A stretch of DNA of 37,061 nt from contig LBUF02000018.1 in the NCBI GenBank assembly GCA_000992445.2, positions 1 to 37,061 on the forward strand. Reading direction: 5' to 3'. The translations under genes were made by a program, and so were the position numbers. The notes under the pieces were generated by a model that made no database searches, had not been told where the DNA came from, and saw only the letters and a program-made list of their open reading frames with translations. Shown piece by piece: positions 1-37,061 of this stretch; the stretch's first letter is position 1, and the number at the start of each line of letters is the position of its first letter. Origin of the DNA: Parcubacteria group bacterium GW2011_GWA2_38_13b (lineage in GTDB: Bacteria; Patescibacteriota; Minisyncoccia; GWA2-38-13b).

Positions 1-16
1 TTCAACAAACAACAAT

Positions 17-244
17 ATGATGAACTTTGGATTTGGACCTTTTGGCGGCTTCGGCTGGATATTTATGATTCTCTGGTGGGTTTTGATAATCGCCGGTATT
101 GTCGCGCTTATCAAATGGCTCACGAGCCAGTCGCGCGGTACTAACAATCACGCAAAATCGGCACTCGAAATCTTACAAGAGCGATACGCCAAAGGTGAAA
201 TTAACAAGCAGGAGTTTGAAGAAAAGAAAAAAGATTTAAGTTAG
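17..244 (+). CDS. Small membrane protein with C-terminal SHOCT domain
   Basis: A 75-residue protein. Residues about 12-34 form one hydrophobic, Trp-rich membrane segment preceded by a Gly/Phe-rich start. The C-terminal 30 residues ([20 protein letters not shown]) match the SHOCT motif, a short helical hairpin found at the ends of many small bacterial membrane proteins and probably used for oligomerisation. Only 6 bp separate it from the DsrE-like gene, so the two are probably cotranscribed. The region upstream lies outside the window, so an earlier start cannot be excluded. The domain call is solid from the motif; the cellular function is unknown. Confidence 0.75.
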
Positions 245-250
245 ACTGTT

Positions 251-577
251 ATGAAAATCGGTATTATTTTACAATCCAACAATCCGGAACATATCTGGAA
301 CACGTTTCGTTTCGGCATCACTTCGCTTAAAGCCAGTCATGATGTGACTATCTTTTTAATGAGTGAGGGAGCAGAACTCGATACTATTGCCAATACGGAA
401 CACTTTGATATTTCCAAGAAAGTTGCGGAGTATAAGGAATTAAAAGGAGACCTGTACGCATGCGGTACGTGTTTGGAAATTCGCGGTAAAAAGGAGGCCG
501 GGGTCTGCCCGATCTCTACTATGACCGATTTGCTTAAAATGGTTGAGGAGAGCGATAAGGTGCTCGTGTTTGGATAA
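251..577 (+). CDS. DsrE/DsrF-like family protein
   Basis: A 108-residue single-domain protein with the DsrE-like pattern: an N-terminal strand (MKIGIILQSN), a middle strand with a small acidic loop (VTIFLMSEGAE), then the segment LYACGTCLEIRG with Cys71 and Cys74, and Cys86 in GVCPIS, ending in the strand KVLVFG. Members of this fold handle sulfur as persulfide (DsrEFH, TusBCD) or are uncharacterised oxidoreductase-like proteins. The CxxC pair suggests thiol or sulfur chemistry in the cytoplasm. It directly follows the SHOCT gene. No DsrF or DsrH partner is next to it, so a complete sulfur-relay complex is not supported. Confidence 0.75.
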   Translation: MKIGIILQSNNPEHIWNTFRFGITSLKASHDVTIFLMSEGAELDTIANTEHFDISKKVAEYKELKGDLYACGTCLEIRGKKEAGVCPISTMTDLLKMVEESDKVLVFG

Positions 578-615
578 GAAGTTTTGTTAAGCAATTATGA
601 CTCGGTGTGATTTAC

Positions 616-888
616 TTAATTAAGCAAATCGTGTCCCACATTCTCAAATTTCGTCTTACGGTTCGTCAGTCTCTCAATTGGTAAAGCTCTTACTCTTGGC
701 ACAAAGCTTGCCACAAGGGAAACTAGCTGGGAAATCGGGGGCTACAGGTTCTCGTATTTAGACAGCAATCCTTTCATCTGGTCTAAAACCACGGTAGGAT
801 ATTTGTACTTTTCCGCCCAGTCAAAAGTTCGGAAATCGTTGAGCAGGGCGAGCCAGTTAGGATTAACATCAGCGAAAGCTGGTGTTTT
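616..888 (-). pseudogene. Decayed 3' end of an unidentified gene
   Basis: The 420-bp gap before the HTH gene is not featureless. On the minus strand one frame stays protein-like from 888 down to 616, broken only by a TAG at 744-742 and preceded by a TAA at 891-889. The first part (48 codons) contains NPNWLALLNDFRTFDWAEKY and ends SKYENL; after the TAG the same frame continues for 41 codons with RALPIERLTNRKTKFENVGH and ends at TAA 618-616. No start codon opens this frame. This looks like the tail of a disrupted gene, possibly mobile-element derived, but I do not recognise the family. Seen: the single frame and its in-frame stops. Inferred: that it was once coding. Confidence 0.35.
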
Positions 889-924
889 TTAATCTAAAAA
901 ATGCATATTTACTTTATTCAATGA

Positions 925-972
925 ATAGTTTTGATTAATTTTGCATAGTTTAAGAATGTGATTGCATAGTTT
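925..972 (+). repeat. Three spaced ATAGTTT repeats upstream of the HTH-ATPase gene
   Basis: ATAGTTT occurs at 925-931, 945-951 and 966-972, so the copies start 20 and 21 bp apart, about two helical turns. The last two share the longer TTGCATAGTTT. They lie within 75 bp upstream of the gene for a DNA-binding HTH protein and could be autoregulatory operator half-sites. Function is inferred from position and phasing only. Confidence 0.35.
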
Positions 973-997
973 TTAAAAATATGATAGGATATTGTAT

Positions 998-1717
998 ATG
1001 GAAGAAAAACTATTAACTATAGCGCAAGCCGCTGAAATTTTAGGTGTTTCTCTTGATACGTTACGCCGCTGGGACAAAAGCGGTAAGTTGGTTGCGATTA
1101 GAAAAGAGGGAGGCGCGCATAGATATTATTGGGAAAAAGATCTTGAGATTTTTTCAAGCGATCTTTTCAAATTTGCTTCTGAGTGGATTCAAAATAACAT
1201 TGAATTTCCAAGCGCATTTTATTGTCAAAATAGCGATACTTTTCGAGCACGACTTTCCAAAATGGAGCATCTACTTATGCAAAAACCCGGTTTTGAAAAA
1301 TTATATTCTTTGGTTGTTTTGATTGCCGGAGAGATTGGCGATAACTCGTTTGCCCATAACATAGGAAAGTGGCCGGACACGCTGGGAATTTTTTTTGGCT
1401 ATGATTTGGGAAAACGAATCATTGTTTTAGCTGACCGCGGATTGGGTATTTTGGAAACATTGCGCCAAGTTCGTCCCGATCTTCCGAATCATATTGAAGC
1501 CGTGAATGTCGCTTTTACTGAATTTATATCCGGGCGGGCGCCAGAGAAGCGCGGTAATGGATTAAAGCTTGTTCGTGAAGTCGTAATCGCCCAACCCATT
1601 GATTTATTTTATATCAGCGGCGACGCCGAAGTGCGTATGAAAGGAACTGATAAAACATTTCGCGTTACGCGCGGTCAGCGTATTGTGCGGGGATGTTTGG
1701 CAAAAATAGATTTTTAA
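998..1717 (+). CDS. MerR/excisionase-type HTH fused to GHKL (histidine-kinase-like) ATPase domain
   Basis: A 239-residue protein. Residues about 5-50 are a winged helix of the MerR/excisionase type (LLTIAQAAEILGVSLDTLRR, then GGAHRYY). Residues about 85-215 are a GHKL ATPase fold: the N-box is EIGDNSFAHNIG, the G1-type motif is DRGLGI, and a G2-like KRGNGLKL follows. There is no phosphoacceptor His domain, so this is not an ordinary sensor kinase; it resembles a DNA-binding protein joined to an RsbW-like ATPase. ATG 998 is preferred over the TTG 6 bp upstream; AGGA at 985-988 is a weak ribosome site. It is followed by a DUF4325 gene, a pairing that recalls anti-sigma/anti-anti-sigma partner switching. 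Confidence 0.75.
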   Translation: MEEKLLTIAQAAEILGVSLDTLRRWDKSGKLVAIRKEGGAHRYYWEKDLEIFSSDLFKFASEWIQNNIEFPSAFYCQNSDTFRARLSKMEHLLMQKPGFEKLYSLVVLIAGEIGDNSFAHNIGKWPDTLGIFFGYDLGKRIIVLADRGLGILETLRQVRPDLPNHIEAVNVAFTEFISGRAPEKRGNGLKLVREVVIAQPIDLFYISGDAEVRMKGTDKTFRVTRGQRIVRGCLAKIDF

Positions 1718-1740
1718 ACATTTTAAGAAGTAAAAAATAT

Positions 1741-2040
1741 ATGAAGTTACAATTAGAAAAATTTGGCACAACATTAATATCGCGAGAATTAGGCAGCGAG
1801 GCATATAAGGCATTTCAACCAACTTTGCGCGAGCTTTCTGGAAATGAAGAGTTGGAAATAGATTTTTCCGGCGTATTCACCTTGTCGCCGTCATGGGCGG
1901 ATGAATTTTTAAGTCCATTGTTTAATCAGATAGGCGATAGGTTGACGCTTTTGCCCAGCGATAATCTTTCGGTGCAGGCAACGATTAAAATTCTCCAGGA
2001 AGCGAATAAATGTTTATTTAAATTTAAGTTAGATAAATAA
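1741..2040 (+). CDS. STAS-like DUF4325 domain protein
   Basis: A 99-residue protein with the STAS-like DUF4325 layout: an N-terminal motif with SRELGSEAYKAF, a central strand LEIDFSGVFTLSPSWADEFL holding the family's conserved D-S region, and a C-terminal helix. The reading frame opens further upstream, inside the previous gene, but ATG 1741 gives the natural domain start. It sits 23 bp after the HTH-GHKL ATPase gene, probably in one transcript. DUF4325 proteins commonly neighbour GHKL ATPases, and the STAS-like fold suggests an antagonist of the ATPase. Partner-switching regulation is inferred, and the target is unknown. Confidence 0.7.
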   Translation: MKLQLEKFGTTLISRELGSEAYKAFQPTLRELSGNEELEIDFSGVFTLSPSWADEFLSPLFNQIGDRLTLLPSDNLSVQATIKILQEANKCLFKFKLDK

Positions 2041-2142
2041 TTTCAAAAGCATTCTTTATAGGGGACTTACTTGCCTCGTAGCCAATTTATTGTGTTTTTG
2101 GGTTTTTTTTCGGGGTTTGCGAAGGTTTTAATTCGGGAGTTA

Positions 2143-2177
2143 AATAAAAAACGAGAATTGTATTCTCGTTTTTTATT
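2143..2177 (+). terminator. Rho-independent terminator-like hairpin
   Basis: A perfect inverted repeat with 16-bp arms (2143-2158 and 2162-2177) around a 3-nt loop; the core is ACGAGAAT/ATTCTCGT inside A and T tracts. It lies about 100 bp after the DUF4325 gene and 21 bp before the flavoprotein gene. The symmetry would allow it to act in both directions. Confidence 0.7.
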
Positions 2178-2198
2178 TTATGGTAGGATAAAAGCGAT

Positions 2199-3524
2199 AT
2201 GAAAGCGGAAAAATCTATAAAAAAATACGATTATGATGTGGCTGTGTTGGGCGCCGGTCCCGCGGGAATAATGGCGGCCGGAAAAGCGGCGCGTTTCGGC
2301 GCCAGCGTTGTTTTGATAGAGAAAAATTTTACGCTTGCCAAAAAATTGCTTTTAACGGGCAATGGAAGATGCAATTTCACTAATGCTGAATTTAATTTGA
2401 GCGAACTGGTAAAAAACTATAATAACGGAAAATTTCTTTTTCATATTTTTTCTGTTTTCGGACCAAAAGAAACAATCAAATTTTTCGAAGAACTGGGAGT
2501 AAAAACCAAAATTGAAAAAAACAAAAGAGTTTTTCCGGCAAGCGATAGCGCGCAAGAAGTTTTGGAAGCGTTAGAAAAGTATTTAGCGGAAAACAAAGTA
2601 AATATAATTTTTAATTCCGAAGTTATCAATGTGGACCATAGCGGCAAAAAAATCAATAAGCTGATTTTAAAAGACTTTTCGACAGGCTTGGGAAATGGCA
2701 GGGAAATTACAGCCAAGAAATATATTTTATGCACAGGAGGGAAGTCGTATCCCTTGACCGGTTCTGACGGCTTCGGCTATAAACTCGCTAAAAAATTAGG
2801 CCATACTATTGTAAAGCCGTTGCCCGCCTTGTCTTCAATAAGAATAAAAGAGAAATGGGTTAAAAATTTGCAGGGGATAAGCTTGAAAGGCGTCAAGATA
2901 ACCGTATTTCAAAAAGGAAAAAAGCGATTTCAAGAAGAGGGAAGTATTTTATTTACTCATTTTGGCGTAAGCGGACCCGCTGTTTTGAATATTAGCGCCA
3001 ATGTGGGGGATTTATTGGAAAATGGCTTGTCTGTCGGACAGGCAGGCGAAGCAAAAATATGTTTTGATTTGGCGCCCTTATTAAATCAGGGGGAGTTTGG
3101 AGAAAAAATTAACGAGATTTTAAAAAAATATCCGAAGAAAAAATTTAAAAATATATTATCGGATTTTGCGCCGGAAAAATTGGCGGAGATCTTGCTGGAT
3201 ATTGCGGGTGTTGATAAAAATAAAATGGCCGGAAATGTATCGAAAATAGAGAGGGGAATGACGGCAAAAATTTTCAAGAATTTTGAGGTTACCGCGGAAA
3301 GCATTTTTGGTTTTAACGAAGCGAAGACGACGAGGGGAGGAATATCTTTGGCAGAGATTGACGGCAAAACAATGAGATCAAAAATAATTGATAATTTGTT
3401 TTTCGCGGGCGAGGTTATTGATGTTGATGGTAAAACAGGCGGTTTTAATTTGCAAATGTGTTGGAGTACCGGTTGTGTCGCAGGAGAAAGTTGCGGGCAG
3501 GAATCAATGATTTGCGTGACGTAA
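2199..3524 (+). CDS. BaiN/HI0933-like FAD-dependent oxidoreductase
   Basis: A 441-residue flavoprotein of the HI0933/BaiN family. The Rossmann FAD motif VAVLGAGPAGIMAAGKAARF lies near residues 14-33, followed by the ribose-binding Glu in VVLIEKN and the family signature TGNGRCNFTN. The central inserted domain has the typical ILFTHFGVSGPAVLNIS, and the C-terminus closes the FAD site with FFAGEVIDVDGKTGGFNLQM. Length is normal for the family. Physiological substrates are mostly unknown; BaiN in gut clostridia acts on bile acids, but that should not be transferred to this gene. No operon partner is evident. The family call is firm and the function open. Confidence 0.9.
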   Translation: MKAEKSIKKYDYDVAVLGAGPAGIMAAGKAARFGASVVLIEKNFTLAKKLLLTGNGRCNFTNAEFNLSELVKNYNNGKFLFHIFSVFGPKETIKFFEELGVKTKIEKNKRVFPASDSAQEVLEALEKYLAENKVNIIFNSEVINVDHSGKKINKLILKDFSTGLGNGREITAKKYILCTGGKSYPLTGSDGFGYKLAKKLGHTIVKPLPALSSIRIKEKWVKNLQGISLKGVKITVFQKGKKRFQEEGSILFTHFGVSGPAVLNISANVGDLLENGLSVGQAGEAKICFDLAPLLNQGEFGEKINEILKKYPKKKFKNILSDFAPEKLAEILLDIAGVDKNKMAGNVSKIERGMTAKIFKNFEVTAESIFGFNEAKTTRGGISLAEIDGKTMRSKIIDNLFFAGEVIDVDGKTGGFNLQMCWSTGCVAGESCGQESMICVT

Positions 3525-3609
3525 TTAAAAATGAAATAATTAATATTATGAAAAAAATAATTTTCGTCATTTTAAATCAAGGGGAATATCTGTCCGCTAA
3601 AAATTTTTT

Positions 3610-4752
3610 ATGGAACCATTAGCGTCAAAAATCAGACCAAAAAACCTAAAAGAATTCATTGGACAAGAGCATCTTGTCGGTGAAGGAAAACCTTTAAGTA
3701 TCGCTATAAAACAAAAACATCTGTTTTCTTTTATTTTTTGGGGACCGCCGGGAAGCGGTAAAACGACTTTGGCGAAGATATACGCCAATAGTTTGAACGC
3801 GAAAATTTACCAATTGTCCGCGGTTTCGGCGGGGAAAGCGGATATTAAAAAGATATTGAACGAAGATTCGAGAGGAATTTCTATAGTTTTATTTTTAGAT
3901 GAAATACATCGGTTTAATAAATCTCAACAGGATTTTTTGCTTCCTTATGTTGAAAAAGGCGATATAACTTTGATTGGAGCCACGACCGAAAATCCGAGCT
4001 TTGAAGTGATACCGGCCTTGCTTTCGCGATGCAGGGTTTTTGTTTTGAACGAGCTTTCGGAAGACAATATAAAATCCATTATTGAAAGAACCGGAATCAA
4101 AATGGATAAAAATGCGGAAGATTGGTTGGTCGATATGGCAAATGGCGACGCGAGGCAGGCGATAACCATATTGGAACACACAGTCCAACTTTATAAGAAA
4201 ATTACGGTAGATAATTTAAAAAATACTCTTCAGTCGAAATTTTTAAGATATGATAAGGCGGGAGAGGAACATTACAATACTATTTCGGCTTTTATTAAAA
4301 GCATGAGAGCCAGCCAGCCGGATGCGGCTTTATATTATTTGGCGCGGATGATTGACGGCGGCGAAGATCCTAAATTTATAGCCAGAAGAATGGTTGTTTT
4401 CGCTTCGGAGGATGTTGGCTTGGTTCAACCTACGGCTTTAGTGGTGGCTAATGATGTTTTTAGGGCGGTGGAAATAATCGGATTGCCCGAATGCGGCATT
4501 AATTTGGCGCATGGAGTGGTCTATCTTTGCAAGTGCAAAAAAGACCGAAGTGCTTACGAGGCCTATATGGAGGCAATGGCAGATGTAAAAAAATTCGGCA
4601 ATCTGCCCATTCCTTTGAATTTGCGGAATCCAGAAACAGCATTGATGAAAAAATTGAATTATGGCAAAGGATATGAAAAATATTCCAAGGAATCTTTCTT
4701 GCCCGATAAGCTAAGAAGTAAGAAGTATTTAAAGAATAAGACGGAAAAATAA
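3610..4752 (+). CDS. rarA: Replication-associated recombination protein A (RarA/MgsA/WRNIP1 family AAA+ ATPase)
   Basis: A 380-residue AAA+ ATPase that acts at stalled replication forks and on single-stranded DNA ends. Walker A is GPPGSGKT at residues 45-52 and Walker B is LFLDEIHRF at 94-102. Sensor 1 is in [12 protein letters not shown] and the arginine-finger region in [11 protein letters not shown]. The C-terminal tetramerisation part carries the family motif [20 protein letters not shown], followed by [20 protein letters not shown]. It is shorter than E. coli RarA (about 447 residues) at the C-terminus. No clear ribosome-binding site precedes ATG 3610. The downstream Gmad2 gene begins 11 bp after its stop, so they may be cotranscribed. 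Confidence 0.93.
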
Positions 4753-4762
4753 TATAAAAACA

Positions 4763-5284
4763 ATGATAAATAGATTTTCAAAAATTTTCATTATTATGTT
4801 TATTATGATCGTCATCGCGGCGGCAACAATGTTTATTTTTGATAATACTCAAAATGAGCCGAATTATTGCGCTCAAGAAGCTATGCTTTGTTCAGACGGT
4901 TCTTATGTTTCGCGAGTCGGCCAAAATTGTGAATTCGCGGCTTGTCCAAAAGAAGATTTTATTCGGGTTGAAACTCCCCGAGCCAATGAAATAATTTCCA
5001 GTCCGCTTGTTGTCAGGGGTATGGCTCGCGGCGTTTGGTTTTTTGAAGGAAGTTTTCCAATAAAACTTTTGGATGAAAACGGTAATGTTTTAGCATATAT
5101 ACCGGCTCAAGCGCAAGGCGAATGGATGACCAATGATTTTGTGCCGTTTGAAGCAAAAATAAATTTTTCCGTTCCTGTTGTTCGAAACGGAATTCTTATT
5201 TTAGAAAAAGATAATCCGTCGGGATTGTCCGAATATGCCGATGAATTGCGAATGCCGATTTTATTTTCAGGACAACAACCATAA
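4763..5284 (+). CDS. Membrane-anchored protein with Cys-rich motif and Gmad2 immunoglobulin-like domain
   Basis: A 173-residue exported protein. Residues about 7-26 are a hydrophobic anchor (IFIIMFIMIVIAAATMFIF). Then comes a short Cys-bearing segment (NYCAQEAMLCSDGSYVSRVG, followed by NCEFAACP) that probably forms two disulfides outside the membrane. Residues about 67-170 match the Gmad2 bacterial immunoglobulin-like fold: IRVETPRANEIISSPLVVRG, then WFFEGSFPIKLLD. Such proteins occur on the cell surface of Gram-positives and CPR bacteria and are presumed to bind ligand or wall. The role is unknown. A strong terminator follows directly. Confidence 0.8.
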   Translation: MINRFSKIFIIMFIMIVIAAATMFIFDNTQNEPNYCAQEAMLCSDGSYVSRVGQNCEFAACPKEDFIRVETPRANEIISSPLVVRGMARGVWFFEGSFPIKLLDENGNVLAYIPAQAQGEWMTNDFVPFEAKINFSVPVVRNGILILEKDNPSGLSEYADELRMPILFSGQQP

Positions 5285-5293
5285 ACTAATTTT

Positions 5294-5323
5294 AAAAGCC
5301 CCGCAATATTGTGGGGCTTTTTT
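5294..5323 (+). terminator. Bidirectional rho-independent terminator
   Basis: AAAAGCCCC at 5294-5302 pairs with GGGGCTTTT at 5313-5321, and a T run follows. It sits between the convergent Gmad2 gene (plus) and the small zinc-protein gene (minus) and probably ends both transcripts. Confidence 0.85.
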
Positions 5324-5341
5324 GATTAACAGAGTTGATTT

Positions 5342-5560
5342 TTATTTGTTTTCCAGTTTTTCTTTGTATTCTTTGCAATTAAGGTGAAAATCATCCGGGC
5401 TTAATTTGCGCATCAAATAATTTTTTTCTTGAACAATATTACATCCGTTGCATCCTAATCTTATGATTAGGGTTGATATTATTTCTTTCGGTAAATGCGG
5501 TAATTCTTCCATTGGTCTGCCGCACAAAAAACAAAAATAAGGTTTTTTTTCTTCTTCCAT
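5342..5560 (-). CDS. Small four-cysteine putative zinc-binding protein
   Basis: A 72-residue protein with two CxxC pairs (Cys10/Cys13 in CFLCGRP, Cys37/Cys40 in CNGC), consistent with a single structural zinc site of zinc-ribbon type. It is the last gene of the hydroxyacyl-CoA dehydrogenase/enoyl-CoA hydratase operon, 12 bp after the hydratase stop, with its own GGAGG ribosome site 5 bp before ATG. I do not recognise a named family. The context suggests an accessory to acyl-CoA metabolism, or simply a passenger. Confidence 0.65.
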   Translation of the reverse strand: MEEEKKPYFCFLCGRPMEELPHLPKEIISTLIIRLGCNGCNIVQEKNYLMRKLSPDDFHLNCKEYKEKLENK

Positions 5561-5572
5561 TTTTTCCTCCGT

Positions 5573-6460
5573 TTATTCAAAATTTGGCGTTCGTTTTTCC
5601 AGGAAGGCCGCAATTCCTTCCCGCGCGTCCGGACTAGTCATTGCTATCGCGAAACTTTCTCTCTCAACAGATAGATTGAAATGAAAGTTTGTATTGTTTA
5701 TTGTTTTATCAAGCATTTTTTCAATTAAAACAACTGAACTTTTTGAATACCGCTTCGGCGAATTTGCCGTGGCTGGTATTTTCACTTCACTATTTATAAT
5801 GGAGTCAATCAGGCCGATATTCAACGCTTCTTGGGCATTGAAAGTTACGCTTGTTTTCATATATTCAATGAATTTTTCCTTGTTTATTTTTGGAATAAAT
5901 TTCCAGAATTGCGTTCCGCCCCAGCCCGGTATAAGACCGAGCGTTGCTTCCGGAAAACCAAGGACAGCGTTAGAGGTGGCGATTCGCGCGTGGCAAGCCA
6001 TTGCCAGTTCCAATCCGCCACCCAAGGCAAAACTGTTAATAATCGCGGTGACTTTTTTGGGGCAGAAGAAGATTTTTGAAAGCGCGTTTTGCCCGATTTC
6101 GGAAAAAATCAAAGCTTTTTTATAAAGCGTATTTTTATCCGTTGATGTTTCCAATATTCTTTTGAACGCGTTTATATCCGCTCCAACGGCAAAAATCTTC
6201 GCGTCCGCAAATCCTTCAAGATATACTTCTTTTATGTTATCTTCTTTATCGTTTTCTACAAATTTGTTAAAATCCGCAAAAAAACTTTGCAGCTCTATCA
6301 TCAGGACTAATGGTAAACAAGGTTTTGTTTTTTGTTTTTTTTCGTCAAACGTTTTATCAACGCCAATGAAGCCGACATGCATAATTCCTTTTTCATCAAG
6401 ACCGAATTTTATGTATTTTTCGTATATACATTCGGCCTTTTCTTTTTCTATTTTTTCCAT
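5573..6460 (-). CDS. Enoyl-CoA hydratase (crotonase superfamily), paralogue 1
   Basis: A crotonase-fold protein of 295 residues that should hydrate 2-enoyl-CoA to 3-hydroxyacyl-CoA. The oxyanion-hole segment is FAVGADINAF. Both catalytic glutamates of true hydratases are present: one in SFALGGGLELAMACHARIAT, the other in PEATLGLIPGWGGTQ. The N-terminus is longer than in typical hydratases (about 260 residues) and carries a segment around GVDKTFDEKKQKTKP that is shared with the second hydratase of this window. The start overlaps the dehydrogenase stop: a GTG overlaps the TAG and an ATG follows 3 bp later; the ATG at 6460 is preferred. It is translationally coupled to the dehydrogenase that would use its product. 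Confidence 0.88.
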   Translation of the reverse strand: MEKIEKEKAECIYEKYIKFGLDEKGIMHVGFIGVDKTFDEKKQKTKPCLPLVLMIELQSFFADFNKFVENDKEDNIKEVYLEGFADAKIFAVGADINAFKRILETSTDKNTLYKKALIFSEIGQNALSKIFFCPKKVTAIINSFALGGGLELAMACHARIATSNAVLGFPEATLGLIPGWGGTQFWKFIPKINKEKFIEYMKTSVTFNAQEALNIGLIDSIINSEVKIPATANSPKRYSKSSVVLIEKMLDKTINNTNFHFNLSVERESFAIAMTSPDAREGIAAFLEKRTPNFE

Positions 6461-6462
6461 CA

Positions 6463-7371
6463 CTATTTTTCCTTCCTGTAAAAGTCAAAAATTCCTTTTT
6501 TTACTTTTCGACCAAGAAATCCATCTCGGACCAAATTGCGCAGAATATGAGGCGGTTCATAGCGAGAGCCATGGGCTTCATGTAGAACGCCTACTATATT
6601 TAATACTACATCCCAGCCGATTAAATCGCCGAGTTTTAGAATATCCATAGCTCCGGCAACCCCTGTTTTAACGGACAGGTCAATATCTTCAACATTGCCG
6701 ACATTTTCCTCTAGTGTTCGCAATGCTTCCAGGATAGATGGCATTAGTATTCTATTGCATAAAAATCCGGGCCTGTCCATTGATGTTAAAATCGGCTCTC
6801 TATTTAATCTTTTAGCAAGTCCTTGAACAATACTATATGTTTCATCGGAAGTGCGGTCGCTTTTTATGATTTCCAGTAATTTTAGAATGTAGGGCGGATT
6901 CATAAAGTGCATACCTATAATTTTTGATTTTCGCGTATTGGTTACGGCTTTGCTTATGTCCCAGATTGATATAGATGAAGTGTTTGTTGTTAAAATCGTA
7001 TCCGGTCCGCATAGGCGGTCTAATTCGCGGAAAACCGTTTGTTTTGTTTTCAGGTCTTCAAAAACCGCTTCAATGAATAATTGGGGTTTTTGAACGAATA
7101 TTAAGTCTTCTAGTTTGAGAGGGGTTATGTTAAGTAAAATACTGTTCATATTGTTTATTGCAGACGAGGATATGTTTTCATTCTCATTGCATTGTTTTTT
7201 TAAAGATTTTTGCAACCTCTCCACGATTTTTCTTTTTCCTTCCGTGGCTTTTTCATACGTTTCGTCTATAAGATAAACCGTAAATCCCGCTTCTGCGAAA
7301 ACCTGGGCAATTCCGGAACCCATTGTTCCGGCGCCGACAACGCCAACCGTTTCTATGTTCTTTAAATCCAT
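6463..7371 (-). CDS. 3-hydroxyacyl-CoA dehydrogenase (HBD/PaaH type)
   Basis: A 302-residue NAD-dependent dehydrogenase that oxidises 3-hydroxyacyl-CoA (for example 3-hydroxybutyryl-CoA) to the 3-keto form. The NAD-binding Rossmann motif is VGVVGAGTMGSGIAQVF near residues 9-25. The catalytic dyad is His155 in GMHFMNP and Glu167 in LLEIIKS. The C-terminal dimerisation domain has DRPGFLCNRIL and the closing motif GFLGRKVKKGIFDF. Length matches stand-alone clostridial Hbd. First gene of a three-gene unit with enoyl-CoA hydratase; a strong AAGGAGG lies 4 bp before ATG. It is separated from the upstream prp operon by a terminator. Confidence 0.92.
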   Translation of the reverse strand: MDLKNIETVGVVGAGTMGSGIAQVFAEAGFTVYLIDETYEKATEGKRKIVERLQKSLKKQCNENENISSSAINNMNSILLNITPLKLEDLIFVQKPQLFIEAVFEDLKTKQTVFRELDRLCGPDTILTTNTSSISIWDISKAVTNTRKSKIIGMHFMNPPYILKLLEIIKSDRTSDETYSIVQGLAKRLNREPILTSMDRPGFLCNRILMPSILEALRTLEENVGNVEDIDLSVKTGVAGAMDILKLGDLIGWDVVLNIVGVLHEAHGSRYEPPHILRNLVRDGFLGRKVKKGIFDFYRKEK

Positions 7372-7424
7372 AGGTCCTCCTTAAATTAAAAAATAGCAGA
7401 TAGTTTTTCAAAAAACCGATTTTC

Positions 7425-7455
7425 ATTATATTAACATAATAATTTAAAAAATCAA
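7425..7455 (-). promoter_or_regulatory. Candidate sigma-70-type promoter for the dehydrogenase/hydratase operon
   Basis: On the minus strand TTGATT (7455-7450) and TATAAT (7430-7425) are separated by 19 bp, about 50 bp upstream of the ATG at 7371. The -10 matches the consensus; the spacing is longer than ideal. Confidence 0.4.
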
Positions 7456-7471
7456 GAGTTGCGGGTAAAAT

Positions 7472-7505
7472 AAAATAAAAAAGGATAGGCATTAAAACCT
7501 ATCCT
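7472..7505 (-). terminator. Rho-independent terminator after prpB
   Basis: Read on the minus strand, AGGATAGG (7505-7498) pairs with CCTATCCT (7489-7482) across an 8-nt loop, followed by a T-rich tract. It lies about 10 bp beyond the prpB stop and separates the prp unit from the dehydrogenase unit. Confidence 0.8.
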
Positions 7506-7514
7506 GTTAAATTT

Positions 7515-8396
7515 TTACAGTTTGTATCTGATTAAATCGTAAAGTTCCTGCCGTGTTTGCATTTTATCAATAAAGTTCTTTTGCGTGCCGGTTTCTTTAA
7601 GGCATTTAAAAAAATCTTCCATTGCTTTCATAGCTACCCGCATAGCGCTTACCGGAAAAATAACGGCGCTATAATCCATTTCTTTGAATTCTTGCGCTGT
7701 TATATATGGCGTTTTTCCGAATTCCGTCATATTGGCGATAAGCAGCGGTTTGGTCCAGTAAGGTTTGACGAGTTCATAAAAATACCTGAATTCTTCTTTT
7801 GTTTTCAGCGCTTCGGGGAAAATAATATCCGCGCCCGCTTCTTTGTATAGCATAGCTCGGTCTACGATTAAATTTACCGGGAAATTGCATCGCGCGTCCG
7901 TTCTCGCCACAATTAAAAAATCAGAATTTTCTCTAGCTTTTACCGCAGTTTTAATTCTCAATCTCATTTCTTTAATGCTTATTATTTCTTTTTCATTCAA
8001 ATGTCCGCATCTTTTCGGGAATACCTGGTCTTCTATTTGTATCCCCGCGGCTCCGGCTTTTTCCAGTCGTTTGACAGCGTTTTGCAAGTTTCTTGCAGAA
8101 CCAAAACCGGTATCTATATCAACAATTGTCGGTAAGCCCGTGGCTTGAGTTATATCTATCGCCATTTCCAGATATTTGGACGGACTAAAAACATATTTTT
8201 CATTCTTTTTTGACGAATATAATCCGCCGGTGTCGGGTAATCCCCAGCTTTGGTGAAGCGCCGCGCCGGAAACATAAAGCGCTCTAAATCCTATTTTTTC
8301 AGCAAGTTTTGCCGTTAATGGGTTAAATACTCCCGGCATAATAACAGTATCTTCTTGCATTAAACTTTTTAGCGTTGACGCTTTATTCGTTATCAT
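7515..8396 (-). CDS. prpB: 2-methylisocitrate lyase
   Basis: A 293-residue member of the isocitrate lyase/PEP mutase superfamily that splits 2-methylisocitrate into pyruvate and succinate, the last step of the methylcitrate cycle. The catalytic motif KRCGH spans residues 128-132 with the acid/base Cys130. The metal-binding strand is IVDIDTGFGS at 91-100 and the barrel start is VIMPGVFNPLTAKLAEKIGF. A segment near residues 59-78 differs from standard PrpB. The start overlaps the 3' end of prpD by 14 bp, so the genes are translationally coupled. Proximity to prpC and prpD makes a general isocitrate lyase role less likely. Confidence 0.93.
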   Translation of the reverse strand: MITNKASTLKSLMQEDTVIMPGVFNPLTAKLAEKIGFRALYVSGAALHQSWGLPDTGGLYSSKKNEKYVFSPSKYLEMAIDITQATGLPTIVDIDTGFGSARNLQNAVKRLEKAGAAGIQIEDQVFPKRCGHLNEKEIISIKEMRLRIKTAVKARENSDFLIVARTDARCNFPVNLIVDRAMLYKEAGADIIFPEALKTKEEFRYFYELVKPYWTKPLLIANMTEFGKTPYITAQEFKEMDYSAVIFPVSAMRVAMKAMEDFFKCLKETGTQKNFIDKMQTRQELYDLIRYKL

Positions 8397-9819
8397 AATT
8401 GCAATTCCTTAAATGCAACCATATATTTTTTATGTCGGATAATTGTTCCATATTGCGGATGTTGCAAAAAAAGTTTTCATATCGCGGCATGCCATTAAAA
8501 CCGCTGGTTAATTCTGTGAATTTGCTTTCTAATTCTTTGCCGGTTAACGGATTTCGCGGATGACCTTTCGGGTAATATGTTGTTTTTGAATTTATCGTTC
8601 TTACCCCTATATCTATATGGGGGATTTTTTTTACTATTTCAATCGCCACGGGAAAACTTTTTCCGTAAAGCGCAGTGAAATTTGCATCCTCTCTCATAAT
8701 AATTTTGTTTATTAGTTTTTTTACATTCGGATCGCGGATTTTTTCTTCCGTAAAACTATCCAAATCAATTTTGCCGTCAATTAAGGCGCGGGCAACGCAA
8801 TAGGGGATGCTGTGGTCGGCTGTTTCCCGCGTTTTTGGATTCCATTTTGATTTATCGCCTCCGACAATGCTGACAGCCGCTTCGTAGGTTTCTATTTTTA
8901 CAGAAATTATGGAATTAATGTCGGCAATTTCGGGGTAATTTTTTCTTAAATTCAAGATTGTTTCTACCGGCGCTTGAATATGGTATTCCACTGGCCAATT
9001 TTTAATATAAGTTTCCAGAATTTTTTCCGGAACGGGTTTTTCCTCTAAGAATTGGTAAAAACTTTCTTTAAAATCGCCGGTGCGGAAAAGTTGCGGTCTA
9101 AAACCGTATGTTCCTTCGAAAATTCTTTGCGGTCCGGAGATTCCGGCTTCAACCAATTTTACCGCCCTTAAACCATTGCAGGCGGCATTAGCGGCGGCAA
9201 ATCCTTTCCATTCGGAAAGTTCGCCAACTCTTGTTTGGCGCGTATAGGCGCCCATAGCGATCGCGATGGCAATGGCGTTGCGCGTTTGTTCAATATTGAA
9301 TTTTGCTAATTTTGAAGCGCCGCAAGCAACGGAAATCGGCAAATAAGTTACATGATCCCAACCGTTTTTTCTTAAAGAAGCAGCGTCGCATAAGCGACAT
9401 TGAATCTCATAAGACAAAGTGATTGCCATTATAAAATCTTGCGTCGTTGATTTTTTTTCTTCGGCAAACGCCAGAAGAACGGCAATGTTGTCGGAAGGAT
9501 GAGCCGGTTCCAGATTTAAGTAGGTATCATTATAATCAAGATACCTTATCGCCGCGCCGTTGATAAAAGCGGCGGAAACCGTATCTGTCAGCGGCATTGC
9601 GAACGGTCGAATGATTGTGGAATTATGACCGATGTTGTTATAGCCGTATGATTTTGGCGTTATTCCGTATATTTTTTTAATTGTTTCAAATTTCCACGCG
9701 CCCAACGCGCAACCGAACGAATCAATAATTCTTCTTTTTACCTCATTAACAACTTCTGGTTTAAGATTTTCAAAAGAAACAGAATTAACGTAATGAGCAA
9801 GTTTTTTCGCTATTTCCAT
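8383..9819 (-). CDS. prpD: 2-methylcitrate dehydratase (MmgE/PrpD family)
   Basis: A 478-residue MmgE/PrpD protein that dehydrates 2-methylcitrate to 2-methylaconitate. The conserved family landmarks are present: RRIIDSFGCALGAW near the N-terminus, INGAAIRYLDYNDTYL with the active-site Asp/His region (AHPSDNIAVLLA follows), and ETADHSIPYCVARALIDGKI in the C-terminal part. The frame extends to 9843, but ATG 9819 is better: it follows a GGAAGGAAG ribosome site and lies 1 bp after the prpC stop. Rehydration of the aconitate intermediate usually needs AcnD/AcnB or PrpD itself; no aconitase gene is in the window. Confidence 0.92.
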   Translation of the reverse strand: MEIAKKLAHYVNSVSFENLKPEVVNEVKRRIIDSFGCALGAWKFETIKKIYGITPKSYGYNNIGHNSTIIRPFAMPLTDTVSAAFINGAAIRYLDYNDTYLNLEPAHPSDNIAVLLAFAEEKKSTTQDFIMAITLSYEIQCRLCDAASLRKNGWDHVTYLPISVACGASKLAKFNIEQTRNAIAIAIAMGAYTRQTRVGELSEWKGFAAANAACNGLRAVKLVEAGISGPQRIFEGTYGFRPQLFRTGDFKESFYQFLEEKPVPEKILETYIKNWPVEYHIQAPVETILNLRKNYPEIADINSIISVKIETYEAAVSIVGGDKSKWNPKTRETADHSIPYCVARALIDGKIDLDSFTEEKIRDPNVKKLINKIIMREDANFTALYGKSFPVAIEIVKKIPHIDIGVRTINSKTTYYPKGHPRNPLTGKELESKFTELTSGFNGMPRYENFFCNIRNMEQLSDIKNIWLHLRNCNYDNE

Positions 9820-9820
9820 A

Positions 9821-10945
9821 TTAATTTCTTCCTTCCATGCCAATGTATATTTGTTTTTCCGGTCCCGTATATTTTGCTCCGGGTCTGATAATACGATTAT
9901 TAGTTTGTTGTTCTATGATATGCGCTGTCCAGCCGGTCAATCGCGATAACGCAAAAATCGGCGTGAACAATTTTGTCGGAATGCCTAGCAGTTTATAAAC
10001 CGTGGCGGTATAAAAATCCAGATTCGGATAAAGTCCTTTTTCTCGCAATAAAATTTCTTCAATAATTTTGGACATCTCGTACCATTTTAATTCATTTTCT
10101 TCTTCAGAAAGTTTTTTAGCGTACGATTCAATTATGGGCGATCTTGGATCGCCGTTTTTATAAATCGGATGGCCGAAACCCATAATTTTTTGTTTTTTAA
10201 GTAAGGCGTTTTTTATCCATTTTTTTGTTTTTTTCTGGTCATTGATCTCTAAAAGCATTTGCATCACGGCTTCGTTTGCTCCGCCATGCAGCGGTCCTTT
10301 TAACGCGCCTACTGCCGAAAGAATACAAGAAAAATAATCGGAAAGAGTGGAAGCCGTGACGCGCGCATTAAAGGTGGAAGCGGCAAGTTCGTGTTCCGCG
10401 TAGAGTATAAGAGAAACATCAAATGCTTTTTTAGCAAGAGGTGTTAGCGGTTTAGAAGTGATGTTCCGTAAAGTATTTTCTGTGAACGATTCATTTTTTA
10501 ATGACTGGCCATTTTTAAAATCGCCGTTAGTTAACCATCTTAAAATTGATGATATTTTTGCCAAAAGATTTATTGCCAGTATTTCCGTTTTTTGGTTTAA
10601 GTTCATTGTTAAGCCGAAAAAAGAAACTGTAAATTTTAAAACATTCATTGGGTGCGCGTTTCGCGGAATTTGATCCAGTATAATTTTCAATTTAGTTGCT
10701 TCTTGGGTATATTGGCAAATTTGATTTTCCAAAAGACATTTGGAAAATTCCCGAAGTTCTCGGTAAACAGGCAAATGTCCTTTTATAAGCAGATACGCCG
10801 TTTCTTCAAAGCAGCTTTTTTTCGCTAAATCTTTAAGGTCGTATCCTCGGTACAGTATTGTTTTTAATTCATGGTCCAATTTTACAATTTTTGTTTTTGC
10901 GACTTCCATTCCTCTTAATCCCGTCGTCGTTGTTTTTTCTGGCAT
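9821..10945 (-). CDS. prpC: 2-methylcitrate synthase / citrate synthase family
   Basis: A 374-residue citrate-synthase-family enzyme. It condenses oxaloacetate with propionyl-CoA (or acetyl-CoA). The catalytic triad is visible: His220 in GPLHGGANEAV, His259 in GFGHPIYK, and Asp310 in NLDFYTA. The N-terminal TTGLRGMEVAKTKI and YRGYDLKDLA are typical of the short type II-like enzymes that include PrpC. Sequence alone does not separate citrate from methylcitrate synthase, but the position as first gene before prpD and prpB supports PrpC. AAGGGGGG precedes ATG by 7 bp. Confidence 0.9.
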   Translation of the reverse strand: MPEKTTTTGLRGMEVAKTKIVKLDHELKTILYRGYDLKDLAKKSCFEETAYLLIKGHLPVYRELREFSKCLLENQICQYTQEATKLKIILDQIPRNAHPMNVLKFTVSFFGLTMNLNQKTEILAINLLAKISSILRWLTNGDFKNGQSLKNESFTENTLRNITSKPLTPLAKKAFDVSLILYAEHELAASTFNARVTASTLSDYFSCILSAVGALKGPLHGGANEAVMQMLLEINDQKKTKKWIKNALLKKQKIMGFGHPIYKNGDPRSPIIESYAKKLSEEENELKWYEMSKIIEEILLREKGLYPNLDFYTATVYKLLGIPTKLFTPIFALSRLTGWTAHIIEQQTNNRIIRPGAKYTGPEKQIYIGMEGRN

Positions 10946-11060
10946 ATTTTACCCCCCTTAAATTTTCAAAAAACATAATTTTTGTCACTTTATCATAGAA
11001 GTAATATAAAAACAATTCAGCATTAAATATTTGAATTTTTTATACTTTTCTTGTCAATTC

Positions 11061-11089
11061 TTGCCAATTAACGAAAACCGTGATATTAT
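11061..11089 (+). promoter_or_regulatory. Candidate sigma-70 promoter for the acyl-CoA dehydrogenase/MBL operon
   Basis: TTGCCA (11061-11066) and TATTAT (11084-11089) have the ideal 17-bp spacing, about 50 bp upstream of ATG 11141. This 195-bp space is also the leader of the divergent prpC operon, so shared control is possible. Confidence 0.55.
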
Positions 11090-11140
11090 TTCGGGAAGTT
11101 ATTTGAAAAAGATATAATTTTAAGCGGGAAAGGAGACGGA

Positions 11141-12439
11141 ATGAAAATTGATTCAAGGCATTTGGATTTTTTTGATTTGGACAGACATTTATCCGAAGAA
11201 AATTTAGCGGTTAGGGATTCTATCCGGAAATTTACAAATGAAATATTATTAGAAAAACCAAAAATGGGCGAATTGCCGTTGGTAGCGGAATTGTACCGGC
11301 GGGGCGCATTGCCTCTTGACGAAAAATTTACATTTATGAGAGAAAACAAAGAAGAGGTTATAATATTGAGGCAATATTTGGCGGATTTAGGTTTATTCCA
11401 AATCTGTCTTAGCGCTACGATGAGATTGGACGGGAAAAATGAAAAAGAGACGGAAAGTTATGGTATAACCCCGGGTTTTGATTATTTTTCTTACGGCGTC
11501 GCGATGCGGGAAATTGAAAGAGGCGATTCGGGGATACGGAGTTTTGTTTCCGTTCAATGCGGATTAGTTATGAATGCAATTTATTCTCTCGGCTCCGAAG
11601 AGCAAAAATTAAAATGGCTGCCTCTTTTGGCATCGGGTCAAAAAATTGGTTGTTTCGGCGCCACCGAATCGGGGTCCGGTTCTAATGTTGCGGGTTATAA
11701 AACAAAAGCGATTAAAGACGGTAAATATTATATATTAAATGGGACAAAGGAATGGATAACTAGCGCCGCGGCGCTTGCCGACATTGCGATTATTTGGGCG
11801 AAAACCGAAGACGGAGTTTTGCGCGCGTTTATCGTAGAGAGGGGAACTCCCGGATTCGTGACTTCTAAAATAAAATACAAAAATTCAATGCGTGCTTCGG
11901 ACACTGGTTGCATTTCTTTGACGGATTGTAAAATTCCTGAAGAAAATATTTTGCCGATTTTTTATCCGCCAGGATCGGGCAATAAATCATTGTTGCAATG
12001 TTTTAGCCAAGCTAGATTTGGCATTGGTTGGGGTATGATCGGGGCGGCGCAGGCGTGCTATGAAGCGGCGCATAATTTTGTCGCAATACGAGAAGTCAGC
12101 GGCGGAATGCTTGATGGCAAGCAATTTATTCATGGCGATTTTGCGAAAATGGCGCGATTTATAAGTTGTATGCAGCTTTTTGCCAATGAGATGACAGTAT
12201 TGAAAGAAGAAAAAAAGCTTGAACATGAATATATCTCTATGGTAAAAATGAATAATTGTGATTTGGCGTTTGAAGTCGCAAGAATCGCCGATGAGATTGT
12301 CGCATCTTCTTCTAAAACAGATGAGATTTGTATTGGCCGTCACTTGAATAATAGTCGCGCCGTTGGCACTTATGAGGGCACATGCTATGTTCATGAATTG
12401 ATTATAGCGCACGCTTTATTAGGGAAATGGGCCTTGTAG
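11141..12439 (+). CDS. Acyl-CoA dehydrogenase, glutaryl-CoA dehydrogenase-like, divergent
   Basis: A 432-residue FAD enzyme closest in sequence pattern to glutaryl-CoA dehydrogenase. Matching landmarks are ERGDSGIRSFVSVQCGLVM (Arg133 at the substrate-carboxylate position), GCFGATESGSGSNV, LNGTKEWITSA, NSMRASDTGCISL and the catalytic Glu412 in GTYEGTCYVHELI. Two things are odd. The usual R-x-x-F/G-x-P segment that holds FAD of the next subunit reads REVSGGMLDG, and the family GGNG motif before the last helix is replaced by ASSSKTDE. There is also an insertion around residues 42-75. Electrons would go to the ETF encoded downstream in this window. Substrate uncertain: glutaryl-CoA or a related CoA ester. 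Confidence 0.82.
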   Translation: MKIDSRHLDFFDLDRHLSEENLAVRDSIRKFTNEILLEKPKMGELPLVAELYRRGALPLDEKFTFMRENKEEVIILRQYLADLGLFQICLSATMRLDGKNEKETESYGITPGFDYFSYGVAMREIERGDSGIRSFVSVQCGLVMNAIYSLGSEEQKLKWLPLLASGQKIGCFGATESGSGSNVAGYKTKAIKDGKYYILNGTKEWITSAAALADIAIIWAKTEDGVLRAFIVERGTPGFVTSKIKYKNSMRASDTGCISLTDCKIPEENILPIFYPPGSGNKSLLQCFSQARFGIGWGMIGAAQACYEAAHNFVAIREVSGGMLDGKQFIHGDFAKMARFISCMQLFANEMTVLKEEKKLEHEYISMVKMNNCDLAFEVARIADEIVASSSKTDEICIGRHLNNSRAVGTYEGTCYVHELIIAHALLGKWAL

Positions 12440-12452
12440 GAGGAAATTTATT

Positions 12453-13325
12453 TTGATTGAATTTGGCGATTTTATGATATGTTGCGTGAATGACGGATTT
12501 TTTAAATTAGACGGGGGAGCGATGTTTGGCATTGTTCCCAAGCCAGTTTGGGAAAAAAATAATCCGGCTGACGAAAAAAACAGAATACCGCTTTCTTTAA
12601 ATTGCTTGCTTATCCAAAATAGAAAAACCACCGCGACTATTTTAGTTGATACGGGTATAGGCGTCAAAAACAACGAGACGCGGGAAAAATTCAGAAAATT
12701 TTACGATTTTAAGCGTTCCTGCCTTGTTGAAAACATATATAATATTATGGGATTGTTGCCGCAAGATATAAGTTTTGTCGTAAACACTCACTTACATTTG
12801 GATCACGCGGGTGGCAATACTTATTTTTGCGAAAAAGAAGGAAAGGAAAAAATCACTTTTTATAATGCCCGATACATAGTTCAAAAAGGGGAGCTGGAAG
12901 CGGCGTTAGCTGATAACGAAAGGACGAATGGAAGTTATCTTAAAGAAAGTATTAAAATTCTTTGCGACAATAAAGACAATCTTGTGCTTGTTGATAGAGA
13001 TAATAAAGAGATAATAAAAGGAGTGAGTATTATTAAAACAGGTGGACACACTGGGCATCATCAATGCGTTAAGATTGTTTCTGGCGGTAGAACTGCTTTT
13101 TATTTGGGCGATTTGATTCCGACGGTTTCACATTTGAATCCAGTGTGGATTATGGGATACGATCTGTATCCATTGGATACATTGTATATGAAAGAAAAAT
13201 TGCTTAATCAGGCGTGTGAAGAAAATTGGCTTTTGGTTTTTGAGCATGATCCGGAAGCAGCTACGGGGTATTTAAGAAAAGATAACGATGGATGGAAAAT
13301 TGAGCGCGTAGAAAAAGTTCAATAA
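12453..13325 (+). CDS. Metallo-beta-lactamase-fold hydrolase
   Basis: A 290-residue MBL-fold protein with the dinuclear metal motif THLHLDHAGG (His113, His115, Asp117, His118), a third His in TGGHTGHHQ, the bridging Asp in YLGDLIPT and a last His in FEHDPEA. The arrangement resembles lactonase-like (AiiA/AttM) and general thioester- or lactone-cleaving hydrolases. The start is TTG 12453: TAGGAGGA lies 9 bp upstream, whereas the next ATG (12474) has no good ribosome site. It is 13 bp after the acyl-CoA dehydrogenase, so it may hydrolyse a product of that enzyme, for example a CoA thioester or lactone. The substrate is inferred, not seen. Confidence 0.82.
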   Translation: MIEFGDFMICCVNDGFFKLDGGAMFGIVPKPVWEKNNPADEKNRIPLSLNCLLIQNRKTTATILVDTGIGVKNNETREKFRKFYDFKRSCLVENIYNIMGLLPQDISFVVNTHLHLDHAGGNTYFCEKEGKEKITFYNARYIVQKGELEAALADNERTNGSYLKESIKILCDNKDNLVLVDRDNKEIIKGVSIIKTGGHTGHHQCVKIVSGGRTAFYLGDLIPTVSHLNPVWIMGYDLYPLDTLYMKEKLLNQACEENWLLVFEHDPEAATGYLRKDNDGWKIERVEKVQ

Positions 13326-13400
13326 AAATATAAGAATATAATAACATCAAATTTACAAATCCGAGATTATAAGTTTGATGTTATAATGCCGTGAAATATA

Positions 13401-13433
13401 AAAAAGCAACTGAATTCAGTTGCTTTTTATTTT
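13401..13433. terminator. Bidirectional terminator, perfect 28-bp palindrome
   Basis: 13401-13428 is a perfect palindrome (AAAAAGCAACTGAA and its complement) with T/A tracts on both sides. It lies between the convergent MBL and acyl-CoA dehydrogenase genes and can end both transcripts. Confidence 0.85.
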
Positions 13434-13438
13434 TAAAG

Positions 13439-14602
13439 TTATATTTTATCCGTTAAATTTTCTTCTCGCGCTACAACATACCGTTGTATATTGTTGGCGC
13501 CTTCGTAAATGCGCGTTGCCATCGTGTCGCGGCAAAACATAGGAAGCGGAGATTCTTCTGTGTAGCCGATTCCGCCGCAGAACAGCATACAGTCGCTGGT
13601 AATTTTTACGGAATTTTCCGTAGAGAAAACTTTTGCCATCGATGCTTCTTTGGTGAATTTTTCGCCGGCATCTTTTAGGGAAGCGGCTTGTCGTATCAGT
13701 AGCCGCGCGGCATCAAGATAAATTGAAAAGTCTACCAAAGGGAAATAAATTCCTTGATTTTCAATGATTGCTTTTCCAAATTGTTTTCTTTGTTTGCAAT
13801 ATTTTACGGTCCAGTCCCAGGCGCCTTGCGATAATCCCAGCGCTTGCGCGGCTATGTAAAGCCGTCCGGTATCCAATGTCGTGAGCGCGACTCGCATACC
13901 TTTTCCTTTTTCGCCGAGCAGGTTTTCTTTTGGCACAAAATAATCTTCAAGGATAATTTCCGCGGTTGGCGAAGCCCATAAACCCGCTTTGTGTTCCATC
14001 TTTCCTATGCTGAAACCTTTCGTTGCGGTATCAACTATAAAAGCGGTTGGCTTGTTAGTTTCGCTATCTTTGGCAAAAACTATAATAAAATCGGCAAGCG
14101 ACGCATGAGTAATGAACATTTTAGAACCGTTCAATGTCCATCCGTCATCAATCTTTGTGGCGATAGTGGACATATTTCCGGCATCGGAACCGGCATTGGG
14201 TTCGGTCAGGCAATACGCTCCCAATTTTTCTCCGGACGCGACCGCCCGGAGATATTTTTCCTTTTGCGCTTCCGTTCCGAAAGCCAATAGCGGCGTTACG
14301 CTGAGAGAATTCAAAACCGCGAACATCAAACTGCCGCTGCCCCAAACTTTGGCAAACTCTTCCATAATTATCAGAGCAGATATGGTATCCATTCCTGCGT
14401 CGCCATATTTTTCCGGCACGGTAACTCCTAAAAATCCGGCTTTGCGTAATTTCGGCAAAACTATATCAAGAAGTTGTTTGTATTTTTCGCGCGTGAGTTC
14501 CGGTTTTTCGTATATTTTAATCAGCGGCGGAAATTCTTTATTGGCGAATTCTCGCGCCGATTCTTTAATCATTTTTTGCTCGTCAGTTAAATAGAAGTTC
14601 AC
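13439..14602 (-). CDS. Short-chain acyl-CoA dehydrogenase (canonical)
   Basis: A 387-residue FAD-dependent dehydrogenase that makes 2-enoyl-CoA from a saturated acyl-CoA. All family landmarks are intact: GVTVPEKYGDAGMD, AYCLTEPNAGSDAG, LNGSKMFITHA, KQRKQFGKAI (FAD contact), FCGGIGYTEES and the catalytic Glu367 in RIYEGANNIQR. The Glu position is that of short- and medium-chain enzymes (SCAD/butyryl-CoA dehydrogenase), not of isovaleryl-CoA dehydrogenase. The start is GTG, 6 bp after a strong AAGGAGG. Last gene of the synthetase/thiolase-like/DUF35 operon, 11 bp after the DUF35 gene. Butyryl-CoA or a related short or branched acyl-CoA is the likely substrate. Confidence 0.93.
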   Translation of the reverse strand: MNFYLTDEQKMIKESAREFANKEFPPLIKIYEKPELTREKYKQLLDIVLPKLRKAGFLGVTVPEKYGDAGMDTISALIIMEEFAKVWGSGSLMFAVLNSLSVTPLLAFGTEAQKEKYLRAVASGEKLGAYCLTEPNAGSDAGNMSTIATKIDDGWTLNGSKMFITHASLADFIIVFAKDSETNKPTAFIVDTATKGFSIGKMEHKAGLWASPTAEIILEDYFVPKENLLGEKGKGMRVALTTLDTGRLYIAAQALGLSQGAWDWTVKYCKQRKQFGKAIIENQGIYFPLVDFSIYLDAARLLIRQAASLKDAGEKFTKEASMAKVFSTENSVKITSDCMLFCGGIGYTEESPLPMFCRDTMATRIYEGANNIQRYVVAREENLTDKI

Positions 14603-14613
14603 AGTAAACCTCC

Positions 14614-15111
14614 TTATTTTTTAGGAACCCAAAAAATATCTAATATAGTGTTTGTTGGATTGTATATGCGAAATCCCGCGACTACTTTCATTCCGATATG
14701 CGGTTTGCCGTAAAGCAAATATCCTTTGAATATCGTGGCGAATTGCGGACCCAAGTCCACGTCTATCTGAAAATATGGATATTCCAATTCTATGCCTTCG
14801 CCTGGATATTCAACTTTCGTGAAAGTGTAAATTTTTCCGACAACCGGATTTGGCACTTCAATCCACGAAGTCGGTTGATTGCAATCCGGACAATCGGCGC
14901 GCGGAGGAAGCCATAATCGTTTTTCTTCGCAATCTTGATTTGAGCAATAAGTGGCAAAAAGTTTGCCCTTTTTTAATTCTTGGAAAAATTTTGAGAGTTT
15001 TCCGTAGGTGTGCATATGCATTAATGTTCTAGGCCACTTTACGACCATTTCCGGTTTTTCTTGTATTATTTCCAGTGGAGTTCCGATATATTTAATGATT
15101 TTTTCCGACAT
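14614..15111 (-). CDS. DUF35 / Zn-ribbon OB-fold protein, partner of the thiolase-like protein
   Basis: A 165-residue protein with a rubredoxin-like zinc ribbon (Cys pairs in CSNQDCEEKRLWLPPRADCP and DC) followed by an OB-fold domain containing VVGKIYTFTKVEYPGEGI and the end motif GMKVVAGFRIYN. DUF35 proteins form tight complexes with thiolase-superfamily enzymes: the archaeal acetoacetyl-CoA thiolase/HMG-CoA synthase complex, benzoylsuccinyl-CoA thiolase BbsAB, and the actinobacterial aldolase Ltp2 with ChsH2. Here it starts 10 bp after the thiolase-like gene with a GGAGA ribosome site. It would shape the CoA-ester site of the complex rather than catalyse alone. Confidence 0.88.
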   Translation of the reverse strand: MSEKIIKYIGTPLEIIQEKPEMVVKWPRTLMHMHTYGKLSKFFQELKKGKLFATYCSNQDCEEKRLWLPPRADCPDCNQPTSWIEVPNPVVGKIYTFTKVEYPGEGIELEYPYFQIDVDLGPQFATIFKGYLLYGKPHIGMKVVAGFRIYNPTNTILDIFWVPKK

Positions 15112-15121
15112 AATTTTCTCC

Positions 15122-16528
15122 TCAAAACGCTTTTTCCAGTAATCCTGCCGTCACATGAGAACCAACGCCGGCGTGGGATATCCATAGGGCCTTTTTGGCG
15201 TTCGGCACCTGGAGCGATTTCCAGTCATTGGGTTTTTGTCTTGGTTTTCCTTTATATTCTCCAACATCTGCCCATTCATTCCATATTTTGGGATCACCGT
15301 GGAATTTATCGTATTTGTTCTGAATTTGCCATAAACATTCTATTCCTTGGAAAATTCCAGTCGCGCCGACGGCATGCATTGTCCCTAAAAGACCGCCGGA
15401 AAGATTAGATGGACATTTTCCGCCGAAATAAGCGTCCCCCGATTCTATATAATCGGTTTCTTTGCCATAAGGGCGTAATCCTATGTCACCATAAGTTTGT
15501 AAGTCAGAAATAGTGAAAGCATCGTGAAGTTCAACTAAATCTAAATCTTCAAGGGGATTTTTTATTCCAGCCATTCCGTATGTCATATAAGCCGCGAAAC
15601 GCGCCGCCAAGAAACTTTCAAATCCCGGCCAACGGCCGTTTTGCGCGGTCATTTCTCTTAGTAATTTATCATACATTCCCGGTTCTTCGTGGGGAAGCAG
15701 GGGAATATCCATGTGCCTTCTGTCGGCTACGCGCAAAGTGTGTGTTCCGCCGGCAATATAAAGGCGGCAAGGTTTATCGCTTAATTTGTAGGCCAGTTCT
15801 TCGTTGCAAAGAAGCATTGATGCGGCTCCCACGCTCATAGCGCAACATTCCAAGACCCTTAACGGATCGCAGATAATTTTTCCCGCGAGCACTTCTTCAA
15901 TTGTGTGTTTTCCGCTTTGTTGGGCGTAGGGAGAATAATAAGCGTAAAGCCGGTTTTTAACCGCGATTTTTGCTCGGGTTACTTCGGAAACTTTATACAT
16001 TTCTGTAAATCGCCGCGCCATAGGAGCGTAATAAGCGGCATACATTCTGGCAAGTCGTGTTTCAAAATCTTTGCAAGCTGCTGTGGAAATATAAAAATTT
16101 CCGGTTTTAGTATCTACTTCATCCATTCTTTCCCATCCCATAGCGAGGGCGCAATCGGCATATCCGGAAGCGATTGCCATTGCAGCGGTTAAAATAGTAC
16201 TTCCTCCGGTAGCTCCGCCGGTTTTCACGCCGATATTCGGCAAAGGATCAAGTCCTAAATAATCATGAACTTTCGCTTCGCATAAAAGTTGGTCTTGAAA
16301 ATGGTCGGCAAATTCTCCGTAAGCGGCAAAATTCAGCAATCCTTTTATGTCTTTTAAGGACATTTTCAGGTCGTTTTCCTGCATCATTTGCCGGAATGCT
16401 ATGGCACAGAGTTCTTCAAGTTTGTATTCCGGAAATTTTTTCCTAAAAGGCGTTAGTCCGCCCGCTACGACATAAACCGGTCGTTGCCATTTTGGGATTC
16501 TTAAATTTCTTTTTCCAAATTTAATCAC
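15122..16528 (-). CDS. Thiolase-superfamily protein lacking the nucleophilic cysteine (DUF35-associated; possible retro-aldolase)
   Basis: A 468-residue protein of the SCP-x/archaeal thiolase clade. The N-terminal half contains VKTGGATGGSTILTAAMAIA; standard members have Cys where this protein has Gly105 (C-A-T-G becomes G-A-T-G), so ordinary Claisen thiolysis through an acyl-Cys is doubtful. The C-terminal half keeps ELHDAFTISD and HAVGATGIFQ (the thiolase HDAF and H-x-x-G-A-T-G sites). Known Cys-less, DUF35-bound relatives include Ltp2, a retro-aldolase that releases propionyl-CoA from steroid side chains. Start GTG 16528 with AAAGGAG about 11 bp upstream. Order: synthetase, this gene, DUF35, acyl-CoA dehydrogenase. 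Aldolase function is a hypothesis. Confidence 0.8.
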   Translation of the reverse strand: MIKFGKRNLRIPKWQRPVYVVAGGLTPFRKKFPEYKLEELCAIAFRQMMQENDLKMSLKDIKGLLNFAAYGEFADHFQDQLLCEAKVHDYLGLDPLPNIGVKTGGATGGSTILTAAMAIASGYADCALAMGWERMDEVDTKTGNFYISTAACKDFETRLARMYAAYYAPMARRFTEMYKVSEVTRAKIAVKNRLYAYYSPYAQQSGKHTIEEVLAGKIICDPLRVLECCAMSVGAASMLLCNEELAYKLSDKPCRLYIAGGTHTLRVADRRHMDIPLLPHEEPGMYDKLLREMTAQNGRWPGFESFLAARFAAYMTYGMAGIKNPLEDLDLVELHDAFTISDLQTYGDIGLRPYGKETDYIESGDAYFGGKCPSNLSGGLLGTMHAVGATGIFQGIECLWQIQNKYDKFHGDPKIWNEWADVGEYKGKPRQKPNDWKSLQVPNAKKALWISHAGVGSHVTAGLLEKAF

Positions 16529-16536
16529 CTTTTCAC

Positions 16537-18549
16537 TTACTCCTTTCTTTTGCAGGCAATAATTTTTATCATATTCAGTAATTCTATTTCTTGTAATACG
16601 CTCGGGTTCTCAATGGACGAAATGTCGTCAATTTTTTCGTGCAAATAAACTTTTTTTATCAATTTACGCGGAATTTTTCCGGAACGGGTTTTTGGCAATG
16701 CCGAAATAAAATAAATATTGTCCGGACAAAGAATTTTTCCGAGTTTTTCAGAAACGTATTTTTTTAACAATTCTTCGGCGGTTTCTTCTCCGGTTAATTT
16801 CGGCCATCGGACAGAAAAACAAACAAAGCATATTATTTTTTCTCCTTTTAATTCGTCGGGTATGCCGATAGCCACTGCTTCTTTCACTGATTCGTTGCTC
16901 ATTAAACATTCTTCTATTTCCGACGGACCAACGCGTCGGCCGGAAACTTTAATTACATCATCTGATCGTCCGTAAAGAAACCAAGAATCATCTTCGTCAA
17001 TTTTGACTAAATCGCCGTGATGCCAGATGCTTTTCCGGCGTGAAGAATATTTCCAGTGGGAAAAATAAGTTTCAATATACCGTTCTTTGTCGTTGTCGCC
17101 GATAAAACCTTTAGTCATTGAAGGAAATGGCTTTTTGCAAACCAAATGTCCTGTTTCGCCGCGTATCGACTTTCCCGTGTCGTCAAAAACATCAATATCC
17201 ATTCCAAGTCCCGGTCCTCCAAGAGCGCAGGGTTTAAGCGGCATTATTGGGAGAGGGGAAAGAAAGCATCCGAAAATTTCCGTTCCGCCGGAAATATTGA
17301 TTATCGGACATTTTTCTCCGCCGATATTTTTAAAATACCAAAGGTATGATTCTTTGTCCCACGATTCGCCGGTTGATCCGAGTATCCTTAAATATGACAA
17401 GTTATGTTCGCGCAAAAATTCATTACCGAAGTTTTTTAACATTCGTATCGCCGTTGGCGCAATCCCAAAAGTATTAACTTTGTATTTTTCAATAATTTCA
17501 AAAAGGCGATGATGATTAGGCCAATCGGGTTTTCCTTCAAAAATAACATAAGTTCCTCCAAGGCATTGGACGCCGATTATTTCCCATGGCGCCATCATCC
17601 ATCCCAAATCGGTATACCAAAAGAAAACATCTTTTTCTTTATAATCAAAATAGTATTTTATTTCTTTCGCGGTTTGAGTTAACGCGCCGGCGTGAGTATG
17701 TATTACGCCTTTTGGTTTTCCGGTTGTTCCGGAAGTGAATAGGATTAAGGCGGGATGTTCCGAATCAAGAATGGCTGTTTTTGTTGTTTTTATGTCAGCA
17801 CCGAGTTTGATAAAATCGTCCCAAAAAATATCGCGTTTTTCGTCCATTTCCGTTTTTTTGTTGAGTCGTTTAATGACAACGATTTTTTTAAGCGTAGTAA
17901 TGATTTTAACCGCTTCATTGATTTTATTTTTCAATTCAATTTGTTTGCCGCGAAGCGGGAACCCATCGCTCGTAAAAAGAATTTTCGCTTCCGCGATTTT
18001 TAGCCGTTCCGCCAGCGCTTGCGGTCCGAATCCGGACATAATCGGAAGCGCGACGGCTCCGATTTTCATAGCCGCGAACATCGCAATAATCGTTTCCGGC
18101 GTAAACGACATATAAATTCCCACGACATCGTTTTTGCTAATGCCGGATTTTACCAAAGATTTGGCAATAGAATTTACTTTGTCGTACAGTTCTTTATAGG
18201 AAATTTTTTTTGAAATTCCATCATCGCTTTCCCAATAAAAAGCGGTTTTATCGCCGTTTCCGTCGCGAATATGGCGGTCAAGGCAGTTGTGAACGATGTT
18301 GATTTTTCCATCCAAAAACCAGCGCGTCCACGGCATACCGTTTGTGTCATCGTAAAGCGCGCGATATTTTTTAAACCATTCAATTTTTAGGTCTTTAACG
18401 CAGGCGTTCCAGAACCATTTAATGTCGTCAGTGGAACGTTTTATGAGCTCCTGATATGTTTTGATTTTCCATCTTTTCATAAATAGCGCGATATTGCTTT
18501 TATTCAAATAGTCGCCATGCGGCTGCCAAATAAAGTCGTTTTCTTTCAT
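16537..18549 (-). CDS. AMP-forming acyl-CoA synthetase, acetyl-CoA-synthetase-like with altered acyl pocket
   Basis: A 670-residue adenylate-forming enzyme that activates a carboxylic acid to its CoA ester. Motifs present: FTSGTTGKPKGVIHTH (P-loop), TDLGWMMAPWEIIG, GDLVKIDEDDSWFLYGRSDD (A7/A8) and PKTRSGKIPRKLI with the catalytic Lys. The N-terminal ACS-type cap (NCLDRHI) supports the acetyl/propionyl/acetoacetyl-CoA synthetase clade. In acetyl-CoA synthetase the acyl pocket is closed by Trp414 of TWWQTE; the equivalent here reads ISGGTE, so Trp is replaced by Gly and a larger acid is expected. ATG 18549 follows GGAGGAAAT and is preferred to the upstream TTG. First gene of its operon. Confidence 0.88.
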   Translation of the reverse strand: MKENDFIWQPHGDYLNKSNIALFMKRWKIKTYQELIKRSTDDIKWFWNACVKDLKIEWFKKYRALYDDTNGMPWTRWFLDGKINIVHNCLDRHIRDGNGDKTAFYWESDDGISKKISYKELYDKVNSIAKSLVKSGISKNDVVGIYMSFTPETIIAMFAAMKIGAVALPIMSGFGPQALAERLKIAEAKILFTSDGFPLRGKQIELKNKINEAVKIITTLKKIVVIKRLNKKTEMDEKRDIFWDDFIKLGADIKTTKTAILDSEHPALILFTSGTTGKPKGVIHTHAGALTQTAKEIKYYFDYKEKDVFFWYTDLGWMMAPWEIIGVQCLGGTYVIFEGKPDWPNHHRLFEIIEKYKVNTFGIAPTAIRMLKNFGNEFLREHNLSYLRILGSTGESWDKESYLWYFKNIGGEKCPIINISGGTEIFGCFLSPLPIMPLKPCALGGPGLGMDIDVFDDTGKSIRGETGHLVCKKPFPSMTKGFIGDNDKERYIETYFSHWKYSSRRKSIWHHGDLVKIDEDDSWFLYGRSDDVIKVSGRRVGPSEIEECLMSNESVKEAVAIGIPDELKGEKIICFVCFSVRWPKLTGEETAEELLKKYVSEKLGKILCPDNIYFISALPKTRSGKIPRKLIKKVYLHEKIDDISSIENPSVLQEIELLNMIKIIACKRKE

Positions 18550-18582
18550 ATTTCCTCCGTATTGATTTTTCAAATAACTTTT

Positions 18583-18624
18583 ATTGTATCTTAAAAATTA
18601 ACCCAAATTAACCGTATTGTCAAA
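18583..18624 (-). promoter_or_regulatory. Candidate promoter(s) for the acyl-CoA synthetase operon
   Basis: On the minus strand, TTAATT (18611-18606) and TACAAT (18588-18583) are 17 bp apart, about 35 bp before ATG 18549. A consensus TTGACA (18624-18619) lies just upstream and could serve an alternative start with TAATTT 17 bp further on. Confidence 0.45.
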
Positions 18625-18656
18625 CTATTTTTGTTATGCAAAAATGTTGTCAAATG

Positions 18657-18687
18657 AAAAACTCGTTGTTGAACAACGAGTTTTTTT
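18657..18687 (-). terminator. Rho-independent terminator after the second hydratase
   Basis: A near-perfect palindrome with arms AACTCGTTGTT/AACAACGAGTT within A and T tracts, right after the stop of the minus-strand hydratase gene at 18692. It insulates this operon from the synthetase operon. Confidence 0.8.
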
Positions 18688-18691
18688 CTTT

Positions 18692-19579
18692 TTAATCAAT
18701 AAAAAGCGGTTCGCGCTTTTCCAGAAATGATCCTATGCCCTCATGAGCGTCCTGATAAATAAATGTTTCTGAAAATATTTGCCGTTCATATTTCAACCCG
18801 TCTTCAATAATAAAGTTCGGCTGATCGTTCATTAATATTTTATCTATCATTTTTTCGGCAAATCGGGAATAGTGGCGATTTCTGGAAGCAGCTATCAGTT
18901 TTTCTCTTTTTTTTCTTTTTTCCTTTGAATCAAGCGAATCTTTTTTGATTCCATCGATCAAGCCCATTTCAAAGGCTTCATCGGCGTCAAAGAAGCTGCC
19001 AGTTTTCATATAATGCGTGAATTTTTCTTTATCAATTTTATTTTTGAACAATTTCCACCATTGCGTTCCGCCCCACCCGGGAATTAATCCGAGAGTTGTC
19101 TCCGGCAGACCAAAAATCGTGCTTGAAGAAGCTATTCTTTTGTGGCAAGCCATTGCCAATTCCCAGCCGCCGCCAAGAGCGAAGCCGTTAATAATGGCAA
19201 TTGCTTCTTCTTTCAATCTTGGGCATTGATTGATAAGGAGCAATGTTTCTTGTCCTAATTTGGAAAAATAATATGCTCTATCTCTTGCCATTTTTTCCGG
19301 TTTAAACCATAGCATATCGCTGAATTCTTTGATATTTGCGCCAGCCGCGAAATCTTTCCCGAATCCTTTGATGTAAATTTTATTTATAATTTCGTTGCAG
19401 AAAATCCGATTTTTATTAAAATGGTAGAGAAAATTATACAGTTCATCCATTAAATCTCTGCACAAAACAGGGATAACCATCTGCCGTTCGACATCGAATG
19501 TTTTATCGATGCCTAAAAATAAAATGTGTAAATTTTTATCGCTGTCAATACCGCATTCTACATATTTAGTTTTCATCAT
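18692..19579 (-). CDS. Enoyl-CoA hydratase (crotonase superfamily), paralogue 2
   Basis: A 295-residue crotonase-fold protein, clearly a paralogue of the hydratase at 5573-6460. Both share the long N-terminal segment (here FLGIDKTFDVERQ), the oxyanion segment FAAGADIKEF and the same tail (EGIGSFLEKREP). Both catalytic glutamates are present, in GGGWELAMACHKRIA and LPETTLGLIPGWGGTQ, so hydratase activity is expected. A basic insertion (KEKRKKREK) lies near residue 220. Two ATGs in tandem follow AAAGGAAG; either could start. Third gene of the TIM-barrel/PanB-like operon. It probably acts on a different enoyl-CoA from paralogue 1; the substrate cannot be read from sequence. Confidence 0.88.
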   Translation of the reverse strand: MMKTKYVECGIDSDKNLHILFLGIDKTFDVERQMVIPVLCRDLMDELYNFLYHFNKNRIFCNEIINKIYIKGFGKDFAAGANIKEFSDMLWFKPEKMARDRAYYFSKLGQETLLLINQCPRLKEEAIAIINGFALGGGWELAMACHKRIASSSTIFGLPETTLGLIPGWGGTQWWKLFKNKIDKEKFTHYMKTGSFFDADEAFEMGLIDGIKKDSLDSKEKRKKREKLIAASRNRHYSRFAEKMIDKILMNDQPNFIIEDGLKYERQIFSETFIYQDAHEGIGSFLEKREPLFID

Positions 19580-19616
19580 TTCACTTCCTTTAACGCAGAA
19601 ATGTTTTCTTTGAAGA

Positions 19617-20546
19617 TTATTTTTTTAACATTTTTTGTAGTTTTTCGTATTCGCCAGGTTTCATAGAATAAATATGTTTTTCTTCCGGGAATTTGCATTG
19701 CTTAATATCGCTAACATATTCTTTGTATGCCTCTCCCGCCAAATAAGCGAATCCGGAGTTTTTGATTTTTTGTTGCATAGTTTTTTTTAGATACAGTGAT
19801 ATATATTCAGACGTCATATAACATTTAATAAATTTTATCTTAAATAAATTAAAACTTTCAAGTATATCGCAGGAAAGCAATAATTGTCCGTCGCATTTGC
19901 GTCCGGCGCCGATGCTGAAAACCGGTATTTTTAACTTTTTTGTTATCATCTCAGCGCATTCTTCGGTGACCTTTTCCAATAATATCGCGAACGCGCCGGC
20001 TTTTTCCAGCGCTTTGGCGTCTGTAAGTAATGCGATTGTTTCTTCCGCTGTTTCACCGTAAACCGTTCCCCATTTATCTTCGGGGATTGTTTGCGGGGTA
20101 AGTCCGATATGACCCATTACTTTTATGCCATAGTCAGTAATAGCTTTTACTTGGTCGGCCATTTTAATTCCGCCTTCAAGTTTTATGGCGTCGCAACCGG
20201 CTTCGTCTATAAAACGTTTCGCTTTAAAGATTCCCTCTACTATATCCCTGTCATCTTTTCCGCCGTAAGCGCCTTCGGGCATATCGCCAACTATAAAAGT
20301 TTCCGGAGCGCCCATTCGTACGGCTCTTGCGTGTTTAAGCATACAGTTCATTGTTGGAGGATTAGTCGCGGTGCTTTTTTCTCCGTAAATCGCCATATTT
20401 ACCGAATCGCCGACTAAGATCCAGTCAATTTTTGCTTTTTCCGCTTGTCGCGCCATCCAATTTTCATACAAAACAACGGCCGCGATCGGTTCATTTTTTG
20501 CTTTCATTTCCCGAAAATCTTCAATCGTTAATTTCTTTTTTTCCAT
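19617..20546 (-). CDS. Ketopantoate hydroxymethyltransferase-like protein (PanB family)
   Basis: A 309-residue TIM-barrel protein of the PanB family. The expected metal and catalytic residues are in place: VGDSVNMAIYGE, VGDMPEGAYGG, DAIKLEGG, and the catalytic Glu in ILLEKVTEE, with GHIGLTPQ and IGAGRKCDGQ between and after them. Canonical PanB adds a hydroxymethyl group from methylene-THF to 2-ketoisovalerate for pantothenate. Its C-terminus (after residue 225) is longer and divergent from PanB, and no panC, panD or panE is nearby. It sits in a catabolic operon with a hydratase, so a different aldol or retro-aldol reaction is possible. ATG 20546 follows GAGG; a GTG at 20552 is an alternative. 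Confidence 0.8.
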   Translation of the reverse strand: MEKKKLTIEDFREMKAKNEPIAAVVLYENWMARQAEKAKIDWILVGDSVNMAIYGEKSTATNPPTMNCMLKHARAVRMGAPETFIVGDMPEGAYGGKDDRDIVEGIFKAKRFIDEAGCDAIKLEGGIKMADQVKAITDYGIKVMGHIGLTPQTIPEDKWGTVYGETAEETIALLTDAKALEKAGAFAILLEKVTEECAEMITKKLKIPVFSIGAGRKCDGQLLLSCDILESFNLFKIKFIKCYMTSEYISLYLKKTMQQKIKNSGFAYLAGEAYKEYVSDIKQCKFPEEKHIYSMKPGEYEKLQKMLKK

Positions 20547-20553
20547 ATTCACC

Positions 20554-21516
20554 TCATTTTATGATAGGAATTTTTAAATCCGCCGGCGCCCAGTCGGAAA
20601 TCTTAAAATTCGTGCCGTATTTTTCATTGCCTTTATTTACATTTTCAATAATTTGCCGCGCCGCTTCCACCGTCCCTAGCTTATGTTCCAGTAATTCATT
20701 TTGCGGGAAATCCGGAGCATACATTTTAAGCGCCGGACCTGGTTCGTCTTTGAAGTAAACGGGCGAAGCCACTTTGACTATTTCATATGCTTCTTCAATT
20801 CTGTTGTTTCCGCCCCATTCATCAAATATTCTTGAATGAATGTCCAATGGAAAATCGTCAAAACAATGACGAATTTCGCCGATCTGTTCTACGGTTAAAT
20901 CGGTTATCGGATTCATTGTTACGCCAAAAACAGGCAATTCATCGCAATAGAAATTTCGTATTAAACTTAATACCAAATCGGCATCGGCCGGATTGGCGTT
21001 TCCGTCAAAAACGGAAAGTTTTAAAACTATGTCTTTGGGAAAACATTCCATATAAGCGCATTTCATTAAACTATTCAGCATACCTTTGCGCCAAATTAAA
21101 AATCCGCGAAAACCCAAACTATATAAGTACATTATATCGTCGAAATAATCTTTTGTTGCATCCTGTCCTCTCCAGCTCATCCCGGAAATTATTCCTTGCG
21201 GCGATTTTGCTTGAATGGCCGTATTCTGATAAGTTGGTCGCGTAAACGGCGTCATAATGACTTCAATCCCGTAATCCGCGCCGATTTTGGCGAATTCACG
21301 GAGTTCTCGTTCTTTATAAAAACCGCATAAAATTTTATTATTCATCATAGAATTTTTTCTCGGCACTCCTGCTCCTCGGACACAGCAAATCGCTTTGTGC
21401 CACGGTATTTTTGCTTGTTTAAACGCCTTGGCGGTTTTTAAAAATATATCCGCGCTCTCAATGCCGCTCGTTTCAACTCTATAATGCGCGCCATCAGGAA
21501 AAGTATATCTAACCAT
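20554..21516 (-). CDS. TIM-barrel-like protein, possibly U32-peptidase-related; function unknown
   Basis: A 320-residue protein whose alternating strands and helices suggest a TIM barrel: YGIEVIMTPFTRP, FRGFLIWRKGML, DIVLKLSVFDGNANPADADL, PVFGVTMNPITDLTVEQIGE, FPLDIHSRIFDEWGG and SPVYFKDEPGPALKMY. The pattern, especially the D-L-T-V-E-Q-I strand end and the N-P-A-D/A-D motif, recalls proteins annotated as U32 peptidase-like, but I cannot confirm a catalytic site. AAGGAGG precedes ATG. It is the first gene of an operon with the PanB-like enzyme (next stop/start 5-8 bp apart), so the two probably act in one pathway. No beta-keto acid cleavage enzyme signature is visible. Confidence 0.6.
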   Translation of the reverse strand: MVRYTFPDGAHYRVETSGIESADIFLKTAKAFKQAKIPWHKAICCVRGAGVPRKNSMMNNKILCGFYKERELREFAKIGADYGIEVIMTPFTRPTYQNTAIQAKSPQGIISGMSWRGQDATKDYFDDIMYLYSLGFRGFLIWRKGMLNSLMKCAYMECFPKDIVLKLSVFDGNANPADADLVLSLIRNFYCDELPVFGVTMNPITDLTVEQIGEIRHCFDDFPLDIHSRIFDEWGGNNRIEEAYEIVKVASPVYFKDEPGPALKMYAPDFPQNELLEHKLGTVEAARQIIENVNKGNEKYGTNFKISDWAPADLKIPIIK

Positions 21517-21542
21517 ATTTCCTCCTTCGGAATAAAAGATTT

Positions 21543-21572
21543 CCCGTCCGAGACGGGTCAGCCCTGGGCTGA
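21543..21572. promoter_or_regulatory. Two adjacent GC-rich palindromes in the divergent intergenic region
   Basis: CCCGTC-CGA-GACGGG (21543-21557) is directly followed by TCAGCCC-T-GGGCTGA (21558-21572). They stand out in AT-rich surroundings, 27 bp upstream of the minus-strand TIM-barrel gene and inside the leader it shares with the divergent mutase operon. They could be operators or leader hairpins; function is inferred. Confidence 0.4.
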
Positions 21573-21647
21573 AAAAATAAATCCATTAACAGCATAATTT
21601 TTCAATGAACCATTCGTATCGTTTTTTCTACCATAGTTTAACCGTTA

Positions 21648-21675
21648 TTGCAATATTCAGGCACGCATTTAATAT
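21648..21675 (+). promoter_or_regulatory. Candidate promoter of the mutase-ETF-thiolase operon
   Basis: TTGCAA (21648-21653) and TAATAT (21670-21675) are 16 bp apart and 81 bp upstream of ATG 21757. AAGGAG at 21741-21746 is the ribosome site. Confidence 0.45.
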
Positions 21676-21756
21676 GGACAAGAGCGATTGTTTGTGATAA
21701 AAAATAAGGTCAAGTGATTTTGTTTTTTTGACAATCAAATAAGGAGAAATACGGAA

Positions 21757-23319
21757 ATGGATGAAAAAAATAAAGAAAAATTGTTTTGCAAAAAACCGGT
21801 TGATGAATTTGATTATTCGCTGCAATTGGGTGATCCGGGGCAATACCCTTATACTCGTGGAATTCATCCGCGAATGTACGCGGAACGGCTTTGGACGATG
21901 CGGCAATTTTCTGGATTTGGTTCCGCCGAGGACACTAATAAAAGATTCAGGTATTTATTGGAACACGGCGAAACGGGATTTTCCACGGCATTTGATATGC
22001 CGACACTTTTCGGGAAAGATTCAGACAATCTTGTTTATGGAAAAGAAACGGGTTTATGCGGAGTTGCTATCGATACTTTGGCGGATATGGAAATTCTTTT
22101 TAATGAAATTGATTTGAATCCGCCGATTTCCACTTCAATGACAATCAACGCGCCGGCCATAATTTTATTTGCGATGTATTTGGCGGTTGCGGAGAAAAAA
22201 GGCGTTGATTGGAAAAATTTGCGCGGAACAATCCAAAACGACATTTTGAAGGAATATATCGCGCAAAAGGAATGGATTTTTCCGCCGGAACCGTCTATGC
22301 GGCTTATTACTGATATTATTGAATTTTGCGTGAAATATGTTCCGCAATGGTATCCGATAAGCATCAGTGGTTATCATATTCGCGAAGCAGGTTCAACAGC
22401 GGCGCAAGAATTGGGTTTTACTTTGCGTGACGGCATTGAGTATGTTGAATGGGCGATAAGAGCTGGCTTGAAAGTCGATGATTTCGCGCCGCGACTTTCT
22501 TTCTTTTTTGATTCTTGCGAGAATTTTTTTGAAGAAATCTCTAAATTTCGGGCTGCTCGACGGATGTGGGCGCGGATAATGAAGGAAAGATTTCACTCCG
22601 AAAATGATAAGTCGCGCCAGCTGCGTTTTCATACACAGACAAGCGGTCTCAGTTTACAGGCGGTTGAGCCGGAAAACAATGTAATACGTACAACACTTCA
22701 AGCGTTGGCCGCTGTTTTGGGTGGCACTCAATCGCTTCATACCAATTCACGCGATGAGACATTATGTTTGCCTACCGAAGAAGCGGTAAAAATCGCTTTG
22801 CGGACACAGCAAATTATTGCTTATGAAAGCGGAATAATAAATGCGGTTGATCCGTTAGGCGGTTCTTATCACATTGAGGATTTAACGAATAAATTGGAAG
22901 CCGAAGCAATGGAGTATATTAAAAAAATAGATGAAATGGGCGGAATGATCGAGGCCATTGAACAAGGTTATCCGCAAAGAGAAATAAGACGCTCCGCTTT
23001 CGAACGCGCTAAAAAAACAGCAATGGCGGAAAAGGTTGTTGTCGGTGTAAATAAATTTCCAACGAAAGAAAAATTGATCATTCCGGTTTTAAAAATTGAT
23101 CCGGAAATCCACATAAAACAAGTTAAGCGTCTTAATGAAATTAAACAAGAGCGCGATAATTTCAAGGTTAAGCAATGTCTTGAAAATATCAGTTGCGCCG
23201 CAGCGTCAAAAGACAATCTTGTGTTTCCGGTCATTGAAGCAGTAAGAAATTACGCGACAATCGGCGAGATTTGCATGGCATTTGAAAAAGTATGCGGAAG
23301 ATACGAGGAGAAAGTTTAA
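21757..23319 (+). CDS. icmA: B12-dependent acyl-CoA mutase catalytic subunit, isobutyryl-CoA mutase-like
   Basis: A 520-residue catalytic (TIM-barrel) subunit without its own B12 domain. Aligned by eye to methylmalonyl-CoA mutase (MCM), RLWTMRQF has Phe51 where MCM has substrate-specific Tyr89, and QNDILKEYIAQ has Gln170 where MCM has Arg207. Phe/Gln is the published pair of isobutyryl-CoA mutase; hydroxyisobutyryl-CoA mutase has Ile and an extra Asp, here Ala78 in FSTAFD. The catalytic His is His207 in ISGYH, and Arg44, Arg49 and Gln160 are kept. It would interconvert isobutyryl-CoA and n-butyryl-CoA. The stop is 12 bp before the B12/GTPase fusion gene, AAAGGAG between. Automatic annotation would probably call it MCM. 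Confidence 0.85.
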   Translation: MDEKNKEKLFCKKPVDEFDYSLQLGDPGQYPYTRGIHPRMYAERLWTMRQFSGFGSAEDTNKRFRYLLEHGETGFSTAFDMPTLFGKDSDNLVYGKETGLCGVAIDTLADMEILFNEIDLNPPISTSMTINAPAIILFAMYLAVAEKKGVDWKNLRGTIQNDILKEYIAQKEWIFPPEPSMRLITDIIEFCVKYVPQWYPISISGYHIREAGSTAAQELGFTLRDGIEYVEWAIRAGLKVDDFAPRLSFFFDSCENFFEEISKFRAARRMWARIMKERFHSENDKSRQLRFHTQTSGLSLQAVEPENNVIRTTLQALAAVLGGTQSLHTNSRDETLCLPTEEAVKIALRTQQIIAYESGIINAVDPLGGSYHIEDLTNKLEAEAMEYIKKIDEMGGMIEAIEQGYPQREIRRSAFERAKKTAMAEKVVVGVNKFPTKEKLIIPVLKIDPEIHIKQVKRLNEIKQERDNFKVKQCLENISCAAASKDNLVFPVIEAVRNYATIGEICMAFEKVCGRYEEKV

Positions 23320-23331
23320 AGGAGATGGGCG

Positions 23332-24480
23332 ATGAAAAAGAAAAAAAGGATTATTTTAGTTAAAGCCGGTTTGGACGGCCATGATCAAGGGATAAATGTT
23401 ATAAAGGATTTTTTAATTGAAGAAGGTTATGAAGTATTTTATTTTGGTCTTTATCGCCAGATGCGCGATATCGCCGAAATGGCGATTCAGGAAGGCGTTG
23501 ATTTTATCGGGTTAAGCGTTCATAATGCCGCTCACTTTGAATATACCAAAGAAATTTATGATTATTTGAAAAAACATAATGCTCTTGATATAGCGATGGT
23601 TGTCGGAGGAATTATTCCCGAAGAAGATAAGATTGTTCTTGAAAAAGATTTTGGGGTGAAACATGTTTTTGTTTCCGGAACACACGATGCGAATTTGAAC
23701 GACATTAAAGATTTTTTCAGAAAAAACTCAGGAAGAAATATAAATCCGAAGCTTATTTTAGAAAATAAAAGTAAGAATAATCTTGGCCTGTTTATTTCCG
23801 AACTTGCCAATGGTTCCGAGGAAGCATTGGGGATTGTCAAAAATTTGTTGTGCAAAGATGTTTTAACGATTGGCATTACTGGCCATCAAGGCGTTGGCAA
23901 AAGTACTTTGATAGACCATCTTATTACCCAATTCCGAATTTTAAACAAAAAAGTCGGCGTTATAGCGGTTGATCCCAGCGATTGTATTTTCGGCGGAGCG
24001 TTTCTCGGAGGAGACAGGACGAAAATGTGGCGCCATCTTTTTGATGAGAATGTCCATATTTACAGTATGGCGACTAGGGACGGACATGGCGGGATTGCCG
24101 ACACGACCGGATTGGCGGTAAAGGCGATGAAAATAGTCGGTTGCGATATTGTTATCGTGGAAACAATCGGCGTAGGACAAGATCAAACGGCGGTGCGGAC
24201 GATTGCCGATATGACCGGATTAATTTTAACTCCGGACACCGGCGAAGATCAGGTTTACAAATCAGGCATTATGCAGGTTGCCGATTTTTATGTGATAAAT
24301 AAAACGGATATTATGCCGGCTTTGCCGTTGGAAAAATTTTTGAATGAAATGTTGGATAATAAGGTAAATTTCAGCGGTAAGTCAAAATCGCGGCCGTTTA
24401 TTATTAGCACAAATAATAAAAATTGTTTGGGCATCCAAAAATTGTCGGAAAAAATATTGGAATACGGGAGAAATTTATGA
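23332..24480 (+). CDS. Fusion of B12-binding domain (mutase small subunit) and MeaB/MeaI-type GTPase chaperone
   Basis: A 382-residue two-domain protein. Residues 5-130 are a cobalamin-binding Rossmann domain: LDGHDQG (Asp15-x-His17-x-x-Gly20, His17 being the cobalt ligand), GLSVHNAAH and VVGGIIPEED. Residues about 150-382 are a G3E-type GTPase like MeaB/ArgK: Walker A GHQGVGKST (184-192), VIAVDPSDCIFGGAFLGGDR, IVETIGVGQDQT and the guanine motif NKTD. IcmF enzymes carry B12, GTPase and mutase domains in one chain; here the mutase domain is a separate preceding gene, so this pair is a split IcmF. Loading and repair of B12 would be built into the small subunit. The stop overlaps etfB (ATGA). 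Confidence 0.9.
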   Translation: MKKKKRIILVKAGLDGHDQGINVIKDFLIEEGYEVFYFGLYRQMRDIAEMAIQEGVDFIGLSVHNAAHFEYTKEIYDYLKKHNALDIAMVVGGIIPEEDKIVLEKDFGVKHVFVSGTHDANLNDIKDFFRKNSGRNINPKLILENKSKNNLGLFISELANGSEEALGIVKNLLCKDVLTIGITGHQGVGKSTLIDHLITQFRILNKKVGVIAVDPSDCIFGGAFLGGDRTKMWRHLFDENVHIYSMATRDGHGGIADTTGLAVKAMKIVGCDIVIVETIGVGQDQTAVRTIADMTGLILTPDTGEDQVYKSGIMQVADFYVINKTDIMPALPLEKFLNEMLDNKVNFSGKSKSRPFIISTNNKNCLGIQKLSEKILEYGRNL

Positions 24481-25226
24481 ATATCATAGTTTGCGTGAAA
24501 CAAGTGCCGGATATTGAAAAGCCCGTAAAGATTGCCGGAAAAGTCATAGATGAAAGTTCCGATTTCGTTCTTAATCCCTTGGACGAACATGCGATTCAGC
24601 AGGCGGTTATTGTTAAAGAAAAATTAGGCGGTAAAATTATTGTTTTGACTTTAGGGCCGGAACGCGCCAAGCAAGCATTATTGAGATGTCTTGCGCGGGG
24701 AGCGGACGAAGCGATTCATTTGAAAACTGACAATGATTGCAATTTTGATTCGACTGCCGTGTCTGTTATTTTGGCGGAAAAAATCAAGACATTGCCTTTT
24801 GATATAATTTTTTTCGGAGGTAAGGCCGTTGATACTAATAGCGGCGATTGCGGCGTTCAGGTTGCGAAAATTTTTGGCATTCCCTGTATTCCGGAAATTA
24901 TCAAATTGGAAATTGATAATGAAAAAGTCGTTGCCGTAAGGCAGGTGGATAATGGAGAAGAAATGGTTGAATGTTCGCTTCAGGCGGTTTTTACCTGCCA
25001 GAAGGGAATAAATGAATTGAGTATTTTGCCGCTCCCAAAAATTATGCAGGCCAAAAGAAAACCATTGAAGGTTGAAGATGTTTGCGTGAATAATAGATTT
25101 TCAGAAATCATTGATCTTGAAGTTTTGCCCAATAAAAGAGGTGGTCTTATTCTAGAAGGAAATCCCGAGGAACAAGTTAAGCGATTGGTTGAAATTTTCA
25201 AAAAACAGGGGATTTTGAGGGAATGA
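24477..25226 (+). CDS. etfB: Electron transfer flavoprotein beta subunit
   Basis: A 249-residue ETF beta subunit: MNIIVCVKQVPD start, LNPLDEHAIQQAV, VLTLGPERAKQALLRCLARG, the FAD/AMP-proximal FFGGKAVDTNSGDCGVQVA, and the family tail motif IMQAKRKPLK. With EtfA it accepts electrons from acyl-CoA dehydrogenases. ATG 24477 overlaps the preceding stop (ATGA) and its own TGA overlaps the etfA start, so the three genes are translationally coupled. The frame extends upstream into the previous gene, but the domain start fits 24477. Confidence 0.95.
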   Translation: MNIIVCVKQVPDIEKPVKIAGKVIDESSDFVLNPLDEHAIQQAVIVKEKLGGKIIVLTLGPERAKQALLRCLARGADEAIHLKTDNDCNFDSTAVSVILAEKIKTLPFDIIFFGGKAVDTNSGDCGVQVAKIFGIPCIPEIIKLEIDNEKVVAVRQVDNGEEMVECSLQAVFTCQKGINELSILPLPKIMQAKRKPLKVEDVCVNNRFSEIIDLEVLPNKRGGLILEGNPEEQVKRLVEIFKKQGILRE

Positions 25227-26218
25227 AAATGGAAAACATTTTTGTTTTTATTGAACTTGAATCAGGCGCGATTACCAAATCAGGCATTGAGGTTTTGGGA
25301 AAAGCGCGCGAACTTGCCGACAAATACAGCAAACAAGTGGTAGGATTGGTGCTGGGCAATGATTTCAATAATTTTGCCGGTTTGCTTGATTGTTTGGCGC
25401 GATTAGGAGCTGATGAATTTTTACTGGCAGAAAGCGATAAATTTACGGATTACAACAGCGAGATATACGGGAAAATTATTTGCGGGGAAATTGAAAAATT
25501 AAAACCGCAAATTGTCCTTTTGGGTTCTTCCAAGATTGGCAAGGAACTTGCCGCGCAAATTTCCGCGAAATTTTTAAGTTGTTGTTTTCAGGATTGCGTT
25601 GACATTGACATTGAAGGCGATTTTTTGAAAGCAAAGCGGTTGGTTTTGGCGGGGAAGGCATTCGTGACTTTAAAAAGCAAATGTTCGCAATTTCAAGTTG
25701 CGACATTGCGGCAGGGAATTTTTCAGCCAAAAATCATAGGTAAAGACGCGGAAATTACGCGAATGGATGTTCCCGCTGATTTAGTTAGCAGAATTATTAG
25801 AAAAGAATTTACTGGCAGAACTTCCGGCAAAGTTTCTTTATTGGGAGCAAAAATTATTGTGTCCGGCGGCAGGGGGATGAAAAGCGGGGAAAATTTCAAA
25901 ATTCTTGAAGAGTTAGCTGATGTTTTTGGTGGAGCCGTAGGCGCTTCTCGTGGCGCGGTTGATCTTGAATTTCGTGTTTTCGATGACCAAGTGGGTTTAA
26001 CTGGGAAAACAGTATCGCCGCAAATTTATATCGCTTGCGGCATTTCCGGCGCGCCACAGCATTTGGCAGGGATTACACAGGCAAAATTTATAGTCGCGAT
26101 AAACAAAGATTCGGGGGCGCCGATATTTAAAGCGGCGGATATGGGAATCGTCGGGGATTTGTTTGAAATCGTTCCTCTTTTGACGAAATCGTTGAAAAAT
26201 TTGAAGGGAGAAAAGTAA
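25223..26218 (+). CDS. etfA: Electron transfer flavoprotein alpha subunit
   Basis: A 331-residue ETF alpha subunit. The C-terminal FAD domain shows the signature IIVSGGRGMKSGENFKILEE, then FGGAVGASRGAVD (Arg contacting FAD), QVGLTGKTVSPQIYIACGIS with GAPQHLAGI, and the closing AINKDSGAPIFKAADMGIVG. No N-terminal ferredoxin extension is present, so it is an ordinary dehydrogenase-linked ETF rather than a clear bifurcating type. Overlaps etfB by 4 bp. The electron acceptor is probably the EtfD-type protein encoded 1.3 kb downstream on the other strand. Confidence 0.95.
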   Translation: MKMENIFVFIELESGAITKSGIEVLGKARELADKYSKQVVGLVLGNDFNNFAGLLDCLARLGADEFLLAESDKFTDYNSEIYGKIICGEIEKLKPQIVLLGSSKIGKELAAQISAKFLSCCFQDCVDIDIEGDFLKAKRLVLAGKAFVTLKSKCSQFQVATLRQGIFQPKIIGKDAEITRMDVPADLVSRIIRKEFTGRTSGKVSLLGAKIIVSGGRGMKSGENFKILEELADVFGGAVGASRGAVDLEFRVFDDQVGLTGKTVSPQIYIACGISGAPQHLAGITQAKFIVAINKDSGAPIFKAADMGIVGDLFEIVPLLTKSLKNLKGEK

Positions 26219-26220
26219 AT

Positions 26221-27447
26221 ATGTTTGGACGAATAAAAAGAAAAGTATTTATAGTTTTTGCTTGCCGGACGCCTATAGGAAATTTCGGCGGAATGTTTAA
26301 GTACGATTCCGCTGTTGATTTAGGCGCGACGGCGCTTCACGGCGTTATGCGTAGAGTCGATGCGAATAATGAATATTTTTTGGGTTCGTATGATTTTATG
26401 AGGTGTAATGTTTTTATGGGGAATGTTTTGTCAGCCGGTTTGGGACAAAATCCGGCGCGACAGGCGGCGCATAAAGCGGGTTTTTCATGGGAATCGCCAT
26501 GCGTGACAATCAACAAAGTTTGCGGTTCCGGAATGCAGGCGATAATTTGCGCTTACGATGCCATAAAAAGCGGTCGGATTGATTTGGCATTTGCCGGCGG
26601 AATGGAAAGTATGACGAACTCGCCTTATTTCATTAGGCGTCAGTTGGAAGTTACGGGGAAGGGTAATTCAAAACTTATGGTTGGCGATATGGCAATTGAT
26701 TTTGGCAAGGATGCTTTTTGTGTCGATTCTATGATGCGCGATGGTTTATCTGATGCTTACGGTCATAGAAAAATGGTTGAAATCGCCGATGAATGCGCTA
26801 AAAGATTTGGAATATCAAGAGGAGATCAGGATGAATATGCCAAATTAAGCAATGAACGGGCGATTCACGCGTTTCAAAATCGTATGTTTGAAAATGAAAT
26901 TGTTCCGGTTGAAAATTTTTTCAAAGACGAAGGAATGAATAAGTTTAATCCGGAAAAAATTCTAACATTAAATCCCATTTGCGATGGAGGGAGCATAACT
27001 GCCGCCAGCGCTTCAAAGATAAGCGATGGAGCGGCGGCTTTGATGATTGCGTCCGAGGAAATAGTTGAGAGATTTGGAATAACTCCAATAGCGGAAATTG
27101 TTGATACACTAGAATATGGCGGATTGCCGGAAGAATTTCCAATTGCGCCGTCAAGAGCCATAGGTCGGTTACTTGAACAAAATAAATTAATACTTAAAAA
27201 CATTGGTTTATTTGAAATCAACGAGGCATTTGCCGTGGTGCCTCTTATAGCTATAAAAACATCGGAAATACCTATTGAAAAAATTAATATTCACGGCGGA
27301 GCCGTGGCGTTGGGGCATCCGATTGGGGCATCAGGCGCAAGAATTGTGGTGACGCTGGTTCATGCGTTGAGCAGTAAAGAATTAGGTATTGCTTCCGTTT
27401 GCATCGGCGGCGGCGAAGCACTGGCGATGCTTGTAAGAAAAGTTTAA
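26221..27447 (+). CDS. atoB: Acetyl-CoA acetyltransferase (canonical thiolase)
   Basis: A 408-residue type II thiolase, last gene of the mutase/ETF operon, 2 bp after etfA. All catalytic sites are present: Cys101 in INKVCGSGMQA, NEAFA, His in VALGHPIGASGAR and the second Cys in VCIGGGEALAM. It would split acetoacetyl-CoA into two acetyl-CoA at the end of butyryl-CoA oxidation, or run in reverse. In contrast to the thiolase-like protein at 15122-16528, this one is complete. A terminator follows 16 bp after the stop. Confidence 0.95.
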   Translation: MFGRIKRKVFIVFACRTPIGNFGGMFKYDSAVDLGATALHGVMRRVDANNEYFLGSYDFMRCNVFMGNVLSAGLGQNPARQAAHKAGFSWESPCVTINKVCGSGMQAIICAYDAIKSGRIDLAFAGGMESMTNSPYFIRRQLEVTGKGNSKLMVGDMAIDFGKDAFCVDSMMRDGLSDAYGHRKMVEIADECAKRFGISRGDQDEYAKLSNERAIHAFQNRMFENEIVPVENFFKDEGMNKFNPEKILTLNPICDGGSITAASASKISDGAAALMIASEEIVERFGITPIAEIVDTLEYGGLPEEFPIAPSRAIGRLLEQNKLILKNIGLFEINEAFAVVPLIAIKTSEIPIEKINIHGGAVALGHPIGASGARIVVTLVHALSSKELGIASVCIGGGEALAMLVRKV

Positions 27448-27463
27448 AATATAGATAATTTTA

Positions 27464-27497
27464 AAAATCCCTTTGTTGAAATCAACGAAGGGATTTT
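27464..27497. terminator. Bidirectional terminator between thiolase and etfD genes
   Basis: AAAATCCCTTTGTTGA (27464-27479) pairs with TCAACGAAGGGATTTT (27482-27497) with one G-T/C mismatch site, flanked by A and T tracts. It lies between convergent genes. Confidence 0.8.
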
Positions 27498-27515
27498 ATA
27501 TTTGGAGATTTATTT

Positions 27516-29375
27516 TTATAAATTTAAAATTTCTGCAATATCCATAATTTTTACATCTTCTATGTTTTTCTTTTTTAACGAGTCGTCAAGCATCATAAAG
27601 CAAAATGGGCAGGCGGTTGCGATAATATCCGGATCGGATTTAAGCAATTGTTCCAATCGTATATCGTTGATTTTTTGTCCTTCAGTTTCTTCCATAAACG
27701 CTCTGCCTCCGCCTCCGCCGCAACAAAAAGAATCTTCGCGAGATTTTCCCATTTCTTTAATATTCGCACAAATTTTCCAGTCTATTAGCCGTCGCGGCTC
27801 TTCATAAATATTGTTGTACCGCCCGAGATAACACGGGTCGTGGTACACAATATTCTTCATTGAAAAATCTTTTGATTTGATGTGCAATTTTTTTCGTTTC
27901 ATTAAGTTAGCCAGAAATTCCGTATGGTGCCACACTTTAAAGTCGCTTCCGAATTCCTGATATTCATTTTTGAAAGTATTATAACAATGCGGGCAGAAAG
28001 TGATAATTTCTTTTATGCCGTATCGCTTGAAAATTTCAATGTTTTCCCGGGTAATGATTTGGAAAAGATATTCATTTCCGATTTTTCGTATCCATTCGCC
28101 GCAACAAATTTCTTCCTTGCCTAAAATTCCGAATTTTACGCCGGAGTTATGCATTATTTTGGCAAGATTTTGCGGAATTTTTTGCAGACGACTATCTGAA
28201 GCGCCACCGCAGCCGACCCACAAAAGAATGTCAAATTTTTGATTCTCGTATATTTTCGGCAGGGAGAAAGGAAGTGTTTTTGTCCAATCCTCTTTTTGCT
28301 CTTTTTGAGTTCCGTACGGATTGCCGAATTTTATTTGACCTTCGGCGGAAATGACATTTTCCAGCGCCAATTGCGTTTCCGGCGGTAAATTTCCGGCAAT
28401 CATTGATTGAAATCTTCGCAGTTCAATGATTTTCGGCAAATGCTCAATGAATATCGGGCAGTTTTGCTGGCAAGCGCCGCAAGTGGTGCAATTCCATAGC
28501 TCGTTGGAAGAAATAATATTTTTATTTTCATTTTTTCGCGCTAAATTTTTATTCAGTTTTTGTATTATTGTTTTTGGCGATAATGATTTATCGGAAATGT
28601 TTGCGGGACAAACCGCGTCGCAGCGTCCGCATCTCATGCAGGCGAATGTGTCCAGCATTTGTTTCCAGCTGAATCGTGTAAGGCAGAAGTCTTTTTGGTT
28701 TTCAGCCGTTAAATTTTTTTCATTTTCAACGTCAAAATATGGCAGGTAGCCGAAAGATTTAAGTGATTTGAAAAAAATATTCGGCAAAGCCAAAAATATA
28801 TGCAGATATTTTGAGAATGGCATATAATTCAAAAAACTTAATAGAATCAGTAAGTGTCCGTATTCCGCGTAAATTTTATTTTGATTTGTCGCGAAAGTGT
28901 TTGCGTATAAGTCGCTGGCTTTAAGTCCGAGAATAAAAAAGAGACAAATCAATCCATCCCAATCAAGCGTTAATTCTTTTGGTTTGGTTACAATGCGCCG
29001 ATAGATAAAATAAAACACCGATAGTATGACAATGGCGCTTGTGATTTGACATATTGCGAGATACGCGTTTCCCGCTTTTCCCAAAAGATGAATCAGGGAG
29101 TAATTAAATAAAATTTCGCTCGCGAAATTTACATTAACAAGAAATAACAAAAAAAATCCCCAAAATAGCGCCGCGTGCATTACGCCGGCAATTTTGTTGC
29201 GAAACACTCTTTTTTGCCCGAAGCCGAAGATTAAAAGTGATTTCAGGCGAGTAGATATTTTATCAAATCTGTTTTCCGGTTTCGCTTTCCAGATAATGGC
29301 AATTTTCTTCGCGGCATTATAGAAAAAAAATGCTACGCCGATCGCAAAAAAAATCAACGCAAAATTAATATTCAT
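27516..29375 (-). CDS. Membrane FeS protein, EtfD-type ETF:quinone oxidoreductase (HdrD-like)
   Basis: A 619-residue protein with an N-terminal membrane part of about five or six helices (residues 1-215), then two [4Fe-4S] motifs CMRCGRCDAVCP and CTTCGACQQNCP, then two CCG domains: CCGEWIRKIG with CPHCYNTF, and DPCYLGRYNN with CCGGGGGRAF. This order is that of the membrane FeS oxidoreductase (EtfD, FadF-like) that passes electrons from EtfAB to menaquinone. Its place beside the etfBA operon supports this. Ribosome site GGAGG lies 7 bp before ATG. The N-terminal helices may carry heme b, but I cannot assign ligands confidently. Confidence 0.9.
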   Translation of the reverse strand: MNINFALIFFAIGVAFFFYNAAKKIAIIWKAKPENRFDKISTRLKSLLIFGFGQKRVFRNKIAGVMHAALFWGFFLLFLVNVNFASEILFNYSLIHLLGKAGNAYLAICQITSAIVILSVFYFIYRRIVTKPKELTLDWDGLICLFFILGLKASDLYANTFATNQNKIYAEYGHLLILLSFLNYMPFSKYLHIFLALPNIFFKSLKSFGYLPYFDVENEKNLTAENQKDFCLTRFSWKQMLDTFACMRCGRCDAVCPANISDKSLSPKTIIQKLNKNLARKNENKNIISSNELWNCTTCGACQQNCPIFIEHLPKIIELRRFQSMIAGNLPPETQLALENVISAEGQIKFGNPYGTQKEQKEDWTKTLPFSLPKIYENQKFDILLWVGCGGASDSRLQKIPQNLAKIMHNSGVKFGILGKEEICCGEWIRKIGNEYLFQIITRENIEIFKRYGIKEIITFCPHCYNTFKNEYQEFGSDFKVWHHTEFLANLMKRKKLHIKSKDFSMKNIVYHDPCYLGRYNNIYEEPRRLIDWKICANIKEMGKSREDSFCCGGGGGRAFMEETEGQKINDIRLEQLLKSDPDIIATACPFCFMMLDDSLKKKNIEDVKIMDIAEILNL

Positions 29376-29419
29376 TTTTTTCCTCCATAAAATTTATTTG
29401 TCAAATAACTTAACAGTAT

Positions 29420-29448
29420 CTTATAGCACTTTTACAATAATTTTACAA
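29420..29448 (-). promoter_or_regulatory. Candidate promoter of the EtfD-type gene
   Basis: On the minus strand TTGTAA (29448-29443) and TATAAG (29425-29420) have a 17-bp spacer, 44 bp before ATG 29375. Confidence 0.5.
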
Positions 29449-29462
29449 CATTTCATAGAAAA

Positions 29463-30476
29463 TTAATCAAGTTTCAGCGGTTTGAGTTTCAGTTGATCTT
29501 TCAAATAAGCGAAAAATTCATTTTCCGAATTGAAAAGTTTTCCGCAAAAATAAGTGATAAACGGGCTTCCTTCTTTTTCGGGATAAATCAGCCATACGTC
29601 TTTGCTTGTTTCGTACGCTTCGCGCAATTCGTTAATGACGCCCGGTGAATTGGCAACGCACGGAAAATAAGCGATTGTCTTGCGGCTTTGCTTGATCAGC
29701 CAATAAAGATCGCGGCAAACGGTCTGATGAAAAACTGTCATGTCTTTTCCTTGGCCGGTCGGCGCCGGCCCGACTTCCACGGTTCTCGGGTCAAAAACCG
29801 TATAATACAAATCAAGTTTTTTTATAAACTTTTTGATTTTATCAAAATCTTTTTTGTTTTTAAGATGGGTCATCGGCATACTGACGTAAACCGGTTCAAT
29901 TTGCGGGCAAAAAACCAGTTTATATAAAGTTGAAATTGATTGTTTAACCGGCACAACATAAAATGGTTTATCCGCGAAATCGGCCCAGGAAGCGGTTACT
30001 TCGGCTTCCACGTTTTGCCAAAGGAGAATTTCCGTATTGGAAAGTTTTTCCGATTTCCATTGCGCTCTTGAATTTAATTCATTTTCTATGTCTTCGGATC
30101 GGTTAATGAATGTAAGAAACATCTCCGGTTTTATTTTCCCCAACGAAAGTTTGTCAAAAGCGCGGCTGAATATTTTTTTCCAGTAAAAGAAACTGTGGAA
30201 ACTGATTATTATCAAATCATTTTCTTTTTGGTCTTTTTCCGCATTCGCGGAAATATTTTCAAAAACAGCCGATCTTAAAGCGTGCAAAACATTGGGGTTG
30301 GAATTAAGCACATTTTCTTTGGTGATTTTAATTCCGGCTTTTTCCGCTTGCGTGAAAATCATTTCGCCGACATAATAAATTTTAACTTTTTTGCGGTGTT
30401 TCGCCGCGAATTTTTCAAATTCTTTTAAGTATTCTTTCCGACCGGAACCGGAAATGCTTGTCGCGAGTATAAGCAT
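29463..30476 (-). CDS. Hypothetical protein: degenerate P-loop N-domain plus deoxyribosyltransferase-like C-domain
   Basis: A 337-residue protein of unknown function. The N-terminus (MLILATSISGSGRKEYLKEF) looks like an archaeal adenylate-kinase-like P-loop, but the GK[ST] of Walker A is replaced by GRKE. The C-terminal 140 residues (PVYVSMPMTHLKNKKDF, then CRDLYWLIKQSRKTIAYFP and NSPGVINELREAYETSKDVW) resemble the nucleoside 2-deoxyribosyltransferase/TIR-like fold, with Glu in the E-L-R-E-A helix as possible catalytic residue. It lies downstream of deoC and the zinc-ribbon gene on the same strand, which would fit deoxynucleoside salvage. Both domain calls are tentative. Confidence 0.5.
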   Translation of the reverse strand: MLILATSISGSGRKEYLKEFEKFAAKHRKKVKIYYVGEMIFTQAEKAGIKITKENVLNSNPNVLHALRSAVFENISANAEKDQKENDLIIISFHSFFYWKKIFSRAFDKLSLGKIKPEMFLTFINRSEDIENELNSRAQWKSEKLSNTEILLWQNVEAEVTASWADFADKPFYVVPVKQSISTLYKLVFCPQIEPVYVSMPMTHLKNKKDFDKIKKFIKKLDLYYTVFDPRTVEVGPAPTGQGKDMTVFHQTVCRDLYWLIKQSRKTIAYFPCVANSPGVINELREAYETSKDVWLIYPEKEGSPFITYFCGKLFNSENEFFAYLKDQLKLKPLKLD

Positions 30477-30504
30477 AAGTTTAATAAATTATTAGTAATT
30501 TAAT

Positions 30505-32292
30505 TTACGCCACCTCCTCCTGATAGCACTTCTCGCAGTAAACTATTTCCTTCCGTTCCGGCGCGTAGGTCGTTTCAAATTCATTAGGACAGTGATTATC
30601 GTTGTGATGGTTATGATTGATCGTATTCCGGTAAACTTTATTATCCGATTGCGTTCCGGCGCACATACACTGTCTATGCCACAGCTTGAGGGGGTTCCGT
30701 TGTTTAATGCGCTGGTAATGGCGGCAATTGGGGCAAAGACGGGGTAAGGGAAGATTGTTTTTACGGTAGAATTCCAGTTCTCGGGGAATGATTTTGAATG
30801 CCATTGAGCATTGTTCATTGCAAAGGGTTTGTTTGCTATCAATACCATAGTGCTTACATTGGATTACTTGATTTAACATATCGTCTTTAACATCCTTAAT
30901 GTGATCGGGTATTTGTTCTGTTTTTAAAGTTATCTGGTAATTCTTTGTTTCCGGGTCTTTCCATTGGTATCCCTTGTTTATGGCTTGTTCCTTGGTTAAA
31001 GGGAAGTATTCCTGGGCTACTGTTTCGTTGTAGGCAAACGGAGACAGTTCTGGAGGGAAGAACTCGCCATATTTGTATATTCTTCCTTTCTTGTCTATGT
31101 ATGGCATTTCATTCATATGCTTGATTATCTTCGGCGCCAGTTCTTCGTATTGTTCCTTGGTGTATTGTTTGTTGAGGATGCAATATTGCTTGTTACGGAG
31201 GCCGACACAGGCGAAGAGATGAAAAGAGGTAAAATATAGTTCACAATATCTACAAAAATCACTATTCCTGCCATAACAACTAAATTTACCATTAGCTATT
31301 CCTATTCCTGCTATTAAATCATAACAATTATTAGATTTCATAAGATAACAGGTTCCATGCGAGTCTTTTGTGTCATGGGTTATAAATATATCCCTACTGT
31401 CTTCGCATCTTTTTGAACTAAAACCATTACATATATTATTGCAATTTTCTAAAAAATTTCCTGTGGAATTTTGGGTATTTTTATTAAAAGCGGCTGGCGA
31501 TATATTTTTCAAAATTAAAGTCGCGAATTGTTTTTTTAGTTCTACGTATTTTTCATAACTACCCTTGATACTATCTATCCTTTGATTATATTCATTTTCT
31601 GATAAAAATTCGTTTAGAAAAAAATATTTTTTATTTCTCTTATTTATGCATCCAAAGCAATCAAAACAATTCCTGCTATTAATTACGAAAGAGGAATTGG
31701 TACAATTATCGCTGGCAACGGAATAATCTACTTTATAGTTTTTTCTGCAGCCATTGCATTCGTAACAAAGTTCCAATTCATGATCATCCAGACAGTCGAA
31801 AGAATCGTTTGAATAAAATGTTTGGTTGGAATAATTAACATTTTCAGAATAACCCGTACTATATGATAAGTAACAATTTTTAATTTCCATACCGTAATTG
31901 GTATATGGAGAGTTAACAAATGTGCCGTCCTGATGTATGGCCATCCTCGGCACCGTCATCATTAACTCTTTAAATTGTTCAAAAAATGGTTTAGTAAAAT
32001 CGTAATCCCTGCCGTAACTCATCGGGTTCCACTCATCCGACCACCAGCATTTTTGACAATAAATAGTATGATAATTTTCAGAATGATAGATGCCTATAGT
32101 ATCTTCTCCGCATAAATCGCATTTTCTTTTATACAATATCCTTTCATTTCGCCACATCATTCTCCTCACCATCCGGCATCCCGGACAAAAAGTTGGCGGC
32201 GGAACTTGAATTTTGTCGTAAAACGCGAAATCCTCCGGTTCAACCGTGAACGAATTTTGACAGTTTTGACATTGTTTGGTTTCTTTATTCAT
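30505..32292 (-). CDS. CPR-type multi-CxxC zinc-ribbon protein
   Basis: A 595-residue, Cys- and Tyr-rich protein. It starts with a zinc ribbon (CQNCQNSF, then PTFCPGCRMVRRMMWRNER), has a second pair (CDLCGEDT, then YCQKCWW), a middle region full of N-C and C-Y motifs (NCYDLIAG, CFDCFGC), and ends with another ribbon (CPNCRHYQR) and a final CEKC. Proteins with this N-terminal ribbon and the YGRDYDF segment are, to my knowledge, common in Parcubacteria and other CPR bacteria and rare elsewhere; the function is unknown. The start overlaps the deoC stop by 8 bp. Nucleic-acid binding is possible but not shown. Confidence 0.75.
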   Translation of the reverse strand: MNKETKQCQNCQNSFTVEPEDFAFYDKIQVPPPTFCPGCRMVRRMMWRNERILYKRKCDLCGEDTIGIYHSENYHTIYCQKCWWSDEWNPMSYGRDYDFTKPFFEQFKELMMTVPRMAIHQDGTFVNSPYTNYGMEIKNCYLSYSTGYSENVNYSNQTFYSNDSFDCLDDHELELCYECNGCRKNYKVDYSVASDNCTNSSFVINSRNCFDCFGCINKRNKKYFFLNEFLSENEYNQRIDSIKGSYEKYVELKKQFATLILKNISPAAFNKNTQNSTGNFLENCNNICNGFSSKRCEDSRDIFITHDTKDSHGTCYLMKSNNCYDLIAGIGIANGKFSCYGRNSDFCRYCELYFTSFHLFACVGLRNKQYCILNKQYTKEQYEELAPKIIKHMNEMPYIDKKGRIYKYGEFFPPELSPFAYNETVAQEYFPLTKEQAINKGYQWKDPETKNYQITLKTEQIPDHIKDVKDDMLNQVIQCKHYGIDSKQTLCNEQCSMAFKIIPRELEFYRKNNLPLPRLCPNCRHYQRIKQRNPLKLWHRQCMCAGTQSDNKVYRNTINHNHHNDNHCPNEFETTYAPERKEIVYCEKCYQEEVA

Positions 32293-33004
32293 GAATAGAA
32301 TTTATGATACTGACGGCTTTTTGATAAGAAATGCCGAATATGTCGGCGCCGGCTTCGCGGCCGCGCATTAGCTGTTCCAAATTTTCCAAGCCGCCGGACA
32401 TTTTTATCTTCAAATTATAATTATTTTTTCTTATAATATCCGCCAAAATTTCAACATGGCGGATTTTTTCTTCAAAACTGATGTTATGATTAAAACCTGT
32501 TGAGGTTTTAACGAAACTGATATTCGTTTCGTTCGCGATTTCCACTGCTTTTGAAAAATTTTTTTCCCGCAAAACGCCTGTTTCAAGAATCAGTTTTGTT
32601 TTTTTGGGAAACAAATGGCTGGCGGCCAAAATTTCTTTTTTAACTTTTTCGTAATCGCCTTTATTAAACGCTTCCGCGTTTAAAACCGTATCAATTTCGT
32701 CCAGTCCCAATTTTTTTGCGGCTTCCGCTTCGCGTCCGATTAAATTAGCGTCGTTTTTGCCGTCCGGAAAATTAACGACCCCAATAAGCAAAATTCCATT
32801 TTTTTTTAAATCCGAAATTTTTTCTGCCAAAACCGCGGATAAATTCCGCGAATCAAAAACATCAAGCCATGAACATATCCCACGGCTTCCGTATTTATTC
32901 GCCGTTTCAATAAAATCCGAAATAGCGGAAATATCATTTTTATCTTTTAAGTAGGTAAAATCAATCAATTTCGCCCAATTTTGTTTATTGATAACGATGC
33001 TCAT
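32285..33004 (-). CDS. deoC: Deoxyribose-phosphate aldolase
   Basis: A 239-residue class I aldolase that splits 2-deoxyribose-5-phosphate into acetaldehyde and glyceraldehyde-3-phosphate. The active residues can be placed: Asp105 in EIDTVLN, Schiff-base Lys166 in FVKTSTGF and Lys201 in KMSGG, matching Asp102, Lys167 and Lys201 of the E. coli enzyme. The family is widespread in CPR bacteria for nucleoside use. It heads a three-gene minus-strand group with the zinc-ribbon and the P-loop/deoxyribosyltransferase-like genes. Confidence 0.92.
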   Translation of the reverse strand: MSIVINKQNWAKLIDFTYLKDKNDISAISDFIETANKYGSRGICSWLDVFDSRNLSAVLAEKISDLKKNGILLIGVVNFPDGKNDANLIGREAEAAKKLGLDEIDTVLNAEAFNKGDYEKVKKEILAASHLFPKKTKLILETGVLREKNFSKAVEIANETNISFVKTSTGFNHNISFEEKIRHVEILADIIRKNNYNLKIKMSGGLENLEQLMRGREAGADIFGISYQKAVSIINSIHE

Positions 33005-33126
33005 ACTTGAATCATACCATCAAATCGTATTATTATAAACCATTGATTATTTCGTTTTTTATGATATTATTATATTTATCGGCGGTTATTTAAAAACATT
33101 ATTTTATTTTAAGAAAGGAAGGTAAT

Positions 33127-33738
33127 GTGAATTTTCCGTTTTACGGCCATCCGGAATTCTTTTTTTGGTTTAATGTTGGTTTGGCGTTGTTTGGAGTATT
33201 TTGGGCTTTGGTTTTTAATTTTTGGTTAAGCCGGCGTAAACATAATTGCGTTTGGGATTGGGTTTTGCTTTGGTGGTTTGCGTTTTGGCTTCCGCATTCT
33301 TCGTATTTGGCGCTGGAATTGCCGAAGCACCTTATTAAAGTTGACGGCGTTTTAGAGCCAATAACTTTCGCGGGTTTTTGGGTTTATCTGGGGATTTCTT
33401 CTTTGGGCGCGGCGAGTTGCGTCGCGCAGATAAGTATTGTGTTGAATAGTTGGGCGTTATACAGGAAAAAGGGAATTATTTTCGCTTTTTTATCCGTGAT
33501 AACAGCGGCATCTTTCGGAACTTTAGTCGGTCTTTGCGGGGTGAATTTTTATTCGTCACCAAGCGATATAGTTATAACCGTTTGGCGTTTGGCGCGATTA
33601 GAAACAATATGCGATCCTTTCGATCTTGGCTATAAATGGCCGCAGATAATCGGCGCCATATTGTTTTTTGGTTGGTCGATGCTTTACTTTTTATTCAATC
33701 GTTTTATTTGGAGAGGCGGCGAAGAGAAAAACGAGTAA
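33127..33738 (+). CDS. Polytopic membrane protein, unknown function
   Basis: A 203-residue protein with about five hydrophobic helices (roughly residues 12-33, 42-63, 77-107, 114-137, 172-190) and many Trp residues. The loop WLPHSSYLALELPKHL after the second helix faintly recalls the DUF1361 family, but I am not confident. The start is GTG, with AAGGAAGG 6 bp upstream. No adjacent gene suggests a role; a MITE-like element begins 16 bp after the stop. Confidence 0.65.
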   Translation: MNFPFYGHPEFFFWFNVGLALFGVFWALVFNFWLSRRKHNCVWDWVLLWWFAFWLPHSSYLALELPKHLIKVDGVLEPITFAGFWVYLGISSLGAASCVAQISIVLNSWALYRKKGIIFAFLSVITAASFGTLVGLCGVNFYSSPSDIVITVWRLARLETICDPFDLGYKWPQIIGAILFFGWSMLYFLFNRFIWRGGEEKNE

Positions 33739-33755
33739 AAAGCGGATATATATTA

Positions 33756-33913
33756 GACCAGTTGCGTAATAATCTTTCTGCTGTAATTTTCATATTTTGG
33801 CTACGACTTTGCAAAAATTTTTCAGCATATACGTTTGTATATTCTTCAAAATTTTTGCTTCGTCTCACCTAAAATCTGAAAATTTCGCTGCGAAAATTAT
33901 TACGTAGCTGGTC
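33756..33913. mobile_element. MITE-like 158-bp imperfect palindrome flanked by TA
   Basis: The two halves of this noncoding stretch are near inverted copies: GACCAGTTGCGTAATAAT at the left end matches the complement of ATTATTACGTAGCTGGTC at the right end, and similarity continues through TTTTGC/GCAAAAATTTT to a centre at GTTT (33833-33836). TA lies on both sides (33754-33755 and 33914-33915), as in elements moved by IS630/Tc1-type transposases. No coding capacity. It could also fold as RNA after the upstream gene. Confidence 0.65.
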
Positions 33914-33929
33914 TATGATTTTAATTTTT

Positions 33930-33959
33930 CCCGAACCGATTTTGGTTCGGGGATTTTTT
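33930..33959 (+). terminator. Rho-independent terminator
   Basis: CCCGAACC (33930-33937) pairs with GGTTCGGG (33944-33951), followed by GATTTTTT. It ends the transcript of the membrane-protein gene after the MITE-like insert. Confidence 0.8.
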
Positions 33960-34059
33960 CATTGACACGTTAAATAAATAATGGTATTATTTATTTTAAT
34001 AAAACAGTTATTTGCCAAAAAAATATAAAATATCAAATTTTTTTATCAAGGAGATTTTT

Positions 34060-34662
34060 ATGCACGCAATGATGGGCTATTTGGCGGGAATGATTGCGGC
34101 GTTAAGTGGCGCATTATATATCTTGTCGATTTGTTCCGGCAAAACGCAGCCCAATAAGGCAACATGGCTGATTTGGATGGTGATTGACGGAATAATACTG
34201 GAAAGTTATTTTAGGCTTGGTGCGCGCGCGACCGTATTCGTTCCCCTTGTTTTATTTATCAGAGCTGTGATTGTTTTTGCGCTGCTTTGGCGGTTTAATT
34301 ATAATAAATGTAAATGGGATTTTTTGGACAAAATTTGTATCGGCGGCGCAGTTGTAAGTTTAATCCCGCGTTTGGTTTTTAAAGAGTCGTTCGTAACGTT
34401 GTTGATAACTTTGGTTATAATTGCCATCGGAGCGGTGCCGACGATAAAAAAAATTTATTTTGATTGCGGAGAAAGCGAGAATCGGATGGCGTGGATCTGC
34501 GCGTTTATTTCATTTATTTTTAATTTATTCGCCGTTGATTACGTCGGGAAAAATATTTTGGAAATGGTTATTTATCCGGCGAGTATTGTTTGCATTGACG
34601 CGGTTATAATATTTTTCTTGTTTTGGCCCAGGCATAGGAAGATAAGAGCCGTTGGCGGTTAA
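34060..34662 (+). CDS. Polytopic membrane protein, unknown function
   Basis: A 200-residue protein with six or seven hydrophobic segments (for example YLAGMIAALSGALYILSICS, VFVPLVLFIRAVIVFALLWR, LLITLVIIAIGAVPTI, ICAFISFIFNLFAV). The second half of the first segment with GKTQPNKATWLIWMVIDGII is a pattern I have seen in small CPR membrane proteins, and the repeated helices could be a transporter-like duplication. The frame opens earlier, but ATG 34060 has AAGGAG 6 bp upstream. A terminator overlaps its 3' end. Confidence 0.65.
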   Translation: MHAMMGYLAGMIAALSGALYILSICSGKTQPNKATWLIWMVIDGIILESYFRLGARATVFVPLVLFIRAVIVFALLWRFNYNKCKWDFLDKICIGGAVVSLIPRLVFKESFVTLLITLVIIAIGAVPTIKKIYFDCGESENRMAWICAFISFIFNLFAVDYVGKNILEMVIYPASIVCIDAVIIFFLFWPRHRKIRAVGG

Positions 34663-34680
34663 CGTCAACGGTTATTTTTT
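34649..34680 (+). terminator. Rho-independent terminator overlapping a stop codon
   Basis: CCGTTGGCG (34649-34657), loop GTTAA, CGTCAACGG (34663-34671), then TTATTTTTTTT. The stem begins inside the last codons of the membrane-protein gene. It is nearly identical to the terminator at 36865. Confidence 0.85.
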
Positions 34681-34720
34681 TTGCGAATAGTTGTTTGATT
34701 AGAAACGACCATTTAGTCAT

Positions 34721-34746
34721 TTTTTTGTTTGACAAAAAACTATAAT
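34721..34746 (+). promoter_or_regulatory. norCB promoter region with inverted repeat
   Basis: TTTTTTGT (34721-34728) and ACAAAAAA (34732-34739) form a perfect 8-bp inverted repeat around TTG, directly before a consensus -10 TATAAT (34741-34746), 80 bp upstream of the norC start. It overlaps the -35 zone and may be an operator. It does not fit the FNR/NNR consensus. Confidence 0.4.
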
Positions 34747-34826
34747 ATATGTAATGTAAACAATAAGTTAAGATAGTGTTAAGTTCGTTGATATATTTCA
34801 TTAAGTTTTGAAAGGAGGTTCGGGTT

Positions 34827-35516
34827 GTGAAAGAAAAATACCTTTGGTTGTGGTTTATTTTACCGACATTGATTAGCGCGGCGGTCTTGGTCGGATTATT
34901 AAAGCATTCTATAAAAGAAATTCCGATAAGAACAAATGCCGATTTGTTGACAGAAAAAGTGGTGGCGGGAAAAGTGGCGTTGCAAAAATATAATTGCAAT
35001 GACTGCCATACTTTTTTTGGTATCGGTGGTTACTACGCGCCGGATTTGACCAAAATTTATAGAAAATACGGAGATGGTGGCAGGGAATTGTTAAAGGATG
35101 TTATTTTAAATCCTGAAAAACATTTTACCGGCAGAAGAATGAAAAAATTTAATATTACCGATAGCGAGATTGAGGCAATGATGGATTATTTGCGCTGGAC
35201 GAGCAATATTAATAATAACGATTGGCCGCCGGTTTATTCTGAAAAATATGGAAGAAAAGGCAATGGCGGCAGTAATTTACTAAAAGCTAAAAAATGTTTG
35301 TTGTGTCATAGGTATAATGGAGAAGGCGGTGGCGCTGGTCCCGCGTTAAGTGCGGATTTTATTAGGAAAAGTTTTGACAGCAAGGATTCTTTAAGAAAAT
35401 TTATAATAAATCCGCAATCCGGCAATAAAGATTCCCTTATGCTCCCATACGGCGGCGCTGAATTTACAGAAAAGGAGTTGGATGATTTGGTTAAATTTTT
35501 ATGGGAGGGCAGATGA
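34827..35516 (+). CDS. norC: Nitric oxide reductase cytochrome c subunit (NorC) with a second heme c domain
   Basis: A 229-residue membrane-anchored cytochrome. One N-terminal helix (residues 5-25), then a NorC-like domain with heme motif CNDCH (57-61), GIGGYYAPDLTKIY and probable ligand Met105 in GRRMKKF. A second cytochrome c domain follows with CLLCH (157-161), GPALSADFI and probable ligand Met205 in SLMLPYGG. Usual NorC is about 150 residues with one heme, so this is an extended di-heme form. The start is GTG with AAAGGAGG 8 bp upstream. It overlaps norB by a few bases. It delivers electrons to NorB on the outer side of the membrane. Confidence 0.9.
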   Translation: MKEKYLWLWFILPTLISAAVLVGLLKHSIKEIPIRTNADLLTEKVVAGKVALQKYNCNDCHTFFGIGGYYAPDLTKIYRKYGDGGRELLKDVILNPEKHFTGRRMKKFNITDSEIEAMMDYLRWTSNINNNDWPPVYSEKYGRKGNGGSNLLKAKKCLLCHRYNGEGGGAGPALSADFIRKSFDSKDSLRKFIINPQSGNKDSLMLPYGGAEFTEKELDDLVKFLWEGR

Positions 35517-35518
35517 TA

Positions 35519-36856
35519 ATGGATTCTAAAAAAGTAATTTATTTCTATTTTATAATCGCTCTTGTTCTTTTCTCTTTGCAATTGCCATTCGGGATTTATT
35601 TAGCGTCATCTTACGCTTTATCTTATCCGCAGTGGGTGGTTGATTTAATCCCTTTTTCAACAGCGAGGGCTGTCCATACTAATTTATTAGTATTATGGAT
35701 GCTTTTAGGGTTTATGGGAGGCGGTTATTTTATTGCTATGGCCGAAGGAGGATTAAATAAGATTTTCAGCCCCTTTCTGGCCTTATTGCAGTTAATTATA
35801 CTGTTCATCGCGGGCGTGACGGGCATTATAGGATTTTTCTTTGGTTGGACGCAGGGCAGACCTTTATTGGAATTGCCGTTTCAGATGGATTTATTGGTTA
35901 TTTTGGGAGCCGTTATTTTTCTTCTGAATATCACCGCGACAATGTATCGGGGTTGGGTGCAAAATCGGAAATTTTCCGCGATATCCTTTATATTGTTGCT
36001 CGGGGTTATATTTACGGCGCTTCTGTATATTCCCGGAATATTCTTTTATAAGAATATAACCATGGATTGGACAGCATGGTGGGTTGTTATACATCTTTGG
36101 GTTGAGGGATCATGGGAATTGATTGCGTCGGCGGTTTTAGCGTTTCTGCTGGCAGTGCTTACGGGAGTTGACAGGAAAGCAATAAATAAATGGTTGTACA
36201 TAGAGGCAGGCCTTGTTTTATTTACCGGAATAGTCGGAATAGGACATCATTTTTATTGGACCGGTCATCCGGATTATTGGCTTTGGATAGGCGCCAGTTT
36301 TAGTGTTTTAGAACCGTTGCCGTTGCTTTTAATGTATTGGGACGCAAAGCGTCACCTTGAGCATAAACCGGAATTTTTAAGTTCACTCGTTGGAACTTTA
36401 ATGTTCTGGAGCGTCGTTCTTCATTTTATCGGCGCAGGTGTTTGGGGTGGATTTATGACGTTGCCTTTTGTTAATTATTGGACGCATGGAACGCAATTGA
36501 CGGTATCGCACGGTCATTTAGCGTTTTATGGCGCGTTTGCTTTATTGCTTTTCGCGGTATTTTACGTTTTGATGTCGCAATTTAAAGGCATTAAAAATTT
36601 ATTTGAGAAACGGGGGGTAATAAGTTTTAAGATTATGACCGGTTCTATGATAGCGATGACATTGTTCTTTTTGATGGCCGGAACTATTCAAGTATGTCTT
36701 GAAAGAATTGCCGGATGGTCTTACGTGGAAGCTCAAGAATGGATGAGATGGTGGATGGGATTTGCGGCGATTGCGGGCGCGGGATTTGCCGCAGGTGCCG
36801 CTATTATGGTTTACGATCTTTTTTTTCTAAAAGAAAAATCATTAAATTCAAAATAG
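35519..36856 (+). CDS. norB: Nitric oxide reductase catalytic subunit NorB
   Basis: A 445-residue, 12-helix heme-copper oxidase superfamily protein that reduces 2 NO to N2O. The metal ligands are all present with the spacing of Pseudomonas NorB: His53 and His333 (heme b), His331 (heme b3), and His192, His243 and His244 for FeB. The FeB-site glutamates are Glu196 (HLWVEGSWEL) and Glu265 (FSVLEPLPL). There is no quinol-oxidising N-terminal extension, so this is the cNOR type served by NorC. Of three ATGs, 35519 has GGGAGGG at good distance (9 bp); 35513 overlaps the norC stop. No norQ or norD follows in the window. Confidence 0.93.
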   Translation: MDSKKVIYFYFIIALVLFSLQLPFGIYLASSYALSYPQWVVDLIPFSTARAVHTNLLVLWMLLGFMGGGYFIAMAEGGLNKIFSPFLALLQLIILFIAGVTGIIGFFFGWTQGRPLLELPFQMDLLVILGAVIFLLNITATMYRGWVQNRKFSAISFILLLGVIFTALLYIPGIFFYKNITMDWTAWWVVIHLWVEGSWELIASAVLAFLLAVLTGVDRKAINKWLYIEAGLVLFTGIVGIGHHFYWTGHPDYWLWIGASFSVLEPLPLLLMYWDAKRHLEHKPEFLSSLVGTLMFWSVVLHFIGAGVWGGFMTLPFVNYWTHGTQLTVSHGHLAFYGAFALLLFAVFYVLMSQFKGIKNLFEKRGVISFKIMTGSMIAMTLFFLMAGTIQVCLERIAGWSYVEAQEWMRWWMGFAAIAGAGFAAGAAIMVYDLFFLKEKSLNSK

Positions 36857-36864
36857 ATATATAA

Positions 36865-36894
36865 TCGTTGGCGTTAACGTCAACGATTTTTTTT
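36865..36894 (+). terminator. Rho-independent terminator of norCB
   Basis: TCGTTGGCG (36865-36873), loop TTAA, CGTCAACGA (36878-36886), then eight T. It lies 9 bp after the norB stop. Confidence 0.85.
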
Positions 36895-36921
36895 ATCGCG
36901 GTTAATTTTGCGGTTAATTTT

Positions 36922-37041
36922 AGTTGACCCCGTTAGAAGTTTTCAAAAAATAAAAATTTATGCAAAATTAAGCCGAAAGCGAATTTGTTTATATGTGTAT
37001 TGTATTGCCAAAAATTTAGTTAAATTTCTAACGGGGTTGAC
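36922..37041. repeat. Inverted-repeat-bounded intergenic element
   Basis: AGTTGACCCCGTTAGAA (36922-36938) recurs inverted as TTCTAACGGGGTTGAC (37026-37041), so about 120 bp of AT-rich, gene-free DNA is bounded by 15-16-bp inverted ends. It may be a small non-autonomous element or the edge of a larger mobile unit; no clear target duplication is visible. Two direct copies of CGGTTAATTTT lie just before it (from 36899). The rest of the window after norB holds no gene. Confidence 0.45.
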
Positions 37042-37061
37042 ACACATCTTTTCTTTCATTA

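Follow-up and report, generated by a model that had tools for sequence, protein, structure and literature searches.

Introduction

How does a set of genes for the oxidation of short and branched acids come to stand in a genome of CPR type, among bacteria in which beta-oxidation is rare, and what would it oxidise? The window, that is the whole stretch of 37,061 nucleotides that was analysed, is one complete contig of a genome totalling 874,952 bases (0.875 Mb) in 21 contigs. Within it, 20 genes at positions 5573–29375 form an acyl-CoA oxidation island, the named genes being intact open reading frames with strong profile matches (Table 1). A previous sequence-only reading was right to see a genuine island here, while its start at 5342 has to be moved to 5573, where the first island gene begins. 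No tRNA and no Rfam RNA was found in the window.

Table 1. Coordinates of the island genes and flanking features, with the evidence for each.
Feature	Coordinates	Strand	Evidence
rarA/mgsA, left flank marker	3610..4752	+	identity comparisons
Enoyl-CoA hydratase (ECH) 1	5573..6463	-	Pfam ECH_1 1.8e-28; both catalytic Glu motifs
3-hydroxybutyryl-CoA dehydrogenase (HBD)	6463..7371	-	Pfam 3HCDH_N 5.8e-49; NF004474 4.5e-75
prpB, methylisocitrate lyase	7515..8396	-	TIGR02317 1.4e-99, 333 vs 354 bits cut-off
prpD, 2-methylcitrate dehydratase	8383..9843	-	Pfam MmgE_PrpD N and C
prpC, 2-methylcitrate/citrate synthase	9821..10945	-	TIGR01800 5.1e-124, 414 vs 421 bits cut-off
Acyl-CoA dehydrogenase (ACAD), glutaryl-CoA dehydrogenase (GCDH) type	11141..12439	+	best PDB matches glutaryl-CoA dehydrogenases, 1e-70
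Metallo-beta-lactamase-fold hydrolase, lactonase-like	12453..13325	+	PF00753
ACAD, butyryl/short-branched (Bcd/SBCAD) type	13439..14602	-	best PDB matches ETF-linked Bcd-type enzymes, 8.5e-92
DUF35/ChsH2-like OB-fold partner of thiolase-like protein	14614..15111	-	PF01796, PF12172 sub-threshold
SCP2-type thiolase-like protein, GGATGG, without nucleophilic Cys	15122..16528	-	Pfam, PDB
AMP-forming acyl-CoA synthetase (ACS)	16537..18573	-	profiles, alignment
Enoyl-CoA hydratase 2	18692..19579	-	profile match; catalytic residues intact
panB homologue (ketopantoate hydroxymethyltransferase)	19617..20552	-	PF02548 8e-75; TIGR00222 212 vs 208 bits cut-off
320-aa protein beside PanB, distant U32-peptidase-like	20554..21516	-	30% over 78% to annotated Thermomicrobium U32 peptidase
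Isobutyryl-CoA-mutase-type large subunit (F51, A78, Q170)	21757..23319	+	profiles, alignment, neighbourhoods
B12-binding domain fused to MeaB-type GTPase	23332..24480	+	profiles, PDB match
etfB	24477..25226	+	PF01012
etfA	25223..26218	+	PF01012, PF00766
Acetyl-CoA acyltransferase (canonical thiolase)	26221..27447	+	TIGR01930 352 vs 241 bits cut-off; Cys101, His366, Cys394
EtfD/EMO-type membrane ETF:menaquinone oxidoreductase (Fe-S oxidoreductase)	27516..29375	-	PDB 9ojn_A 2.6e-97
Cys-rich protein of multicopy family, right flank marker	30505..32292	-	matches in genome and class
norC-like diheme cytochrome c	34827..35516	+	Cytochrom_C; CHTFFGIGGYY motif and second CxxCH
norB, nitric-oxide reductase subunit B	35501..36856	+	PDB 4xyd_A 1.1e-81, 3o0r_B 5.9e-81; HLWVEG at 198

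Organism and Genomic Setting

The host is a CPR bacterium of Parcubacteria/Paceibacteria type (a class name deduced from Castelle et al., 2017), as indicated by rarA, a 16S gene with insertions and a small genome; within the genome collection compared it stands alone in its order. By its matched features, the source genome is almost certainly that of 'Candidatus Parcunitrobacter nitroensis' (Ca. P. nitroensis) itself. The published genome, GWA2_OD1-rel_38_13, comprises 18 contigs and 0.884 Mb (Castelle et al., 2017, PMC5220378), a slight mismatch with the 21 contigs and 0.875 Mb here. The two are alike, on the other hand, in gene inventory and co-location, in genome size and GC and in the three 16S insertions (157–214 nt as published, each roughly 150–180 nt here). 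Both also carry a 4/9/4/10-heme cytochrome cluster on the gyrA contig, consisting of a 9-heme HAO-like protein, two tetrahemes and a decaheme. The published inventory lists PrpBCD, a mutase, two ACADs (GCDH and SBCAD types), two ECHs, one HBD, two thiolases, an AMP-forming ACS, ETF, an Fe-S oxidoreductase and NO reductase (PMC5220378). As a gene set, the island was already published in 2017, and the idea that the window adds to Ca. P. nitroensis, named in the sequence-only reading as the known exception, falls away, the exception and the window being almost certainly one organism. The published claim of a respiratory CPR bacterium has thereby been re-examined independently, and holds. Not contained in that paper are the isobutyryl-CoA assignment of the mutase and the presence of pieces of this machinery in a few other CPR families.

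It is highly improbable that the contig, or the island alone, came from a non-CPR bacterium, as a contaminant of a CPR bin or as a chimera. Such an origin would fit the rarity of beta-oxidation among CPR, a window that is a complete contig and hence offers no linkage beyond its ends, and a block at 5.6–11.5 kb whose tetranucleotide correlation (0.54) lies under the minimum of the genome chunks (0.605). However, the codon usage of every island gene, those of this block included, stays within 2 SD of the usage typical of the genome. rarA, situated 0.8 kb from the island, shares 83% identity with a genome of the same class (G003) and at most 49% with non-CPR plasmid copies among the matches listed. 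On the right, the Cys-rich family is multicopy, with 12 matches over the contigs of the genome and full-length matches of 44–51% in other genomes of the class, and among the loci compared the fused B12-MeaB genes occur in CPR loci only. On these four grounds contamination is rejected, and the binning of Ca. P. nitroensis had in addition been checked by ESOM and abundance (PMC5220378). The earlier claim of CPR-type flanks is borne out: the flank markers belong to CPR rather than outside it, and no codon-usage break marks a misassembly boundary at the island edges. Tetranucleotides overall were counted in favour of a CPR setting of the island.

Recent transfer from an identifiable donor is also rejected. 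In its tree, the root of which is arbitrary, the mutase is not nested but sits on a long branch with no clear donor and no CPR sisters, and megablast of 12 kb of the window against plasmids gave no match. Within the class, the prpD family (PF03972) is present in 4 of 384 genomes and etfA in 5 of 384.

Beta-Oxidation and Methylcitrate Enzymes

The catalytic residues have been preserved in both ECHs, in both ACADs and in the canonical thiolase. The GCDH-type enzyme keeps the catalytic Glu412, together with Arg133, which aligns with the carboxylate-binding Arg of the human enzyme. In the synthetase, alignment places Gly428 where DTWWQTE has its Trp, so that the acetate-restricting Trp is gone. 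The SCP2-type thiolase-like protein has Cys replaced by Gly, as do all close relatives aligned, and since it lacks the nucleophile the cleavage of 2-methylacetoacetyl-CoA is a step without a certain enzyme. For its DUF35-like neighbour, a homologue at another locus (L039) matches PF01796 and PF12172 above threshold. The 320-aa protein beside PanB has no Pfam match. A 38% relative of the metallo-beta-lactamase-fold hydrolase adjoins prpC in the CPR genome G040.

PrpC, PrpD and PrpB are all present, PrpB and PrpC scoring just under the curated NCBIfam cut-offs and PrpD well under. The propionyl-CoA route is thus supported, and the methylcitrate core that had been called complete stands as far as these three enzymes are concerned; no PrpE-type ligase was found in the island. 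Its ACS scores 355 against the PrpE model (cut-off 827), and propionate may still be accepted.

The Mutase and its Chaperone

The mutase subunit comprises 520 amino acids and has no B12 domain of its own, this domain being encoded in the next gene as part of a 382-aa B12-MeaB protein, whose best PDB match is IcmF (4xc6). Alignment places Phe51 and Gln170 where methylmalonyl-CoA mutase (MCM) has Tyr89 and Arg207. Among 101 aligned rows, in which the window itself appears twice, 77 carry Phe/Ala/Gln (FAQ) and 22 Tyr/Ala/Arg (YAR), while in the PDB natural MCM chains are Y/A/R and 2-hydroxyisobutyryl-CoA mutase is I/D/Q. Isobutyryl-CoA mutase (ICM) uses, as we assume, Phe80 and Gln198 at its active site, and IcmF Phe598 and Gln742; a search of openly licensed papers found no statement of the ICM residues. 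Gene neighbourhoods divide along the same line, although most FAQ relatives are uncharacterised: of the mutases at 80 non-CPR loci, 17 of 20 of the YAR type and none of 60 of the FAQ type have a methylmalonyl-CoA epimerase nearby, 13 of 20 and 1 of 60 an MmdA-type carboxyltransferase, and 0 of 20 and 15 of 60 an acyl-CoA dehydrogenase, respectively, the families having been confirmed.

Judged by these residues and neighbourhoods, the enzyme appears to be an isobutyryl-CoA mutase and not a methylmalonyl-CoA mutase, in agreement with the isobutyryl-CoA route proposed from the sequence alone. Castelle et al. annotated it as methylmalonyl-CoA mutase, with carboxylase and epimerase missing (PMC5220378). 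This published reading, by which the enzyme would serve propionate oxidation or succinate-propionate fermentation with both partners undetected, finds further support in TIGR00641 ("methylmalonyl-CoA mutase N-terminal domain"), the best NCBIfam match, albeit a superfamily-level model. It appears quite unlikely and is rejected, given that at the two diagnostic positions F stands in place of Y and Q in place of R, that among the relatives compared the epimerase accompanies the YAR type only, and that the carboxyltransferase PF01039 has no match in the genome (95% complete; 12 of 14 controls positive). With an isobutyryl-CoA mutase, the missing carboxylase and epimerase cease to be a puzzle, and the diet predicted is no longer propionate alone but isobutyrate and further branched acids. 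Two further candidates were set aside: 2-hydroxyisobutyryl-CoA mutase, because Phe and Ala rather than Ile and Asp occupy the positions of MCM Tyr89 and Ala116, and IcmF, a single chain of B12, GTPase and mutase, because two genes are found here, the mutase first.

Electron Transfer

The product of 27516–29375 is of the EtfD/EMO type, predicted from its sequence to reduce menaquinone from ETF. It has the His pair for heme b, Fer4 and two CCG domains, with conservation of the heme ligands H67 and H192, the quinone-site residues F74 and F181 and the CPHC cluster ligand. Classical ETF-QO (FixC/ETFDH) is rejected, there being no match to the FAD-binding ETF-QO domain in Pfam, and Castelle et al. 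likewise reported none (PMC5220378). The ETF:quinone oxidoreductase announced for this island therefore exists as an ETF-linked oxidoreductase, but of an unrelated type. To the right of the island lie norC and norB, the latter of the NorB sequence family, which make up a cNOR pair beyond the gene list of the sequence-only reading.

Proposed Pathway and its Direction

The island is probably, and with good confidence, a respiratory system by which Ca. P. nitroensis oxidises isobutyrate, 2-methylbutyrate, butyrate and propionate, its mutase acting on isobutyryl-CoA; the substrates, the direction of flux and the coupling to NO are inferred. The AMP-forming synthetase, its acyl pocket presumably widened, would activate free isobutyrate, 2-methylbutyrate, butyrate or propionate. 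Isobutyryl-CoA would then be converted to butyryl-CoA by the B12-dependent mutase, its large subunit working with a separate protein in which the B12 domain and a dedicated MeaB-like GTPase chaperone are joined, and hydratase, HBD and thiolase would take butyryl-CoA on to acetyl-CoA, a route that crotonyl-CoA from the GCDH-type enzyme could join, given a supply of glutaryl-CoA. 2-Methylbutyryl-CoA would yield acetyl-CoA and propionyl-CoA, the latter being turned into pyruvate and succinate by PrpC, PrpD and PrpB. Electrons from the ACADs may flow through EtfAB and the membrane EtfD/EMO to the quinone pool, and on to a bc-type complex and cNOR.

Most core steps are reversible and the nearest solved ACADs are clostridial Bcd-Etf enzymes, which would also suit a reductive direction from acetyl-CoA to butyryl-CoA or isobutyryl-CoA, with butyrate or isobutyrate formed as an electron sink; butyrate production was offered by Castelle et al. 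as well (PMC5220378). The link of EtfD/EMO to quinone and NOR favours oxidation, however, and the genes of the AMP-forming synthetase and of PrpBCD belong to the direction of uptake, which makes the reductive alternative unlikely.

Related Modules in Other CPR Families

Related but partial gene sets are seen in CPR genomes of a few further families within the class: ACAD-EtfD-EtfAB-ACS with 2-oxoacid oxidoreductase and aminotransferase in G382; EtfD-EtfAB in G229; and PrpCDB, an F/Q mutase with fused B12-MeaB and an ACAD in G040 and G127, G040 having in addition an E1 dehydrogenase, a ligase, thiolases and HBD-ECH. A search of openly licensed papers returned no report of these other islands. 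Neighbours that ferment protein usually release isobutyrate and other branched acids as end products. There is perhaps an even chance of the wider proposal, that Ca. P. nitroensis oxidises branched short-chain acids by respiration, using an isobutyryl-CoA mutase and a CPR-restricted B12-MeaB fusion chaperone, and that several other CPR families have retained or acquired related modules. If true, living on scavenged acids derived from amino acids would be a way of life that recurs in CPR and has been overlooked. The modules make it testable beyond one genome whether some CPR bacteria respire scavenged acids.

Comparison with Known Systems

Relative to the published account of Ca. P. nitroensis, the differences lie in the mutase, given there as methylmalonyl-CoA mutase and here as isobutyryl-CoA-mutase type, and in the two acetyl-CoA acetyltransferases, which here are one canonical thiolase and one Cys-less thiolase-like protein. 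Mycobacterial EtfD (PDB 9ojn, PMC13083937) and EMO share with the present protein the membrane heme b domain, 4Fe-4S clusters and two CCG domains, with ligands conserved, yet the mycobacterial enzyme has 1042 amino acids as opposed to 619 in this CPR bacterium. The nor pair resembles cNOR (PDB 4xyd, 3o0r) in its HLWVEG-bearing NorB and adjacent cytochrome c, the latter containing two CxxCH motifs instead of one.

Syntrophothermus lipocalidus degrades isobutyrate via a mutase, a split enzyme with MeaB that converts isobutyryl-CoA to butyryl-CoA ahead of beta-oxidation (PMC5017805), as is predicted here. In that organism, an H2/formate-producing syntroph, the B12 subunit and MeaB are separate, whereas here they form one protein and electron disposal is predicted to be linked to quinone and NO. 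IcmF (PDB 4xc6) has the same order of a B12 domain followed directly by a G-protein domain, but its mutase domain follows on the one chain, while here the mutase is encoded by a gene of its own, ahead of the B12-MeaB gene.

Gene content of the island

At 37,061 bases, the window is the complete contig C18 of a genome assembled in 21 contigs totalling 874,952 bases, with completeness of 95% and contamination of 0.15%. Gene calls were made by Pfam and NCBIfam profile scans (table below), and these bore out the gene list of the sequence-only reading, with the exception of the membrane Fe-S protein, which had been taken for an ETF:quinone oxidoreductase (ETF-QO). The latter assignment was rejected, the match being mycobacterial EtfD (PDB 9ojn, 2.6e-97). 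The catalytic residues of the hydratases, dehydrogenases and thiolase are all intact on a residue check, and the island genes are therefore not decayed.

Features of the window and of related loci, in order of position
Feature	Position	Content
Left flank		DsrE-like protein, MerR-type regulator, HI0933-like flavoprotein, RarA, Gmad2
DsrE-like gene	251-577	69% identical to the gene in G243
Island	5573-29375	Hydratase, hydroxybutyryl-CoA dehydrogenase, PrpB, PrpD, PrpC; GCDH-type acyl-CoA dehydrogenase (ACAD), lactonase-like metallohydrolase, butyryl/short-branched-type ACAD; DUF35-like and thiolase-like proteins, AMP-forming acyl-CoA synthetase, second hydratase, PanB, unnamed protein; mutase, B12-binding/MeaB fusion, EtfB, EtfA, thiolase, membrane Fe-S oxidoreductase
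Atypical block	5573-11500	Low tetranucleotide correlation
Metallohydrolase	12453-13325	Adjoins GCDH-type ACAD
DUF35-like protein	14614-15111	Partner of thiolase-like protein
Thiolase-like protein	15122-16528	SCP2 type
PanB pair	19617-21516	PanB homologue with distant U32-peptidase-like protein
Right flank		Kinase-like protein, Cys-rich protein, DeoC, two membrane proteins, cytochrome c and NorB
Cys-rich gene	30505-32292	Paralogous family
NorC-like subunit	34827-35516	Second, C-terminal CxxCH domain
Cytochromes	C1:80-90 kb	Four, with 4, 9, 4 and 10 CxxCH motifs
gyrA	C1:119-121 kb
G243 DsrE-like gene	L146:12443-12766	Just past mutase and B12-MeaB genes
G382 set	C1:246-271 kb (L158, L159)
G040 set	C28, 10-59 kb (L182, L157, L183)	Spans about 33 kb

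Genomic setting

That the island belongs to a genuine CPR genome is supported by its flanks and by codon usage. RarA, encoded within 1 kb of the island, shares 83% identity with G003, a genome of the same class, and 69-71% with two other class genomes, while identity to non-CPR plasmid records is at most 49% among the matches listed. The Cys-rich gene of the right flank has 12 matches within the genome, on several other contigs (up to 78% over parts), and full-length matches of 44-51% in other class genomes. Its family is large, with several tandem copies on C21, and a minority of class genomes carry it. Every tested window gene falls within 2 SD of 206 genes from the rest of the genome in codon usage. 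Tetranucleotide correlation at 11.5-37 kb is 0.72-0.77, in the genomic range (mean 0.733, SD 0.052), but that at 5.6-11.5 kb is 0.54, below every sampled 6-kb genome piece (minimum 0.605). Because codon usage is normal there, this block is not read as foreign, yet it is the least typical of the window.

Mutase specificity

The mutase has been annotated as methylmalonyl-CoA mutase (MCM), with carboxylase and epimerase noted as missing (Castelle et al., 2017, PMC5220378). Alignment to PDB chains places Phe51 at MCM Tyr89 and Gln170 at MCM Arg207; the diagnostic positions of 2-hydroxyisobutyryl-CoA mutase are occupied by Ile, Asp and Gln. Phe and Gln are the isobutyryl-CoA mutase residues of IcmA and IcmF. 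Nearly all of an alignment of 101 rows, which includes the window's own copy twice, falls into two classes, 77 F-A-Q (FAQ) and 22 Y-A-R (YAR). A set of 80 non-CPR loci was retrieved with the mutase as sole query; in it, methylmalonyl-CoA epimerase (TIGR03081) lies near 17/20 YAR and 0/60 FAQ genes, an MmdA-type carboxyltransferase near 13 and 1, and an acyl-CoA dehydrogenase near 0 and 15, respectively; the genomes are related and not independent, so that the events are fewer than these counts imply, although the split is still clean. A profile search of the window's genome, positive in 12 of 14 controls, found no PF01039 carboxyltransferase. An isobutyryl-CoA/butyryl-CoA mutase requires neither carboxylase nor epimerase. 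Taken together, the Phe/Gln residues, the neighbourhood counts and the lack of a PF01039 carboxyltransferase favour the isobutyryl-CoA route, as the sequence-only reading had proposed, over the published annotation. The mutase product would feed the adjoining beta-oxidation genes, the same logic as described in Syntrophothermus lipocalidus (PMC5017805).

The gene after the mutase encodes a B12 domain fused to a MeaB-like GTPase, with the front part of IcmF as best PDB match and the same domain order. This arrangement is found in the window and in G243, G040, G127 and G173, every one a CPR genome of the same class, and in 0/71 B12-domain ORFs of non-CPR loci; other CPR mutases have the B12 domain on the mutase itself or as a separate small protein. 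Within this sample the fusion is CPR-restricted, while not universal in CPR.

Other enzymes

Aligned to acetyl-CoA synthetases, the synthetase has INISGGTE in place of DTWWQTE, whose Trp is known to restrict the acyl pocket to acetate; because this position is Gly428, larger short or branched acids are its expected substrates. The GCDH-type enzyme keeps the base Glu412 and an Arg aligned with the glutarate-binding Arg. The thiolase-like protein reads GGATGG at the nucleophilic Cys of thiolases, as is also the case in its close relatives, among them proteins encoded next to FAQ mutases in Myxococcota (L039, L046, L060, L062); a relative in the CPR genome G107 (54% identity) likewise lacks the Cys. 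In this it resembles thiolase-like aldolases with DUF35 partners, such as Ltp2-ChsH2; together with its DUF35-like partner it may be an aldolase or other C-C lyase. No homologue of PanB or its U32-peptidase-like neighbour was found in the other mutase loci fetched. A relative of the metallohydrolase lies ahead of prpC in G040 (38%), and another occurs in locus L007 (45%).

Mycobacterial EtfD has heme ligands His78/His241, quinone-site Phe85/Phe230 and cluster ligand His583 (PMC13083937), with which H67, H192, F74, F181 and the CPHC His of the window protein align. NorB matches cNOR; the NorC-like subunit is diheme, NorC being usually monoheme.

Comparison with known systems

Among 384 class genomes, the mutase was found in 20, ACAD in 60, EtfA in 5 and PrpD in 4. 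EtfD was searched in a different draw, of 335 genomes, outside which the EtfD-bearing G382 fell, and matched strongly only in the window's genome, G159, G229 and G294. G382 combines ACAD, EtfD, EtfA, EtfB, a short MeaB, an ACAS-type ligase and a thiolase-like gene, with 2-oxoacid oxidoreductase, glutamate dehydrogenase and aminotransferase genes close by; its mutase is of YAR type, and the set looks like an amino-acid oxidation island. G229 has EtfD-EtfA-EtfB and ACAD on small contigs. G040, a second CPR family with such genes, holds the metallohydrolase, PrpC, PrpD, PrpB, 2-oxoacid dehydrogenase E1, an F/Q mutase with fused B12-MeaB and ACAD, then a ligase, ACAD, two thiolases and an HBD-ECH fusion; no ETF that could take up the electrons of its ACAD was detected in this genome. 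These sets are partial analogues of the window island and provide a modest set of new leads in other CPR families.

'Ca. Parcunitrobacter nitroensis' has a genome of 0.884 Mb (18 scaffolds, 37.8% GC), no reported CoA biosynthesis, a single 16S gene interrupted by three insertions (157-214 nt), and a gyrA scaffold carrying a 9-heme HAO-like protein, one decaheme and two tetraheme cytochromes (Castelle et al., 2017, PMC5220378). The 16S of the window's genome also has three insertions, the spacing of conserved blocks exceeding the usual by some 150-180 nt in three places, and its gyrA shares contig C1 with the four cytochromes tabulated. The published co-located set comprises PrpC/D/B, mutase, two ACADs (GCDH and SBCAD types), two hydratases, one HBD, two thiolases, one AMP-forming synthetase, ETF, an Fe-S oxidoreductase replacing ETF:QO, and NO reductase (PMC5220378), a content identical to that of the island. 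From these matching features we conclude that the window's genome, the sole member of its order in the collection searched, is almost certainly the same genome as 'Ca. P. nitroensis', and the island finding is therefore already known: the island is real, belongs to CPR and has been published.

Follow-up and report, generated by a model that had tools for sequence, protein, structure and literature searches.

A DUF35-paired thiolase-fold protein lacking catalytic cysteines in a Patescibacterium: a candidate C-C lyase of branched-chain acyl-CoA metabolism

The stretch of DNA analyzed here (37,061 nucleotides, hereafter the window) covers positions 1-37061 of a contig of 53,656 bases from Parcubacteria group bacterium GW2011_GWA2_38_13b, whose genome (0.875 Mb, 38.9% GC) is 95% complete. 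Its minus strand carries a thiolase-fold protein, THL0, in which a Gly occupies the place of the nucleophilic Cys required of an active thiolase, and which is encoded next to a DUF35 protein and genes of acyl-CoA metabolism (Table 1). What reaction could such a pair perform? A first-pass annotation, which was correct in its coordinates and in the neighbors it named (ligase, acyl-CoA dehydrogenase (ACAD), hydratase and PrpB/PrpD/PrpC), had proposed an Ltp2-like retro-aldolase that releases propionyl-CoA. We consider that THL0 and DUF35 have about an even chance of forming a thiolase-fold C-C lyase of the aldolase type, acting in short branched-chain acyl-CoA metabolism. For this widespread and uncharacterised family, an aldolase is more likely than the ordinary thiolase of its annotation.

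Table 1. Features of the window discussed in the text
Feature	Position	Strand	Remarks
THL0, thiolase-fold protein without catalytic cysteines	15122..16528	-	Gly105; HDAF 335-338; His385
DUF35 partner	14614..15111	-	zinc ribbon C56, C61, C74, C77 and OB fold
ACAD1, short-chain/short-branched-chain type acyl-CoA dehydrogenase	13439..14602	-	11 bp downstream of DUF35
ACSA, AMP-forming acyl-CoA ligase	16537..18573	-	type intermediate between acetate-CoA and acetoacetate-CoA ligases
ECH2, enoyl-CoA hydratase (crotonase family)	18692..19579	-	118 bp upstream of ACSA
PanB-type ketopantoate hydroxymethyltransferase	19617..20552	-	in the THL0 gene run
320-aa protein	20554-21516	-	1 bp upstream of panB
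Methylcitrate cycle genes	PrpB 7515-8396, PrpD 8383-9843, PrpC 9821-10945	-
Second enoyl-CoA hydratase and 3-hydroxyacyl-CoA dehydrogenase	5573-6463 and 6463-7371	-	outside the THL0 operon
B12-dependent acyl-CoA mutase, large subunit	21757..23319	+	Phe/Gln at specificity positions
B12-binding domain fused to MeaB-like GTPase	23332..24480	+
EtfB, EtfA and ordinary class-I thiolase	24423..27447	+	thiolase at 26221-27447
Membrane FeS oxidoreductase (HdrD/TfrB-like)	27516-29375	-	near the ETF genes
595-aa protein with many CxxC motifs	30505-32292	-
Cytochrome c and heme-copper-oxidase-like genes	34827-36856	+	apparent NorC/NorB pair

Fold, active site and partner of THL0

The THL0 open reading frame starts with GTG and encodes 468 amino acids, which match Thiolase_N (43 bits) and Thiolase_C_1 (70 bits) of Pfam, each above its cut-off. 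When the AlphaFold2 model (pLDDT 86.7, with low confidence for residues 151-164) was compared to the PDB with Foldseek, the top matches were SCP2-thiolase, archaeal acetoacetyl-CoA thiolase (ACAT) and BbsB, with a probability of 1.00. A profile search also places the protein in the SCP2/ACAT type, and its assignment to this type of thiolase fold is certain.

In a joint alignment, ordinary thiolases display the nucleophilic Cys and the HDCF and GHP motifs, whereas THL0 carries Gly105 (K102-T-G-G105-A-T-G-G), HDAF (H335-D-A337-F) and M384-H385-A-V-G-A-T-G. The replacement of the nucleophile by Gly105, with HDAF and HxxGATG kept, had been recognized in the first-pass annotation and is confirmed here. 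The observation is in fact stronger than originally stated, since the second catalytic Cys, overlooked before, is also lost: Ala337 stands at the HDCF position of the SCP2 type and Ser451 at the CxG position of class I enzymes. Gly105, Ala337, His335 and His385 do not vary among 52 aligned relatives from many phyla, and this invariance, together with the existence of at least 315 relatives in public genomes, indicates that the pattern did not arise by chance. In thiolases, the His pair builds the oxyanion hole that accommodates the enolate of the thioester. Judging from the alignment, THL0 retains this pair without the nucleophile, the usual acid/base or the Tyr residues of Ltp2; candidates for its acid/base are Cys152, His452 and His458, all invariant in the 52 sequences.

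The neighboring open reading frame matches Pfam weakly when searched alone (E 0.016). Among its 23 aligned relatives, however, all match OB_ChsH2_C (best 3.7e-10) and 20 match zf-ChsH2, and the profile of the family finds the DUF35 chain of PDB entry 6esq_E (2e-11). The partner proposed at the outset is thus a true DUF35 protein of the ChsH2 C-terminal type, with a four-Cys zinc ribbon and an OB fold.

Comparison with characterized thiolase-fold systems

The best NCBIfam match of THL0, over its full length, is NF004982 / PRK06365 (504.5 bits, cut-off 695), a "thiolase domain-containing protein" model with no assigned function, which would be at most a sister subfamily. The BbsB model scores 129.9 bits against an equivalog cut-off of 750, and these values led us to reject orthology to either. 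The nearest fold and profile matches, SCP2-thiolase and archaeal acetoacetyl-CoA thiolase (6hsp, 6esq, 7yvy), have in common with THL0 the His pair of the HDxF and GHP motifs, but differ from it by their two catalytic Cys and by GHP, which is MHA in THL0. Benzoylsuccinyl-CoA thiolase BbsAB (7pxp) also consists of a thiolase fold bound to DUF35, but unlike THL0 it has a Cys nucleophile.

Two aldolases, Ltp2 and Sal, are likewise paired with DUF35 proteins (PMC12329534). The steroid aldolase Ltp2-ChsH2(DUF35) (TcLtp2, PDB 6ok1) resembles THL0 in its thiolase fold, its Cys-less nucleophile site, its DUF35 partner and its dehydrogenase-hydratase-aldolase operon context; no MaoC hydratase or steroid genes of that system are linked to THL0. 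The likeness does not extend to the active site. TcLtp2 employs Tyr294 (of YDHF) and Tyr344 in catalysis, and CtSal employs Tyr302 and Cys304 (PMC12329534). In THL0, His335, His385 and Ala337 align with Tyr294, Tyr344 and His296 of TcLtp2, so that the Tyr residues of Ltp2 are not matched; in a Vibrio protein of Ltp2 type, aligned alongside, YDHF is present and the His385 column holds a Tyr. Overall identity to Ltp2 is 18%, at rank 23 of the fold search. The bile acid aldolase Sal-Shy(DUF35) (CtSal, PDB 9myr) shares with THL0 a Gly at the nucleophile position and a DUF35 partner, but its Tyr302 and Cys304 correspond to His335 and Ala337, and the zinc site of Shy is Cys3His where that of the THL0 partner has four Cys. 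On these catalytic residues, orthology to Ltp2 or Sal was rejected. Of the retro-aldolase first put forward, the Cys-less site, the DUF35 protein, the operon and the ACAD, hydratase and ligase neighbors stand, whereas a close likeness to Ltp2 is not supported: the analogy covers the logic and the partners but does not extend to the catalytic residues or to membership of the family.

Genes around the pair in the window and in relatives

THL0 lies in a minus-strand run that reads unknown protein, PanB, ECH2, ACSA, THL0, DUF35 and ACAD1, with gaps of 1, 37, 118, 8, 10 and 11 bp. At the position of TWWQTE in acetyl-CoA synthetase, whose Trp restricts the pocket to short acids, ACSA carries ISGGTE. 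ACAD1 is of the short-chain/SBCAD type and scores lower against isovaleryl-CoA dehydrogenase; the two ACADs of the organism have been published as SBCAD and GDH (PMC5220378). The class-I thiolase of the window has its Cys (INKVCGSGMQ). The membrane FeS oxidoreductase is the probable electron acceptor of ETF, and a similar gene lies near THL0 in Zixibacteria (L052). No branched-chain 2-oxoacid dehydrogenase (BCKDH) was found as an acyl-CoA source in the genome beyond a 22-bit fragment. Neither a biotin carboxyltransferase nor an HMG-CoA lyase was found in the genome, which thus shows no sign of a branched-chain route that involves carboxylation.

PanB exceeds its NCBIfam cut-off (211.6 versus 207.55 bits), and panC was not found in the genome; this orphan hydroxymethyltransferase sits beside a possible aldehyde-releasing step. 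The 320-aa protein has no Pfam, NCBIfam or PDB match, and the 595-aa protein has no NCBIfam match. The apparent NorC/NorB pair is unusual for the class.

The mutase was compared in one alignment to human methylmalonyl-CoA mutase, and the Tyr89 and Arg207 of the latter are replaced by Phe and Gln. Ile and Gln stand at these positions in 2-hydroxyisobutyryl-CoA mutase, and the combination of Phe and Gln characterizes isobutyryl-CoA mutase. On these residues the published name, methylmalonyl-CoA mutase, was rejected, and an isobutyryl-CoA mutase type appears more likely. The adjoining B12-binding/MeaB fusion resembles IcmF split after its G-protein domain. Phe/Gln recurs in mutases adjoining THL0 at three other loci (L038, L046, L052) and in all five THL0-bearing Paceibacteria genomes examined, while two Paceibacteria genomes that lack THL0 encode true mutases of the Tyr/Arg kind. 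Among 384 Paceibacteria genomes, a mutase is present in 8 of the 9 with THL0 and in 12 of the 375 without (Fisher p 1e-10; kinship ignored, 4/5 families), and an ACAD in 9/9 versus 51/375 (p 3e-8, kinship again ignored). Isobutyryl-type mutases are also linked to THL0 in Syntrophaceae, Deltaproteobacteria and Zixibacteria, and the recurrence of this linkage in Paceibacteria, Syntrophaceae and Zixibacteria points to a role of THL0 in short branched-chain acyl-CoA metabolism.

In 84,980 scanned species genomes, at least 315 THL0 relatives were confirmed; the pair is also encoded by the named strain Desulfocarbo indianensis SCBM (L051). The best 80 of these are 58-74% identical and belong to Desulfarculales, Syntrophaceae, WOR-3, Dehalococcoidia, Acidobacteria, Phycisphaerae, Zixibacteria, Myxococcales and others; their loci (1.14 Mb in all) were surveyed for neighbors within 3 kb. 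DUF35 adjoins THL0 in 78 of the 80 loci. In most of them the pair is alone, often as a stand-alone operon and in many phyla, and the remaining neighbors include ACAD (19/80), enoyl-CoA hydratase (8/80), CoA ligase (7/80) and mutase (4/80). Neither a 3-hydroxyacyl-CoA dehydrogenase nor a Cys-thiolase was found in any of the 80 loci. The order is TetR-THL0-DUF35-acetoacetate:CoA ligase-ACAD in Dehalococcoidia (L039); XRE regulator, pair and ACAD in Desulfarculales; and ETF-ACAD-mutase-THL0-DUF35-ACAD in one Syntrophaceae and one Zixibacteria locus. Two Paceibacteria (G107, G063) have ACAD-MeaB-mutase-2-oxoacid dehydrogenase genes-PaaI-like-DUF35-THL0, with an additional PrpB-like gene in G107. 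At L110, in a genome of the class other than that of the window, a PrpB-like gene adjoins THL0, and in the L110 and L112 clusters an ACAD is present just beyond the stretches taken. A PrpD-like gene near THL0 in L066 had no NCBIfam support at E 1e-30 and was set aside.

In the tree, THL0 forms its own clade (support 100/100) on a long stem, and the Ltp2 references are long branches. Only 9 of the 384 Paceibacteria genomes carry the family, GW2011_GWA2_38_13b among them. The copy of this genome branches separately from those of its class, inside a clade (support 100/100) formed by Deltaproteobacteria, WOR-3, Dehalococcoidia and their relatives; it is mostly 67-76% identical to the sequences there, compared with 50-57% to its counterparts in other Paceibacteria. 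Tree position and identities suggest that the gene was acquired from a donor beyond the class, which disagrees with the published conclusion that the enzymes of this organism were not recently gained from outside the CPR (PMC5220378). Contamination of the contig is unlikely, given that eight further Paceibacteria carry the family and that a curated genome in the literature has matching gene content, namely 'Candidatus Parcunitrobacter nitroensis' (0.884 Mb, 37.8% GC; PMC5220378). Shared genes include two ACADs, PrpB/C/D, the mutase, ETF, the FeS oxidoreductase and the apparent NorBC, and the window very probably derives from that organism or a near twin.

Proposed reaction and competing explanations

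The operon of hydratase, ligase, THL0, DUF35 and ACAD, together with the lack of 3-hydroxyacyl-CoA dehydrogenase and Cys-thiolase genes in the 80 loci, fits a sequence of desaturation, hydration and direct C-C cleavage. For THL0 we infer the aldolase chemistry, substrate, products and direction as follows. A branched acid would be activated by ACSA, or a branched acyl-CoA would come from a 2-oxoacid; ACAD1 would desaturate it and ECH2 would hydrate the enoyl-CoA to a 3-hydroxyacyl-CoA, which THL0-DUF35 would cleave directly in a retro-aldol reaction. His335 and His385 would hold the enolate oxygen of the thioester, no acyl-enzyme would form since the Cys is absent, and a short acyl-CoA and an aldehyde or ketone would be released. 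An alpha-methyl-beta-hydroxyacyl-CoA would give propionyl-CoA, which could enter the methylcitrate cycle, while a beta-methyl substrate would give acetyl-CoA and a ketone. In this genome, the alpha-methyl case gains weight from the presence of methylcitrate genes, from a dehydrogenase of SBCAD type and from the absence of carboxylases; in other lineages, the acetoacetate ligase favors the beta-methyl case. Release of propionyl-CoA, as first annotated, is thus plausible and the likeliest outcome in the window, and is suggested mainly by the neighboring methylcitrate genes of one genome. Other points speak against this reading: by alignment, the Tyr of Ltp2 and the Tyr/Cys of Sal are absent from THL0, and a 2-methyl-3-hydroxyacyl-CoA, being a secondary alcohol, could be handled by an ordinary dehydrogenase and thiolase, both of which are encoded in the window. 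Since the pair is alone in most of the 80 loci, the choice of substrate leans on a minority of them.

The alternative with the most substance, although we regard it as rather unlikely, is a lyase of leucine or isovalerate breakdown acting on a beta-methyl tertiary alcohol, converting 3-hydroxyisovaleryl-CoA to acetone and acetyl-CoA or HMG-CoA to acetoacetate and acetyl-CoA. Tertiary alcohols are not oxidisable to the 3-keto form, which would account for the lack of a linked 3-hydroxyacyl-CoA dehydrogenase, and the ligase that follows the pair in Dehalococcoidia would suit acetoacetate. An HMG-CoA lyase above the family cut-off is missing from 9 of 13 other THL0 genomes, but four do have one and the MAGs are incomplete; moreover, without a carboxyltransferase this genome has no HMG-CoA route, and ACAD1 is not best matched to isovaleryl-CoA dehydrogenase. 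Forward aldol or Claisen-like synthesis of a branched hydroxyacyl-CoA, from an acyl-CoA enolate and an aldehyde or ketone, is improbable: it would use an identical active site, the chemistry is reversible, and the pair often stands alone, but the linked ligase, dehydrogenase, ETF and TetR- and XRE-type regulators have a catabolic look.

There is a similarly small chance that THL0 is still a thiolase or acyltransferase that operates through Cys152, Cys228 or Cys229. All three are invariant in the 52 sequences, and Cys152 falls within the low-confidence loop of the model; on the other hand, the Cys152 column is Asp in ACATs, and Cys228 and Cys229 have Cys counterparts in ordinary SCP2 thiolases, which possess their own nucleophile as well, so that they appear not to be substitutes. 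Loss of the second catalytic Cys and the separate normal thiolase of the genome also argue against it. A (methyl)malonyl-CoA decarboxylase, by analogy with Cys-less ketosynthases, seems very improbable even though the two enolate-holding His are kept and TbSLP has trace malonyl-CoA decarboxylase activity, since CtSal has none (PMC12329534), the genome has no biotin carboxyltransferase to supply substrates, and the mutase is not of the methylmalonyl type. Just as little is to be expected of a catalytically inert acyl-CoA-binding or scaffold protein: loss of both Cys would agree with it, but conservation is very strong, including the oxyanion-hole His and both neighboring loops, and no active thiolase partner subunit is linked.

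The published 'Ca. Parcunitrobacter nitroensis' model holds two acetyl-CoA acetyltransferases and a methylmalonyl-CoA mutase, with propionyl-CoA carboxylase and epimerase missing (PMC5220378). One of these "acetyltransferases" lacks both catalytic Cys and the mutase looks to be of the isobutyryl type, so that the organism may have no need of the carboxylase and epimerase it lacks. A literature search on Smithella propionate dismutation as the pathway gave nothing usable. More tentatively, THL0-DUF35 could represent a widespread type of acyl-CoA aldolase that is new and defined by a distinct Gly / HDAF / His site, with which anaerobes, and even a 0.9 Mb Patescibacterium, might cleave branched hydroxyacyl-CoAs without carboxylase, hydroxyacyl-CoA dehydrogenase or thiolase, beside an isobutyryl-CoA-type mutase. 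Several hundred genomes of many phyla hold THL0 relatives whose best curated match reads just "thiolase domain-containing protein", and the function of one THL0-DUF35 complex would assign the whole family.

A further Cys-less thiolase family that occurs in Paceibacteria (L012:9985-12265, L115:7718-9966, L018-L026) shows the Gly, HDAF and His pattern of THL0. Its gene is followed by that of a longer protein, which in L025 combines a ChsH2-type zinc ribbon with an SCP2-like domain, and in L012 an acetoacetate-CoA-ligase-like gene comes after the pair.
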